From Agelas oroides (Eukaryota; Porifera; Demospongiae; Agelasida; Agelasidae): a stretch of 64,000 bases of DNA. Numbering within the stretch: position 1 is the stretch's first letter; the number at the start of each line of letters is the position of its first letter. Positions 1 to 64,000 of this stretch are shown here, piece after piece. The notes beneath the pieces were generated by a model. The model saw only the letters and a list, made by a program, of their open reading frames with translations. It made no database searches and had not been told where the DNA came from. The stretch lies in assembly GCA_949130485.1 (NCBI GenBank), contig OX422185.1, positions 4,813,928 through 4,877,927 on the forward strand. The letters run 5' to 3'. Made by a program: the position numbers and the translations under genes.

Positions 1-768
1 AAATTTAATTAGGTACCACTCAGCCACACAAAACTGCTCGCCATCCTCCATTCTTGCCATGTGGTGAGTACTTAGCCTCGTTTCCAGGCCTTCGCGCGTT
101 CGTCGCTTGCAGTACGAAGAACGCGCGAAGGCCCGGAACGAGGCTGGTGAGTATTGGATTACGTGTACATATTAATCGCATTTTTACTTTTTTATTTTCA
201 ATTTTCAAGAAAAAGACCCAGCCGGATCCGTGAAACATCAATTGATCAAATCAATTTGGTATGGCCTTACACTGGTAGGGCACGGCCTCTAGTTGCTAGG
301 GCACGTGCCCCAGTGTGCCCCAGCCTGGCTACGCCACTGGTTTACCTACTTGTACCGTTCGAGCGCTATTTACGCTAGCAGACCTGTCGTTGCAAAAAAC
401 AGCTGTTTGCTACGACGCTCAGCACCATAGCCTGCCTTTATTACTACAATTTCAGAGGGTGAGAACCAACAAACTGCCAGCAATAGTGTCAGTTCTCGCC
501 TGTGTGGGAATGGCACTGCGAAGAGAGAAGCCACAAAACGGCACAATCTCAGTCGCGCACCTCTTGGCGCTATCGACCCTAAAGGGTCTTGAAAGCACAA
601 TCATACTAACCCGATAAATTTCACTTGGTGTGCCAGACCATTACCTCATGAGTGGTTGGGTATGAGACTAGGGTTGCCAAGTTCCTAATTCCAGACTCCA
701 CTGTCTTTACATTTTTCAGTTTGCCACTTAACATACCAAATTAATTTGAATTCACAAGATTAGTACAT
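1..768. other. Intergenic sequence with small transposon remnants
   Basis: I see no gene here. The stretch lies downstream of the minus-strand RAMAC-like gene. It contains a 74-bp foldback (73-146). At about 268-341 it has one end of an element related to the complete one at 24786-25099: both carry 'gtagggca' runs and finish with CTACGCCACTG. The short open frames lack any recognisable domain and look fortuitous. Confidence 0.6.
73..146. mobile_element. Miniature foldback of the TAGCCTCGTTCC family
   Basis: The left half starts TAGCCTCGTTTCCAGGCC and the right half is its inverse (GGCCCGGAACGAGGCT), with a near-palindromic core (CGCGCGTTCGTC / GACGAACGCGCG-like). Direct repeats of 9 bases flank it: GTGAGTACT (64-72) and GTGAGTATT (147-155), 8 of 9 identical. 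The same ends with 9-base duplications recur at 5779 and 51196, which suggests a Mutator-like (MULE) non-autonomous family. Confidence 0.7.
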
Positions 769-1817
769 TTAAAACTGTGGATCTAATTTTGCAATGGTGA
801 TCTTCAGTTGTAGTGGTTTCATTTCATCTTCAACTTGAAATTTGGTGTGTTTCGACTTCTTTCTTTTCTTTTTCTTTTTCTCCTTTCCTGACCTCCCTCC
901 ACCTTCTGTGTCATCATTGACAGTCAGAGGTGACTCAGATCTAGGGGGTCCTTGTGATCGAATAATCAGTTTGGTTGCATTTGATTCACTTGGAACTGCA
1001 GTATATGTAGTAGCGCTTGTATCACTTTGCAGGGTAGTAGGTTGGTGCTCTGCTGGTAAACTCTGTGAATAAAACTCTTTGCTCAGACTCAACACAAGAG
1101 AACCCGAGTCACTATCATCAACAATAATCTCATCGTCTTCTTCATCAGGATCAACCTTGCCAACTATACTAACTTGCTCTGTGAGTATTTCACCAGAAAA
1201 ACGCTGCTGTCCAGAGTTATGTGCCACTACAGTGTGGTGCTTTGAAACAACGGCTTCTTCATTATCACTCTCATCAGAAATAACAATCTGTGGTTTCTTC
1301 TTTTTTCCTTTATTTCGGCTGGACGATGACGACAACGATTGTGAAGTAGTACCCTCTTGTTTATTCTCTGCTTGTTTCGTATGTGCATGTACTATGTCCT
1401 TTGACCCAGACACACTTAAACTGGAGACATTCAATGTTTTCCCATGGTTGATCAACAGGCTGCTAGAAGGATGCATGCTTGGGACTTTGAGTCCAGTACT
1501 TGGAGTACTAGAAGGTAAGCTACTCTGTTTGTTTGTCTTTGAAGAATGTGCCACCTTCTCTCCCTCCTTTTCCTTTTTTCTCCCCTTCTCTCGCTTCACC
1601 GCTGCACGATGTTGTCCCAACTTCTGAGCATGTCGCAGATTCTCAGATGTAACTGTGTTACTGGTCGTGTGAGCAGAGGAAAGGATATCGTGAACATCAC
1701 TGTCAGAAGGTGCCACTTTCAGCTCACTGTCGCCAAATCCCAGATCTAGGAGGGATGTGGGTAGAACACTGTCACCTAGCTGAACTAGGTCCTCCTTTGT
1801 CTCCTCCACAGACACCC
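769..1817 (-). CDS. Exon 5 of RAMAC-like gene (terminal)
   Basis: A 1049-base terminal exon after acceptor CACCATGCAG. It encodes residues 204-552: Ser/Thr-rich and disordered-looking, two acidic SUMO-interaction-like motifs, a basic nuclear-localisation stretch and a conserved-looking end (KPLQLKITIAKLDPQF). Confidence 0.75.
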
Positions 1818-4800
1818 CTGCATGGTGAGAAAAGCAAAACAAAACAAAAACTACAACGAACTAAAATAGTCTGCATGGGAGTAAAATTCTTTCTCGTTAG
1901 TTTTGGACTATAGGTGGCAATTATCTAGTGGCTGCCATATCACGCATTCATGCTTTTGGTTTCCCATTTGTACAGTCCAGGTACTAGAGCGCACAAAAAC
2001 CTGTACACTTTACAGAATGGCGTGATGCCTGCCTTTCAGTGGTTGTAATGTATGGCTGTTAATGGGAATGCAATCCATACCTGAGCACAACGTCTGTTAA
2101 AACAAAGTGTCCATATTTCAGAGGTTAGGAATAGCATTTACAAGCATAATCAGTGACACTTCAATGAGTGGTTGATGGAGCATAGAATGGCAACCCCCAA
2201 AAACGTTTCTGGTTACAGTGCACATGCAAGATTGATAGCCTTGTTCCCAGGCTATCAATCTTGAGTATAAGGCTACAATGTAGATCTACATGTATATCTT
2301 CACTTAACCTTTCTCCTTCTCTTGGACTGTTACATCACCCTCCCTCTCATTGCATATCCTTTCTTCACCCCTTGGGGAATTTGGTTGCCTTAGCAACCGA
2401 CCAGAAGGGGATCGTGACCTTGATCGTGATCTTTGGTAACTGCCATAATCATGAGGAGTGGGTGAGGGATGACGAGGAGGTGTGCGAGGGTGGTGACGAG
2501 GGGAGGGAGAGTCACGACCCCACAAGTGATGAGGGGAGCGGCGGGGTGACCTGTCCCGATATGGGTCCATATCAGGCCTAAAGATAGACAATACCCAAAA
2601 AGCATAAGGTATAAGGTGAACAGGAAGTGAACAGAAAGGAGCAAAATGTTTTAGTGGAATGTGGAACAGAAAGGAGCAAATGTTTTAGAGCAATGTGGAA
2701 CAGAAAGGAGCAAATGTTTTAGTGGAATGTGGAACAGAAAGGAGCAAATGTTTTAGTGGAATGTGGAACAGAAAGGAGCAAATGTTTTAGTGGAATGTGG
2801 AACAGAAAGGTAGCAAATGTTTTAGTGGAATGTGGAACAGAAAGGAGCAAATGTTTTAGTGGAATGTGGAACAGAAAGGTAGCAAATGTTTTAGTGGAAT
2901 GTGGAACAGAAAGGTAGCAAATGTTTTAGTGGAATGTGGAACAGAAAGGTAGCAAATGTTTTAGTGGAATGTGGAACAGAAAGGAGCAAATGTTTTAGAG
3001 CAATGTGGAACAGAAAGGAGCAAATGTTTTAGAGCAATGTGGAACAGAAAGGAGCAAATGTTTTAGTGGAATGTGGAACAGAAAGGAGCAAATGTTTTAG
3101 TGGAATGTGGAACAGAAAGGAGCAAATGTTTTAGTGGAATGTGGAACAGAAAGGTAGCAAATGTTTTAGTGCAACGTGGAACAGAAAGGTAGCAAATGTT
3201 TTAGTGGAATGTGGAACAGAAAGGAGCAAATGTTTTAGTGGAATGTGGAACAGAAAGGTAGCAAATGTTTTAGTGGAATGTGGAACAGAAAGGAGCAAAT
3301 GTTTTAGAGCAATGTGGAACAGAAAGGAGCAAATGTTTTAGAGCAATGTGGAACAGAAAGGAGCAAATGTTTTAGTGGAATGTGGAACAGAAAGGTAGCA
3401 AATGTTTTAGTGCAACGTGGAACAGAAAGGTAGCAAATGTTTTAGTGGAATGTGGAACAGAAAGGAGCAAATGTTTTAGTGCAATGTGGAACAGAAAGGT
3501 AGCAAATGTTTTAGTGGAATGTGGAACAGAAAGGTAGCAAATGTTTTAGTGGAATGTGGAACAGAAAGGTAGCAAATGTTTTAGTGCAATGTGGAACAGA
3601 AAGGTAGCAAATGTTTTAGTGGAATGTGGAACAGAAAGGTAGCAAATGTTTTAGTGCAACGTGGAACAGAAAGGTAGCAAATGTTTTAGTGCAACGTGGA
3701 ACAGAAAGGTAGCAAATGTTTTAGTGGAATGTGGAACAGAAAGGAGCAAATGTTTTAGTGGAATGTGGAACAGAAAGGTAGCAAATGTTTTAGTGGAATG
3801 TGGAACAGAAAGGTAGCAAATGTTTTAGTGGAATGTGGAACAGAAAGGTAGCAAATGTTTTAGTGGAATGTGGAACAGAAAGGTAGCAAATGTTTTAGTG
3901 CAATGTGGAACAGAAAGGAGCAAATGTTTTAGTGCAATGTGGAACAGAAAGGAGCAAATGTTTTAGAGCAATGTGGAACAGAAAGGAGCAAATGTTTTAG
4001 TGCAATGTGGAACAGAAAGGAGCAAATGTTTTAGTGCAATGTGGAACAGAAAGGAGCAAATGTTTTAGAGCAATGTGGAACAGAAAGGAGCAAATGTTTT
4101 AGTGGAGTGTGGAACAGAAAGGTAGCAAATGTTTTAGTGGAATGTGGAACAGAAAGGTAGCAAATGTTTTAGTGGAATGTGGAACAGAAAGGAGCAAATG
4201 TTTTAGTGGAATGTGGAACAGAAAGGTAGCAAATGTTTTAGTGCAACGTGGAACAGAAAGTTGCTTTGTAACAACTACAGTCGAACCTCCCATAACGGAC
4301 CCTCCAAGAAGCAGACAACCTCTCTACAGCGGACAAACGCTTTGTTACAGATTGAAATTACATGTACTATAGTACTAATATATAAATAACCTCCGAGAGG
4401 AGAACGCTTCTTCATTCCGGACAGCAGACAAGATTCGAACTCCTAACGTGACTTTTCAATACAAAGTTGCCTCTAAATAACGGACACCCAGGAAAATCAC
4501 AAGGAAGCTATAACTGCTTTGGAGGATGCGTCTCAATTTTTGGAATATAAGGGACACGGAGATGAAGGCTTATCTGTTGGTTCCACAATTGAGAGGATTA
4601 TGAATCTAAAACATGCATCACCAAGAGAGACAACACTACATGACTAGTAATAATGACAGTCCATAATTCTTTTGTTGATTCATGCATCCACAGCACTCAC
4701 AATACATGTACTTCAATCATTCATTATATTATTCATAATCACTGTTTTTCAACATTCAGTATATGCTCACAATCATGCATTTTATTGATTATCTACCCAT

Positions 4801-7369
4801 ATACAGTGGAACCTCCCTTAACGGATATTCTCTATAGCGGACACCTCATTATACAGGACAAAATGTTGCGGTCCGGATTGAATTTGCATTATGTGTAATA
4901 CTTTACAGCTCTCCGAAATGCGGACACCTCGCTATTCCGTAAAGCGGACAGATTTTGCGGTCCCACTAGTACCTGGACTGTACAAAATTCACTCGATAAT
5001 GCGGACGCTGGCAGGCCTCTCGCACAAGATTGTCCGGCACTGCTGATTGTTCACCAACTGGACATTATACTAGCACTGGTACGCATAGTTCTAGCCTCTG
5101 GTTATCCTTTCTTACCATCGTACAGTGAGGGAGAGCTCTGGAAGGCGCCTTCGTACCACTCAACGGCACGAGTACGCATTGCCACGCCTACCGGAAATAT
5201 ACCGGAAGCTTCCGAGTAGGAACACCTCTTCACTCTGGACACTTTAGATGGCACCAATGGTGTCCACATTATAGAGGTTCCACTGTATTATTATTATTTG
5301 AGGATTATACAGTTGAATCTCCGAGATAGGGACAACCTCCGAACAAAGGACAAAAGACTCGTTTGTTCCCAAAGTGTCCTTTGTTCGGAGGTTCGCCTGT
5401 ATATACTAGCTGTTCTGAGGTATTGTCCATACAGTTTGTGTATGTACATGTATGTACCTTGGTGATCTGGAGCGGTGTCTCCAGGATGATGGTGGGTGTG
5501 GTCTGTAGTCGTCATGGTAGTCCCAGCGAGGCCTCCTGGGGTAGCCTCCTCTTCCCCTTTCACGACTGCGATGGTGATAGCCATGTTTGCTGAAGGGGAG
5601 GAGAAAGTAATGACACACACCCAGGAGGGGTGAGGAGAAAGTCAGGTGACACTAATTAATTTTGGGTTGATCCAATTTAGCGCAATACCAGGAATGAAGC
5701 CTCTCATTTGGCCCAGTCAGTTTATTTTGTGACAGCAAAGGGTAGTCAAGAACAATTTCCAGGAGAAAGAGCTATCCCTAGCCTCGTTCCCAGGCCCAAA
5801 GAGGAGGAGGAGGAGAAAGGGCCTGGTTTCAGCCGTTTGCGCATGCGCTTAATCGCGGTGGAATTCCACCGCCTCCGCATACTATTTATATACTTCCGTA
5901 CACTTGTGACGCCATATTGATACTAAGCGTTACACTGTCCGTAGATTTATTATAGCAGCATATGGCCATGCAAGAGACTCACCGATTGTACTCATCCAGC
6001 AGCTGATTTGAAGCTATAAAAGGAAAGTGCAAGCTCCCGTGGATTCGGTTGACGAGAAGAAGAGGCTACTTACCAATAAAACCAGGTAACTTGGGCTTCC
6101 ACTGCACTTCTGTCCGCCCTTTCTGCTAGAGATCTTCATTGATAAGCAGCGCAAGGCTGTTGAGCAAGGTGCTGAGATAAAAGCTACTCAGGCTAGCTAG
6201 CTAGGCAGGTTTGTTACAGTGGATAGCGACGTCATGCAATCAACCGTGTGACTTGGAAGGCGTCATTAGCACCCTCCCACTGATCAACACGTGGTTAAAT
6301 CCGAGATAATTAAGCGCATGTGCAAACGGCTGAAACCGGCCCTTTCTCCTCCTCCTCCTCTTCGGGCCTGGGAACGAGGCTAAGCTATCCCATAAATGTT
6401 CTACTTTGGTGTGTTTGAAAGACTTTGTCGCTGCAGCTGCTACTGTCTACAAAGAACCTTACTTCTGGAGAACTGAAGGCTAGGAACTCTTTGCATTTCT
6501 GTTTGACCCAAAAAATTTTCGTGTTTGAATCCGTTGCAATTTAGATCTTCTCAGATTGCTTCTGACGCAATCTGGGACAAACTTTCCAAACAACATTTTG
6601 ATGACACATACTTATGTCCAGTAACATGTAAAATTAAATAGCTAATATTGATGGCATCACATAATAACCATACTCAATTTTAAGATTTCTGGGGGGGGGG
6701 GGAATTCCAGGCCCCCCCCCCCCCCCCCCCCCCTCTGTATGAAACCCTGACCACCGTCCATATTAAATGTGTATCGCCTGTGAGCGGCCTGCCATCGTTG
6801 GTAGAAGCACAAACCAGTGTCACGCATGCTTTAACTTCAGTCATCTTTGCTCCGGGTCCCCGACGCTAGTAGCCCTCCACTGGCCTTCACAAGCTTCACG
6901 ATATCGATCTTCGTGAAATATTTGAATGCGCTCATTTAAAATTTACAGTAAGTGGGCGGTCCAAGCAAGCAAACATACACACGCATGTGCACAATGAAGT
7001 CACGCTAGTGTGGGGCTCGCTCAGGCTCGCCCCAATTATTCAATATTCATGGCTTGTATGGGTGGAGCTGTAATCTCCGTGACATCATATCCGGTTAAAC
7101 TCGTGAAAGAACCAGGCCGTTTCTCCTACAAACGGCCTGGGTAGGAGGCTAGGATGTACTCTAAACCATGGCAAAAACAGGTGGGTCACCACCTGGACCT
7201 TGATGAGTCCAGACTGCAACAGAGATTACAATCCTTGGGTTAAATCAACCTCCAGTTGTATATACACGTATGTACAGCACAGGTGGTCCCAGCCCCTCAC
7301 CGCAATCTAACACACACACGCACGTGCGTGCACGCATGCACACGCACACACACACACGCACGCATGCAT

Positions 7370-7405
<36 letters not shown>

Positions 7406-10400
7406 ACACACACATACCTGTCCCAATCTTTGTATCCCCTCCTCTGATATGGGTTTCGTGGAGGCCAGGGATGCATGACCGGTACCTGGCGCCATCTGTG
7501 AGAGAAAGTGAAAAAAGGGATAAAGAAGTACGGAGGGAGAAAAATTGAGAAAAAGGAGGGAGTGGAGCGACTACTGAAATTTATTTAAATATTCCTATAT
7601 ACAGGACAGTTTGATCCAGCAATGATCTTCACATGTGAGTACAATAGTGTACTAGACATCTCTAGGTGGTTTACACGGAGTGTGGATTCAGTTCTAGAAG
7701 GCAAGAGTCTGCGTTGGTGCAGCCGTGTGCAAAACAAAGGCAAGAAAGCACTACACTGAGTCCTTACCGCTGAAAGATAAAAGAAGCTGCTTCTCTCAAG
7801 GTGGTGAGAGCACCGCTGCCTGTTCACCATAATAGGATATCTAATTGACAATGTACTGTACACACAGCTGAAGATCAAATTGCAAATGGTGGCTTGCATC
7901 CTGGCAAAACATGAATCATAGCCAGCTTTTTGCCGCAACTTATATTGAAATTGCCGCCCGGCCAATACATCTAGGGGGTCAGCACAATAATTTGTCATTT
8001 TGTCTAATGGTGAATGTCTCACTGGTAGTGTCAGAAAATTTTCAGCTGTGGTTTTTGGAATGACTACATGTTGCCCTAGACAGACAGACAGAACCAATTG
8101 CTTAGCCCCCACTCTGTGCATGTGGGCAGAAGTGTTTCAGTTTGGCTCCTTGACCCTTCAGCAAAAAGGCTCTAGCACATGAGCATGAACAAGAGGAGGG
8201 AGGGTCTGGTGAAAAACTTAACCCTTCCACAAACTCATGGCTGCATTTCTGTTGTTGATGAGGAAAAGAACACTACATTGGCCAAGTTCTACTACTGAAA
8301 GAACAATTATAATATCACGACAAAGCAGTTTTCTGTACATCAGAAGATAAAATTTAGAGTATCAATGACTGACCAAATGCATTGAAGCACTGACAATGGA
8401 ACTTGCAAGATTGAAATGCCATGCCAGTACAGTTATTCATCAGACCCTTCCTCTCGCACCAGCACTAGAAGACCAAACAAGGGGTGTTTCGGTGGAAGTC
8501 TGTTGAAATTCTGTTGTCAGAATTATGAATATCTCCATTTCAAGAGCGCATAAGAACGGGCGGGTAGAGTGAGAGCGTGTAACTACGTAAATTTGAAACT
8601 GATCGGAATTATTGAACCGTACTAAAAATAGTAACATGTGCTGCGCAGCTGCACATAGACATAAGCCGTTGTTGCTAAGCACATGCCGTGTGTTCTATTT
8701 TTAGTAACAGTTCAATAATTTTGACCAGACTATGGACTTCTATTGGAGTTACATGCTCTTACTCTAGCCGCCCGTTCTTATGCGCTCTTGACATTTTTGG
8801 TAGAGTACCAGGAAGCACTGGTTGAATTGTTATGTATGTTAAAATTTTGAAATTTTGACCCAATATCTGCGGCAAGTTCAGACTACAACTCCCTACTATG
8901 TTCTGCTGAATAGCGCAGAAGCAAGCAAGCCAGTGATTATAAGAATCCCTCCACCTAGTCTCGTTTCCAGACCCTCGGTACAGTACACACATGTGAGAAA
9001 GGAGGGTCTGGTGAATATACAATGTAGTACAAAATTTTTGAGCACCAAGGAATTTGGAGGTAAGAATCTGATTGGTTCATTGGCCAATTATCTTGTATTA
9101 CTGACCACAAGTACTTACATGTAGCTTTACTCATCACACCTTTACAGACCACCTTATCACACTTCAATTTACTGAAGACAAGCAAGCGACTTCAAAGGCT
9201 CAGCTTGGTGAAATTCAATATCAACACTAGCCTTTGGTGTGAGTAGGTATATTCACCAGCCCCTCCTCCCATTTTACTGGGGGTCTTGCTGAAAGTCTAG
9301 GAACGTACGTACCATACCTCGACCTGTTAATTGTTTTTGGAAACGAAGAGTAGGGTGTAGGGTCGGACAGGGATTCGTTTCCAGAAACACCAGCAGAAAC
9401 ATGCATTGGAGGGTACAGGGTGAGGTACAGTTAGTACCTCATATTAGTTGTTGGAGCGAGACTCCCTCCACCCTCCTCCAAGTCAGAAAGCATTGGTGAT
9501 CAATGAGAATCCGTGGATCTATCAGTGTGATACTAAAGTCTGAGACTACATACCTTGGTGGTCGTCCCTTACCATACATTGTTTCCTATTCACTTGCATC
9601 TCAACATGGCATGGAACAAGTGTGGCAGCAATGATGTTAGTCTCGCAGACCAGACGCTACCGTGACTATCTGGCCTGAGACTACAAACTGTCCTTTAATA
9701 TAGCCAAAGTGTATGTTTAGATGAATGGGAATGGGTGATAACTGTAAGCTTGAGCTGGGAATCAGTTGAACCAAACAGTAACAGCTTCTGAACAATGAAG
9801 ACCCTTACCAAGTCAAAGGTCTAAACCACACCCTAAGATGCAAAAAGTAGGCCCATAACCTAATATGAAGGGCCCAGTGGAAAAAGGGGATAACCGTTTT
9901 CAATAACCTCAAAAGGTCAAAGGTCAACAAAGAATTTTTATTGTCTAGCAAGATAACAAGGCTGAATTTCAACAGTACACAGTTTCAACTGTTAAACTTC
10001 AGCCTTGATGATTTGTTTGACAATGAAAATGTTTTGTTGACCTTTGACCTTTTGGGGTCATCGAAAACGGTTATCCCCTTTTTCCACTGAGCCCTTCAAT
10101 TATAAGGTGACACGTATGTCAAAATAAAGCAGCCATGATGTCAAGTGCGTATCCTCTGCATCCCGACTGTGTTTGGATGTGTGTGAATGGTAGTCTACAA
10201 TCACTGAACTGGACTAGTGGACTGGACTAACTAGTGGGCTGGACTAACTAGTGGGCTGACATTTTTTTGTGCTAAAAATAACATTTGTGCTCAGACTTAG
10301 CTCTCATTTAGGTTTAGCTATGAGTCCCAACGCACTCAAAAGACCTGAAACTACACACCATGCTGCACACTAAGCACATAGTAAAGCAAGGCCTCACCCT

Positions 10401-11163
10401 GTAGGATTACTACACATGCAGAGAGAATTGTGTGTCTAGGTTAAAATGCATACTATAACTTTCTCCTTCAATGTTATGGTGTAGACAATAACTCTTCAGT
10501 GAAGGTTCTAGTCACTAGCTACATATACACTTGCAGTTGGATAAATGACTTACACGCTTGTTAAGCTTTGATTATGCTACAGTCACTAATCAGTAAGCAT
10601 TATTAATCTGCAAGTATAATCAAGTATCCAGTAAGACTCATTCCAAGAGATATGTGTACTGCCAATGGTAGATGCCTCAAGGCTTGCCAAGTAGGCTTTA
10701 TAGAATTGAGTGTGCATGCTTCATGTCATCTCGTTGTTAAATATTCATGCTAGAGTCTGTGAAGGAAAGTGGCTATGTCTCCAAATACAACCCTACAGGT
10801 GAGCTGTCATTGGAGAGCATAAAAATCCAGTCCACTGGTCCAGTCCACCAGTGCAGTCCAGCGATTGTAGACTACCGGTGCAAACTAGCTATAGGGCCGA
10901 AATTTGGTTGGAATTTGGTATACTAACAATCGCCAGCTTAGACAAACCCTTAAATATGTTTCAACACGAAACTGTGAAGATCTTTCAGGATGTGAGAAGC
11001 CAAAATTGAGTCTGCCTAGAGAGACAACGTACCTTGGTGGTCTCTGCGTGGTTTGTCTGTAACCCTCATCCTTCTCCGTGTAGCGATACTTGAACAGCTC
11101 CTCGTAGCGAGCTAGCTTCAGCGTTATCTCCTGCACGCTTTCAAAGGGAACATCGACTGCCAT
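769..11163 (-). CDS. RAMAC-like (RNMT-activating mini-protein-like) RS-rich protein, five exons
   Basis: Exons are 11033-11163, 7418-7495, 5458-5589, 2309-2577 and 769-1817, all bounded by AG/GT. Phases 2,2,2,1 join without a stop to give 552 residues. Residues 19-44 carry the pattern YEELF..RYTE.D..Y.....RPP, which matches my recollection of vertebrate RAMAC/FAM103A1, the activating subunit of the RNMT cap-guanine N7 methyltransferase. Residues 45-113 are rich in Arg, Gly, Tyr and Trp, like the RNA-binding tail of RAMAC. Residues 114-203 are RS/PR-rich (RSRSRSRSPS). Residues 204-552 are low-complexity, with two SUMO-interaction-like motifs (IVISDESD at 381, EIIVDDSDS at 433) and a lysine-rich nuclear signal (515-526). 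Vertebrate RAMAC is about 118 residues, so this protein is greatly extended. An upstream in-frame ATG at 11211 would add 16 residues. The role in cap methylation is inferred from the N-terminal motif; the splice model is read directly. Confidence 0.72.
2309..2577 (-). CDS. Exon 4 of RAMAC-like gene (RS-rich)
   Basis: A 269-base exon between acceptor ATCTTTAG and donor GTTAAG. It encodes the serine/arginine/proline-rich segment (DRSPRRSP, RSRSRSRSPS) and ends EKEK in phase 1, which matches the GG that begins exon 5. Confidence 0.72.
2627..4262. repeat. Minisatellite of about 47 copies of a 34/35-bp unit in intron 3
   Basis: The unit reads AATGTGGAACAGAAAGG(T)AGC followed by AAATGTTTTAGTGG. 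Two length variants alternate irregularly: AGGAGC gives 34 bases and AGGTAGC gives 35. There are linker variants GTGGAATG, GAGCAATG, GTGCAATG and GTGCAACG. Copies are otherwise almost identical, which points to recent expansion or homogenisation. It lies between exons 3 and 4 of the RAMAC-like gene. The short open frames in it come from the repeat period and are not genes. Confidence 0.97.
4278..4500. mobile_element. Truncated Tigger/pogo-like TIR fragment
   Basis: Directly after the minisatellite, TA then CAGTCGAACCTCCCATAACG resembles the left terminus of the complete element at 4804. The motif 'ataacggacaccc' recurs near 4480. No matching right end with TA is visible, so this is a fragment. 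Confidence 0.5.
4804..5285. mobile_element. TcMar-Tigger-like MITE
   Basis: 482 bp, flanked by TA dinucleotides (4802-4803, 5286-5287). The left end CAGTGGAACCTCCCTTAACG mirrors the right end (…TATAGAGGTTCCACTG). 'Tagcggacacctc' motifs recur inside. TIR sequence and TA target fit non-autonomous pogo/Tigger elements of animals. It lies within intron 3. Confidence 0.72.
5310..5399. mobile_element. 90-bp Tigger-like foldback
   Basis: Starts CAGTTGAATCTCCG and ends CGGAGGTTCGCCTG, flanked by TA on both sides. Its middle is an almost perfect hairpin (CCGAACAAAGGACA / TGTCCTTTGTTCGG). It ends 58 bases from exon 3. Confidence 0.65.
5458..5589 (-). CDS. Exon 3 of RAMAC-like gene
   Basis: A 132-base exon between acceptor CCTTCAG and donor GTACAT. 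It reads through His/Tyr/Arg/Gly-rich sequence ending SSWRHRSRSP, in phase with exons 2 and 4. Confidence 0.7.
5779..6382. mobile_element. 604-bp MULE-like MITE with 9-bp target duplication
   Basis: Perfect outer ends TAGCCTCGTTCCCAGGCC and GGCCTGGGAACGAGGCTA extend into roughly 75-bp imperfect inverted repeats, including the (GAGGAG)n/(CTCCTC)n tracts. It is flanked by AGCTATCCC at 5770-5778 and 6383-6391. The related repeat near 37890-37900 reads AGCTATCCC once with no insertion, which is an empty site. The TSD length suggests a Mutator-type transposase in trans. Confidence 0.88.
6691..6733. repeat. G-run/C-run inverted pair
   Basis: About 13 G, a short AATTCCAGG spacer, then about 22 C. 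It could form a hairpin or G-quadruplex; homopolymer lengths may be sequencing artefacts. Confidence 0.8.
7310..7414. repeat. (CA)n microsatellite
   Basis: An imperfect CA/GC-interrupted dinucleotide tract directly abutting the donor site of exon 2 (on the minus strand a TG tract starts just inside the intron). The apparent open frames across it are repeat artefacts. Confidence 0.95.
7418..7495 (-). CDS. Exon 2 of RAMAC-like gene
   Basis: A 78-base exon between acceptor CTCTCACAG and donor GTATGT. In the frame set by exon 1 it reads a Trp/Pro/Tyr/Arg-rich peptide (WPPRNPYQRRGYKDWD). The other two frames do not fit the neighbouring phases. The intron side of the donor runs straight into a (CA)n microsatellite. 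Confidence 0.68.
8541..8790. mobile_element. Foldback MITE, 250 bp
   Basis: Left end CAAGAGCGCATAAGAACGGG and right end CCCGTTCTTATGCGCTCTTG are perfect inverses. The inverted repeats extend over about 45 bases and continue loosely inwards (TTATTGAAC / GTTCAATAA). CATTT flanks both sides, so the target duplication may be about 5 bases. Confidence 0.8.
9867..10096. mobile_element. Foldback MITE, about 230 bp
   Basis: Long inverted repeats: GAAGGGCCCAGTGGAAAAAG versus CTTTTTCCACTGAGCCCTTC, continuing through ATAACCGTTTTC and AAAGGTCAAAGGTCAAC. The centre is also palindromic (CAGTTTCAACTGTT). Nearly the whole element can fold on itself. Confidence 0.8.
11033..11163 (-). CDS. Exon 1 of RAMAC-like gene
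   Basis: Encodes the RAM motif and ends in RPP plus AG of the next codon, followed by donor GTACGT. The first Met of this exon (11163) is preferred because the RAMAC motif starts shortly after it. Confidence 0.72.
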
Positions 11164-11336
11164 GGACAAGATGCCAAGAACAACCCCAGTGAACCCTATG
11201 GTGGGCTTCAATTAGAAGAATGAACTAGCGGTATCACGTGCACTACCGGTGTCACAGTAGTATCTATAGATCTAGCCACACCCGAAAAATCGGTATCACG
11301 TGCACTTCCGGTGTCACAGTAGCTAGCCAGAGGAGG

Positions 11337-11579
11337 TCGGACACGGTTGAACTTTACTAATTAAAATGGCTGAGGTCACACTAATTGATCTTGGATATTG
11401 CAAGGTAGAAAGCTTTTTAGCTTTTTCTATGACTGGCCCCAGCTTGAATCTTGATTTGAAAACTGGGACCCCACCTCAGTGAAAGTCGAGAGAGCTAGTC
11501 TCTTGAGATACGAAAAATCAATTAGTGTGACCTCAGCCTTTTTAATTAGTAAAGTTCAACCGTGTCCGCCCTCCTCTGG
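11337..11579. mobile_element. Foldback MITE, 243 bp, TSD TAGCTAG
   Basis: Inverted repeats of about 70 bp: CCAGAGGAGG.CGGACACGG at the left and CCGTGTCCGCCCTCCTCTGG at the right, continuing through TTGAACTTTACTAATTAAAA and the AGGTCACACTAATTGAT arms. Flanked by TAGCTAG at 11330-11336 and 11580-11586. Confidence 0.82.
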
Positions 11580-11866
11580 TAGCTAGCCATAGATACACAA
11601 TCTATGGCTAGCTAGCTTCCCCCCGCCCGAAGAATCAGGAAAGGGGCTGGTCACACTTAGTTTCGTTCCCAGACCCTTAGCAAGACCCCCAGTAAGAAGG
11701 GAGGAGGGTCTGGTGAATACATATAGTATGTATTTTGGAGGTGATTGGTTCAGCATTGGCCACTTATATTGTAAGCTGACTCAGATCACTTTACACCATT
11801 GGTGCTGTAGATTAGCTATAGCTAACCTATCATAAAGAAAGGCTCCTTACTAGCTAGCTATATGCC

Positions 11867-12127
11867 TAGTCTAGACCATCTCTCACCCTCCGGAGAAGTG
11901 AGAGATGGTCAAGCAGATGTTATTAGTATTCATAGTTCACAGCTTGTTTAATCTGCAGCCCTAAAACTGCACCAGATTAGTCCTACATACTGAAGCCAAG
12001 GTGTTGCTACTGTCTCAAAATGGAACAGTAGGATCTGATTGGTCAGCATCTCATGCATACTAATAACATCTGCTAGACCCTCTCTCACTTTTCTGGAGGG
12101 TGAGAGAGGGTCTAGCTTGATAGACTA
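11867..12127. mobile_element. MULE-like MITE with nested hairpin ends, TSD GCTATATGCC
   Basis: Ends are TAGTCTAGACC…GAGAGATGG and its inverse GAGAGAGGGTCTAGC…TAGACTA. Each terminus is itself a hairpin (CTCTCACCCTCCGG / AGTGAGAGATGG). A perfect 10-base duplication GCTATATGCC lies at 11857-11866 and 12128-12137. Confidence 0.82.
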
Positions 12128-12570
12128 GCTATATGCCCTAATACTGTCTTGTACTTACAGTGTGCCCAAGTGCCATACTAATGCAGCAGCTACCTCATTT
12201 GATTGCTATTACATGGCTAACCCAAAGCAACATGATGTGTGTGGTATAAGTTTTACTCCTCTAATTGGTTAGTAGTTACAAGTACGCATAGTAGACCTAT
12301 TCCTTGTAGTGATTGGTGGCTACGTAGCTGGATGGTTTCAATGTTACAAGAATATGACAATCTTAGATAATCAAAGAGACTTTCCACACTAGCTATAGAG
12401 AGCCCATGCCATTGGTATTTGAAAGTGTTGGTGCATGTGATAGTGAACACTGCATGAAACATCCTCCAGTTTTTAAATAGCTATTGAAGGAGGTAAATCT
12501 GAACAGCTGATTCAAACTAGCATAAGTGCAGTTATGACAAATAAGACTTCAAGTATATATATAGCACAGT

Positions 12571-12625
12571 ATCACTTCAGCACACACCCCTCTGGGATCC
12601 AGGTTGAGAGCGTGAGCTTCATCTT
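12571..12625 (-). promoter_or_regulatory. SECIS element of selenoprotein copy A
   Basis: Minus strand, about 30 bases after the stop. The core reads AUGA, then AGCUCACGCUC, an unpaired UCAA, a mini-stem CUGG-AUC-CCAG, then GGGUGUGUGCU and GAA. The main helix has 10 of 11 possible pairs. Relative to copy B it holds wobble changes (A-U to G-U, U-A to U-G) and a lengthened apical stem, so the shape is kept while the sequence drifts. AUGA/GA quartet, about 13-base spacing and apical AA are the hallmarks of a form-2 eukaryotic SECIS. Confidence 0.85.
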
Positions 12626-12649
12626 ATGCCTCTTGAAAGAAATTGCTAA

Positions 12650-13600
12650 CTAACTACACTGTCCTTGCAATACTTTTAACAATGTTTCAATATCGGGTCT
12701 GTCAAACTGGTTTTCGCTGAGGTACGCATACAGCAGCTTGCCAGTTGAATCCACAATGAAGTCACCTCCCATTACAGCCCAATCACTGCCTGAGTAAGGT
12801 TCCTCACTTTTCCAAGTACCAGCTAGGATCTCATCTGCATAACGTTTGAATGTCTTGATGCAGAAGGAATCCTTGAAAAATCTACGCAACCCAACCTGTC
12901 GGTAGAACACCCTATCTTGGTCGAGAAGGTGTAAGAAATGGTAGCCATGTTTCTGCAACCATTCCATACCACTCTCTTGTGTTCCACAAGCCACAGCAAC
13001 CACCTGACACCCCAGCTGCTTGAATTCCTTTTCTTTTGCCACTATGCCCTCCAGATGTATGTTACATGGACCTCAGAAGTAAAACTTGAGGAAAACAAAG
13101 TGTGTGAATTTGGACTGCTTCCAGACATTCTCAAGGCTAACCACCTCTCCTGAGCAGCAATTGGTGATAGCCAAATTGGTTGGCAGCTGGTCATCCACTT
13201 TGGTGACATTCTGGATGGCAAGTTGATCTTCTGCTTTCTGTATCTCCACATCAACGTTATCATAAAATGCCTGCAGACTCTCCTCTAAACTCAAAAGCTC
13301 TTCCACACTATCCCTCACTTCTTTATCATGGTAGCATCCCCTCCACATCTCCTCAAGTTCAGCTCGTGTCTTTACACCAACCGCCTTTAAGCAGTCCACG
13401 TAGATGAAAAATGGTTGTAGTGCAAACAGGCCCACATCCCACTCAACCTTCAGAAAGTCTTCCAAGCAGTTAACATTGGATCTAATCCCCGGCAAGCTCT
13501 CTCTTCCATCTTCAACCATCTTGGTTAGCTCCTCATTTAGCTTTCGCAATGCAGGCAGTAAAACTGCCTTGATTGCACCTCCGTCTTTGGCAGTAGTCAT
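12650..13600 (-). CDS. Selenoprotein copy A: peroxiredoxin-like protein with Sec-Gly-Pro-Cys
   Basis: A 316-residue frame interrupted once, by TGA at 13073-13075 (codon 176), directly followed by GGT CCA TGT (Gly-Pro-Cys). Residues 1-140 are a predicted all-helical region of unknown family. From about residue 138 (DQLPTNLA) a thioredoxin-like domain begins. Strand WKQSKFTHFVFLKFYF runs into the UGA, followed by CNIHLEGIVAK, LLDQDRVFYRQVGLRRF and GGDFIVDSTGKLLYA, a pattern seen in AhpC/TSA-like PRXL2/SelU/SelL proteins. The start at 13600 (MTTAKDGG) aligns with the Met of the other copies. The half after the UGA has no nearby ATG. Recoding is supported by the SECIS at 12571-12625. It faces away from copy B with 2.3 kb between. 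Likely an intracellular thiol-selenol oxidoreductase or peroxidase; the substrate is unknown. Confidence 0.85.
13073..13075 (-). other. UGA codon read as selenocysteine (copy A)
   Basis: In-frame TGA between KFYF and Gly-Pro-Cys. It occupies the redox-active position of a thioredoxin-like fold, at the same place as in copies B, D and E. Confidence 0.83.
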
Positions 13601-14044
13601 CAAGGCTAGCACTGATAAGCAACAATGATTGTAAGCTACCTTCAATAGCAGGTGCATGTACTGTTCATGCAAAACCACAATGTAGTAAATTTGCGGCAGC
13701 CTACACCACAACACATATGAAAGAAGCCAGTGCTGTGGTTTACCATGAGTACTCACCTACTGACACATGATTTATGGATTCAGGAAGCTATAGTAGATCC
13801 CTTTTACACAATGCCATAGCCTAGTTCCCGGTGCTGTGGAGAGGGGGAAAAGAGCTCCTGGTGTGTACTGCATGCTCGCGCATGCGTCAAATTCTCATGG
13901 TAACCTGCATACTACTCCGCTACACTAAAATCATGACCATTTTAGTCTACCTGCAGAAAGGCACACTGCAGGACTATATATATGCTCCTTCTGAGACACA
14001 TTCGGAAGGATTTGAAGTCAGAACTTTGTATCATTTTGCTGAAA

Positions 14045-14122
14045 ATGGAGGCCACTTCAGTGTTGACTCAACCAGTATGCTGCTGTACACATGCACACCC
14101 TGCAAGAACAATTTGACAGACC
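14045..14122 (+). pseudogene. Relic of a further copy of the selenoprotein family (C-terminal part)
   Basis: The nucleotides resemble the 3' coding part of the neighbouring genes. 'aatggaggccacttcag', 'tgttgactcaacc' and 'caagaacaattt.acagacc' parallel GGDFIVDSTGKLLYAHHSKNQYDRP. In one frame it still reads NGGHFSVDSTSMLLYT. No Sec region or SECIS was found around it. It lies inside a 111-codon open frame (13831-14166) that is otherwise unlike the family. Confidence 0.55.
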
Positions 14123-14159
14123 ATCATTCAAGCCCATTTCACCAAGGTAAGCTACAGAG

Positions 14160-15930
14160 AAGTTAATCAGGAAGGACACTTTTCCTGAGATTCACGAGGT
14201 CTTTTTTTTTGTCTTCATGACTTCTCGTCAAGTCATATGTTTCCTTCATGGAAGTGAGATATTGAGTCACCTTAGCAGCGTACGTACTTGACTAGATAGA
14301 AAAGTACTTGATCTAACCTTGTTCCAGACCCTCAGTCAGACCTAGTCTCATTCCCAGGTCCTGCCCAAACATCAGGAAGGAACCTTTTCCTGATATTCAC
14401 GGTTAGCCTCTTCCTCTAGGGAAGAGGCTAAACAAGACCCCCCTAGGAGAGGAGCAGGGTGTGGTCAAAATGACCATAAGTACTTAATTTACTGAAGCCC
14501 AGCAAGCAACTTCAAAGGCTTATCTTTAGTGAAAATCAATATCAATGCTAGCCTGTGGTTAGTCTATCAAGCTAGACCATCTCTCGCCCTCCAGAAAAGT
14601 GAGAGACCAGAAAGGTGAGACGGAAATGGAAACAAAAATGCACCAATCACTGTTTTGTTCTGTCTGATTGGTTCATTGACTAATTACGTTGTACCTACTG
14701 GGCTTCCTGACCGCAAGTACTTAGCTTTACTCATCACACCTTTATAGACCTAGCTACTTATCACATTTCCAATTTACTGAAGCCCAGAAAGCAACTTCAA
14801 AGGCTTATCTTTAGTGAAAATCAATATCAATGCTAGCCTGTGGTGTGATTATGTACTACATTCACCAGACCTCCTCTCTCACGTGTGTACCATGAATGAG
14901 ACTATATATTTCCTCATACATGACTTTGAACTACCAAACAGAAAACAGGAAATGTAAAAATTGGAAACGGAATGGAAACAAAAATGCACCAATCACTGGT
15001 GCAGTGTTTTCTTTACCAACTCATGAGTAGTGTGCTTTGTATTCTACTTAGGTTGTATGACTGGCTTTATGAGTCATGTGTGATTACTCATTCAATGTGA
15101 TTAACTAGCGCTCATGTGACAAGCAATGTTGCAATCTAGTCTGGTTCACATGCATGAGAGAGGGTCTGGGTACGAAACTATAGTTGCAATCTGACCATGA
15201 AAATTTTCACTTGGTCTTGGAACAAAGCCAGCATTCCTCCTCGTTCCTAGACCTTCCCCCACTTCCAGTTTGCAGTATGTGAAGCAAATGATGGCTTCAT
15301 ACCCAGGCCCTATTTTACCTGGGTAGAATAGCCTCGATCCCAACCATTATCACCCCAATATTTTGCCAAAACAGAAATGCTGGGGGCGGCGAAGGCTTGG
15401 GAATGAGCAAAGCAAGTGATCAAAAACTGGAGGCAGGGAGAGCTCTGTGGTGCCTAGCTAGGAACAATATGTGAATCTTGCTAGGACTACAACAGCCAAG
15501 AAGTTGCATTTCCATTTCTATTTCCAGTTCTGTTTCCAGTTTCCAGTTCATATCTGTTTCATTTACATTTCCTGCTTTTATATATTACTATAATTGTTAG
15601 TACCCGGTATTTCTCTATTATAGCGTTATTCAAGTAGCACAAGCTATATAAAGCTAGTAGTGACTTTGGTTTGCATTTTGCAAGGTCAACGCTAACAGCA
15701 GTAGCTAATTAGATTTTTGGAGGCGGTTGTGTTGACTGCATGCCCACAAATGTAATATATAATTCACTTCGAGCATACTTTGCACGCTCAAACTTAATTG
15801 ATGTGAGGGACGTTTTATCGCTCGAGCTACATGAGCAACCCTAAAGGGCGCGCATGTGAAAGCGACCGGTGTGGCGATCGCGAAGAGCGAACCTAGCCTC
15901 GTGCCCGGTGAGCGTGTTGTTCCACTGGCC
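14160..15930. other. Repeat-rich spacer between copies A/relic and B
   Basis: No gene was recognised. Two direct copies of an approximately 80-bp segment (AAGCCCAGCAAGCAACTTCAAAGGC… and AAGCCCAGAAAGCAACTTC…) occur near 14493 and 14779. Several TAGTCTCATTCCCAGG-type ends lie here. A copy of the 18007-18917 element family covers about 14920-15575 (GGAAACGGAATGGAAACAAA and 'tttcatttacatttcctgctttt'). Confidence 0.5.
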
Positions 15931-16884
15931 ATGGCTACCATCAAGGTTGGCATAGCAGGCAAGACCGTATTACTGCCAGCGTTGCGTAAAATGAACCAGG
16001 AGCTAACCAAGAGGGTTGGCAATGGGCGGGAAAATTTTGAGGCGATGAAATTCGACCGCTTGGACGAGTTTCTGCGCGTCGACTGTAAAGTAGGTATATT
16101 TACTGTGTTACCAGTGTTCAGCTATGTCCAATGCTTGAAGGCAGTAGGAGCAAGCACACGGGCTGAACTTGAGGAAATGTGGAAGGAGTGCTACCATGAC
16201 AAAGAAGTGAGGAAATGTGTGGAAGAATTTTTTGGCTTAGAAGAGAGTCTGCAGGAGCTGTTTGATGACATTGACGTTGAGGTACAGAAAGCAGAGGATC
16301 AACTTGCCATCCAAAATGTTACTAAAGTGGGTGACCAGCTGCCAGCTGATCTAGCTCTCACCAATTGTCGCTCAGGAGAAGTTGTCCACCTTGAGAATAT
16401 CTGGAAGCAGTCCAAGTTCACACTCTTTGATTCCCTCAAATTCTACTTCTGAGGTCCATGTAACAAGCATATGGAGGACGTTGAGGCAAGGAATAGGGAA
16501 TTCAAGCAGCTGGGGTGTCAGGTGGTTGTTGTGTCTTGTGGAATGCAAGAGAGTGGTCTGAGATGGATGCAAAAGAATAACTGCCCTTTCCTACACCTCC
16601 TTGACCCAGACAGGATATTCTACCGACAGGTTGGATTGCGAAGGTTTCTTAAGAATACCGTCTGTGTCAAGACCTATGTACGGTATGCAGATGAGTGTGT
16701 AGCAGGCACTTGGCCACCAAAGGGTGTATCGTTTTCGGATTGTCCAGACACCGATTTTGCTGTAATGGGAGGCGACTTCATTGTCGACTCAACTGGCAAG
16801 CTGTTGTATGCTCACCACTCCAAGAATCAGTACGACAGACCTGACATTGAAACATTGCTGAAAATGATGCAAGAACATGTTTAG
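15931..16884 (+). CDS. Selenoprotein copy B: peroxiredoxin-like protein with Sec-Gly-Pro-Cys
   Basis: A 317-residue frame with a single TGA at 16450-16452 (codon 174) followed by GGT CCA TGT. It starts in a good context (GCCATGGCT); an upstream in-frame ATG at 15856 is not conserved in the family. Domain order is as in copy A: helical N-terminal region (KTVLLPALRKMNQELTKRVG; LEEMWKECYHDKEVRK), then VGDQLPADLALTNC, strand FTLFDSLKFYF, Sec174, Cys177, LLDPDRIFYRQVGLRRF and AVMGGDFIVDSTGKLLYAHH. The stop TAG is followed 41 bases later by a well-formed SECIS. Intronless. A weaker reading is two separate proteins, but the second half aligns to the family only if joined through the UGA. Confidence 0.88.
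16450..16452 (+). other. UGA codon read as selenocysteine (copy B)
   Basis: In-frame TGA between KFYF and GPC, the U-x-x-C position of the thioredoxin-like active site. Confidence 0.86.
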
Positions 16885-16919
16885 AACTAACCACCTTGTT
16901 ACTTGCACTTAGCAAGAGG

Positions 16920-16976
16920 CATGATATGAAGCTCACACTCTCAATCTGGTATCAGAGGAGTGTGTGCTGAAGTAAT
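16920..16976 (+). promoter_or_regulatory. SECIS element of copy B
   Basis: Core AUGA at 16926-16929, helix AGCUCACACUC pairing with GAGUGUGUGCU (10 of 11 pairs, one U-U mismatch), unpaired AA at 16943-16944, apical mini-stem UCUG-GUAU-CAGA, and UGAA at 16968-16971. This is a textbook form-2 SECIS arrangement. It binds SECIS-binding protein 2 and directs selenocysteine insertion at the UGA upstream (family knowledge). Confidence 0.9.
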
Positions 16977-17049
16977 ATGGTGCTATACTTGCTGAAGTAA
17001 TATGGTGCTGTATACTTGCTGAGTGTAATCAATAAATGTTCGTACATAT

Positions 17050-17546
17050 CATAGGCGTAGGAAGCAAATTTGAAGTGTAGAGGCCATGTTGTACCGCGGT
17101 AAGCGCGGCGGCGAATTTTTTCAAACTGTGCACCTTTAGACTGCAAAATCAAGCCTTTTTTCAAGGGTATAAGCTTTCAGACCTTCCCAACCGTCCAGTA
17201 AAATATTTGAAAAACAGTAAGATTATACGTACTGACTTCGTCGTTGTTCCCAGGAGACCGCCCAGCTTTCGTCGCTTGTAGTAGTCTCTGTGAAAATGTG
17301 CACTAGCCTCGTACCAAGCCATCTCACTACCAAGATTTTGATTGGTTTGTAGTGTACTTGAACGGAAATGTATGCATGTATGAGACTGGTACAACGAAGA
17401 GGTTGCTGAGCTTAGGCTCGTTCCCAGGGAACGAGGCTAGCTTTAGCTATTATAGTAACTTTAGCAGGTTATGAATATTAATTTGCGGCCCAAAAAGTGT
17501 AGCGGCCAAAGCCGCTACGGCCGCTACGGTTCCTACGCCACTGTAT
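17050..17546. mobile_element. 497-bp TIR element, TSD CATAT, inserted in the 3' flank of copy B
   Basis: Starts CATAGGCGTAGGAAGC and ends GGTTCCTACGCCACTGTAT; CATAT flanks both sides (17045-17049 and 17547-17551). The duplicate flank of copy C near 24030 lacks it, so it is a real insertion. A second copy in opposite orientation (50072-50602) disrupts a gene. A TAGCCTCG/GTTCCCAGG-type foldback is nested inside (about 17300-17445). Confidence 0.85.
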
Positions 17547-18006
17547 CATATACTGTTTGTGGTGATTACAAAACAAGATCCTTGTGGGTGTATAACTAGC
17601 GGTGTTAGTGGGGATGAGGCTAATAATGGTGCTGGAAAAGTTGCAGTCATATAACCTGCTAATAAGGTAGATGAACAAATATCATGCACATTATATGACT
17701 ATAGCTACAGGTCTCAGTATCAGGGCATCAAGAGTGCCCTGCAGAGAAAAGGGCTTTTCAATCTCCTTAGACAGAAATACATAATGGTGCAGCGTTTGCA
17801 TGGTATATGTGTAAGGTTCAGGCTAATAAGCACCCATAGAACCTAAAAATATTGTGAGTACATAATCAGATTGCAACAAATAAATCCTATTTACAACACA
17901 CTCAAGAATGTAATATTATCTAACAAGTCAAAATATCTGGTCATGCTTCACATGCTACATCTGTGCATGTAACAGGCAGTGTCTCAAACTAAAGGGCTTC
18001 TAAGTC

Positions 18007-18917
18007 GGGCATATGGAAAAGCAGGAAATGGAAATGAAATGGAAACTGGAAATGGAAACTGGAAACGGAAATGGGAACACGAAACGCACCAATCACTGGT
18101 GCAATGTTTTCTTCATAGTGTGCTTAGTCATTACTCTTGTATTGTGCTTAGCAATGGTTATAGGACTGGCTTTATGAGTCGTGCTTTGCCTTTACTCCTG
18201 TACTGTGCTTTGTGATTACTGCTTTTAGTGTGATTGACTATCACTCATGTGGCAAGCAATGTTGCAATCTAGTCTGGTTCACATGTGAGAGGGTCTCAGC
18301 ACAAGACTAGTTGCAATCTGACCATGAGAGTAACCTACTTCGTTTTGGAACAAGGCCAGCATTCCTACTCTTGCAGCCTCGTTCCTAGACCTACTTCCAG
18401 TTTTGATTGCTTGCAGTGTGTGAAGCAAATTATGGCTTCATACCCAGGCCCTGGGTACAATAGCCCCATCCCAACCATTGCCTTCCCCCCCACCCCAATA
18501 CTTGCCAATGCAGAAATACTGGTGTAGTGTTCACATTAATCTCAGGACATGTACAGGGCATATTTATGCAGAATCAGCTAGTTACTAAGTATGGAACACC
18601 AAAGATAGAATAGCTACTGCTGAGAACATAAACAATGACTTGTACCACCCAAGTGAGAAATACTAAACAATCACACATTACACTACAACTGGGGGCAGGT
18701 GAAGGGAAATTTAGGCTAGGCTAGCTAGGCTAGCAAACCAAAAACTGGAGGTAGGGAGAGCACTCACAGCACTGGGATGCCTAGGAACGACAACGTGCAA
18801 ATCTTACTAGGACTACAACAGCTAAGAGCAGAGGTTGCGTTTCCATTTCCGTTTTCAGTTTCCGGTTTCCGTTTCCAGTTTCCGTTTCATTTCCATTTCC
18901 TGCTTTTCCATATGCCC
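18007..18917. mobile_element. 911-bp TIR element with 9-bp TSD
   Basis: Left GGGCATATGGAAAAGCAGGA and right TCCTGCTTTTCCATATGCCC are inverse, and the arms continue as ATGGAAATGAAATGG / CCGTTTCATTTCCAT. Flanks TTCTAAGTC (17998-18006) and TTCTACGTC (18918-18926) match at 8 of 9 bases. The unit-C copy at 24500 is uninterrupted. Non-autonomous, MULE-like by TSD length. Confidence 0.85.
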
Positions 18918-19769
18918 TTCTACGTCTGAGAGTTAATTGGTTTGATGCATGTAACAAGCAGTGTCTCAAACTAAACGGCTTCTACGTCTGAGAGTTGGTT
19001 TGATGCTGATGATGCATAGACTTTACTGTTTATATGGAATGCAAGTGATAGAAATGCATTAAGAATTGAATTCTTGATTGCATGGATTTAATGCATGATT
19101 TAAATGTGACATGTAACAATGTATGCCTGCAGGTGTAGCTACAACCATGATGCACCACATAATTAACTAGGGATCAAAGCGTTGCATTCTAGCATAGATA
19201 GTAGATTCTAGTGATATGTATCGAAGTTCGTCGAAGTAGGCAAAAGTGTAGTTAGGCAAAATGAGACGATCCATTGAAAATCAGTGTTTCAACTTAGAAA
19301 CTAGCCAATTAATTTGGTGCAAGTGTGGTGTGTCTGTAGGTCCATCACACAACACAAGGTATTCTCACTGGACTGGGAAGGCCTATAGTCACTTAGAATG
19401 TGTTGACATGTAGGCAGCCGTAGATGGAAGAAAGGATGCGATCACGTGATAGGGTCGCCAGACACTGAGTCATTGAACAGTACCCCTTTTTTTCCCGGTC
19501 AGTACATGCAGTCCAGAACTGCTGAACAACGGAGTTCGGTTAGGGTAGACGGTCATTGATGACTTGTATTGTAGTACCCATATGACAAGTCGAATAGCTA
19601 ACAGTTGAGTGATGTAGGTAGATCAAGCTAGCTGGATGACTAACCGCCTGAGCTCACTCCCTTGTTCAGCAGGACTTTCTTAATTCATGAAAGTCGAGCT
19701 GGATGCTCACACCAAACTCGATCGCTTGCATAGCTCTCTACTATCTGTTGTGAAGGTAGGCACCAATGA

Positions 19770-20374
19770 CAGGCCCGTAGGCAGAGGGGTTTGCTCGAAC
19801 CCCCCTTTTGACTTCCAAAAGATTTTATATACACCGCTTTAACTGTACATTTTAAGTGTCCTACCGTTTGAAAGTGCATGTTCCACTAGTCTCGCTGCTT
19901 TTGAGAATTACCGCTGTCCAAACGTGTCTGGTTGCAGCTATGCGAGTTTGTTCATGGAGGACCAGCGCTGAACGCGCGCGTAAGCTGTTTACGCCGCTGT
20001 GATGAAAGGACGCCCGCGTAAATACGTGCGTAAATAAATCGCTGGTTCAGGCGCTCGAGAGTTGTCCTTCTAGTGATGTCACCCCACCTGCTGTTCTGCC
20101 AAACTTACTCTCGTGAAATTCGAAGTCAGCTGGCTTAGCAAATGCATGCATGGACAGCCAAAAATTGGATGAAATACTCCGCGAGCCATGTAGCTACTAC
20201 GACTCTGCTTCTGTCCCAAAATGGCCTGAGAAGCAATCTCAGAGCATCAATTTTCTAAAAATTTCCTGGGGGAGCATGCCCCCACACTCCCCTACTCTTG
20301 CATGCTTATGCACACATACATAGAAATCAGACATCCATGTAAACCCCCTTCTACAAATCCTGGCTACGGGCCTG
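19770..20374. mobile_element. 605-bp TIR element (CAGGCCCGTAG ends)
   Basis: Left end CAGGCCCGTAGGCAG, right end CTGGCTACGGGCCTG. The corresponding position in unit C (about 26271) runs straight through (CACCAATGAGAATC), so this is an insertion. The target duplication is unclear (AATGA / AACGA). I saw no transposase gene. Confidence 0.78.
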
Positions 20375-20558
20375 AACGAGAATGTGTAAATGCAATTTAG
20401 CTACTTCCTGCGACAAATGTGGAAAGCGCCCGGCGGAATAATTGCACTGTAAGTTGCTATTATCATACCACGGTTCGCTGACTAACTTAAAGCCGCTCTG
20501 GCACCACAAACTTGATATGCTGACGTGATAATTCAATCTACTTCACGCTTACCCGAAG

Positions 20559-21966
20559 AATGGATAATATATATTACACGTACTAGGTGGATAGGAAACG
20601 ACGTATATATACGGAGCACTTCTGGTTGCCAATCCGAGAAACGGTTTTTCCCTGTTAGCTGATCTCAAAACCTGAACACCGCCAGGTTTTCTTACTATGC
20701 TACAGCTGAAGTACAATGATGGGTCAACTGGGATAGCGACTATTATAAGCAGCAGCCTGTCTGTCTGAGACGTGGACGCTGGAAAACAACACCAGCGGTA
20801 CGGGTCTACGGGCTGAAAATTTCCACTTTGGAAACTTCAGACAGCTATTGAACGACATTGCTAATATTGAGCTAATTCTTATATAGGTATCCCAGTAGAC
20901 CAACTACTGTACTCTATGATTCCTGTAGCTTTTCATCGTAGCTCTTTCTGTTTCGGAGATCTGCTAACAGGGGATTTGCCCCTAAATGAGGTAAAATTCG
21001 GGCAATTCGGCAACTATACAGACGGTACTGCTAGCACCGAGCCAGCGCTCACATATCTATCCCAGTGCACCACCTACTATACTTTATGAATCCTGCAGCT
21101 TTTCGCCGTAGCTTCTTCCGTTGCCGAGATTGGCTAACACAAATTTGACCGTCACATGCGGCCAATTTGGCCGTAAGTTCCAGTGGCGGATCTAGGATTT
21201 TCAAAGGGGGTTTCCAGTGTGCGTTGACTGATCGCGATACTTGGCGGAGCGTAATAAGCTTAAAGCGCGCGAAGCGCGCCCGCTAGGGAGGTGTGGGGGC
21301 ATGTCCCACCCCCAAGAAAATTTTCGATTTCAGACCTTCTGAGATCGTTTCTGGTGCCGTTTTGAGGTGAAATAGCAAGAGTTGGCCGACCTACTGCCAA
21401 ATCTAGTCATTGTGTTTGAAGCCTTTAAACGCTCGCAGAATTTAAAAGGCGTGGCTCCGCAGAGGCTACAAAGGCTTTGTCCGAACTGAATATCTCGAAG
21501 TAACTCTAGGCCTAGTCAAACGTCTGGAGATCAGTAAGGAACTGACTCTGTGATAGTGAGTGTGTAACTGTGCCTGGTTGTTGTTGCTGCATGCCACTGC
21601 TGCATAATCATTTGATGGACTCGTGCAGTTTTGTACGCAAAAATACACTACTAGCCGCCAAAGGGGGGTGCATTTGCACCCCCTAAATCCGCCACTGGTA
21701 CTAACAATGGCCAAATCGGACAATTCAGACGTTTACTGAACGAAACTGCTAGCACTGGGCCGGCTCTTACATAGCTATCCCAGTGCACTTGCTATTATAC
21801 TCTACGAATCCTACAGGTTTTCGCCGTAGCTTCTTCTGTTGCCGAGGTTAGCTAACACAAACTTCGCACAAAAAAGGCATTACCAGGATGGATAACAATT
21901 TTTCCGCGGACTATTCCGTATACTATCTGCGTTTCCTATCCACCTACGTGTACTATATTATCCATG
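20559..21966. mobile_element. 1.4-kb TIR element upstream of copy C, TSD CCCGAAG
   Basis: Ends AATGGATAATATA… and …ATATTATCCATG extend inwards through ACACGTA and GGTGGATAGGAAAC. CCCGAAG flanks both sides (20552-20558, 21967-21973) and occurs once in the matching flank of copy D (near 30832). Inside are three diverged copies of an approximately 85-bp unit (CTATCCCAGT…GCTTTTCGCCGTAGCTTC…GCTAACA) at about 20888, 21056 and 21775, plus a second element at 21181-21697. No transposase was found. Confidence 0.8.
21181..21697. mobile_element. 517-bp MITE (CAGTGGCGGATCTAGG ends), nested
   Basis: Left CAGTGGCGGATCTAGGATTT and right AAATCCGCCACTG are inverse. It lies inside the 20559-21966 element. No convincing target duplication could be read. 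The ends resemble those of the 24786-25099 element (CAGTGGCG). Confidence 0.7.
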
Positions 21967-22120
21967 CCCGAAGCGACCGGCGGGGTAAAAAGCGAACCCT
22001 GGTTCGAGAGTAGCTAGTGAGTGCGAGGTTATCACGCGCACCCTCGCCAACATAAATTCCAACAAGCGGAAGCAGGGCGAACACTGGGACGAGACTAGAA
22101 AGCGTGCCGTTCGTCTGGCC

Positions 22121-23887
22121 ATGGCTGCCACACAAGATGGTGGTGCGGCCAAGACCGTATTACTGTCTGCGTTGCGGAAACTGAATCAGGAGCTAAGCAA
22201 GAAAGTTGGCGATGGACGGAAAAACTTTGAGGCGATGAAATTTGATCGCTTGAATGAGTTTTTGGTTTTCGACTGTGAAGAGGGTATACATAATGTGGTA
22301 CCGGTGTAAGCGCGATATGGGGACCCCCGTGATATGGGGACCCCCGTCCCCATATCCCTAGTGACATGGGGACCCCCCCCCAGCCCCATTTCGCTAGTGA
22401 TATAGGGACCCCCTCAGCGTTTTGGGGACCCCGGAAGACACGGACCTACCTGTTCGTAAACATCCGACGCTGGACCTTGACGATCATTGATCAGAAGGGT
22501 ACGCCATCAGTGATAATTATAAAACGAGAAGCAGAGCACAACAACAAGAAGTTGTTAGTATGGCGAAGGAAGGCGAAAAAGACGTGAAAGTTGAGGAAGA
22601 TGCGGCAAAAGTGAAATATACGTTCAGCGAAATTTATGACTACGTTGTCCGTAAGACATATACCCATCTCATGCTGATAAACTCTACAAGCATGGGCTAA
22701 GGAAGCGTAGCAAATTCTTACCAGCGGACGGAGGGCGTTTATACTACATTGCCGGAAAAGGGAGTGAGAAACCTCGCTTGGTGCCAAGTGCGGAGGAGAG
22801 GAGAAAAATCGGCAGCATACTAATATTCTTTAATAATAATATTGTTGTTCTTTACTTGTACATACTATTGCATAAGCATATTTTTACTCTTGCATATATA
22901 CGACTTGTTAATTTGTTCTTATATGTCTTTTCCAATTGCGTATAGAACACAAACCTTAGGGGTCCCTAAATCACTGAAGGATCCCCATATCACCAGAGTT
23001 CTGGGGACCCCCGGTCCCCATATCCCTAGTGATATGGGGCCCCCCCGTCCCCATATCACTAGGGATATGGGGACCGGGGTCCCCAAATTGGGGGGTCCCC
23101 ATTTCACGCAGACACCGGTGTTTAGCTACGTCCAGTGCCTGAAAGCCGCTGGTGCGAAGACGCGGGTTGAACTTGAGGAGATGTGGAAGGGGTGCTACCA
23201 TGATGAAGAGGTGAGGGAGTGTGTGGAGGAGTTTTTGAGTTTAGAGGAGAGTATTCAGGAGTTGTTTGACGACATTGATGTGGAGGTGCAGAAAGCAGAG
23301 GATCAACTTGCCATCCAGAATGTCACCAAGGTGGGTGATCAGCTGCCAGCCGATCTGTCTCTCACCGAGTGCCGCTCGGAGAGGTGGTCCAACTTGAGGA
23401 TGTTTGGAAGCAGTCCAAGTTCACACTCTTTGTACCTCTCAAGTTTTATTTTTGACCTCCATGAAACAAGCACCTGGAGGGTATAGTGGCAAGGAGGAAG
23501 GACTTTGAGCAACTGGAGTGTCAGGTGGTTGTTGTATATTGTGGAACACGAAAGAATGGTCTAACATGGCTGCAGAAAAGTAGCAGCCCTTTCCTGCACC
23601 TCCTTGACCCAGACAGAGTGTTCTACCGACAGGTTGGGCTGCGAAGGTTTCTCAAGGATACTGCCTGTGTTAAGACATTTGTACGGTGTGCAGATGAGTT
23701 TGTTGCAGGCACTTGGCCACCAAAGGGTTTGTCTGTATCCGACTATCCAGGCACCGATATTGCTGTAATGGGAGGTGACTTTATGGTCGACTCAACTGGC
23801 AAGCTGTTGTATGCTCACCACTCCAAGAATCAATACGACAGACCGAAGATTGAAACATTGCTGAAAATGTTGCAAGAACATGTTTAG
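22121..23887 (+). pseudogene. Selenoprotein copy C, disrupted
   Basis: The first 62 codons (22121-22307) match copy D. An 806-bp element then splits the gene, and family sequence resumes at 23122 (FSYVQCLKAAGAKTRVELEE). Further lesions: one base is lost near 23378 (CGCTCGGAGAGG against CGCTCAGGAGAGG in E), a frameshift. At the active site, TGA (23453-23455) is followed by CCT CCA TGA, so the partner cysteine codon TGT is now TGA (23462-23464). The second half (from 23486, GTG codon) remains open to TAG at 23887. The degraded SECIS at 23922-23978 agrees with loss of constraint. Confidence 0.88.
22308..23113. mobile_element. 806-bp element inside copy C, TSD ACCGGTGT, with integrase-like fragment
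   Basis: Flanked by ACCGGTGT (22300-22307 and 23114-23121). Both ends are built of short inverted units (GATATGGGGACCCCC; CCCCATATCCCTAGTGATAT). Inside, around 22560-22820, the plus strand can be read as MAKEGEKDVKVEEDAAKVKY and, after a frameshift, KHGLRKRSKFLPADGGRLYY followed by RLVPSAEERRKIGS. That second part resembles the start of an integrase zinc-binding (H2C2) region of retroelements or Ginger/KRBA2-like genes. The 8-base TSD suggests a hAT-type or similar transposase; the class is uncertain. Confidence 0.65.
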
Positions 23888-23921
23888 AACTAACCACCTT
23901 GTTACTTGCATTTTGCAAGAG

Positions 23922-23978
23922 GCATGATATGAAGCTCACACTCTCAATCTGGTATCAGAGGAATGTGTGCTGAAGTAA
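23922..23978 (+). promoter_or_regulatory. Degenerate SECIS of pseudogene copy C
   Basis: AUGA (23929-23932), AA and UGAA (23971-23974) are kept. The right arm is GAAUGUGUGCU, which breaks a C-G pair present in B and D. This fits decay after the coding part was lost. Confidence 0.75.
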
Positions 23979-24775
23979 TATGGTGCTACTTGCTGAATGG
24001 TGCTACTTGCTATCAATAAATGTTTGTACATATACTTTTTGTGGTGATTACAAAACAAGATCCTTGTGGGTGTATAACTAGCGGTGTTAGTGGGGATGAG
24101 GCTAATAAGGCTAATAATGGTGCTGGAAAAGTTGCATTCACATAACCTGCTAATAAGGTAGATGAATGAGTGTCTATGTTCATCCACATTATATGACTAT
24201 AGCTATACATGTCTCAGTATCAGGGTATCAAGAGTGCCCTGCAGAGAAAAGGGCTTTTCAATCTCCTTAGACAGAAATACATAATGGTGCATTTGCATGG
24301 TATATGTGTAAGGTTCAGGATAATAAGCACCCATAGAACCTAAAAATATTGTGAGTACATAATCAGATTGCAACAAATAAATCCTATTTACAACACACTA
24401 AGAATGTAATATTATCTAACAAGTCAAAATATCCGGTCATACTTCTCATGCTACATCTGTGCATGTAACAAGCAGTGTCTCAAACTAAAGGGCTTCTAAG
24501 TCTGAGAGTTGGTTTGATGCATGTAACAAGCAGTGTCTCAAACTAAAGGGCTTCTACGTCTGAGAGTTGGTTTGATGCTGATGATGCATAGACTTTACTG
24601 TTTATATGGAAAAATGCAAGTAATAGAAATGCATTAAGAATTGAATTCTTGATTGCATGGATTTAATGCATGATTCAAATGTGACATGTAACAATGTATG
24701 CCTGCATGTGTAGTTACAACCATGATGCACCACATAATTAACTATAGGGATCAAAGCGTTGCATTCTAGCATATC

Positions 24776-25755
24776 CAGCCCTAGACAGTGGCGTAGCTAG
24801 AAGCTGACAGTTGGTAGGGCCAGGAGCTTATGAGCTGGTAGGGCACAAGTACAGACTGGGAACGAGACATGTACTTGGGTAGGCGTGGTTTGTAGACACA
24901 TGTCTGTCGTACTCAGTAGACGAAGAGAAGCCCAGCGTGCCTGGCGGTTGCTCGAATGAAGCTACGTACGTACAGCACTGTTACACTGGCGGTTGTGTAG
25001 CTCCAGTAAGTGAGAAAGCCGGACGGTATATAGGGCTCCAGTTGGTAGGGCACTTGCAGCAGTTGGTAGGGCCTAGGCCCTACCTTAGCTACGCCACTGG
25101 CCCTAGACTATTGTGATGTGGTATGGGACGGCTGCTCGAAGACAGCCCAAGCCAGCCTGGAAGTAGTCCATAATAATGCCGCTAGGGCTATTATGGGGGC
25201 ACCCTACAGATCATCAGCCACAAGCCTGAGAAACCAGTTGGGTTGGTTAACCTTGGCCCAAAGGAGAGAAAATCACACTGCTGTATGGATGTACCGTTGT
25301 GTCAGAGGATCTGCACCCTCATACCTCCAAAATATATTTGTACCAAATTCTGAGGTTCATCAACATTATAGCTACTAGACAAAGCAGTGGTGTGTACATG
25401 CCACGTCCTAGAACAAACATGTTGAAACGATCATTTGAGTACCGGGGTACTGTCGTATGGAACTCACTCTCTGAATCTACTAGAACAGCTAAGAGCTTGG
25501 ATGTGTTCAAGCAGCATACCTCCTGTCACTAGTCAACTATAGTTTAGTTATGTTTTTAACTGTTTGCCTACAGTGAATTTTTTATTTCCGCTTCTGTATA
25601 GCCACTTGCATTCATGTCATTGTCTATTACTCTGTACTTTCATGTGTCTTATGTTGTGTGAATTGTGCTTTATGAAGTTTATGTATGACCATGTAAGAAC
25701 AGCCTCTGGCTGAGTGGCCATTAAAGTTTCACTTCACTTTCACTTCACTTCATAT
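24776..25755 (+). mobile_element. 5'-truncated non-LTR retrotransposon fragment (split by a MITE)
   Basis: From 25100 on it encodes the end of a LINE reverse transcriptase: DYCDVVWDGCSKTAQASLE, NNAARAIMGAPYRSSATSLR and, after a frameshift near 25360, FEYRGTVVWNSLSESTRTAKSLDVFKQH. The 3' end is a short repeat tail (CACTTCACTTT). Compared with unit B it is an insertion between GCATTCTAGCATA and TAGTAGATTCTAGTG. Dead copy. Confidence 0.82.
24786..25099. mobile_element. 314-bp hAT-like MITE, TSD GCCCTAGA
   Basis: Ends CAGTGGCGTAGCTA and TAGCTACGCCACTG. A perfect 8-base duplication GCCCTAGA at 24778-24785 and 25100-25107 fits hAT-type insertion. It sits inside the LINE fragment, so it is the younger insertion. 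Confidence 0.86.
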
Positions 25756-26485
25756 ATAGTAGATTCTAGTGATATGTATCCAAGTTGGTCTTCAGTAGGC
25801 AAAATGAGAGTAGGCAAAAAGTGTAGTTAGGCAAAATGAGACGATCCATTGAAAATCAGTGTTTCAACTTAGAAACTAGCCAATTAATTTGGTGCAAGTG
25901 TGGTGTGTCTGTAGGTCCATCACACAACACAAGGTATTCTCACTGGACTGGGAAGGCCTATAGTCACTTAGAATGTGTTGACATGTAGGCAGCCGTAGAT
26001 GGAAGAAAGGATGCGATCACGTGATAGGGTCGCCAGACACTGAGTCATTGAACAGTAGCTTTTGAAACCCCGTTCTTACTTTTTTCCCCCGGTCAGTACA
26101 GTCCAGAACTGCTGAACAACGGAGTTCGGTTAGGGTAGACGGTCATTGACGTACTGTAATACCCGTTCAGTAGGACTTTCTTCATGAAAGTCGAGCTGGA
26201 TACTCACACCAAACTCGCTCGCTTGCATAGCTACTCTACTATCTGTTGTGAAGGTAGGCACCAATGAGAATCATGTGTAAATGCAATTTAGCTACTCAGT
26301 CCTGCGACAAATGTGGAAAGCGCCTGGCGGAATAATTGCACTGTAAGTTGCTATTATAACCGGCAGCCAATACCACTTCTCCCTGCTCCAACTCTACAGC
26401 ATCAAATCCTCACAACAAAGAGGGAAGTTATGCAAGCGCTGTTCCTCTCAACCCCCCAGTCACCACAGACATCACCTCTACTCAA

Positions 26486-26983
26486 TTGCAACCCCCTCTC
26501 AAGGATCCTCAACATATACCGGTACCCCCATCCACCCCAGTGAAAGAAAAACTTCCTACAGCTCGCTCTCCCCTCAAACATCCTAGGGTAGTCACCATGT
26601 GGGGAACACGTAGATCGACCACTGAACTTGAGGTATCCCAAGCCATTAGACAAATAGGCTGCAACAATCTTCAAATTGAAAGACGGACCTCCAAAAGCAC
26701 TCCACATAGGCGAGGAACTTGGAGATTTGTGATTCTTGGGGAAGAACAAGACATTGCCTACCTAGAAGATAACTGGAAGAAGATGCCAAAATGGTGGAAG
26801 CTACAATGTCCTGCAAGCCCAAAGTCCAGTCCTGACAACTACCAGCAAGGTCTCCCTTTTCCGGAACATCTCCCCCGGAGGCCACCTATTCAAACAGGTA
26901 TGATCCAATGGTGTCCCCCTGTCCAGATAAGACCACACCCTTTTACCTACAGTCCCCTACCACATTTGAATTACCAACGCTAA
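26486..26983 (+). CDS. LINE ORF1, C-terminal part
   Basis: An open frame of about 165 codons, possibly continuing to the 5' edge of the element. It is rich in Pro and basic residues, with no visible zinc knuckle. Readable segments include VTMWGTRRSTTELEVSQAIR and WRFVILGEEQDIAYLEDNWK. It overlaps ORF2 in another frame. The start is lost by 5' truncation, so protein function is uncertain; ORF1 products normally bind the element RNA. Confidence 0.5.
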   Translation: MQPPLKDPQHIPVPPSTPVKEKLPTARSPLKHPRVVTMWGTRRSTTELEVSQAIRQIGCNNLQIERRTSKSTPHRRGTWRFVILGEEQDIAYLEDNWKKMPKWWKLQCPASPKSSPDNYQQGLPFPEHLPRRPPIQTGMIQWCPPVQIRPHPFTYSPLPHLNYQR

Positions 26984-29900
26984 AACCTAGGTCTTTGGTC
27001 TCAGATTCGCACTGCCCATTAAAGCTTGGTTGCTGGAATACTAGGGGTTGGCCTTTAGACAGTCAATTTAGAAGTAGAGTAATACATTCTCTGGATCTAG
27101 ACTTAATAGGTATCTGTGAAACATTCTTACGAGAGAATAATGAAATACATCTAGAAGGCTATACTTGGTTAGGCAATAACCGTAAACAAATATCCAAAAG
27201 AGCAATTCGTGGCTCAGGGGGGGTGGGGCTTTTGGTGAAGGATACAGTCTTTCATAAGTTTACCGTAAGTGTCTTAGATAATAAATCAGAAGGTATTCTA
27301 TGGGCTCTACTACTAGACCAAGCCTCCCAACACTCTATCTCTCTATGTGTCTGCTATTTACCTCCCAGTAATTCATCAAGAGGTGACATCTCACTTGAGT
27401 TTTTCAGCAACCTAAGGCTACAAGTTTCAAAATACCAAGACACAGGTCTGATATGCATTTGTGGTGACTTCAATGCCCGCATAGGCTCTCTAGCGGATAT
27501 TGATCTAGAAGTAGTTGCTGACTCTGTACCAAAGAGAGTAACTCTAGACACAGCTCCCCCTAATACCCATGGTAAAGAACTCATTGAGTTTGTCAGAGAT
27601 GTAGGAATGGTTGTCCTCAATGGTAGAGGATCCAGTAACAATGATTCTTTTACATTCATTAGCACAAATGGTTCCTCAGTTGTTGACTACTGTCTCATCC
27701 CCATTGAACAATGGAACCTTATTGGGCCATTCTCAGTTGTATCACCTCTTGACGTTTCTCACAGATTCCACATCCCAGTTGATTGTAACCTCCCAGACCA
27801 CTCTATCCTCCTATGGTCCATTAAGTTATATTCTCAGGCCACCTTTAACCGATCTCAAAACCCATACTCCCCAAACCCAAAGTGCAAGTTTAAAATCCCA
27901 CAAAATTACATGCAGTCCGATCTAGCACTTAGCAGAATACAGGATATAATCGATAACACCACCCCCCTCTCTCTACAAACATGCTATAAAGACACTTGTG
28001 ACCTGATATTCTCTGAATTGATCCCTTCTAATCCCTCCAAGCATAAAAAGTGCAGCCACCCTTGGTGGAACCCTAGACTTAATCTCCTCAAACAAAGTTT
28101 ACGCCTTAAACAAAGAGCATGGTTAAAGCAAAAGGATAACTCCCAACTAAAACTGGCCTATCAATCTTCCCAGAAAACCTTCGACAAAGCGATAAAGAAA
28201 GCCAAGGCAGATCACAGAACACATAAACCAATTGAATTGCTCCATCAATGCAAGCACGACTCCAAAAGCTTCTGGAGAAATTTCAAACTAATAGGTATAC
28301 ACGCTGAAAGGAAAACAATCCCCATCCAAGTCATCAATGCTGAGGGTGAGGTGTTGTCTGAACCTAGTGCTTTGTTACAGGTTTGGAAAAGTTACTTTGA
28401 TTCTCTGTACAACCAAAGCCCCCTTTCTGTTCCCAGTACAATTTACAGCCTTCTTAGCTCAACACATATGCCTGCTAATTCATCCAACTGCCAGGAACTC
28501 AATCTCCCCATTTCAATTGATGAAGTAGAACTAGCTATTGCCAGACTCAACCTCGGTAAAGCTCCCGGGCTTGATAAGATTCAAGGTTCATACCTAAATC
28601 ACCCTGCCCTGACCCCTCTGTTACATAGATTATTCTCAGTTTGCTTTGACTCAGCCCTAGTACCCTCAGATTGGTGCTCTGCACTAATCCACCCCATCTT
28701 GAAACCCAACACCACAGACCCTAGAAACCCCATTAACTACCGTGGTATTGCACTCCAGAGTGTTGTCCTGAAAGTCTTTTGCAAAGTTCTCAATGCTAGA
28801 CTCTCTGACTGGTCAGAGACAAACTGCGTTCTATCGGATGAACAAAATGGTTTTAGGCCCAACCGCTCATGTCTGGACCATCTTTTTGTAATCTGTAGTA
28901 TTATTAGCACTAGAAAATTGAACAAGTCACCAACATTTGTTGCCTTTGTAGACCTCAAAAAAGCTTTCGACAGTGTAGATAGAGACCTCCTATGGCACAG
29001 ATTAGGCCACTATGGAATTAGTGGGAAATTCCTAGATCTTATAAAATGCCTGTACAGAGATACTGAGTACTGTGTTAGAGTCAATGATACCGTCACTGAA
29101 CCATTCCCTGTAACATCTGGAGTTAAACAAGGATGTCTGCTTTCCCCTACATTATTCAATCTCTTCATCAATGGTCTAATTGAAGAAATAAAGCAGCTTA
29201 ACTTAGGAGTAAAATGTGGTGAAATTCTCTTAGCTCTCCTGGTGTTTGCTGATGACATTGCTATAATGGCGGAAACAGAGGAAGATCTGCAGTGTATGCT
29301 TAGTATACTACACACCTGGTGTGAATCCTGGCGACTTCACATTAACACCAGCAAAACAAAAATTGTCCATTTTAGACATAAATCCCAGCCTAGGACCTCG
29401 TTCAATTTTAAATGTGGCCCCTCAGAATTAGAAGTTGTGCCTTCATATAAATACCTTGGTGTTTGGCTTGATGAACACTTAGATTACCAAAACTGTGTTA
29501 ATGCACTTAGTGAATCTGCCAGAAAAGCTTTGGGCCTTCTTATAGCTAAATCAAAACAATTTGGTAATTTTCCCTTTGAAGCATTCAGCTCACTTTATGA
29601 CTCACTAGTAATACCTAGAATGGACTATGGGGCTGGTGTCTGGGGTTACAGAACCTTCCCCAAGTTACAAACCATTCAGAACAAGGCAATTAGACATATT
29701 TTGGGTGTGGGTAAAAACTGCCCAGTAGATCTACTAGAAGGTGACTCAGGATGGATGCCAGTCTGGTGTAGACACCAGTTTGAGATGCTCAAACTCTGGT
29801 TCCGTCTTGCTACTATGGATAATAGTCATCTTACTAAAAAGATTTTTAAATGGTCACTAGAACTAGCCAATAAGGGCAAACCTACCTGGTGTTTTCATGC

Positions 29901-30486
29901 AAATAAATTGCTCACTCAGATCAACCTAGGACACTTAAATCCAAATAATGTAACTAGCTTGTCTCCTAAGGAATTTCAAACCATAGTCATCACTAAATTA
30001 ACTGATAAAGCAAACCACAAATGGAGAATGCGAATCTGGGACCATAACACCTACTGTACAGACTCAGGGGGTAGGCTACATAACTATAGAGTTATAAAAC
30101 AACAACCTAGGCCAGAGTGCTACATTAGTGGTATTCTGTGCAGGGGTCACCGGTGGGTCATGGCTGCCCTCCGGGGGGGTTGTCTCCCACTTCACATTGA
30201 GACAGGCCGATATAGGACACCAAAAACACCATACCACCTCCGGACCTGCAGATTGTGTTCATCAGACACTGTTGAAACTGAATTTCATTTTGTTATGTTG
30301 TGTCCAGCTTTAGATCATTTACGTTCTACCTTTTTCAGTTGCCTATCCGACTTAGATAACTCTTTTACCTCCCTTACCCTTATTGATAAATTTAAGTACA
30401 TCCTTAGCGCAAATAATCATTGTAGAATAACTGGGAAACATTTGTATAACCTGTATAAAACTAGAATCCAGCCTTTAAATCTGTAA
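26908..30486 (+). CDS. LINE ORF2: AP-endonuclease / reverse transcriptase
   Basis: 1192 codons, uninterrupted. The N-terminal apurinic-type endonuclease starts at LGCWNTRGWPLD, with the ICETF, CGDFNARIG and LPDHSILLW motifs. The central reverse transcriptase has NYRGIALQSVVLKVFCKVLN, QNGFRPNRSCLDHL, FVDLKKAFDSVDRDLLW, GVKQGCLLSPTLFNLFING and the catalytic FADD near residue 780. Near residue 1113 it has a Cys-x2-Cys-x9-His-x4-Cys finger. The protein copies element RNA at nicked DNA. The open frame suggests recent insertion, but loss of the 5' end argues against autonomous mobility. Confidence 0.93.
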   Translation: MVSPCPDKTTPFYLQSPTTFELPTLKPRSLVSDSHCPLKLGCWNTRGWPLDSQFRSRVIHSLDLDLIGICETFLRENNEIHLEGYTWLGNNRKQISKRAIRGSGGVGLLVKDTVFHKFTVSVLDNKSEGILWALLLDQASQHSISLCVCYLPPSNSSRGDISLEFFSNLRLQVSKYQDTGLICICGDFNARIGSLADIDLEVVADSVPKRVTLDTAPPNTHGKELIEFVRDVGMVVLNGRGSSNNDSFTFISTNGSSVVDYCLIPIEQWNLIGPFSVVSPLDVSHRFHIPVDCNLPDHSILLWSIKLYSQATFNRSQNPYSPNPKCKFKIPQNYMQSDLALSRIQDIIDNTTPLSLQTCYKDTCDLIFSELIPSNPSKHKKCSHPWWNPRLNLLKQSLRLKQRAWLKQKDNSQLKLAYQSSQKTFDKAIKKAKADHRTHKPIELLHQCKHDSKSFWRNFKLIGIHAERKTIPIQVINAEGEVLSEPSALLQVWKSYFDSLYNQSPLSVPSTIYSLLSSTHMPANSSNCQELNLPISIDEVELAIARLNLGKAPGLDKIQGSYLNHPALTPLLHRLFSVCFDSALVPSDWCSALIHPILKPNTTDPRNPINYRGIALQSVVLKVFCKVLNARLSDWSETNCVLSDEQNGFRPNRSCLDHLFVICSIISTRKLNKSPTFVAFVDLKKAFDSVDRDLLWHRLGHYGISGKFLDLIKCLYRDTEYCVRVNDTVTEPFPVTSGVKQGCLLSPTLFNLFINGLIEEIKQLNLGVKCGEILLALLVFADDIAIMAETEEDLQCMLSILHTWCESWRLHINTSKTKIVHFRHKSQPRTSFNFKCGPSELEVVPSYKYLGVWLDEHLDYQNCVNALSESARKALGLLIAKSKQFGNFPFEAFSSLYDSLVIPRMDYGAGVWGYRTFPKLQTIQNKAIRHILGVGKNCPVDLLEGDSGWMPVWCRHQFEMLKLWFRLATMDNSHLTKKIFKWSLELANKGKPTWCFHANKLLTQINLGHLNPNNVTSLSPKEFQTIVITKLTDKANHKWRMRIWDHNTYCTDSGGRLHNYRVIKQQPRPECYISGILCRGHRWVMAALRGGCLPLHIETGRYRTPKTPYHLRTCRLCSSDTVETEFHFVMLCPALDHLRSTFFSCLSDLDNSFTSLTLIDKFKYILSANNHCRITGKHLYNLYKTRIQPLNL

Positions 30487-30652
30487 TATCTGTATACTTA
30501 ACCATTATTTTGTACCCGTTTGTAGTGACTCATAGGCCTAATCAGGCCGGGCATCTCGCGTGTCACTCTAATAAAATATTTCATTCATTCATTCATATCA
30601 TACCACGGTTCGCTGACTAAGCCGCTCTGGCACCACAAGCTTGATATGCTGA

Positions 30653-30790
30653 TTTCCATTAATAGCAGAACGTTAGCATCCGTAAGCTATACAGTGATTT
30701 ATATGGTTAGGGTGGGGTTAGGGTTGGGTTAGGGCTGGTATAAATACCATATAGCATACGGATGCTAATGTTCTGTCGTTAACGGCTTGT
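30653..30790. mobile_element. 138-bp MITE with TSD GATATGCTGA and telomere-like core
   Basis: Arms AGCAGAACGTTAGCATCCGT and ACGGATGCTAATGTTCTGTC are near-inverse. The core contains GGTTAGGGT / TTAGGGTTGGGTTAGGG. The 10-base duplication GATATGCTGA flanks it (30643-30652, 30791-30800) and is single in the flank of unit C (about 20513-20522). Confidence 0.78.
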
Positions 30791-30982
30791 GATATGCTGA
30801 CGTGATAATTCAATCTACTTCACGCTTACCCGAAGCGACCGGCGGGGTAAAGAGCGAACCCTGGTTCGAGAGTAGCTAGTGAGTGCGAGGTTATCACGCG
30901 CACCCTCGCCAACATAATTTCCAACAAGCGGAAGCAGGGTAAACACTGGGACGAGACTAGAAAGCGTGCCGTTCGTCTGACC

Positions 30983-31945
30983 ATGGCTGCCACACAAGAT
31001 GGTGGTGCGGCTAAGACCGTATTACTGTCTGCGTTGCGGAAACTGAACCAGGAGCTAAGCAAGAAAGTTAGCGATGGACGGAAAAACTTTGAGGCGATGA
31101 AATTTGATCGCTTGAATGAGATTTTGAAATTCGACTGTGAAGTGGGTATATATAATGTGTCACCGTTGTTTAGCTACGTCCAGTGCCTGAAAGCCGCTGG
31201 TGCGAAGACGCGGGTTGAACTTGAGGAGATGTGGAAGGGGTGCTACCATGATGAAGAGGTGAGGGAGTGTGTGGAGGAGTTTTTGAGTTTAGAGGAGAGT
31301 ATTCAGGAGTTGTTTGACGACATTGATGTGGAGGTGCAGAAAGCAGAGGATCAACTTGCCATCCAGAATGTCACCAAGGTGGGTGATCAGCTGCCAGCCG
31401 ATCTGTCTCTCACCGAGTGCCACTCAGGAGAGGTGGTCCAACTTGAGGATGTTTGGAAGCAGTCCAAGTTCACACTCTTTGTACTTCTCAAGTTTTATTT
31501 TTGACCTCCATGTAACAAGCACCTGGAGGGTATAGTGGCAAGGAAGAAGGACTTTGAGCAACTGGAGTGTCAGGTGGTTGTTGTATATTGTGGAACACGA
31601 AAGAATGGTTTAACATGGATGCAGAAAAGTAGCTGCCCTTTTCTGCACCTCCTTGACCCAGACAGAGTGTTCTACCGACAGGTTGGGCTGCGAAGGTTTC
31701 TCAAGGATACTGCCTGTGTTAAGACCTATGTACGGTATGCAGATGAGTTTGTAGCAGGCACTTGGCCACCAAAGGGTTTGTCTGTATCTAGTATATATGA
31801 CTATCCAGGCACCGATATTGCTGTAATGGGAGGTGACTTCATTGTTGACTCAACTGGCAAGCTGTTGCATGCTCACCACTCCAAGAATCAGTACGACAGA
31901 CCTGACATTGAAGCTTTGCTGAAACTGTTATCAGAACATGTTTAG
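30983..31945 (+). CDS. Selenoprotein copy D: peroxiredoxin-like protein with Sec-Pro-Pro-Cys
   Basis: 320 residues with one in-frame TGA at 31502-31504 (codon 174), followed by CCT CCA TGT (Cys177). The N-terminal 135 residues are helical and charged (KTVLLSALRKLNQELSKKV; ELEEMWKGCYHDEEVRECVE) and match no family I know. The Trx-like part has VGDQLPADLSL, LEDVWKQSKFTLFVLLKFYF, Sec, CNKHLEGIVARKKDFEQL, LLDPDRVFYRQVGLRRF (225-239) and MGGDFIVDSTGKLL. Four extra residues (SSIY) near 268 are absent from copies C and E. Codon 185 is GTG, not ATG, so a separate downstream protein starting there is unlikely. The upstream 150 bases match those of copy C (GAAGCGACCGGCGGGGTAAA), probably including the promoter. 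The SECIS lies at 31991-32048. Confidence 0.88.
31502..31504 (+). other. UGA codon read as selenocysteine (copy D)
   Basis: In-frame TGA between KFYF and PPC. Confidence 0.86.
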
Positions 31946-31990
31946 AATTAACATCCTAGTTAGTTACAGTTCGTTAATTGTTTGCAAGAG

Positions 31991-32048
31991 GCACAATATG
32001 ATGCTCACACTCTCAATCTGGTGTCAGAGGAGTGTGTGCTGAAGTGAC
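31991..32048 (+). promoter_or_regulatory. SECIS element of copy D
   Basis: AUGA at 31998-32001, left arm UGCUCACACUC, unpaired UCAA, mini-stem UCUG-GUGU-CAGA, right arm GAGUGUGUGCU, GAA at 32041-32043. The main helix has nine consecutive or near-consecutive pairs. It begins about 50 bases after the TAG stop. Confidence 0.88.
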
Positions 32049-32883
32049 ACATTGCTACTTGTGGTATACGTATACTTAATTGCGTTTGCTTATTTTGCTG
32101 TTTTTATGTTTTATTATAACTCCTGTATCACATTGTAATAAAATAATTTGGATCTTTTGAGGCAAAATTAGAGGAAAGTGAAAAATGTTCATATACCTAT
32201 CTTTAGCAAATGTAAGTACCTTCATGCTAAGGTATATAGCTAATTTGGGCACTGTAAAATCCAGTGTCAAATCTTTGGCCCTGTATAGTCTCCATGGATA
32301 CTTCAATGATAACTGTATCCAGCCGTGGTGTCAAACTTCAGTAAGTCCTCTCACGCAGGCTTGGAAAGACAGGCTAAAACGTTGGGCATACACATGTTTA
32401 TATATTAAAACCACTGCCATGAGTCCAAGACCATGCGGTTTGCATAAATACAATTTTGGTATATAAACTGACTTGCAAACAATAGTGTTATCTTGGCTAG
32501 AATGGCATGCATGTGTTAAAAATGTAACATATCAAATTAAGAGGTCAAGACATCTGGTCATCTAATGTCACATGTGCATGCTGTGTCTCCAGCTAAAGAT
32601 GTTTTTCTGAACGGTCCTTTGAGGCCTATTACAAACAGCATTATAAGCTTGTGTTCACATGTTGCCAGCAGTCACCATGGGACCAATTTGATTCTATAGA
32701 CTACACACACACAAATCCACTAGCTCTGTATGGTTATTAGCTTAGAGTGACCTATACAGAGAATGAGGTGGCATTCTAGAGAATTCATAAGCTCTGTGCT
32801 TTGGCATACTGTAGACAACAGACACCCCAAAATCTATGAAAGTCACTTATCAAACTTCAGTTATCCGAATCTTCAGTAATCCA

Positions 32884-32912
32884 ACCCCCCCCCCCCCCCC
32901 CCCCCCCCCCAA
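32884..32912. repeat. Poly-C tract
   Basis: About 28 consecutive C followed by A6 and T5. The length may be inexact because of sequencing. Confidence 0.85.
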
Positions 32913-34125
32913 AAAATTTTTTGTTCATTGCTGTTGTTTATTCACTGTATTATGTGGAAATGAATCTGCTTTGAACAGCTATTATACTGTTTCAAACATG
33001 CAGTTCAGGTATCTGAACACCCTCCAGTCCCAACATGTTCGGATAAGTGACTAAAGTCCTACTGTATCTAAGTGCCTATTTAGAATACTACTTAAATTCA
33101 GGATATTGCCCACTTCTGTTTTGCAGTAATATCTGTCCTGTATGATTAGCTACCTTTATGAGGCAAACTAGTTATCCTTAGTGTTGAAATGATACAGGTA
33201 GGACCAGTAACATTACTGCATGGGAAGAACCACTGAAGTACATGCCAGACAATGCAGTCAGTCACCAAATGTAAGGGTCAGTTGCACTTGTATTTAGCAT
33301 GTAGATTTTATATATATAGCTCACTGTAAAAACATTTAGGTTACTTCAACCATATTTCAGTTATCTCAGTTGCATGTGTGTGGTGTACACATCATGAAGT
33401 TCAAGGAATGCCTCTTCTGAATACCTTGAAATCAAAATGTTGAGAACAACTTCTTCAACTTAATTAAACCCATGCAGTCTTCTTTTCAGAACATCTATTA
33501 ATTATCATTTCTGGAAAAGGTTTGGTTGCATACTTATGGTAGAAATGTAGCTTCTGAAAGAAACTAATTTAACTAAAGAAGAAGCTCTTGGATTCCTGAG
33601 ACTTTTGGTAATGATACGGTATTGATACCACTCTGGTGCAACTGAGATAACTTACAAATATGGTTATACATGAAGTAAAATCCTTGGTGTCATGCATAGT
33701 GAAGCCGTTCGAAAGTCATGAGTCCAAGACGAATTGCCCCTATGTGCACAAACTTTCAATAGCCAGTAGTTTTTATGTATCTCGGGTAGATAAATTTAAT
33801 AGTTGTAGCACATCCGAATTGAAATTTGCTGTTTTTCCGTTGCGAGCAGTGTGAACACTCAATGGAATACGGAAAAATCCGCTGTAGCTACGTGTATACG
33901 TGTGTGCATGCACGTACCAGTCCTCGTGAACAAACCGAGCTAGACAGCCGCTCCGCTAACGGTCTATTAAATCCGTTCACCGTAAGTTTTCTGTTAGACC
34001 TTCCTGCGCGGAACGAGAGCTCTTCAAGTGGGCCACCCTCGGGCAGTACAAATCGGCTTTCCATGAACTCTTCCAAAATCCTTAGTGACAGTTTTGGTAG
34101 TACCTGGTTGCAGAATTTTGTACGT

Positions 34126-34193
<68 letters not shown>

Positions 34194-34262
34194 CAGATAG
34201 ATAGATAGATACATACATACATAGATACATAGATACATAGATAGATAGATGGATAGATAGAT
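34126..34262. repeat. (GATA)n microsatellite
   Basis: About 34 tetranucleotide units with a few GACA/CATA variants. On the minus strand it follows AATAAAATCTTATC, so it may be the expanded tail of a retroposon whose 3' part lies at 34263-34370. Confidence 0.95.
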
Positions 34263-34485
34263 AAGATTTTATTTTGGTAGAGCAGAAATGCTGTATCTAC
34301 AATACACGTAGGTTCATGCTGTAACCGAAGAAGCCTCACAATTATCCAGAAGCCGACATCTTGCTGCAAATTAGCGCTAGGTCATTGCGTCATTTCCGCT
34401 CTACAATTAAAATCTGCTGACCGTTTAGCAGAACGGCTGGAGAGACCCTGGGACATAGACAAGAGAGGGTGCTGTTCGTCTAGCC

Positions 34486-35445
34486 ATGGCTACCACAATT
34501 GATGGTGGTGCGGTTAATTATAAGGCAGTGTTACTCTCTGCGTTGCGAAAGCTAAACCAGGAATTAACCAAGAAAGTTGGCGATGGAAGAGAAAACTTCG
34601 AGGTGATGAAATTTGACCGCTTGGATGAGTTTTTGAACAGTGACTGTAAAGTGAGTATAGTCTATGTGACACCGGTGTTTAGCTACGTCCAGTGCATGAA
34701 GGCCGTTGGTGTGAAGACGCGGGCTGAACTTGAGGAGATGTGGAAGGGGTGCTACCATGATGAAGAGGTGAGGGAGTGCGTGGAAGAGCTTTTGAGTTTA
34801 GAGGAGAGTCTGGAGGAGCTTTTTGGTGACATTGATGTGGAGTTGCAAAAAGCAGAGGATCAACTTGCCATCCAGAATGTCACCAAGGTGGGTGATCAGC
34901 TGCCAGCTGATCTGTCTCTCACCGAGTGCCGCTCAGGAGAGGTGGTCCAACTTGAGGATGTTTGGAAGCAGTCCAAGTTCACACTCTTTGATGCTTTCAA
35001 ATTTTACTCTTGAGGTGAATGTAACAAGCACCTGGAGGGTATAGTGGCAAGGAAGAAGGAATTTGAGCAACTAGGGTGTCAGGTGGTTGTCGTATGTTGT
35101 GGAACACGAAAGAATGGTCTAACATGGATGCAGAAAAGTAGCTGCCCTTTTCTGCACCTCCTTGACCCAGACAGAGTGTTCTACCGACAGGTTGGGCTGC
35201 GAAGGTTTCTCAAGGATACTGCCTGTGTTAAGACCTTCGTACGGTACGCAGATGAGTTTGTAGCAGGTACATGGCCACCAAAGGGTTTGTCTCCATCCGA
35301 CTATCCAGGCACCGATCTTGCCGTAATGGGAGGTGACTTTATTGTTGACTCAACTGGCAAGCTATTGTATGCTCACCACTCCAAAAATCAATACGACAGA
35401 CCGAACATTGAAGCATTGCTGAAACTGTTGCAAGGATATAAATAA
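34486..35445 (+). CDS. Selenoprotein copy E: peroxiredoxin-like protein with Sec-Gly-Glu-Cys
   Basis: 319 residues with one in-frame TGA at 35011-35013 (codon 176), then GGT GAA TGT. It starts in GCCATGGCT. It is very close to copy D (ELEEMWKGCYHDEEVRECVE, AEDQLAIQNVTKVGDQLPAD, MQKSSCPFLHLLDPDRVFYR), but the residues around Sec differ (KFYS-U-GEC instead of KFYF-U-PPC). The charged Glu in the x-x positions could change the redox potential. Codon 187 (35044) is GTG, so no independent downstream start exists there. The stop is TAA at 35443-35445 and a SECIS-like hairpin follows at 35501-35548. Intronless. Confidence 0.85.
35011..35013 (+). other. UGA codon read as selenocysteine (copy E)
   Basis: In-frame TGA between KFYS and GEC. 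Confidence 0.83.
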
Positions 35446-35500
35446 AAATACTTTGGTCAATTTACTTAACCTACTATTTTTTTAGTTGCATTCCAAGTGG

Positions 35501-35548
35501 CATAATATGAAGCTCACACTCTCAATCTGATTTCAAGAGGGGTGTATG
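35501..35548 (+). promoter_or_regulatory. SECIS element of copy E (weaker)
   Basis: AUGA at 35507-35510, AGCUCACACUC, UCAA, apical UCUGAUUUCAAGAG, right arm GGGUGUAUGCU and GAA. Nine of 11 helix positions pair (one U-U, one C-A mismatch), and the apical mini-stem is poor. The quartet and AA are intact, so it is probably functional but perhaps less efficient. Confidence 0.72.
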
Positions 35549-35918
35549 CTGAAGTGCTACTGTGCTACTTTGAATGAATTGTTGCATGTAAATATATGAG
35601 TAACTGCAGTTTTTTTTTCTTTTGTTATTGTTGTTGTGGTCAATGTGAGAGCTGCTACAAGTTTGCATGTGTAAAACACAGAGGGAAATCTCTTGAGCAT
35701 GCTTTTTGTTTAGGGATGGGATACAGCTAGGCCATTGCAATCTTACGCCTTCCGGGTATGTGAGTAGTTTAGAGATCTCCACCAGCAGAACTTACAACAC
35801 AATCGCTATGGATCTTAGACCTTTTATCTAAGCTTTCGTGCCACTCACTGTGCAGAGCCTAGGCTCCTATGTATGCATAGAGGCCTCTGCATGTTGCACA
35901 GCATGGTGTACGTCTATA

Positions 35919-36239
35919 TAGCCTCGATCCCATGCCTCCCCTGTTTTGATCTTCCCTTTGCATTCACAATAATACGGAAGATTGGCGAAAAATTAAAGCA
36001 AGAGGATGTAGTCTTGTGCCCAGACCCCACCTGAGAGGAGAGGGTCTGGCGACACTCAGCTGATTCCTTGGGCTTCATTGAGAATTTGTAGCTTACTGTA
36101 TAAGTTGCAAAATGATAACTCATTTATGTGCCAAAGATAGTGCTGTGTCATCGTGCTGAAGTTACCAGTCTTCAGCTCCCGTGTATTATTGTGAACGCAA
36201 ATGGAAGGTAGAAATGGGGGAGGCCTGGGAACGAGGCTA
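35919..36239. mobile_element. MULE-like MITE, TAGCCTCGATCCC ends
   Basis: Left TAGCCTCGATCCCATGCCTC and right GAGGCCTGGGAACGAGGCTA. Inner arms TTGCATTCACAATAATACGG and GTGTATTATTGTGAACGCAA are inverse. GTGTACGTC is present directly after (36240-36248) and just before (35906-35914, separated by TATA). Confidence 0.75.
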
Positions 36240-37318
36240 GTGTACGTCAATGGCAGGTTAAAAATGCCCTGCATGTGCCTCTTTATACATACAGACAGTA
36301 TTAGTGGGATCATCCTGACACCCCAATAACCTGTAGGCCTTGGTAGAAAATACATATTTTTAAGTGTTGATTACAATCATGGTTTTTGTATTGGTTGTAG
36401 CACCTTGTACTGTTTACTTTAACACTTTAGTTTTGTATGGATCTGAAGATTCCCTTCCATGGTTAATGCTGTTAGTGTAGAGTGCATGGTTAGCTAATTA
36501 CAACTTTTCTGAAACATTGTAGATCGCTGGATATAAGTACATGCACTTGATTGTACCAGTATAGATTTTGTTCTTGCAAAACGTGATTTGTTACGCTACC
36601 ATAATTTGGGGAATAACAGGTACTTCTGAGCAACAAGAATTAGACTTTCCTGATCGAATGCCCAAGAACCAGAAGAGGTAGGACGCAATCATGTGACGAC
36701 GACTATTAACTGACATTCCAAGGCCAAGAAATGTTGAGGCAAGCTAAACGAACAACTCTATAGCTATATGCACGATGGGCGCAGCTGGCGTGCATAGTTT
36801 TCGACAAAATTGAAGATATTTGGCAGTTAAATGGCCTCCTGTGACTCACCTTGTGTCAAACTAGCAACTTGCAAGCTTAACCTGCGCAATGACCAATAAT
36901 AACCAATTTTGACTAGCCAGATACCTTCAGCTTAGTCGAAAACCCTGTGCGCCCATTGTGACTTAGCCCATAGTGCAATACTGGTAGCTTGCATCCATGA
37001 TTCTTGCCCTTGGAATGTCATCAGAGCACACTAATTGTCCCCATGACGTGACATCATGTCCTCCCTCCTCTGGCCAAGAGCATTGGAAACTAGCTTGCAA
37101 TCTCATTTGACCAAGTGCACTGTAGCCTCGTTCCCATATACAAAGTTCCTTTTGTTCACAGCAAGAATCTTCTTTGGAGGCTATGCACAACTTTCAGCAA
37201 TGCTATACAACCACCGAGAAAGGCGAGAATCCTAACTGTAGCCACTTTTGAATTATTGTCATTTTGTATAATTATGAGTGAAATTCAATTGAGAACAAGA
37301 GGTGCATTGAAAAGAACA

Positions 37319-37587
37319 ATAGACCTTATGCAGTGGGTGTGGCTTCAAGGTTAGCAACCGCTATTTATGTTGCCATGGTAACACCAATTTTATATGACAA
37401 TTCGTATAGTCCAAATGACTCAAATCTCAAATATAAAAGTTATCGGCCTTATGGTTGGTTTTTTAAAAATCGTCAAACTTTGGCATTTAAGTATTGAGTT
37501 CTATGGTGAGTGGCAAAAATTGTGTTACCATGGCAACATAAATAGCGGTTGCTAACCTTGAAGCCACACCCCCTGCATAAGGTCTAT
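37319..37587. mobile_element. Foldback MITE, about 270 bp
   Basis: Arms of about 75 bp: ATAGACCTTATGCAG.GGGTGTGGCTTCAAGG and the inverse ending GCATAAGGTCTAT, including GCTATTTATGTTGCCATGGT on one side and ACCATGGCAACATAAATAGC on the other. Confidence 0.85.
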
Positions 37588-38149
37588 AGGCAAAGCATAT
37601 GGGAATAGAACATTGGGTGGAAATCTGAGCATATAATCTACCAAGGCCTAGGCTTTGTTGTAGTTAACCCACTGTTGTGCGTAAATGGCAGGTTAAATAC
37701 CATCAAATAAAACGCATGATCCAATCTTGGCAAGAAATTCAATTCTGGGAATTTATGGGTGGATCCAACTTAGCGCAAGCCACCACTAATTAATTTTGGG
37801 TTGATCCAATTCACCGCAATACCAGGAATGAAGCCCCTCAGTTGTCCCAGTTAGTGACAACAAAGGGCGGTCAAGAACAACTTCCAGGAAAAAGAGCTAT
37901 CCCAAAGATGTTCTACTTTGGTGTTTGTAAGACTTTGTTGCTGCAGCTGCACCAAGAACTTCATTTCTGGAGAACTGAAGGCCAGGAACTCTTGCATCTC
38001 CGAGTGTGCAAGCAAAAAAATTTTCGGGTTTGTAAACGCATGATCGCAAGAAATTCAATTCCTGGAATTTATGGGTGGATCTAACTTAATGCATGCCCAC
38101 TCAAATGATTTTTGCATGCGTTTTATTCGGTATACACTCAGTATTATAT

Positions 38150-38556
38150 TACCGTAATCTCCCGAAAATAGGCCCACCCTCGAAAATACGCCCACCCCCC
38201 TTTTTTGAATGAAGTTGTTGCAAAGGGTGGTTTACTCTCAAAAGTACGCCCACCCATTTATGCCGTAGTACATGCTGTTATGCTAAGCAAGAAGCACCGA
38301 AGAAGCCACACCGTGCAAGAGGAGGGACTAACAAATGAAGGCAGACACCATTTGCTGTTATTGCGAAAGCATGGACATGACAAAAGAGGCATTGCATAAT
38401 CACTGCATGCGCAAATAACAAGGGCTAGACTAACTGCGTGTGAGGTGGGCGTATTTTCGAGAGAAATATCACAACTCTCGAAAATACGCCCACCCCCCTC
38501 TTTTAGGAGCCACTTAGGTCCATCGCCCATGGGTGTATTTTCGAGAGATTACGGTA
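38150..38556. mobile_element. 407-bp MITE (TACCGTAATCTCCCGAAAA ends)
   Basis: Left TACCGTAATCTCCCGAAAAT and right ATTTTCGAGAGATTACGGTA are inverse. Internal sub-repeats of CTCGAAAATACGCCCACCCC occur in both orientations. A start-like fragment (TACCGTAGTGTCCCGCAAAT) with a poly-C run appears at 57754. Confidence 0.85.
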
Positions 38557-39429
38557 TTCCCTGACACCTCAATAACCTATTAACCTGGAGGAGTTGCTAT
38601 CACTTGAACAGCCAAAGTCTGCACACTGCATGATGTGGGACCCCCAGTGGTTATATTTAGGCAGAGAATAGAGATCAGCATCATTTATGTGATTATACAG
38701 TTTATGCAAATCTTCTAGGATTCTTCCTTAATGTAAAGCAATCAAAACTTCACCATGGGAATGTCTGGGAACAAGGCAACTGCACGTGCACTCTTTTATC
38801 CCTCAGACGAATTAAACATACTGCTTGTTGATGTGAACATCATGCAGTGGTTACAAGTGGCATAAAAATACATCTCTTCTACTCACATCTTGGAGAGACA
38901 GGTTAATGCTTGAATCACTGCTCATTTGATGTATAATGTGATTGGAACAAATGGTGAATTGACTTGATTCCCAATTTCCAGGTCTATTTACACATTTGCC
39001 TTTCTTTGTTTCATAGTTGGTTAATTTAAATTCCTGTAAATAAATAGACCAAAAATCAAAAGCGTCAGACAGACAAACAAATTATGTGGTTACGAAACTG
39101 CTGTTTAGGAACAATTCACGAACAATTCACGATTTTTTTCATAAAATAGTTAGTACTGTGTAAACATGAAAACAGCTAGTGCAGACTGTGTGGATGTACA
39201 CCCGCGGTATAAGCACTTGTTGGATACTTGTACTAAATCTGAGTTGGTTACTGTGCAATATTGTATACACTACGTATACTAGTACTGTAGGAAGTTTTAT
39301 ATTGCTCATTCAGCATTGAGGAAGGTCAGAGACAAACCACACGATATGTGTACAAAAACACACAGGAAAAATAACAGATGATCCACCGAGTGGCAGAAAA
39401 CTGTGATATATTATAGTCCCCACACACTT

Positions 39430-40000
39430 GTATAATTAATAGCATGGTTTCGAGTGCAATTTGGGATTAATAGCACGAGTGAATGGCTATTAATTGCACG
39501 AGGCGAAGCCGAGTGCAATTATGCCAATCACGAGTGCTATTATCCCAAATTGTATGAGAAAACATGCTATTGATTGCTAATCATAAACTTTGCCAAGTTG
39601 ACAGTACACTACAATAAGTATGAGCATGTATGAGATAGTCAAGTTTATTGTATACAAGTTTACAGTACACTGTATAGTTTACAGCAAATTGTTGATACTT
39701 ACAAGTTTACAAGTTTATAGTACATTAGATAGTTTACAACAAATTGTTGTTACTTACAAGTCACTGACCAATCAGTGAGCTACTACACTCATGCACTGTT
39801 GACAGTTTGTTTTTCAACCAATCAGAGAGCTATTACACTTTTGCACTGTTGACAGTCTGTTCTTCAGCCAATCAGAGAGCTATTACACTTTCTGCACTGT
39901 TGCTTAGCCAATCAGTGAGCTATTACACTTTTTGCACTGTTTACATGTACAAGAGAAACATTATTTGGCATTTATTGCACTGTTGTTAATGGAGCTTAAG
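39430..40000. repeat. Left arm of a long-range inverted repeat with CCAAT-type tandem units
   Basis: TAGCATGGTTTCGAGTGCAA, TTGGGATTAATAGCACGAGT and AAACTTTGCC reappear inverted at 45260-45380. TTTACAGTACACT and CACTGACCAATCAGTGAGC reappear inverted at 45080-45240. From 39768 the unit CCAATCAG(T/A)GAGCTATTACACTTTTGCACTGTT is repeated four times at about 45-55-base spacing. The first 140 bases also fold back on themselves (CGAGTGCAATTTGGGATTAA / TTATCCCAAATTG). Confidence 0.75.
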
Positions 40001-40919
40001 TATGGACTGTGATATAGTCATATGATTAGACAATAAACACAACATCCTTGCTATCACCCTAGAATATACAGCCTAGGCAGCTCCTTTGATCAGTCTTTTG
40101 GTCAACATATAAACTGGGATGAGAGTTGAAAATTAAGGATTGACCAATCAGAAAGATCCTACTGATTCTCCTAAACCTTCATAATACTGTAGTGCCCCCT
40201 GCTTGGGCATGTGCAAGTTGAGGTGGCAGAGAACACTGTACTTTCAAGGTCGACAAACCTGATAGACTTCTTTGTCTTGTTAAACTTTTAGCACACAGTC
40301 AGTTTTGGGAGTCTTCAACCGTTCACTGTCCATAAAATTGGGGATTTTCCCAGCTTCCTGTCGGCATTGGCATCCAATAATCAGTTTATAATTAAGTTAG
40401 TTAAGATGTGGCCTGGCGGAACCCCTCATGTGGTAGCTTACGACTTATTACACCCGAAGTGGAAAGAAAAACAAAAATATAGTAATGAATGAATGAAAAG
40501 TCACCTAAGTGCACAGCATGCCCAAACTTTTAGCATTTCTTTCCCAGCCTGAGAGGACTTACTGAAGGTTGACACCACAGTTTGAAACATTTATCATTGA
40601 AGTATCTACTGTGCAAGCACTAAGGTCGAGAGCTAATCCACAGCTATTGCACAGGGCCATACATTTGCCATCATGAAATGGGACCTATGGTGACACTGGA
40701 TTTTACAGTGCCCAAACTAGCTATCTTAACATGTACTTACATTTGCTAAAGATGAGAATATGCGATTTTTTTAAAATCCCTGCTAACCTGAGCTATGATC
40801 AAAAATGTTGACACTTCAGTGACCACACTAAACTTCATCCTGACTTGCAGCACTGGAGCCTTGTATAATAACTAAGGTAGGTACACTGTCAACAAGCTAA
40901 CCCTTTCTCCTCCAAGCCT

Positions 40920-41220
40920 TGGAGGCTAACACACACCCACACACACACACACACACAGTGAAAACCCAAGAAGGGCAAATGTGTATTTATGTAGACCTAG
41001 TTATTCTAGGTCTTCCAAAAATTTTTATTATCTTTGTTACCAATCTTTCTGAAAACCTGGCGTTCAGCTAGGCAGCAGTAGTAGCCTTTATATACTCTGG
41101 CTTGTTCAGAACAATTATGGGTTTTGTACAACACATATTCATTGACAGGATATGGGTTATTCATTGACAGTTGATGAGCTGTGAATCTAGTTATGGATGC
41201 TTGCCAGTAGTTAGATCATA
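40920..41220. repeat. Dispersed repeat with (CA)n head
   Basis: A (CA)n tract, then GTAGACCTAGTTATTCTAGG, AGTAGCCTTTATATA, CTTGTTCAGAACAATTATGG and CATATTCATTGACAG. The same order occurs at 63170-63450, and a weaker version near 62760-62835. Family unknown; possibly a SINE or MITE. Confidence 0.7.
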
Positions 41221-41654
41221 CCTCCTTTCCAATCTCATCCGAATCTCATCCTCCTTGAAACATACAAGTCAAAATTACCCGCAAAAGTGTCAACTAGGTC
41301 TAACTTCATTGATAGTGACTTGAAAAGAAATCCTAGTGGGACTAAAATTCAAAAAAATTTCCTGATGGCATGCCTCCGACTCCTAACGAATCACCATAGG
41401 GTATGGCCCTAGCCTTGTTCTCAGGCCATATATAGACAGCAATTTTTGCCCTCTCTTGAGGATTTTCCTAAACAAAGGCATGATTGCATCACACACAGAT
41501 GGAGGATATGATATCATATTCTTAACTGCACAACTGTGGCTTCAGCATAAGGCCACTAGGTGTTTTGGGCCTATCAATGTTATGCCACACTACCACCTGT
41601 ACGGGAAGATGTCGGCACTATAGGGGCTTTGACCCGAAAAGGTTGCCCCTATAT

Positions 41655-41900
41655 TCTGCCATTTTATTACTTCTAAAGATGTCTTGATAATGGCAACACG
41701 AGTGCAGGTTACTGCAGTTTCAGGGTTCATTGAAGAGGATATGGTGGTCAGAGCAACGGACACCACAGTGAGCCTCCCCCCAGCAACCATCTCCCTAACA
41801 ACGTGCAAGTGTTTGACACCCATCAATTCCATCACTTCACAGTGGAAGCAGCTTGGGCTTCTCACGATAATGAAGGTTGAATTGTAGATCTCACTGAAGC
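41655..41900 (-). CDS. Possible exon or gene fragment of unknown function
   Basis: An open minus-strand stretch reads NSTFIIVRSPSCFHCEVMEL, GVKHLHVVREMVAGGRLTVV and TAVTCTRVAIIKTSLEVIK. Regular hydrophobic alternation suggests beta strands. An acceptor-like TTCAG precedes EIYNS, but no splice partner, start or family was identified. It may be unrelated to the paralogous pair at 43.6 and 50 kb. Confidence 0.25.
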
Positions 41901-42659
41901 TGAACATCATGCAGTCAAAGTTTCCTTGCTGTCAAGAGGCATGATGGTTGAAGGGTCCAGACATCACCTGGGATAATCTCATAAACTGTTGATGACTTGT
42001 AAACAAGCTGATGCACTATAGGTTGTGTATGCATAGTACTGACTGTTTTATGGCTAGTACAAGATCGTTCAACGATACTGTTATTCTTAGGTATTTTGCA
42101 CGGATTTATCCCAATCCAGAAAAGTAGAGGTTTTGTAATCAAGTATTTGCTACACGAGCAGGAGTGCTAGACATTATAAGGTAAATCAAGTTTGCAGGAG
42201 TGAGACCGAAACAGCCCATAAAGCAGACGGCTCTGGTGACAGCTAAATACAACATTTATACTTATGTAATATATGATGCATAACTGAAATTAGGGGACAT
42301 TTATGCCCCCCAAAATCAATACTTTATAGATGTTATAACTGTCTAATTATGTGAGAAAGTATGTATTAATTGTACATAAAATCATTTTGAGGGCTTACCG
42401 TTTAGCAGTACAAACTATGTGCATTTCAGCGATTGATTCCAGTTCTGGGATACCTTTTTACAATTTTGGCTTGTCATTTTGCTGATACATAAACTCAGAA
42501 GCCCCACTGGAACACTTTTTATTTTTTGTATTTTTTATTTTTTGCTGAACAAATTTGTTATATCAGGTCATCAGAAGTAGCTAGTAAGCTAATATAAACT
42601 GATAACCTACAAAGACAAAAGACAAAACTAAAACAAATTTACAATAGCACGTTTAAAAA

Positions 42660-42995
42660 CAGGTAAGGGTAGAAATAGCACTAACATCTGAAGGGGAAAA
42701 ATGAATTTGAATAGAAGTTTGAATGCGCACGTGGCTGTACCATGGAACTGGAGTTAATAGACCGAATAGAATTGCCATAGGGAGTGGATCTAAAAACAGT
42801 GGGAAGGTTTAGAAAAGTAGCAAGCCTGTTAACCATGTTGTAGAACAGGCAGAGTTTTAAACATTTTCTTCTTGTGGCTAATGTTGGAAGGTTGGCGAGT
42901 TGCAAGAGTTCCTCATATCCACATCGCCATCGCTTTAGACAAACATTCAACCCAAACTTCTGAACACCCTCAAGCCTCTCAATTGAAATGTAGAT
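42660..42995 (-). mobile_element. LINE 3'-end remnant (reverse transcriptase C-terminus)
   Basis: The minus strand reads LEGVQKFGLNVCLKRWRCGY, then LPTLATRRKCLKLCLFYNMV, then SMVQPRAHSNFYSNSFFPFR before a stop. The 'L..R R...CL...YN..N' and 'R.HS..Y..SFFPR' patterns are typical of the last part of non-LTR reverse transcriptases. 5'-truncated, non-functional. Confidence 0.72.
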
Positions 42996-43633
42996 TACTT
43001 TGATACCTTTAAAAAAGATGTGTTGCAGCTCAAGCCTAGAATTACATCAAATTACACGTACTGCTGTTTAAGTCGGTTATTTCAGCATTGCAAACAAAAG
43101 GCCCATTGCTTTGAACTCATAAGAAGTTGACAAATTTATTACAAATAACGCAAATCAAAGAACAATAAACAGGGAAGCCTGGGAACAAGGCTATGTTACA
43201 TGTATACATTAGGTTAACTCTAGCTGTTGTCTTATGTGCATGGTGTATAGTACTGACTTACACCAATTTGAGAGCTTAAATAAATGATATATAGCTACAT
43301 AACTAGCATGATAACTTTCAACATGTATCATGCAGATGTTGTAAAGCCTCATGCATTGCTACATACTGTATCATGTGAATCTGCTACGATAAGCTAACTA
43401 ACTTACTCAGTCTACATATCATGCAGGTCTACAAAGTTCATAACTTCTACAGTATATTCAGCAATAAGACTACAAGATCACACATCTGGCTACAAACACA
43501 TTCTATTTCTAGGTTATAAAATCTTGCCTCTGCAATCATTGTTCTATGGAGTACTAACAGAGTTCATCTAAATAGCCTAAAAGCCTAAAACTAAGCAATG
43601 TTCATTACAGAGTAGTCCAGGAATGTCCACACC

Positions 43634-44687
43634 CTACAGGGGTTGGCCGGTGAAGGTATAAGCTCCCCCCGAGAGCTCTTCAGTGAGGGTCACTTTCAGC
43701 CCATTGGTGTACTTACTGAGATCAAATTCAGTGTGGCTCTGAGTGATTTCAAGTATCACCCACTTGCATGTTTCGGACAACTCCGAAGAAGAGCCTTGGC
43801 TGCACCATAAAATCAGCTTGATCTCCGACGTGGACATTCTCTTGAATCACCAACAGTCGGCCACTTTTGTTGAGCCCAATATTGTACATTCGCCCAGTCC
43901 ATCCTTGAGGCCTCATATTTTGCACCACAATGGTGTTATTGGGGTTGGGTGCCCCAGGCACTACAAGTAGGGTGTGATAAAGGTAGTTATATTGGAATGG
44001 GTTACACAGGTCATAAAACATACCTAGTATAGTTATCTAAGGATATATCACTGATTAAACAATAGAGACTAAGGTAAGGGAGGAAAACACAGCTTCAACT
44101 TAGGAACTATAAGTATGTGAGCAACAAACATCAGAAGGAAGTGTATTCCATAAAAGTAGTCCAGATATAAAAAAACTGAAAAGCATTATAGTATGGTCTG
44201 TAGTGTACATGAAGATAAGTCAATAAAAATTCTTGCAAGATCGCTGTCTGACACAAATATAAACATGTCTACAGTCTTTAACATGGCAGTAATACCAGAT
44301 AATCTTAGTATATGCCATAAAGTAATAGAGGCCAAGGTTGTTGGTCTCCTGGCGAATTTCCCAGGTGCTCCCAAGTTTAGCAGGAAATGGGCCCATGAAG
44401 TTTGTCTGGCCCTCAATGTCATACTTGGCTTCCACTGCAGTGGACACAGGATAGGTGAATTGCGAGGCTGTCTGAACGCGAATGACCTGCCAAGCAGCGT
44501 AGATGGTCTCGGGAGTGTTGGGACTGAAGTTCTTGGTGAAGACCACTACCTGGAAGTCTGTATTCCCAGTGGCATTGACAAAATGTATTGGGATATCAGT
44601 GGTCATCTTGTAGACGAAAACTTTTGACTCTTTCTGCAGATAATGACAGTACGTTGTGAAGATCAAGTCATGAAGGAGGCTGTACAT
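43634..44687 (-). pseudogene. Paralogue 1 of a two-part, beta-rich protein (frameshifted)
   Basis: The upstream exon (about 44330-44687) reads LFMYSLLHDLI…MTTDIPIHFVNATGNTDFQV, YAAWQVIRVQT and TNFMGPFPAKLGSTWEIRQE. The downstream exon (43634-43960; acceptor CTTGTAG) reads PNNTIVVQNMRPQGWTGRMY, NIGLNKSGRLLVIQENVHVG and DQADFMVQPRLFFGVV. Near 43757 a one-base frameshift is needed to reach LEITQSHTEFDLSKYTNGLK and the stop. It aligns throughout with the gene at 50.0-52.6 kb. Alternating hydrophobic and polar residues and many Gly/Pro turns suggest a beta-sandwich. The family is not recognised. The donor of the upstream exon is not clear. A sequencing error rather than decay remains possible. Confidence 0.5.
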
Positions 44688-45029
44688 AAACAGTTGTCTT
44701 TTATACTACTCCTGCACTTTTTATGTGGCTAGATATGTATGTATAAATACAGGAAGTTAAAAACCAAAGAATCCAGAAGGCTTGTTTCTGGTACGTTGTA
44801 TGTAATCATTAGTCATAAAGCATTACAGCTCATTGAGCGCACCCATGCAGCTGGAGTAGAAGCCATTAGACTCCGGTACGATGGTCCACTATGACTTTTA
44901 CCGATCTTCAGCTGCTCACTTTTCAACCTAAGTAATATATATGTATATATTTCAGTAATAATCATATACTTATTTAGTGTCAATACATTTACTCCCATAG
45001 AAAGGTGTGCAATTATTTTTGTAATTGCA

Positions 45030-45385
45030 CAGGTAGGAAAGATTCTGATTGGACAAAAAATACAAAAACTACAAGACCGTGCAAGGTGTAATCGCTCACT
45101 GATTGGTCAGTAGCAATTTGCTGTAAACTATATTAACATAATGTAAACTTGTAACTTGTAAGTGACAACAATTTGGTGTAAACTATACGTGCAGTTTACT
45201 GTAAACTTGTATACTATAAACCACCACATCACATACATACTCATACTTATTATGGCATACTGTAAACTAGGCGAAGTTTATGATTAACAAGTAACAACAT
45301 GATTTCGCCTCGTGCAATTAACAGCCATTCACTCGTGCTATTAATCCCAAATTGCACTCGAAACCATGCTGTTAATTATACTAAT
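45030..45385. repeat. Right arm of long-range inverted repeat
   Basis: Inverse of parts of 39430-39790: CTCACTGATTGGTCAGT, TGTAAACTTGTA, GCACGAGTGAATGGC-type and TTGCACTCGAAACCATGCT segments. About 5 kb lies between the arms, including two gene remnants. Confidence 0.72.
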
Positions 45386-45843
45386 TGTAGTGGTGGCAAT
45401 GAATGTTCACAAGCAAGTTTGGAGTTTCTGTGACATGGCCTTGAAGCTCAACATGAAGTTACACAATCTGAGAAATTAGTAACACCCAGTATGCTAACAT
45501 TTAGAGGATACCCATAAAATTTGATGCATATGGAACGCCAATAAAACATTTCTGCTAACAGCAAAATCTTGTATTTTCATTTGGCCTGATTAAGTTGTTC
45601 AGCTAAAATTAAATTTTATGCATATGGAACGCCAATAAAACACTGATTATAAACTTTGACCATCAATAAATATTATTCCATTTAATTAAAAACTAGCAGC
45701 CATGGATAATATTCGGTTGTACACTATCAGTGGCTGGAGTGGACTCAAAATCAGTGCATGATGTTGTAACCATGAGACTGTCACATATATACATTATCTT
45801 GCTGCTTTATTGTCCCATTCAATATATACTATACCATTATTCT

Positions 45844-46300
45844 TCATGTGTGGAACAATGTTGCATGTAGGCCACACACAAACAAATTGAGAATACCTAC
45901 CACTCTGATACAGTTTGTATTCGTGCAAGGTAAGTGATGCGTGGTATGCTCACTGCAACGGGTTGAGAGGAACAAACAATGACAGTTGCAATCTCTGTAC
46001 ACTCTGTATACTATACCCCTATTCTTCATGTGTGGAACAATGTGGCATGTAGGTTGTAATACACAAACAAATTGAGAATACCCACATCACTTGCCTTGCA
46101 TGACTACAAATTGCATTAGAGTGGCAAGTGATGCATGGTATGCTCATTGCAATGGGTTGAGATGAACAAACAATGATACTCTAAACTTGCAATCTTTACA
46201 CATTTGTAGAATATGCACAAATTGTGTCAACAACAACTGTGTATGTCTGTAGTCAAGGCAAGTGATGCATGGTATGGTCATTGCAGTGGATTGAGAGGAA
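45844..46300. repeat. Tandem repeat of about 180 bp
   Basis: The unit carries TTCATGTGTGGAACAATGT, CAAACAAATTGAGAATACC, GTGATGC.TGGTATGCTCA and TTGAGAGGAACAAACA. Two full copies and one partial copy lie here; related single copies are at 48425-48545 and, inverted, 49045-49180. Confidence 0.75.
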
Positions 46301-46450
46301 CAAACACTTGTACAAGTTTAATCTCCTAGAGGTCAGTACTTATGTGCACACCATGCATCATTGGTGGACTCCTCCCCACCCCCTGATATGTGCATGCAAC
46401 ACTCTGATCTTTCAGTGACTTCTCAGTTGGCTTATGCGTAAATGAAGAGT

Positions 46451-46590
46451 TTATCTGTTACCAATTTGAGTTCAGAAATAACTTGCCGAAGTTTCAACTG
46501 AATACCCCAGTCTTTCACCCTGTTGATAACTGAAGCATTCAGTCAAAACTTTGGCAAGTTATTTTCCGAGCTCAAATTGGTAACAGATAA
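46451..46590. mobile_element. Foldback MITE, about 140 bp
   Basis: ATCTGTTACCAATTTGAG and CTCAAATTGGTAACAGAT are perfect inverses; the arms continue as AAATAACTTGCC.AAGTTT / AAACTTTGGCAAGTTATTT. Confidence 0.82.
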
Positions 46591-47867
46591 CCTTCTTTTC
46601 TTTTAACTCTTCAATCTGCTGGAGGTGAGCACTTCAGGCCACATTAACTGTGACAGGTCATGTACGACCATCAAGAACCAAAACTGGCCTGAATTCACTA
46701 TTGACCTAACCACTGTCACCACAGTGAAAATAGTATCAGGTGACACCTTAATCTTATTTGGTCATCTCAGTTGCATACCAGTAGTGTGTGTGTCAGGTCA
46801 TCAAGTTATAGGGATGCTTCCAAGTGACTCAATTCAAACTGTACGGCTTCTCTTTCCATTAGTCCTTTTTTCAGAAGACCTATAAATCAGCACTCTGGTT
46901 GAGGTTTAGTGTTGCTTTCATCTTGCGCATCTGGCCCTAGTGGATTCCATTGTTATGTTAGTGATGCCTGGAATGTAGCTGAACAGGTCTTCGGGAATAA
47001 GAGACTAAAGGAGAAACTCTTTATTGGACTTTGGTATTTGTATTTGTTCTTTAAACATGCATCAGCAATTTGCTGGTCTTCAGCAATCCCTTAAAATACA
47101 TTGAGCAAAGCTCATGACAACTTCTTTGGTAGCATTCATTGAAGACTGTGTCCCACTTGTATACAGAGATGACCTTAAAGTGTAGCGATACACTGGGTTG
47201 CCATTTTCTTTGGTAAATCATAAAGAGTGCTAAAGAGCTAGTAAACAATAAGCTCTTGCCTTTTTCAGCAGAGGTAATGGTCACATGTTAATTATGTTGA
47301 CCCACTTGTGTGATCACCCCTTCAGGTTTACGCACAATGTTATTGACAGGCCAGTTTCAATTGTTTATTTTTATCAACCTTGCACATACAGCACCATGCA
47401 GCAATTGCTATGGTTTGGGGACTTCAACACACCAAACCAAGCACACCCTGCAGCTCGCCTTATAAAGAGGTTTCCTTCTTCCCAAATTGTGCAATTCTGG
47501 AAGCTGTCAGTCTGTATTACATCCTCCTATGAGATAGTCTAAACCTCATGTCATGCAGCCAGTGATTTGGATGCGGAGGATGCAAACGGTTTCTCTGCTT
47601 CACCTTATAATTGTGTAAGTTTGCTACCTTATGTGGATGTGGCTCATATTAGTGATAATAGGAGCATCTACCCTACTCTCATGTGCCTGTATATAGCACA
47701 CTTTATGCATAGCGATCATTTTATACATATATCACTGCAAAGACTAAAATAACCTCTGAGTGGTTACTCCAGTTTTAGGTCTCACTAAACTGGTGAGTAC
47801 TACTAAGAGAATTCACAAACATATCACCATCCATCATCCCCCCTCACATTTCTGCAAAGAGCTACAA

Positions 47868-48078
47868 CAGACGCTTTTCTGTGGTAGCTCTTTGTTTCTT
47901 AATAAAGCCTGATGGAATTGTGAGGGGATGATGGATAGTTATGGAACCGGATAATAGCCAGCAGGTGGACCATAAGAAGTGGTATGAATGCCCATTAGTT
48001 AGCAGACAAGTGTCTGTGCTAGCTCTTTGCTTCTTAATGAAGCCTGATGGAATTGTAAGGGGATGATGGATGGGGATT
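47868..48078. repeat. Direct repeat, two copies of about 70 bp
   Basis: TAGCTCTTTGTTTCTTAATAAAGCCTGATGG…GGGGATGATGGAT at about 47883 and the variant with GCTTCTTAATGAAGC at about 48019. The TTCTTAATAAAG / GCTTCTTAATGAAGC parts are locally palindromic. Confidence 0.7.
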
Positions 48079-50071
48079 ACAGTGTTTAAATTCTCTTCAT
48101 AGTATCTCACAAGTTCAATTAACCCTGAAACTTGAGTAACCACTCTGTGAGGTTACTTTAACCAAGTAGTTTTTGCAGTGATATATATATAGCCACACAG
48201 TATCATATAAACAAGGAACCCCTCTGGAATCGCTGTGTGGGTTGAGAGTGGTGCAGCACCACTTTCCCATGTGAAAACAAAGTGTCATTAGGAGCCTACT
48301 ACAATATATGCACACCCAATTGGTGTTCATTGCTTCTTCTGGATGTAGCAGTTATTGACTAGTGTGTGAATCTTTTAGGTTCCATCTGGGGGAGTGTATA
48401 ACCACTGAACGTACACTATACTGCCAATCTTCATTTGTTGAACAATGTTGCATGCCCCAAAACTTCACCACTCTAATGCAATTTGTAGCCAAGGCAAGTG
48501 AGGCATGGTATGCCCACTGCAATGGATTGAGAGAACAAACAACTATATGATAAATCACATTTCTTATGCACATTCTACAGTATCTGTCAACAACAGTTAT
48601 ACTATAATGTTTTTGTTAAGTGCAGTGTTGCACTGTAGTGCAGATTATACATACCAATTTAATTATGGTATGCAGCCATTCATACTGCAGTGGGTTCCCT
48701 TTTCAACAACTCAATTATCTTGACTTTTACATGAAACACATATGACTTAGGGCCGTAGACAAGTTTTTTAGTTTGGGGGTGCTAACTTTCACTACACATC
48801 ATAAGCAGTTGTGTGCTGTGGCTACGTGCTATATCCTTCAAATACAAATGCCAAAAATTTGGGGTTGCTTCAGCACTCCCAAGCACCCACTTGTCTATGG
48901 CCTTGTGACTCTATTATAGTGCATGACCAACTCTTGTATCAGATAAGCAGAGTAAAGCTGATACTGGCAACCAAAACATATCAAGATTTCAACATAAAAG
49001 TGTATCCTTTGCTGAACTGTACTTAGTAAAACATTGTAATTACAGCTGCTGTTGACACACACTGTAGAATGTGCATAAAACACAACTGTTCCTTTCAACC
49101 CATTGCAATGAGCATACCATGTCTAACTTGCCTTAGCCACAATTGTATTAGAGTGGTAGGTATTCTCAAATTTTTGTTCAATGAACTGATTGGCATTTAT
49201 ATAGTTAGAATGGCTTAGATCATGCAAAGTGCTCTATCAGTTGTGAAGAGTGTCTTTCTTACTACTACTATTTAACATACTTAAAATGTGCTCAAACATC
49301 TGCTTTAGCATTTTGGAGTCAAGACACCACCAGGTTACACTACCGTTACTGTCAGCTCATATAAGGAATGGATTCCTAGTGTGACAGGTGTGATACCTGT
49401 TATGACAATCCACCACTGTAATGATACTACCAGGTTGTGTGCCAAGCCCATAAAATGAATAGTCTTCTATACATTATTTACACTGATGCCTATGTGAGTT
49501 TGTATATAGAATGGCTCCTAAAACCTATTTACAAGCTAGGGATTATGGCTTTTATACCCGGTACTTTGCATCAAGCTAGCAACTTAACAAGCTGGCCAGT
49601 GAGGTGAGTCATAATAACCAATTTGACTAGCCAGTTGTCTTTAGCATAGTTGAAAACCTTATGCTGCCATCATGCCTTAGTCCATAGTGATCCTTACAGC
49701 TTGCATCCACAATTAATGCTTGTATATGGAATGTCATCAGAGTGGACTAATTGTTGCTATAACATAACACCATCTACTTCCTCCTCTGACTAGCACCTAG
49801 AATGGCTTTATGTTAAGTGCCTGCCCAAGCATCATGTCATACTGTCCAGATGGTAGGTGTAGAAAATATATTATTGTAACAGAACTATACTTGTGTCAGC
49901 AAATAGATGTAGAAGAAAGTACAAGGTTCATACTTAATACAATTGCACTTTCCAACTGAGACAGTTGTAGCTAAGTGAACCCTACATCTTTTCAAGTCCC
50001 AAAGCATCAATATCTTCTTCAATGTTCAGTCCAGAGAAGCTGTGTTTTCCTGAACTTGATTCTTCACTGAG

Positions 50072-50602
50072 AAGTGGCGTAGGAACCGTAGCGGCCGTAG
50101 CGGCTTTGGCCGCTACACTTTTTAGGCCGTAAATTAATATTCATAACGTAGCCTCGTTCTCTGGGAGCGAGGCTATAAGGTCAAGCAGCCTCTTCGTTGC
50201 ATCAGTGTCATATGCAGTTACATGCGTACATTTCCGATTATAAGGTGATCGAAATCTTGGCAGTGAGATGGCTCGGCACGAAGCTAATGCAGATTTTTCA
50301 AAGAGACTACTACAAGCGACGAAAGCTAGCCTGGCGGTAGTCTGCTTGGAACGACGACGAAGTCAATAATCTGTTTTCCACATAAATTGAATATTGTACT
50401 GGAGGGTTGGTAAGGTCTGTGAACGAGGCTAGAATATTATATACACCGTTGGAAAAAAGGGCTTTATTTGCTGTCTAAAGGTGCACACTTTGAAAAATTT
50501 CGCCGCCGCGCTACGCGCGACGAAATTACTTTCCATTTTCTATCGGCGCTTCGCGCGGCTCAGCATGGCCTCTACACTTCAAATTTGCTTCCTACGCCTA
50601 TG
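50072..50602. mobile_element. 531-bp TIR element inside the last exon of paralogue 2, TSD CTGAG
   Basis: Ends AAGTGGCGTAGGAACC and GCTTCCTACGCCTATG, i.e. an inverted copy of the 17050-17546 element. CTGAG at 50067-50071 and 50603-50607 is a 5-base duplication. Removing one copy of CTGAG plus the element restores the reading frame across the join, which shows the insertion hit coding sequence. It contains a nested TAGCCTCGTTCTCTGGGAGCG-like foldback near 50152-50175. Confidence 0.85.
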
Positions 50603-51195
50603 CTGAGGGTTACTTGGAATTCACTGGGGTAGTTCTTCTTAATGTCAAATGGTGTGAAAACAGAGATCTCCTCTTCACTAAAGGTTTGGCCCACATGCAT
50701 CTTACAAGTAGCTATTCCAAAGTAGAGTTTAGGCTGCAGGTCAAAGTGTGCCTCCTCACCTACAGAGACAAGTTCCTTTATTACCAGCAGATTATGAGCC
50801 TTGTATAGGCCGATATTATACTTTCTGCCCGACCATCCTCCAGGTTTCAGGTTTTTCACAATAACAGTACCTTCACGGTTGGCATGTTGGTCAGTAACTA
50901 TACAAAAGAGTATAATGCATGGACTGTGATCATATTCACAAAATGTGAGAGGCAGTGGCAAAAAAGGAATATCGGTTTTCAACAAATACCATGAAGTATA
51001 ATATACTGGTAAGGGGGCAAAGACTAATGGTGTAGTTGCTGACTTTATAGTTGAAAAATGAAAACACTGAACAAACAATTCTCAAATGTTTCTGCAGTGC
51101 ATGTCATGTTCATGCGTAAAACTTGTATTAGGCGAGGCAAACTAGATTTATTGTTTCGCATCAGTGCCTGGTTCTTCTGAGACCTGCCGCCTCAA

Positions 51196-51798
51196 TAGCC
51201 TCGTCCCCAGGCTCTCTCCTCAAAAACGGGGGGAGGAGAGAGCCTGGTAACATCCGCGGTAAAAGTTGTCGACTTCCGGCGCCTTGCTCTGGCGGTACCA
51301 ATCAGATTGCAGAACGAAACCACGTGTACACGTGACATTTTGTCCACTCAGCAAAAAATTGTCAACTCGAAAATGAACTTGTAAGCGTAGACTAAACCTC
51401 GAAGGTTGGTGAAAAACAGTTTTCGAATGTGCGGAAGGGGCGCAAGTGCAGAGAGTCCAAGATTGAAGTTCGCTGTAGTCGGTTTGCGGGACCGACTCGC
51501 TCACCATACTTCGCTGCTCCGAGTTTACATGTGCAAAGTGCGTCACTGAACTCAACAGAGCTGCGGATGCCTCGAAGACGAGGAGCGAAATTGTAAATAG
51601 CTTGTGCTGCTACCAGGTATAGTACCGATATTGCATGGGAGGTTATTAAATCACATGACAATTATTGCTAAAGTGGCAGCGTCCTACGTTGATCACATGA
51701 ATGATGACGCGCCGGAAGTCGACAACTTTTCCCGCGGATGTTACCAGGCTCTCTCCTCCCCCCCCCGTTTTTGAGGAGAGAGCCTGGGGACGAGGCTA
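51196..51798. mobile_element. 603-bp MULE-like MITE, TSD CCGCCTCAA
   Basis: Perfect ends TAGCCTCGTCCCCAGGCTCT and AGAGCCTGGGGACGAGGCTA; the arms extend to about 95 bp (CTCCTCAAAAACGGGGGG, GTTGTCGACTTCCGGCGC). The arm itself forms a hairpin (AGGCTCTCTCCTC / GAGGAGAGAGCCT). A 9-base duplication CCGCCTCAA lies at 51187-51195 and 51799-51807. It lies in the large intron of paralogue 2. Its interior is unlike that of the same-length element at 5779. Confidence 0.9.
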
Positions 51799-53142
51799 CC
51801 GCCTCAACTGTCATTATCGCCTTACAAGCATTGACACGCCCACTTTTAATGGTCGAAGAGCTGTAGATTTGCCTGATGTGTATAGCACTTGCTGGTAATG
51901 AATAATGAATAATGACTGCCCGCCCGCACGTAAATCGAGAAAGTGACTGATGCGAAACAATAAATCTAGTTTGCCTGACCTTAGTGGTATCAACACAGCA
52001 GAATACAGGTAGGTCTATACTGCTCTATAGTAACAGTAATAGGATGGCTAAAATTGAAAACCTAAATCTATATACATGCTAAGAAATGTCATTTGTAACA
52101 AAACATTTTTAGTGTATGTACAACAGTAAAGTACAGATGCGTGTAACTACCTTGTTTCAGCTTTGGGCTGTGCTTCTCTTCTTGATGAATCTCCCAAGTG
52201 CTACCCAGATTGGCAGAGAATGGACCCATTACCAGTTTTATATTATCATGAATGTAGTAGGCTCCAACACCAGTGTTTGCCGGATACACAAAGTCAGCTT
52301 CTGTCTGAGTTTGGATGATGTGCCAGACAACATACTTTGAATCGGAGAGCCAGGATCATTGGCCACTATTACCTAAAATTAATATTGGAGGAAAAAGTGT
52401 CTTTGATGAACAATGAATAAATCACTCATTACGCTATATATACGTTGAGGTCAGCGTTGTCAGTAGAATTGATGAACTTAATTGGGACATCAATGTTCAT
52501 CTTTATTGATGAAGGCCTTATGCCATGCAGTGATCAAGTCATCAATGAGTCTATACGCAAACAGCTATCTTTTTATATTCCAGCTGCTACACGGGACGCT
52601 GTAAAACGAGAATACGGAATCAGTAGCGGAATAACGAAGTAGCTAACAATGCACAATCCAGCGAGGTTATTTGTGTTCTGAAGTTGCAGTCTGCGAACAC
52701 TGGGCAAGCCTTATGGAAGACCGTGATGGTTACAAAACTAAAGCTGTAATTGCAGAGAAACGCAGTGAGCGGGCTAGACTTGAAGATTGTACGTATAAGT
52801 AGTTGATTGATGGCACCAGAGTCCGTTCCCATTGCTTGAAACTGCCTCCGTGAGCCTGAACTTAATGATGGAAGGCCCTCTGTCCACTGTCACGACTTGG
52901 AATACGAAAGCACTGCAATGAACGATTTCATGCGCTCGGTGAAACACTGTACTCAAGTCCTAATCGTGGGTGCACATTGCGTTGACTGGAGCTGTACGTT
53001 TGCCGACAGTGACGTAATGAATATTTGGTCACGAAACTTTTCAATGTTTCTCTAAGCTGTAGCTACAAAGCCAAGAAAGTTGCTGTTGTTTGGTCAACTT
53101 TAGGGAACATTTGTGATGATATTTCAAGAGTGAAAGTACTGC

Positions 53143-54002
53143 CATAGATAGTAGAGTGACAGGGATTGGAAACTCAATCAACACTCTCTTTGTATTTGTG
53201 CTATTCTATATAGTGCCTATAGTTAACCATCCGGGTTAGGCTATTAACGCCCTCGGAAGTGTCAAATGGGTGTCAAACTACTGGTCAAGTGCTGGTGTAG
53301 CCATGGCATTGGGATGATTTTTTCAATAAAAGAGGGCACAGTGAAGCAAGTAAACAGAGTCTAGCTTTACAACAAGTTGAGCTAACTTTCTGAAGCATGG
53401 CAGAATCCAATGCTTTTAGCCAGTAGGAAGCAGAAATCTTAAATCATCCAATATTTATGGTTGAATGAGCTAGCTGTACTGATAGTAGACCTTTCTGTAC
53501 CTCTAGTTCCTCAGTGGTATAAGTTGTATGCTAGAAACTTTTGGAGGACATTGTACAGTGCCCGTGCCATGCCCCTAGACTATTTTCTTATGATTCTGAG
53601 TTGTTCTGTCATTAGTCTGTAACTTAATAGGTTGCGACAGCTGATTTTGGATGGGGTACAGTTCTGCACCTGTACCAGCTGAGAGAAGATACTTGAGACC
53701 AAACTTTTCACTTAAATCAGTTCAGTAGTGATTATTGTGTGCCCATCAAGTAGTATTTTGATTAGGCTAGGAGTCCCATGTGAGTTACAAACGGAGAAGT
53801 CATGACCATTTTTACACTTTAGATGGTCTTTTAGAAGGCAAAAAACTCTGGGTATATATAATACATCACCAAACATGTAAAAACCATTGTGTCAGTTCAT
53901 TTGGAGAAAATCAAGAACCAAATGTATGTATCTAGCCTACATAAACACAGGTATATGTCTATCATCATACATCTCTATTCTACATTGACTCTACTATCTA
54001 TG
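53143..54002. mobile_element. 860-bp TIR element, TSD GTACTGC
   Basis: Ends CATAGATAGTAGAGTGAC and TTGACTCTACTATCTATG. GTACTGC lies on both sides (53136-53142 and 54003-54009; 8 bases GTACTGCC if the outer C is counted). It shares ends with the larger element at 55253-59535 (CATAGATAGTAGAG then GGATTGGAAAC). Confidence 0.84.
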
Positions 54003-56891
54003 GTACTGCCGACCTACTGCGTCAATTTCCGGAGCTGTGGTGGTTCCTACGGGATTCCAAGCCCAAGTGAGTTTGATCCATGCCCTATATTTTCTGTACT
54101 TACTGCATGGGAAAAGGAGCGGGGACGCCACTTGTACACGAGTTCTGCATAGATTCACTTGCGCGTGGTATCAGCAGTTTCAGTCCTTGGGGACCTTTAC
54201 AACATGCTTCTACTATTACAAAAGTCACCTAAGTTTTCATACCTTTGATTCCTGAATGCGTATGCCCTTTACTGAAGTCAGTGAAGGGTTGTTTTGTATG
54301 ATATGCACTCCTGTGACGCTCAACGGTAAAAAAAATGTATTTTTAATTAATTAGTACTAAATGATGTACTTTTGATGTTTGTAGTATGTTTCCAGTAGCA
54401 AAGGTTGGATATTGCTCAAGTACATGGATGGACGAGATGTCCAGTCACTAGACATTCCAAGCTGTTTGATATGACTATATAGTTTGTACAAGTTTCCAGT
54501 AAAGTCAGTGCATGACTGGGGGATTCAGTAGAACTTATGCCTCAATAACTGACTGTATATGGCTGGTCATGCATCTGGTTAGTATAGACTGTATATATAC
54601 ATGCATGTAGTAGAAAATGAAAGAGTACTATGTAGTTTATAAGACTTACTACCACTTATTTATATATACCTTGTAGGTGGCTACAGCAAGAATACTGGTT
54701 CCTGGAGTTCTGTTGCAGCAGGCACTCTTTCCTGATCTTGAATGTGCTGTTCAAATTACTTTTCATGCCTAATCAACATTATTTATGCAGGCACTGTTCA
54801 TGTCTCAGTTATTACTCACATCTAATATATGTATCATCCACTCAATGGAGGGTGGAAGTTTGTGAAGGCAAAAGCGTTTTGAAAGTAGTGTATATAGAGT
54901 AACCGTGGATTATCACTTTTCTTGTCCCCCTCCTTCTCGCTTAGTACACAGAAATTAGCACTAAGTACACATCTCTGTACTGCGCATCACAGGAAACAAA
55001 TTTTCTGCGTTTACGGCGAAGTCAAGAAGACTTGGAAAAAGTTACTGTGTGATCTGAAATCAGTACCTGGCGGGTAGTGCTGGCAGTTACTTTTGGAATA
55101 TTATATGAAGAAAAAAATTTTTGGATTGTGAACCATACTTCAACTTAGTTGCTCAGGCTGCATGTTTAAATATTGTTGCTTAACCCTCTTGCAATCCTCT
55201 TGTCCTTCCAAGCAGTACCCAGCTTTCAATTTCTGCTTGTATACCCTTCGGGCATAGATAGTAGAGAACGATATGGATTGGAAACGCAATGATTTCACGT
55301 TCCATTCGCGTTCTAATAGAGTGAGGCTACCAGAATCAACGAAAATCGCTTCTACAAGCTGTTCCTCGACCCAGGAGGTCTCACAAGACTTGAATAAAGC
55401 CTGAGTAGTGGCAGTTAATTTGCTCTAAATGAAACTCGACCAATTCTTTGCCTGTTATGCCTTTCAGAGCGGCTTGTCGGCGTTGGAAAGCTACTATTGA
55501 AAGCTACTGCTCCGTCCCTACTAGATCCACTGCTCCTTGCTAATTTCTTTTTTGGGCCCACTTCCAACTTAGACTTTCAAAAGCACGAGTTGTGCGCATG
55601 TGCACTACGTGTGATGAACTTTGACCTTTAAACACTATGCATGATTATCTCAAGGCCTACGCTCGAAGACAAGGGCTGTGCTGCACAGTAAGTATAGTAG
55701 CTATAGTTTGTAAGCAAAATAGTTTGTATTAACTAGTGAAAACAAATACCAGGCCTCAAAGAAATAGAAAGGACAACTGGTGAAGTGCATATGCAAGCTC
55801 TGTTTTGGCAAGCTGTAGTAGTGCAAATTTGCAACATTACAGCACTGGTTGAGTAGCAATAATACTTTTGAAAGCAGTGACAAAGAGCCTAGACACCTTT
55901 TGATTACTGTAGGAGCTGTAAAAACACTTCAGCTATACTCCTCCAGGAGCATGTGCACATTGCAAATTATGGTCTCTTTTTGCATTGCCTGGAGCCTTCA
56001 TGATGTGTGTAAAGAGGATCTGATGTTAAGATGTTAATAAACAACTTGTAGAAAGTAGCTTCAATATTGGAGCGCTTGTGGCACAGCACCAACAGCAACA
56101 TTGAAAATCCGCAATGCAGCTAACTTTTAACCTAATGCATGTAGCTACAAGGCACACCCTTCCACGCATGCAAAGATTATGGCTTGAGAGGCAATATAAT
56201 GTGTGAATAGCAGAAGAAAAAACTTGATCAAAAAATTCACAACACCTGGAATGTAAGGCTATCTTATAAATCGGTTACATCCCTCATGCCCGTGTTATAA
56301 CTAATACTTAAGACAGGATAAATCATGTACCCACATGCATCTGGTATGCGTTAAGCCTTGAATTGAAAAGAATTGAAAAGATCTGGTGTTCTGAGCAAGT
56401 GTATGGGGTGGAGCTTACTGCAAAGCTAGCCTTCTTGATCATCGCTTACAAAGTGCCAGCAATCCCTCTACGCTTCAGTTCTTAGTGGGCCACTCCAGCT
56501 GCATGACCTCTTAGTCACTACTGCTGTCTGTTCACTCTCCCAGCCCGAAAGAAATCCACTGCACCCTCGGGCCTCGTACTTATAAATTGACAACATACTT
56601 TGTGCCGTGTCGTGCATGCATGCCTCATTTACTTGAGAAGTATTGTGTTGTACATGCTTGTTGCCTTTGTTACTACAAAGTCATCATTTCTCCAGAGCCA
56701 TCTTCACATCTAGTTATTGCACTAGGACTAAAAGGGTGGTGATATTGCTCATTTATTTGGCATCAATAATCTTGACAACCACCTAGTAATGGGAAATAAG
56801 TGCTTTTATCATACGTCTAACTCACGCTAATGTATGGGAGTCAATGGGGAAGCCTTGCAGCTGCACGCAGTTTATAAAAAGCCGTATTTTT

Positions 56892-57000
56892 TACTGCAAG
56901 TCACGCGAGAATCCGTATCAGTACTGCGAGTCACGCGAGAATCCGTATCAGGTACTACAAGTCACGCGAGAATCCGTATCAGGTACTACAAGTCACGTGC
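56892..57000. repeat. Tandem repeat of about 30 bp, 3.5 copies
   Basis: Unit TACTACAAGTCACGCGAGAA TCCGTATCAGG with small variants (TACTGCAAG, TACTGCGAG); the last copy degenerates after CACGTGCG. Confidence 0.85.
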
Positions 57001-57047
57001 GCTGCGTCTGAACGTGCAATGAAATCGAAGGTTCGTATGATAAAATC

Positions 57048-57194
57048 ATTATCACCATAGTACCAAGCTATACCGGGAAAAATATCACTCGTTTGTTGCC
57101 GTTGGCATTGTTACTCGTGCTGCGCACTCGTAACAATACAGACGGCAACAAACTCGTGATATTTTCCGGTATAGCTTTGTACTATGGTGATAAT
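57048..57194. mobile_element. 147-bp near-perfect palindrome (foldback element)
   Basis: ATTATCACCATAGTACCAAG at the left and its inverse CTTTGTACTATGGTGATAAT at the right; the arms run through TATACCGG.AAAATATCAC and GTTTGTTGCCGT to a loop around TGCTGCGCAC. A fragment of the right arm (GATATTTTCCAGTATAGCTT…ACTATGGTGAT) occurs at 63699-63735. Confidence 0.85.
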
Positions 57195-57776
57195 TATATA
57201 ATATTTCAGTGTGCACTGTGTGTTCTGTTATAACAGATCGATCTAGAAGTGCTTGCAACTGAAAACAAAATAAAGTCAAGCAATTGTACATGATTAAGAT
57301 GAACAGACCAACTATTGTTCTCAGATACAGAGAAAGCGCACAGTTTTGACTATACGAGCTAATTTAGTCTAGCAAATCAAACTCTCTTCCGCAAAAAAAG
57401 AAGAGTTTTGTGAACTGTGCACACAACTTGTGTGTCACTGGAAATCAATTAACTGGATAGTTTAAAATGTCAATCAACACACTCTTGAAAAACCTGTTGC
57501 AAAGTTAGTCTTATCCCAGGCCCTTCTCAGGAATTGAATAGAAGATCTGGTGTTCTGAGCAAGTGTATGGGGCGGAGCTTACTGCAAAGGATGTCATAAT
57601 TGGATTTTTAAATCCAGGACTTAAGCTTTTTGATACTCAGTCTGCTGCACGGTATGATTTACAAAAGTTCGAGAGAAAGCTGTAAAGTCTCTTGGGAGAG
57701 CCAAGAACAAGCTGCGTTTTTCTTATGTTCAATTCAGTTATGTCATCGACATGTACCGTAGTGTCCCGCAAATACG

Positions 57777-57797
57777 CCCCCCCCCCCCCCCCCCCCC
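57777..57797. repeat. Poly-C tract
   Basis: About 20 C following TACCGTAGTGTCCCGCAAATACG, a motif like the end of the 38150 MITE. Confidence 0.8.
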
Positions 57798-57857
57798 GGA
57801 AGTTCAGCGATATGGCGCTTCAAACACAGCAATGGTAATCCTCAGAACATCAAAACT

Positions 57858-58235
57858 TTGCCATCTATTGATTTGCAGAACTGTGATGAAGTCACCTATG
57901 AGAAGAAAGACGATGTCCATGGTGTTTCCTACACTGATGAGAATGGTTTAGCAGGATGGACACCGGTTGTAGGTAGTAAGAAAAAACGCTACCATCTTCC
58001 AGAATTGTTCCTGTGCAGATTCCCTCCAGAAGCTCGCCTACGACATGCAAATCAAAGTGACCCTAATGACTCCAGTGGCTCTGACCAGGATCTTGATAAT
58101 CTGATTCCCAGTCATGCAGTTGCTACATTCTCTTTTGATGAAGACATGCAGCCTGGTCTCAGCATTAAAACAAGAAATACACAGCAGTGGACTCCTATTG
58201 CTGCACGAACTAGAGCAAAACTAAGAAATACTTAG
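57858..58235 (+). CDS. Possible 125-codon gene fragment, transposon-derived
   Basis: An open frame with protein-like composition: DEVTYEKKDDVHGVSYTDEN, GWTPVVGSKKKRYHLPELFL, then an acidic Ser/Asp stretch and TPIAARTRAKLRNT at the stop. Trp-Thr-Pro plus basic residues and a disordered acidic tail recall the ends of retroelement polyproteins or gag-like proteins, but I do not recognise the family. The 5' side runs into a poly-C tract, so the start is uncertain. It lies inside the 55253-59535 element and may be part of its cargo. Confidence 0.35.
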   Translation: MPSIDLQNCDEVTYEKKDDVHGVSYTDENGLAGWTPVVGSKKKRYHLPELFLCRFPPEARLRHANQSDPNDSSGSDQDLDNLIPSHAVATFSFDEDMQPGLSIKTRNTQQWTPIAARTRAKLRNT

Positions 58236-58318
58236 TAGGTACAGGGTGCATGCTCGATTAGCTCTAATAGCTATTCATGTATCCTTTGTGACTAGCACAA
58301 AAATTGCTATAGAAAAAA

Positions 58319-58597
58319 ACCCGAAGGGTGTGTAGACGTTAGTGGAAGGCGTTGTGCGTGTACGTCGACTGAGGAAAGCAGCAGGCTGAGGGCAAGCGCG
58401 TCGCTCTGTGTCAAAACAAGTCTCAGCACTCGGGCCACTACCCTCAAGGACGGAGAAACAGATGGCAAGGCTACTTGTAGGTATGTACAAGTTAACTTAT
58501 CTAAGCCGTTCAGCCCTGGTTCTGAGTCTCCTTGAGTAGCCTCGTACCCAGGCTCTTTCTCGTAGCCTTCCACTTACGTCTACACACCCTTCGTTAG
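58319..58597. mobile_element. Foldback with GAAGGGTGTGTAGACGT arms
   Basis: CCCGAAGGGTGTGTAGACGT.AGTGGAAGGC and GCCTTCCACTTACGTCTACA are inverse, 215 bases apart. The right arm overlaps the left end of the 58537 element, so one inserted into the other. Confidence 0.55.
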
Positions 58598-58843
58598 CGA
58601 TTTGGTACTTGCGAAGTCCGTAGCTGTCGGCAAAACGCCTGGGCAAACTTTACTACTCGATCGCTTGCTGTACTGGCCGCTTATTGCGTGGGCACGTTGC
58701 CATCATTACGAAACCGAGTCCACATTACGTACTAACCGACTCCACTATTTCCGGTCTGTGACGTAGAATTGGTACCAGGCCTTCTCCCGAGTTTTCTCCA
58801 CAGCTGCGAGATAAAATCTGGGAGTGGCCTGGGGACGAAGCTA
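58537..58843. mobile_element. 307-bp MULE-like MITE
   Basis: Starts TAGCCTCGTACCCAGGCTC, ends GGCCTGGGGACGAAGCTA. Flanks CTCCTTGAG / GGCCTTGAG match at 7 of 9 bases. Same family ends as 5779 and 51196. Confidence 0.68.
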
Positions 58844-59978
58844 GGCCTTGAGATAAAGTGTTTAAAGGTCAAAGTTCATCATACGTAGTGCGCATGCGCA
58901 CAACTCGCGCTTTTGAAAGCCTAAGTTGGAAGTGCGCCCAAAAAAGAAATTAGCCTGCTGCTTCCCAATGCCACGTTGCAACACATGCAGTGAGTCCAGT
59001 ATGAATTACATCTCTGAAATGAAACCTTGGGAAGCTACCGTTACTTGTAGTAACTTGTAGTCCCACAAACACTTGTACCGTGTACCGTCTACAAAACTGG
59101 ATTTCTCCCGGCTTACCATCCACTATTTTTTGCTAATGCTACGTTGCAATACAACAGCTCCAGTACAAATTATATCTCTGAAATAGAACTTTGAGAAGCT
59201 ATTGATAGTGACTTGTAGTCCCACAAAGGCTTGTTTTGCCATTCTACACGTAAAAGGCTGGATTTCTCCCGTCTTATACTGCTTATGGGGACTTGTTTTT
59301 AGCTTCGTACAATCTAACAATGCATGACAAATTGCATGATCCTACTAGCTGGTTCTGAGGTTGGTTGGTATAATGGCTACAGTCCTACAAAGGTACTGGA
59401 TACCTGTGATTTTCAATGCGTAACGCGTAACACGGATAAGATCAAAGGGCATGCCGCGTTCAGTATGGGCTTAATGGCAGATTGATCACGTGAGTTACGT
59501 GCGTTTCCAATCCATCTCCTACTCTACTATCTATGCTTCAGGGTAGGGCTCATGGCAGCCCTAGATTTAGGGGCAACAGTCGAGGTCATCCATAAAGTTT
59601 GTAGGGTTTATAGACCTTCTAATAGCAGGCTGATGGCAGTTCAGCAGTGTCGGCAATTATATAACATTTCTGGTCAATTCGTTATTGCATGTTTTATACA
59701 GCGTCCCCTGCTACACTAACAACCTATGGCATTCTACAGTAACCTATGAGTGTTACTTAGTAAGCCAAGAACTGAAGAATCCAGTATTATTACCATTTTG
59801 CATACAAACTGAGGGATATTCATATAGCCACAAAAATTGGACTGTCACAACAAAACTGCAAGACACTAAAGCGCTAGCATTGCAGACTTGATTTGTATAT
59901 GGCTGCATATAATATGTTTACAGGGCAGCAGCTGGGAAGCTTCTTTGTTATATTTATACAACTAAGGATACACGTTAC

Positions 59979-60212
59979 TCAAGGTTGAAGGTTGGCAAAG
60001 ATTGCTCCTCCCCCTTCCTGCCTCATGACAGGAGTCCAGCAGCCAGAAACTTCCAGTCTTTGACCATGGTTGAAGCGCTTCTCTGCAGGAGTCATTTGGA
60101 TGTACAGGGCTTCCATCACATACAGTAGTAGCTCTTGCCCCGTGCCATGATCCAGCACTGATGTCTCCTCCCAGTTGATAAATTGGGTGATGGTTCTCCG
60201 GCCAGTGTTGTT
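59979..60212 (-). mobile_element. Penelope-like reverse transcriptase tail remnant
   Basis: The minus strand reads an open stretch NTGRRTITQFINWEETSVLD, HGTGQELLLYVMEALYIQMT and PAEKRFNHGQRLEVSGCWTP, then a stop. The pattern 'H.I.W.....L......R..KEA..I......LNRD.G..L.' is common at the ends of reverse transcriptases with GIY-YIG domains. Only this fragment remains. Confidence 0.4.
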
Positions 60213-63174
60213 TTAGTAAATAGCTTACACTTTTAGTTTAGTTGTAGTTAGTTTTCAGATTCTAAAATAATTTCAATTTAGTTTAGTTTTAGTGTTATAG
60301 TTAACTAAACATGACTACTTTGTTGTTTTGCCTTTTTAATCAATAAGTCACTCTGTAGTCTTATAATAGTATGTAGGGCTCATATACCTCGGTTACTCAA
60401 TCTTGTAAAACTATACTGCACTTTTAAGTCTGCACTTTATATGCAGTATAGTTGTCTACAGTTGCAGTATTGTAAGTTATGCTTTTAAATCATATGCAGT
60501 GTTTGTCGTTTTCCTTTTCTCCTTACGGAGAGACTCCTTCAAGCAGTCTCTAAGGTAAGGCATCCTATAATGGATGTGTGCATGCTGGGGTCACCATTTC
60601 ATCAGAAGCCACAATGCTCTGAACCTCACTTCATAGCTTCTCCTGGACTTCCAGGTTTCTTGCCAAGTTGTACAGACACCAAGCAAGGGTGAAGCAATAG
60701 TAACATGCTCATATAAAACAATGACATTAAAGCCTTAGGGTTGGGTTCAAAGTTTGAAGTGTTGAATCAAGCTGTGCAAAGCTATCATCACCACGTATGG
60801 GGAATTCCATCTTTTAAACCATGCCATGCATACTTTCCAATTTGCTTTCTGCTTTAAAAAAAAAAAAGAAGATGACAGTGCACTCCTAACAAGTGGAAGC
60901 CTGCGGGGACCTGGTATCTCACAGAACGGCTTTGTCTCCATGGAAGGTGTTTCCAAAGACGTGGCCCCCCCTAGTCCTAGTGGTACTCATACCAGCTGGT
61001 AATCTCGCTACTGTCTTCTCTCCATGGGTGAGTGGCAGCAGGTGCTGGGCTCTGCAGGTAGACCAATACAGAGTGGTGGAGAACATGATTTGGCCTCACT
61101 TTGGCAACTCAGCCTGGTTGATCAACAACCATGTGAATTTAGTTTCTCTACTATTTTTGGGTAGTCATGTACAATGAACAAGTTTTGCATGTATACTAGC
61201 AATCCAAAGTCTCTCCATTGTACATAGTCAGAGTCATTCAGGAACTTGAATGAAACAATGGAGATTGTTTTGTATTGCAAGTCTTTAACTTTTTAGCCTC
61301 TCCACTGTACTAATTAGTAACAGTGAGGCTTTGCATTGAAACAAAACCCATGGATACTATTTCCTACACCAGTATGTACAATGGAGATTATTTTGAATTG
61401 CAAGTCTTCAACTTGTTAACCTTTAGCCTCACCCTGTACTACTTCCTGCATGAAGTAATGGGGAGACTTTGCATTGAAGCCTCACCATTGTATATAATAG
61501 TTTCTGCACAGAAGTAGTATGTACATGCATGCACACATATAATGTACCTGTATCCAGACCTTTTGCACAATTAGAGGTTTCTTTAAATCCTCTCCATTGT
61601 ACTGAAGTAATACAGAGCTTTTGCATTGAAACTCACCATTAGTTCCTGCAGGATCAAAGTAGTAGCTTTGTACAATTGAGACATTGGAAATGTGCTGAAA
61701 CCAAGTCTCTTCATTGTACATACTGCATTATACGTTTTATAGGAAGTGCACTAAAAACAGCATTGTTTGTGTATGATACATCATGATGCAGTTTATGCTA
61801 GGTAAACCAATTAACATGCAGAGGAAAGTTGGGGTCAGGGTGAAGATTGATTGATTGCTAAACCGCTGAAGAGAATACAGATCATGATGCATACACAAAC
61901 AAGAGGACAAACAATGATACTAACAACAAATCTACAGTCCATTTAGAAACTGCAAACTGATAGAAACATCCAAATTAGTAGCACGAGTCAGGCTGGATAA
62001 GCTATGGTGCATACACACACCTTAGGCAAAGGAGCTCCACCTACTAACAGTTGCTGCAGCTGACTATGAGCTGAAATTTCGAGGACTAACATAGAAGAGC
62101 GGGTGAAACAGCAATTATGCATGAGTGATTCAATGACAATGATCGAGGAGAGTTCCGACCAGAATACCAAGCAGGAGTCACAGGACACAGGAGACATTAG
62201 GAGGATCTCATGTGAGTAGGAGCTCAAGCGGGAGTAGTATCAGCAGCATGACAATGCAAACCAAGAGTCTTGGGGGTGAGGATGAAACGTTGTACGCAGT
62301 GGCTACTGCATGGGACACAATCTGAGAGCTGGCACAGGATCAAGTGCACACAACAGCTGGGTAGCAATAGATCTTGTCCCCAGACCAAAATTTTGTGCAT
62401 GCCGTACGGCCTTGTTGAAAAAATAGGCTTGGACACCTTCATTGGTAAAATTGGGGCTTAGTTGCGCCAAATGTGAATGAATTCCACATTAGTGAGTTGA
62501 ACAGTGAAATTTTTCTGATATAATAGCTCTGCATAATCTTTGGCCTGAAAGACTAAGAACACACTAAACTACCATACTTAGCACAATGAAATTGCGTAGA
62601 CAAAACCAAAGCAGATGAAGCAGCCGTTGTGTCAATCATGAGGTTGCATACCTTCTCTAATCTTATATATTGCAACAAGGTTCTCTTGTGAGGGAGCAAA
62701 CAAGGATGGTGTGTTTTTGTAGTTTGTAAGACACTCTGTCGCCACTGTTTTGGTACTAATTGCAGCTTTTGTATATCCTGGCTTGCTTGTTGGTTTGTGA
62801 AATACATTCACTGACAGTTTGTGAGCTATGGGCTTGAGGCCTGTAGATATCATGTGCCGTAGTGTTGATCCAACTTGGGGAGCTGATACATGTACCTAGA
62901 TGAGTGGCACTACACACATGCATGTGTGCATACTAGTCTCGTCCCCAGACCGCACCCTCTCACGAGGAGAAACGGTCTGGTGAACCAAGTCGAATTTCTT
63001 GGGCTAGTGCATGCTTTTGTGACAATGTAACCTAGCAACAATCAAAACATTTTGCGGCCAACCCACTCAAAAAAGGTACAGATACTCAAATGGAGATGAG
63101 CAAATAACTTTACTATTGTAAGGGAAGTGCTATGTAATAATCACCGATCTCGCCAATATGTCATTGACATTGTG

Positions 63175-63205
<31 letters not shown>

Positions 63206-63980
63206 AAGAAGCATGTTTGTTGACATGTAGACCTAGTTACACCAGGTCTTCCAAAAATTGACGGCAGTATACCGTCCACTTACAAACCAACGCCATTATT
63301 GGCTTAGTTGTCACACCTAGCGCTCGCATCAGTAGTAGCCTTTATATAGTCAGGCTTGTTCAGAACAATTATGGGTTTTGTAGATACATATTCATTGACA
63401 GTATGATTTATTCATTGACAATTGATTAGCAGTGAATCTAGTTATGCATGTTACTAGTAGTCTTGGCATTGTGGGAGCAAGCCTACATACAAAGCAAAGG
63501 GGTTTATACTATAGCTTCATGAAATAATGTGTACATGTATCGGATTGTTCAATTGCAGTTTGTCTAAACTACCACCTGTGATTCAACTCACACCACCTGT
63601 AACCAAAAAATGCATTTAATACCATGAAGCGGCAGAAATAAAGCAGTGGGATGTCTTACAGTTTGTCTTTAGCAAATTCACACAAGCATGGTTGCACTCA
63701 TGATATTTTCCAGTATAGCTTTGTACTATGGTGATGCTCATTAGCAAATTCACACAAGCATAGTTACTGTCTCAAGACATGGATAGCAGAGAAGAAAGTG
63801 CTTGGCTCAATAGTGGTGGTCTCGAACTTCACTGGTTCATATGGAGTTTGCCAACAGTTGGAGTAGGAGTAAGAGACAGTTACCATTCGGGCTTGAAAGC
63901 ACTAATAATCCTTCAACAGTTTCATCTCAACAACCCCCACTCAACAACTTCCACCTACCAAGATGTTCATGACGTAATAA
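60213..63980. other. Non-coding, repeat-rich end of window
   Basis: No gene was recognised. It holds a poly-A run at 60855-60866 and a degenerate repeat at 61200-61730 ('ctctccattgtac' and 'gaggctttgcattgaa' recur every 90-140 bases). A TAGTCTCGTCCCCAGACCG…CGGTCTGGTGAA foldback lies at 62935-62985, a (CA)n tract at 63176-63201, and the shared repeat at 63170-63450. Confidence 0.5.
63170..63450. repeat. Second copy of the (CA)n-headed dispersed repeat
   Basis: Matches 40920-41220: GTAGACCTAGTTACACCAGG, AGTAGCCTTTATATAG, CTTGTTCAGAACAATTATGG, CATATTCATTGACAG and GTGAATCTAGTTATG. Confidence 0.7.
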
Positions 63981-64000
63981 TGTAATGGAACGAGACATTC

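Follow-up and report, generated by a model that had tools for sequence, protein, structure and literature searches.

Selenocysteine (Sec) has been described in several peroxiredoxin-like proteins, and three of these systems come close to the locus examined here. SelL is a peroxiredoxin-like protein of aquatic organisms in which two Sec are placed two residues apart and one SECIS element is present, according to the accessible portions of the articles describing it (PMC2397514, PMC3316567, PMC2398784). In sponges, Jiang et al. (2012) described Aq.AphC.like, a Sec protein with a thioredoxin/AhpC-like domain and SECIS elements, which the accessible portion of their article reports from sponges only (PMC3473315). 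The same portion gives three AphC-like genes for Amphimedon, two of them in tandem, with 2 or 5 coding exons, and SECIS elements in Aq.AphC.like a, b and c that begin with GUGA, a trait tied to the organism and not to the family (PMC3473315). Finally, prokaryotic Prx-like thiol:disulfide oxidoreductases carry UxxC or UxxU within an AhpC-TSA domain, as far as excerpts of the relevant publications go (PMC13188914, PMC9312934).

The present analysis concerns a stretch of 64,000 nucleotides from the genome of the sponge Agelas oroides (contig OX422185.1), referred to as the window, which holds a family of genes interrupted by TGA at one and the same place.

Results and discussion

A local cluster of intronless genes

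The window contains a local cluster of intronless genes that are open when TGA is read through, with four intact copies (A, B, D and E) of 316-320 aa and a broken one (C). An earlier note had recognised four copies, all of which are real, but its list was incomplete, as copy C lies in the window and more copies lie outside it. The features, with putative Sec codons and candidate SECIS cores, are as follows; Rfam values refer to 150-nt 3' regions.

12577..12622 (-): SECIS core of copy A, beginning at nt 28 past the stop codon; SECIS_1 17.3 bits, E 0.5, best of 2 families listed
12650..13600 (-): copy A, read-through CDS of 316 aa; Sec codon 13073-13075, motif UGPC, stop TAG
15931..16884 (+): copy B, read-through CDS of 317 aa; Sec codon 16450-16452, motif UGPC, stop TAG
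16926..16970 (+): SECIS core of copy B, beginning at nt 42 past the stop; SECIS_1 27.0 bits, E 0.0011, best of 4 listed
22121..23887 (+): copy C, broken; Sec codon 23454-23456
23929..23973 (+): SECIS core following broken copy C, not picked up by the loosened scanner (see below)
30983..31945 (+): copy D, read-through CDS of 320 aa; Sec codon 31502-31504, motif UPPC, stop TAG
31998..32042 (+): SECIS core of copy D, beginning at nt 53 past the stop; SECIS_1 22.8 bits, E 0.016, sole match up to E 10
34486..35445 (+): copy E, read-through CDS of 319 aa; Sec codon 35011-35013, motif UGEC, stop TAA
35507..35552 (+): SECIS core of copy E, beginning at nt 62 past the stop, likewise not picked up by the loosened scanner; SECIS_1 sole match, 18.1 bits, E 0.32

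Copy C is damaged by an insert of about 0.8 kb containing a TAA (roughly 22310-23110) and by a frame change upstream of its Sec codon; its second motif position is also TGA. Outside the window, copy F adjoins it, copy G lies on a different contig and has a third in-frame TGA at codon 93 in its N-half, and H is a relative at 45%. These three share the motif Sec-x-x-Sec, whereas A, B, D and E have Sec-x-x-Cys. Copies F, A, B, D and E and the broken C all fall within about 41 kb, and the copies have duplicated flanks in common; local segmental duplication accounts for at least part of the growth in gene number. Between copies C and D sits a LINE-like reverse transcriptase ORF, and to the left of the window there is an orphan SECIS relic which has lost the AA of its apical loop.

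A conserved in-frame TGA with constraint on both sides

When TGA is translated as U, each of the four intact copies contains exactly one (codon 176 in A, counted from its ATG, 174 in B and D, and 176 in E), followed by two residues and Cys, just as the earlier note had described. On the scale of the genome, the TGA occupies the same alignment column in 7/7 copies that are open apart from TGA (A, B, D, E, F, G and H), a tally which includes G with its extra TGA. The first start-like codon downstream of the TGA is GTG in A, D and E, as had also been noticed before, and ATG in B. Two general explanations for the TGA were set aside. A recoded-TGA genome was rejected, as the reverse transcriptase ORF has 0 TGA and 26 TGG in 1,193 codons, and removal of the TGA by splicing was judged unlikely, as the C9 gene, whose pieces lie in different frames and are read as exons, carries a TGA at the corresponding position within coding sequence.

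Values of dN/dS were 0.12-0.39 upstream of the TGA (21 pairs) and 0.20-0.37 downstream of it (17 of the 21 pairs, those with a defined value), which points to purifying selection on the downstream half like that on the upstream half. A downstream half devoid of conservation, which the earlier note had set against its own reading, is not what was found, the ratio being below 0.4 on both sides wherever defined.

The protein database carries relatives of the family as half-ORFs, which fits the earlier note's suggestion that such genes may escape annotation where gene callers halt at UGA. Among 25 matches to copy E, 20 end at the residue right before the TGA position, as do 17 of the 21 that remain when the four encoded in the window are left out; these counts go by where the proteins end, and both protein searches covered proteins of 0.55-1.75 times the query length. 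Given the shared column in 7/7 copies, the constraint on both halves and the 20/25 matches ending just before the TGA, a chance origin of the shared TGA appears very unlikely. One full-length relative, P0141, has Trp at both motif positions in our own alignment and an unsure position in the tree; it shows that the wider family does not have Sec or Cys throughout. One scan of viral contigs found no relative.

Were the TGA an ordinary stop, the genes would encode a short helical protein of about 175 aa, the remainder being untranslated or a separate ORF. Gene callers do end at the TGA, and in B, D and E, though not in A, the ATG of the first half has GCC or ACC before it and G after it. Against this stand the downstream half, about as constrained as the upstream one and in frame in 7/7 open-frame copies, the GTG found in A, D and E at the first start-like codon of that half, and one confident predicted fold which runs across the TGA; an ordinary stop would furthermore leave the hairpins described below without a role, and we regard it as exceedingly improbable.

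SECIS-like hairpins past the stop codons

A SECIS-like hairpin begins 28-62 nt past the stop codon in each of A, B, D and E, and an AATAAA follows at nt 147 past the stop in copy B and at nt 192 in copy D. Rfam SECIS_1 was the best family in five of the six 150-nt 3' regions tested (A, B, D, E and F) and was not listed for the sixth, H; all its scores in these searches were below the gathering score of 35. It surfaced in the 150-nt searches only, where filters are laxer: a whole-window search at gathering scores listed nothing, and SECIS_1 was absent from a 7.5-kb search, with E up to 10, spanning the elements of D and E. A first SECIS scanner, allowing no unpaired base beside the core, returned zero matches in the window with a background of 0.4 per window. 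Once loosened, it gave three matches across the window, one shortly 3' of each of A, B and D, and missed E and C; the fair yardstick for these is a background of 1.0 per window, since the loosening followed sight of the copies.

Across nine aligned elements the core bases are invariant, and those of the cluster begin with AUGA. On nine elements, 93.2% of cells pair, compared with 85.1% when shuffled and 37-64% when slid, and five pairs have changes on both sides versus 1.4 in shuffles, figures to be read in the knowledge that the structure counted was drawn from these same sequences and that kinship among sequences can beat shuffles without structure. Of two search models, R1 was trained on the very elements it then searched for; R2, a held-out model, finds H again at E 0.0018, near an antisense background match at 0.0041, and misses the C9 gene. 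Taken by position relative to the stop codons, the hairpins are predicted to place a SECIS element in the 3' UTR of the cluster genes.

The cluster could also be viewed as a set of decaying retrocopies or pseudogenes, considering that copy C is broken, that the N-half of G contains a third in-frame TGA, that the relic left of the window lacks its apical-loop AA, and that intronless copies occur together with a LINE-like reverse transcriptase ORF between C and D. Decay is nevertheless difficult to reconcile with four copies that are each open but for a single TGA and show dN/dS well below 1, with invariant SECIS core bases in nine elements, or with close relatives in other records that end at the same place, and it is judged highly improbable.

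Protein family and predicted fold

The read-through protein of copy E, modelled by AlphaFold2 with Cys in place of Sec, is predicted to form a single confident, peroxiredoxin-like fold spanning the TGA site (mean pLDDT 92.7), in agreement with the PRXL2/AhpC-TSA-like fold that the earlier note had proposed. The Foldseek list for this model includes BCP/PrxQ and human PGFS (PRXL2B), at a target TM of about 0.8. Pfam AhpC-TSA_2 scores above its cut-off at the genome locus of copy A. A separate exon elsewhere in the genome, read as SelU-like, is matched by the same Pfam family.

The NCBIfam profile SelL_rel_redox ("SelL-related redox protein", NF040769) was the best family in 7/7 proteins tested, with E values of 1.5e-23 to 9.6e-27 for A, B, D and E and 2.8e-33 for H; its curated cut-off of 120 bits was not reached, scores being 82-94 for A, B, D, E, F and G and 115 for H. 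Among curated families the nearest is thereby a SelL-related one, below its cut-off; human PGFS (PRXL2B) is matched at 7.8e-4 by sequence profile. That the genes belong to SelU (PRXL2) and not to a SelL-related line would agree with this profile match, with the presence of PGFS among the best folds and with Pfam AhpC-TSA_2 matching both the cluster genes and the SelU-like exon. It is opposed by the first rank of SelL_rel_redox in 7/7 proteins, which is not decisive because NCBIfam is built for prokaryotes and may lack a SelU model, and by Sec-x-x-Sec, a SelL trait, in the paralogues; we consider membership of SelU unlikely.

Sec machinery and proposed mechanism

A tRNA-Sec with tca anticodon was found at two places in the genome, and SepSecS in six pieces on one contig, with the caveat that the search control also responds in Bacillus subtilis and that one of the six pieces contains stops. 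Judged from these two components, the genome appears to encode Sec machinery.

We conclude, with a probability of roughly 94%, that genes A, B, D and E look functional and encode selenoproteins, their UGA being read as Sec by means of their own 3' SECIS elements, and that they are SelL-related and akin to the sponge AphC-like genes. The locally amplified, intronless selenoprotein family envisaged by the earlier note gains support from SECIS covariation, dN/dS well below 1 on both sides, tRNA-Sec with SepSecS, and the fold model.

In the proposed mechanism, each 3' UTR would contain a SECIS hairpin that brings in the Sec machinery and so lets the UGA be decoded as selenocysteine. The product would combine an N-terminal helical domain of about 130 residues with a peroxiredoxin-like (AhpC-TSA_2) domain bearing the active site Sec-x-x-Cys. 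Its activity is likely that of a thiol/selenol-disulfide oxidoreductase or a peroxidase, most likely the former. As an oxidoreductase, it would alternate between the selenol-thiol when reduced and the selenenylsulfide when oxidised, the presumed substrate being peroxide or protein disulfides; in the sister paralogues, with Sec at the second position too, a diselenide would be possible.

A peroxidase whose second motif position is peroxidatic (Cys in A, B, D and E, Sec in F, G and H), with the first-position Sec as resolving residue, is a tentative alternative, which we consider less likely than not. Peroxiredoxins are fold neighbours of the protein, and a phmmer alignment with PRDX5 sets Cys179 of E on what we take to be the peroxidatic position, and Sec176 on what is presumably the Thr of TxxC. 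Searched by sequence profile, the PDB instead yields ResA as best match (E 1.7e-5), a thiol-disulfide reductase whose CxxC motif has its nucleophile in the first Cys.

A possible natural Sec/Cys series

Sec and Cys at the second motif position differ by one base (TGA versus TGT). One genome may hold a natural SelL-type series of paralogues, some of them adjacent, with a shared SECIS design and fold, in which Sec-x-x-Sec (diselenide) stands against Sec-x-x-Cys (selenenylsulfide); UxxU may be ancestral to the cluster and have given way to UxxC on the branch of A, B, D and E. In our estimation this reading as a whole is as likely as not. Broken copy C is closest to D, yet has TGA at its second position, which implies reversion, decay or more than one change and counts against a single change. 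If such a series with ancestral UxxU were true, the sponge AphC-like family would be an expansion of SelL and not a separate invention. Closely matched paralogues with one Sec/Cys difference offer a way to study what makes a second selenium persist or disappear.

Comparison with known systems

Like SelU/PRXL2, the cluster proteins have a peroxiredoxin-like fold and a redox pair two residues apart, with PGFS as a top structural match; their sequence similarity to SelU/PRXL2, including PRXL2B (prostamide/PGF synthase), is weak (7.8e-4 by profile). To our knowledge, no N-terminal domain of the kind found in the cluster proteins occurs in SelU/PRXL2. Both motif forms and the AhpC-TSA domain are shared with the prokaryotic Prx-like oxidoreductases, as these appear in the accessible excerpts; the cluster differs from them in being animal, and two scans of GTDB genome contigs, of limited reach, found no relative of its proteins. 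The resemblance to SelL, as the available portions of its descriptions present it, lies in the Sec-x-x-Sec of F, G and H, and the difference in the Sec-x-x-Cys of A, B, D and E and in bit scores under the SelL-related cut-off.

With the sponge AphC-like genes, insofar as the accessible portion of their description extends, the cluster shares Sec in a thioredoxin/AhpC-like domain, neighbouring copies and SECIS elements. Unlike the Amphimedon genes, those of the Agelas cluster have intronless coding sequences and form a larger local cluster, and their SECIS elements have AUGA where Aq.AphC.like has GUGA. By description, and not by sequence, we infer that the cluster genes fit Aq.AphC.like; a family published as sponge-specific would by this inference be linked to the SelL line, and a selenoprotein family is present as half-ORFs in the protein database searched. 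The cluster adds a larger case to a kind already known, and what is unusual about it is that paralogues differ at one Sec/Cys position.

Copies and reading frames

Translated with TGA as U, copies A, B, D and E each yield an unbroken protein (316, 317, 320 and 319 aa, respectively) with one TGA apiece, at codon 174-176, followed by x-x-Cys, which upholds the four frames of the earlier note. A search of the organism's own genome (259 Mb, 141 contigs) with protein E returned 12 matches, distributed as follows.

Loci matching protein E in the Agelas oroides genome
A, B, D and E: in the window; copies with a single in-frame TGA
C: in the window; broken copy, matched in three pieces
F: region L005, directly left of the window; further copy
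G: region L004, contig C1; further copy
H: regions L008/L015, contig C7; 45% relative
C9 gene: region L014, contig C9; relative in two pieces, which reads as an intron-bearing gene

Searching the genome with Pfam AhpC-TSA_2 gave 10 places from 13 scored candidates, namely the nine known loci and one on contig C8; as a control, the same search registered signal in 5 of 14 genomes and exceeded the cut-off in two. The C8 place looks like a SelU/PRXL2 exon, by our own reading rather than by a family match.

Probable translation across the TGA

A codon alignment of the seven otherwise open copies has TGA at the Sec column in all seven. That the two halves belong together by read-through, as previously claimed, is borne out by Nei-Gojobori dN/dS values of 0.12-0.39 upstream of the TGA (21 pairs) and 0.20-0.37 downstream (17 pairs, the other four, all involving H, being saturated). 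Compared at protein level only, 20 of 25 protein-database matches to E stop at the residue directly before the TGA position (17 of 21 once the four window-encoded proteins are set aside), and the remaining five diverge before that point. The C-terminal half, used as query, matched 67 proteins of 78-139 aa; both searches were limited to proteins 0.55-1.75 times the query length. Support for A, B, D and E decoding UGA as selenocysteine is as strong as sequence permits, and we place the probability of this reading at about 0.94.

SECIS elements

Downstream of A, B, D and E, starting 28, 42, 53 and 62 nt past the stop codon, respectively, lies a hairpin that combines ATGA with TGA on its 3' side and whose apical loop opens with an unpaired AA. 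Scanning the 64-kb window for this arrangement, on either strand, gave three matches, at copies A, B and D, against a background of 1.0 per window (first-order Markov, 40 runs, maximum 4). The scanner also picked out sequence 3' of copies F and G and of the C9 gene, the last being of GTGA type, and failed to detect the elements of E, C and H. Among Rfam families, tested on the 150 nt past the stop in A, B, D, E, F and H of the nine loci, SECIS_1 ranked first for A (17.3 bits, E-value 0.5), B (27.0, 0.0011), D (22.8, 0.016), E (18.1, 0.32) and F (28.9, 0.00034), none of them reaching the gathering score of 35; it was absent from the matches for H.

In an alignment of nine elements (A to H and C9), no sequence departs from T, G and A in the 5' core, from the AA or from CTGA in the 3' core. 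Standard pairing occupies 93.2% of cells over 13 named pairs, compared with 37-64% in slid versions, over which the counted structure has an advantage because it was drawn from the same nine sequences. The corresponding figure for shuffles is 85.1%, two-sided changes occur in 5 pairs against 1.4, and none of 500 shuffles reached any of five pairing measures, though kinship among the elements can by itself exceed shuffles. A model built on all nine elements recovers all nine, while one built on six (A, B, D, E, F and G) finds broken C at once, reaches H at an E-value of 0.0018, barely ahead of an antisense match at 0.0041, and misses the C9 element.

Left of the window lies an orphan element (L016:7570-7652, minus strand), beside which tblastn found no coding copy. 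It is read as a SECIS relic; in it GA replaces AA, as expected if AA is retained solely where used.

Selenocysteine machinery

Two places in the genome exceed the Rfam cut-off for tRNA-Sec, in a search whose control gave signal in 14 of 14 genomes and exceeded the cut-off in five. ARAGORN assigned both to tRNA-SeC with anticodon tca, and three weaker places to tRNA-Ser. SepSecS is represented by six pieces above cut-off on a single contig, one of them containing stops, with control signal in 3 of 14 genomes, including Bacillus subtilis.

Protein family and predicted fold

B, D and E match Pfam AhpC-TSA_2, AhpC-TSA and Redoxin above cut-off, and no Pfam family reaches cut-off in their N-terminal part. 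The AlphaFold2 model (mean pLDDT 92.7, pTM 0.87), computed with Cys for Sec from 68 rows (seven full-length copies and 61 of the 92 database proteins matched by E or by its C-terminal half), is helical over residues 12-127 and thioredoxin/peroxiredoxin-like from about 130. Foldseek matched it in the PDB to BCP, 1-Cys Prx, human prostamide/PGF synthase (9usa, target TM 0.81) and further peroxiredoxins; together with the AhpC-TSA_2 result, the PGF synthase match agrees with the PRXL2/AhpC-TSA-like fold originally proposed. In the PDB, the sequence profile matched seven ResA sequences, the best at 1.7e-5, and a single PGF synthase at 7.8e-4. Pairwise alignment with PRDX5 sets Sec176 opposite the Thr of TxxC and Cys179 opposite the peroxidatic position.

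SelL_rel_redox was the top NCBIfam family for A, B, D, E, F and G (82-94 bits) and for H (115 bits), all below the curated cut-off of 120. The family is quite likely SelL-related, probably the sponge AphC-like group. Its product would be a redox enzyme, mainly a reductase or mainly a peroxidase, whose active pair is a selenenylsulfide in A, B, D and E and a diselenide in F, G and H.

A full-length database relative, P0141 (325 aa), carries Trp-x-x-Trp where the redox pair is expected (aligned by eye) and is perhaps a non-catalytic paralogue.

Second motif position and growth of the cluster

The second motif position is TGT (Cys) in A, B, D and E, Cys in the C9 gene, and TGA (Sec) in F, G and H; broken C also has TGA. 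A core-domain tree of 43 rows (A, B, D, E, F, G, H, the C9 gene, P0141 and 34 database halves) puts F, G and two database rows on one fork (92/90) and A, B, D and E within a single 13-row fork (94/90), with H outside; neither fork earns the program's star, which 16 of 40 inner branches carry. The branches to C9 and P0141 are long, and the database halves start past the motif, so they do not show its second position. We favour the reading that Sec-x-x-Sec preceded Sec-x-x-Cys in the cluster. C, however, is closest to D (92.7% across 901 bases), and its TGA argues against a single clean change in that direction, unless the TGA is part of C's decay.

Two further TGAs were observed. In copy G (L004:1465-2409) codon 93 is also an in-frame TGA, the third of that copy; it lies away from the redox motif, has a SECIS downstream, and is either an additional Sec or a recent lesion. 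The frame of copy F ends in TGA, two codons and TAG (L005:2422-2433), and this TGA may either terminate translation or encode a third Sec.

Self-comparison of the window revealed flanks shared beyond the genes, at 17542-18006 and 24025-24502 (92%) and at 21967-22307 and 30829-31169 (95%). Local segmental duplication thus accounts for at least B, C and D, and to that extent the claimed local amplification is supported. Other records also seem to hold more than one member per contig: database relatives P0008, P0013, P0035, P0048 and P0122 all give 2,095,570 bases as the length of their longest contig, the equal figure suggesting a single contig.

Other features of the window
26908-30486, plus strand: 1,192-aa ORF between C and D with Exo_endo_phos and RVT_1 matches, a LINE-like non-LTR retrotransposon
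2629-4260: minisatellite, unit about 35 bases, about 47 copies

Comparison with described selenoproteins

At the level of titles and abstract openings, the literature searched gave no title describing the present cluster, and a later description is possible. SelL, as described in PMC2397514, forms a diselenide and is confined to fish, invertebrates and marine bacteria. In Jiang et al. 2012 (PMC3473315), SelL is counted apart from AphC-like in Amphimedon, which argues against simply equating the two. The same paper presents "Aq.AphC.like" as a family whose members contain Sec and a thioredoxin-like domain, with three genes in Amphimedon, two of them tandem, and members in Oscarella and Suberites, and as absent from the other eukaryotes its authors searched; the term AphC-like also occurs in PMC3828610. 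Compared by description alone, the present cluster agrees with the sponge AphC-like family, except in exon number and the AUGA core, and would belong to it.
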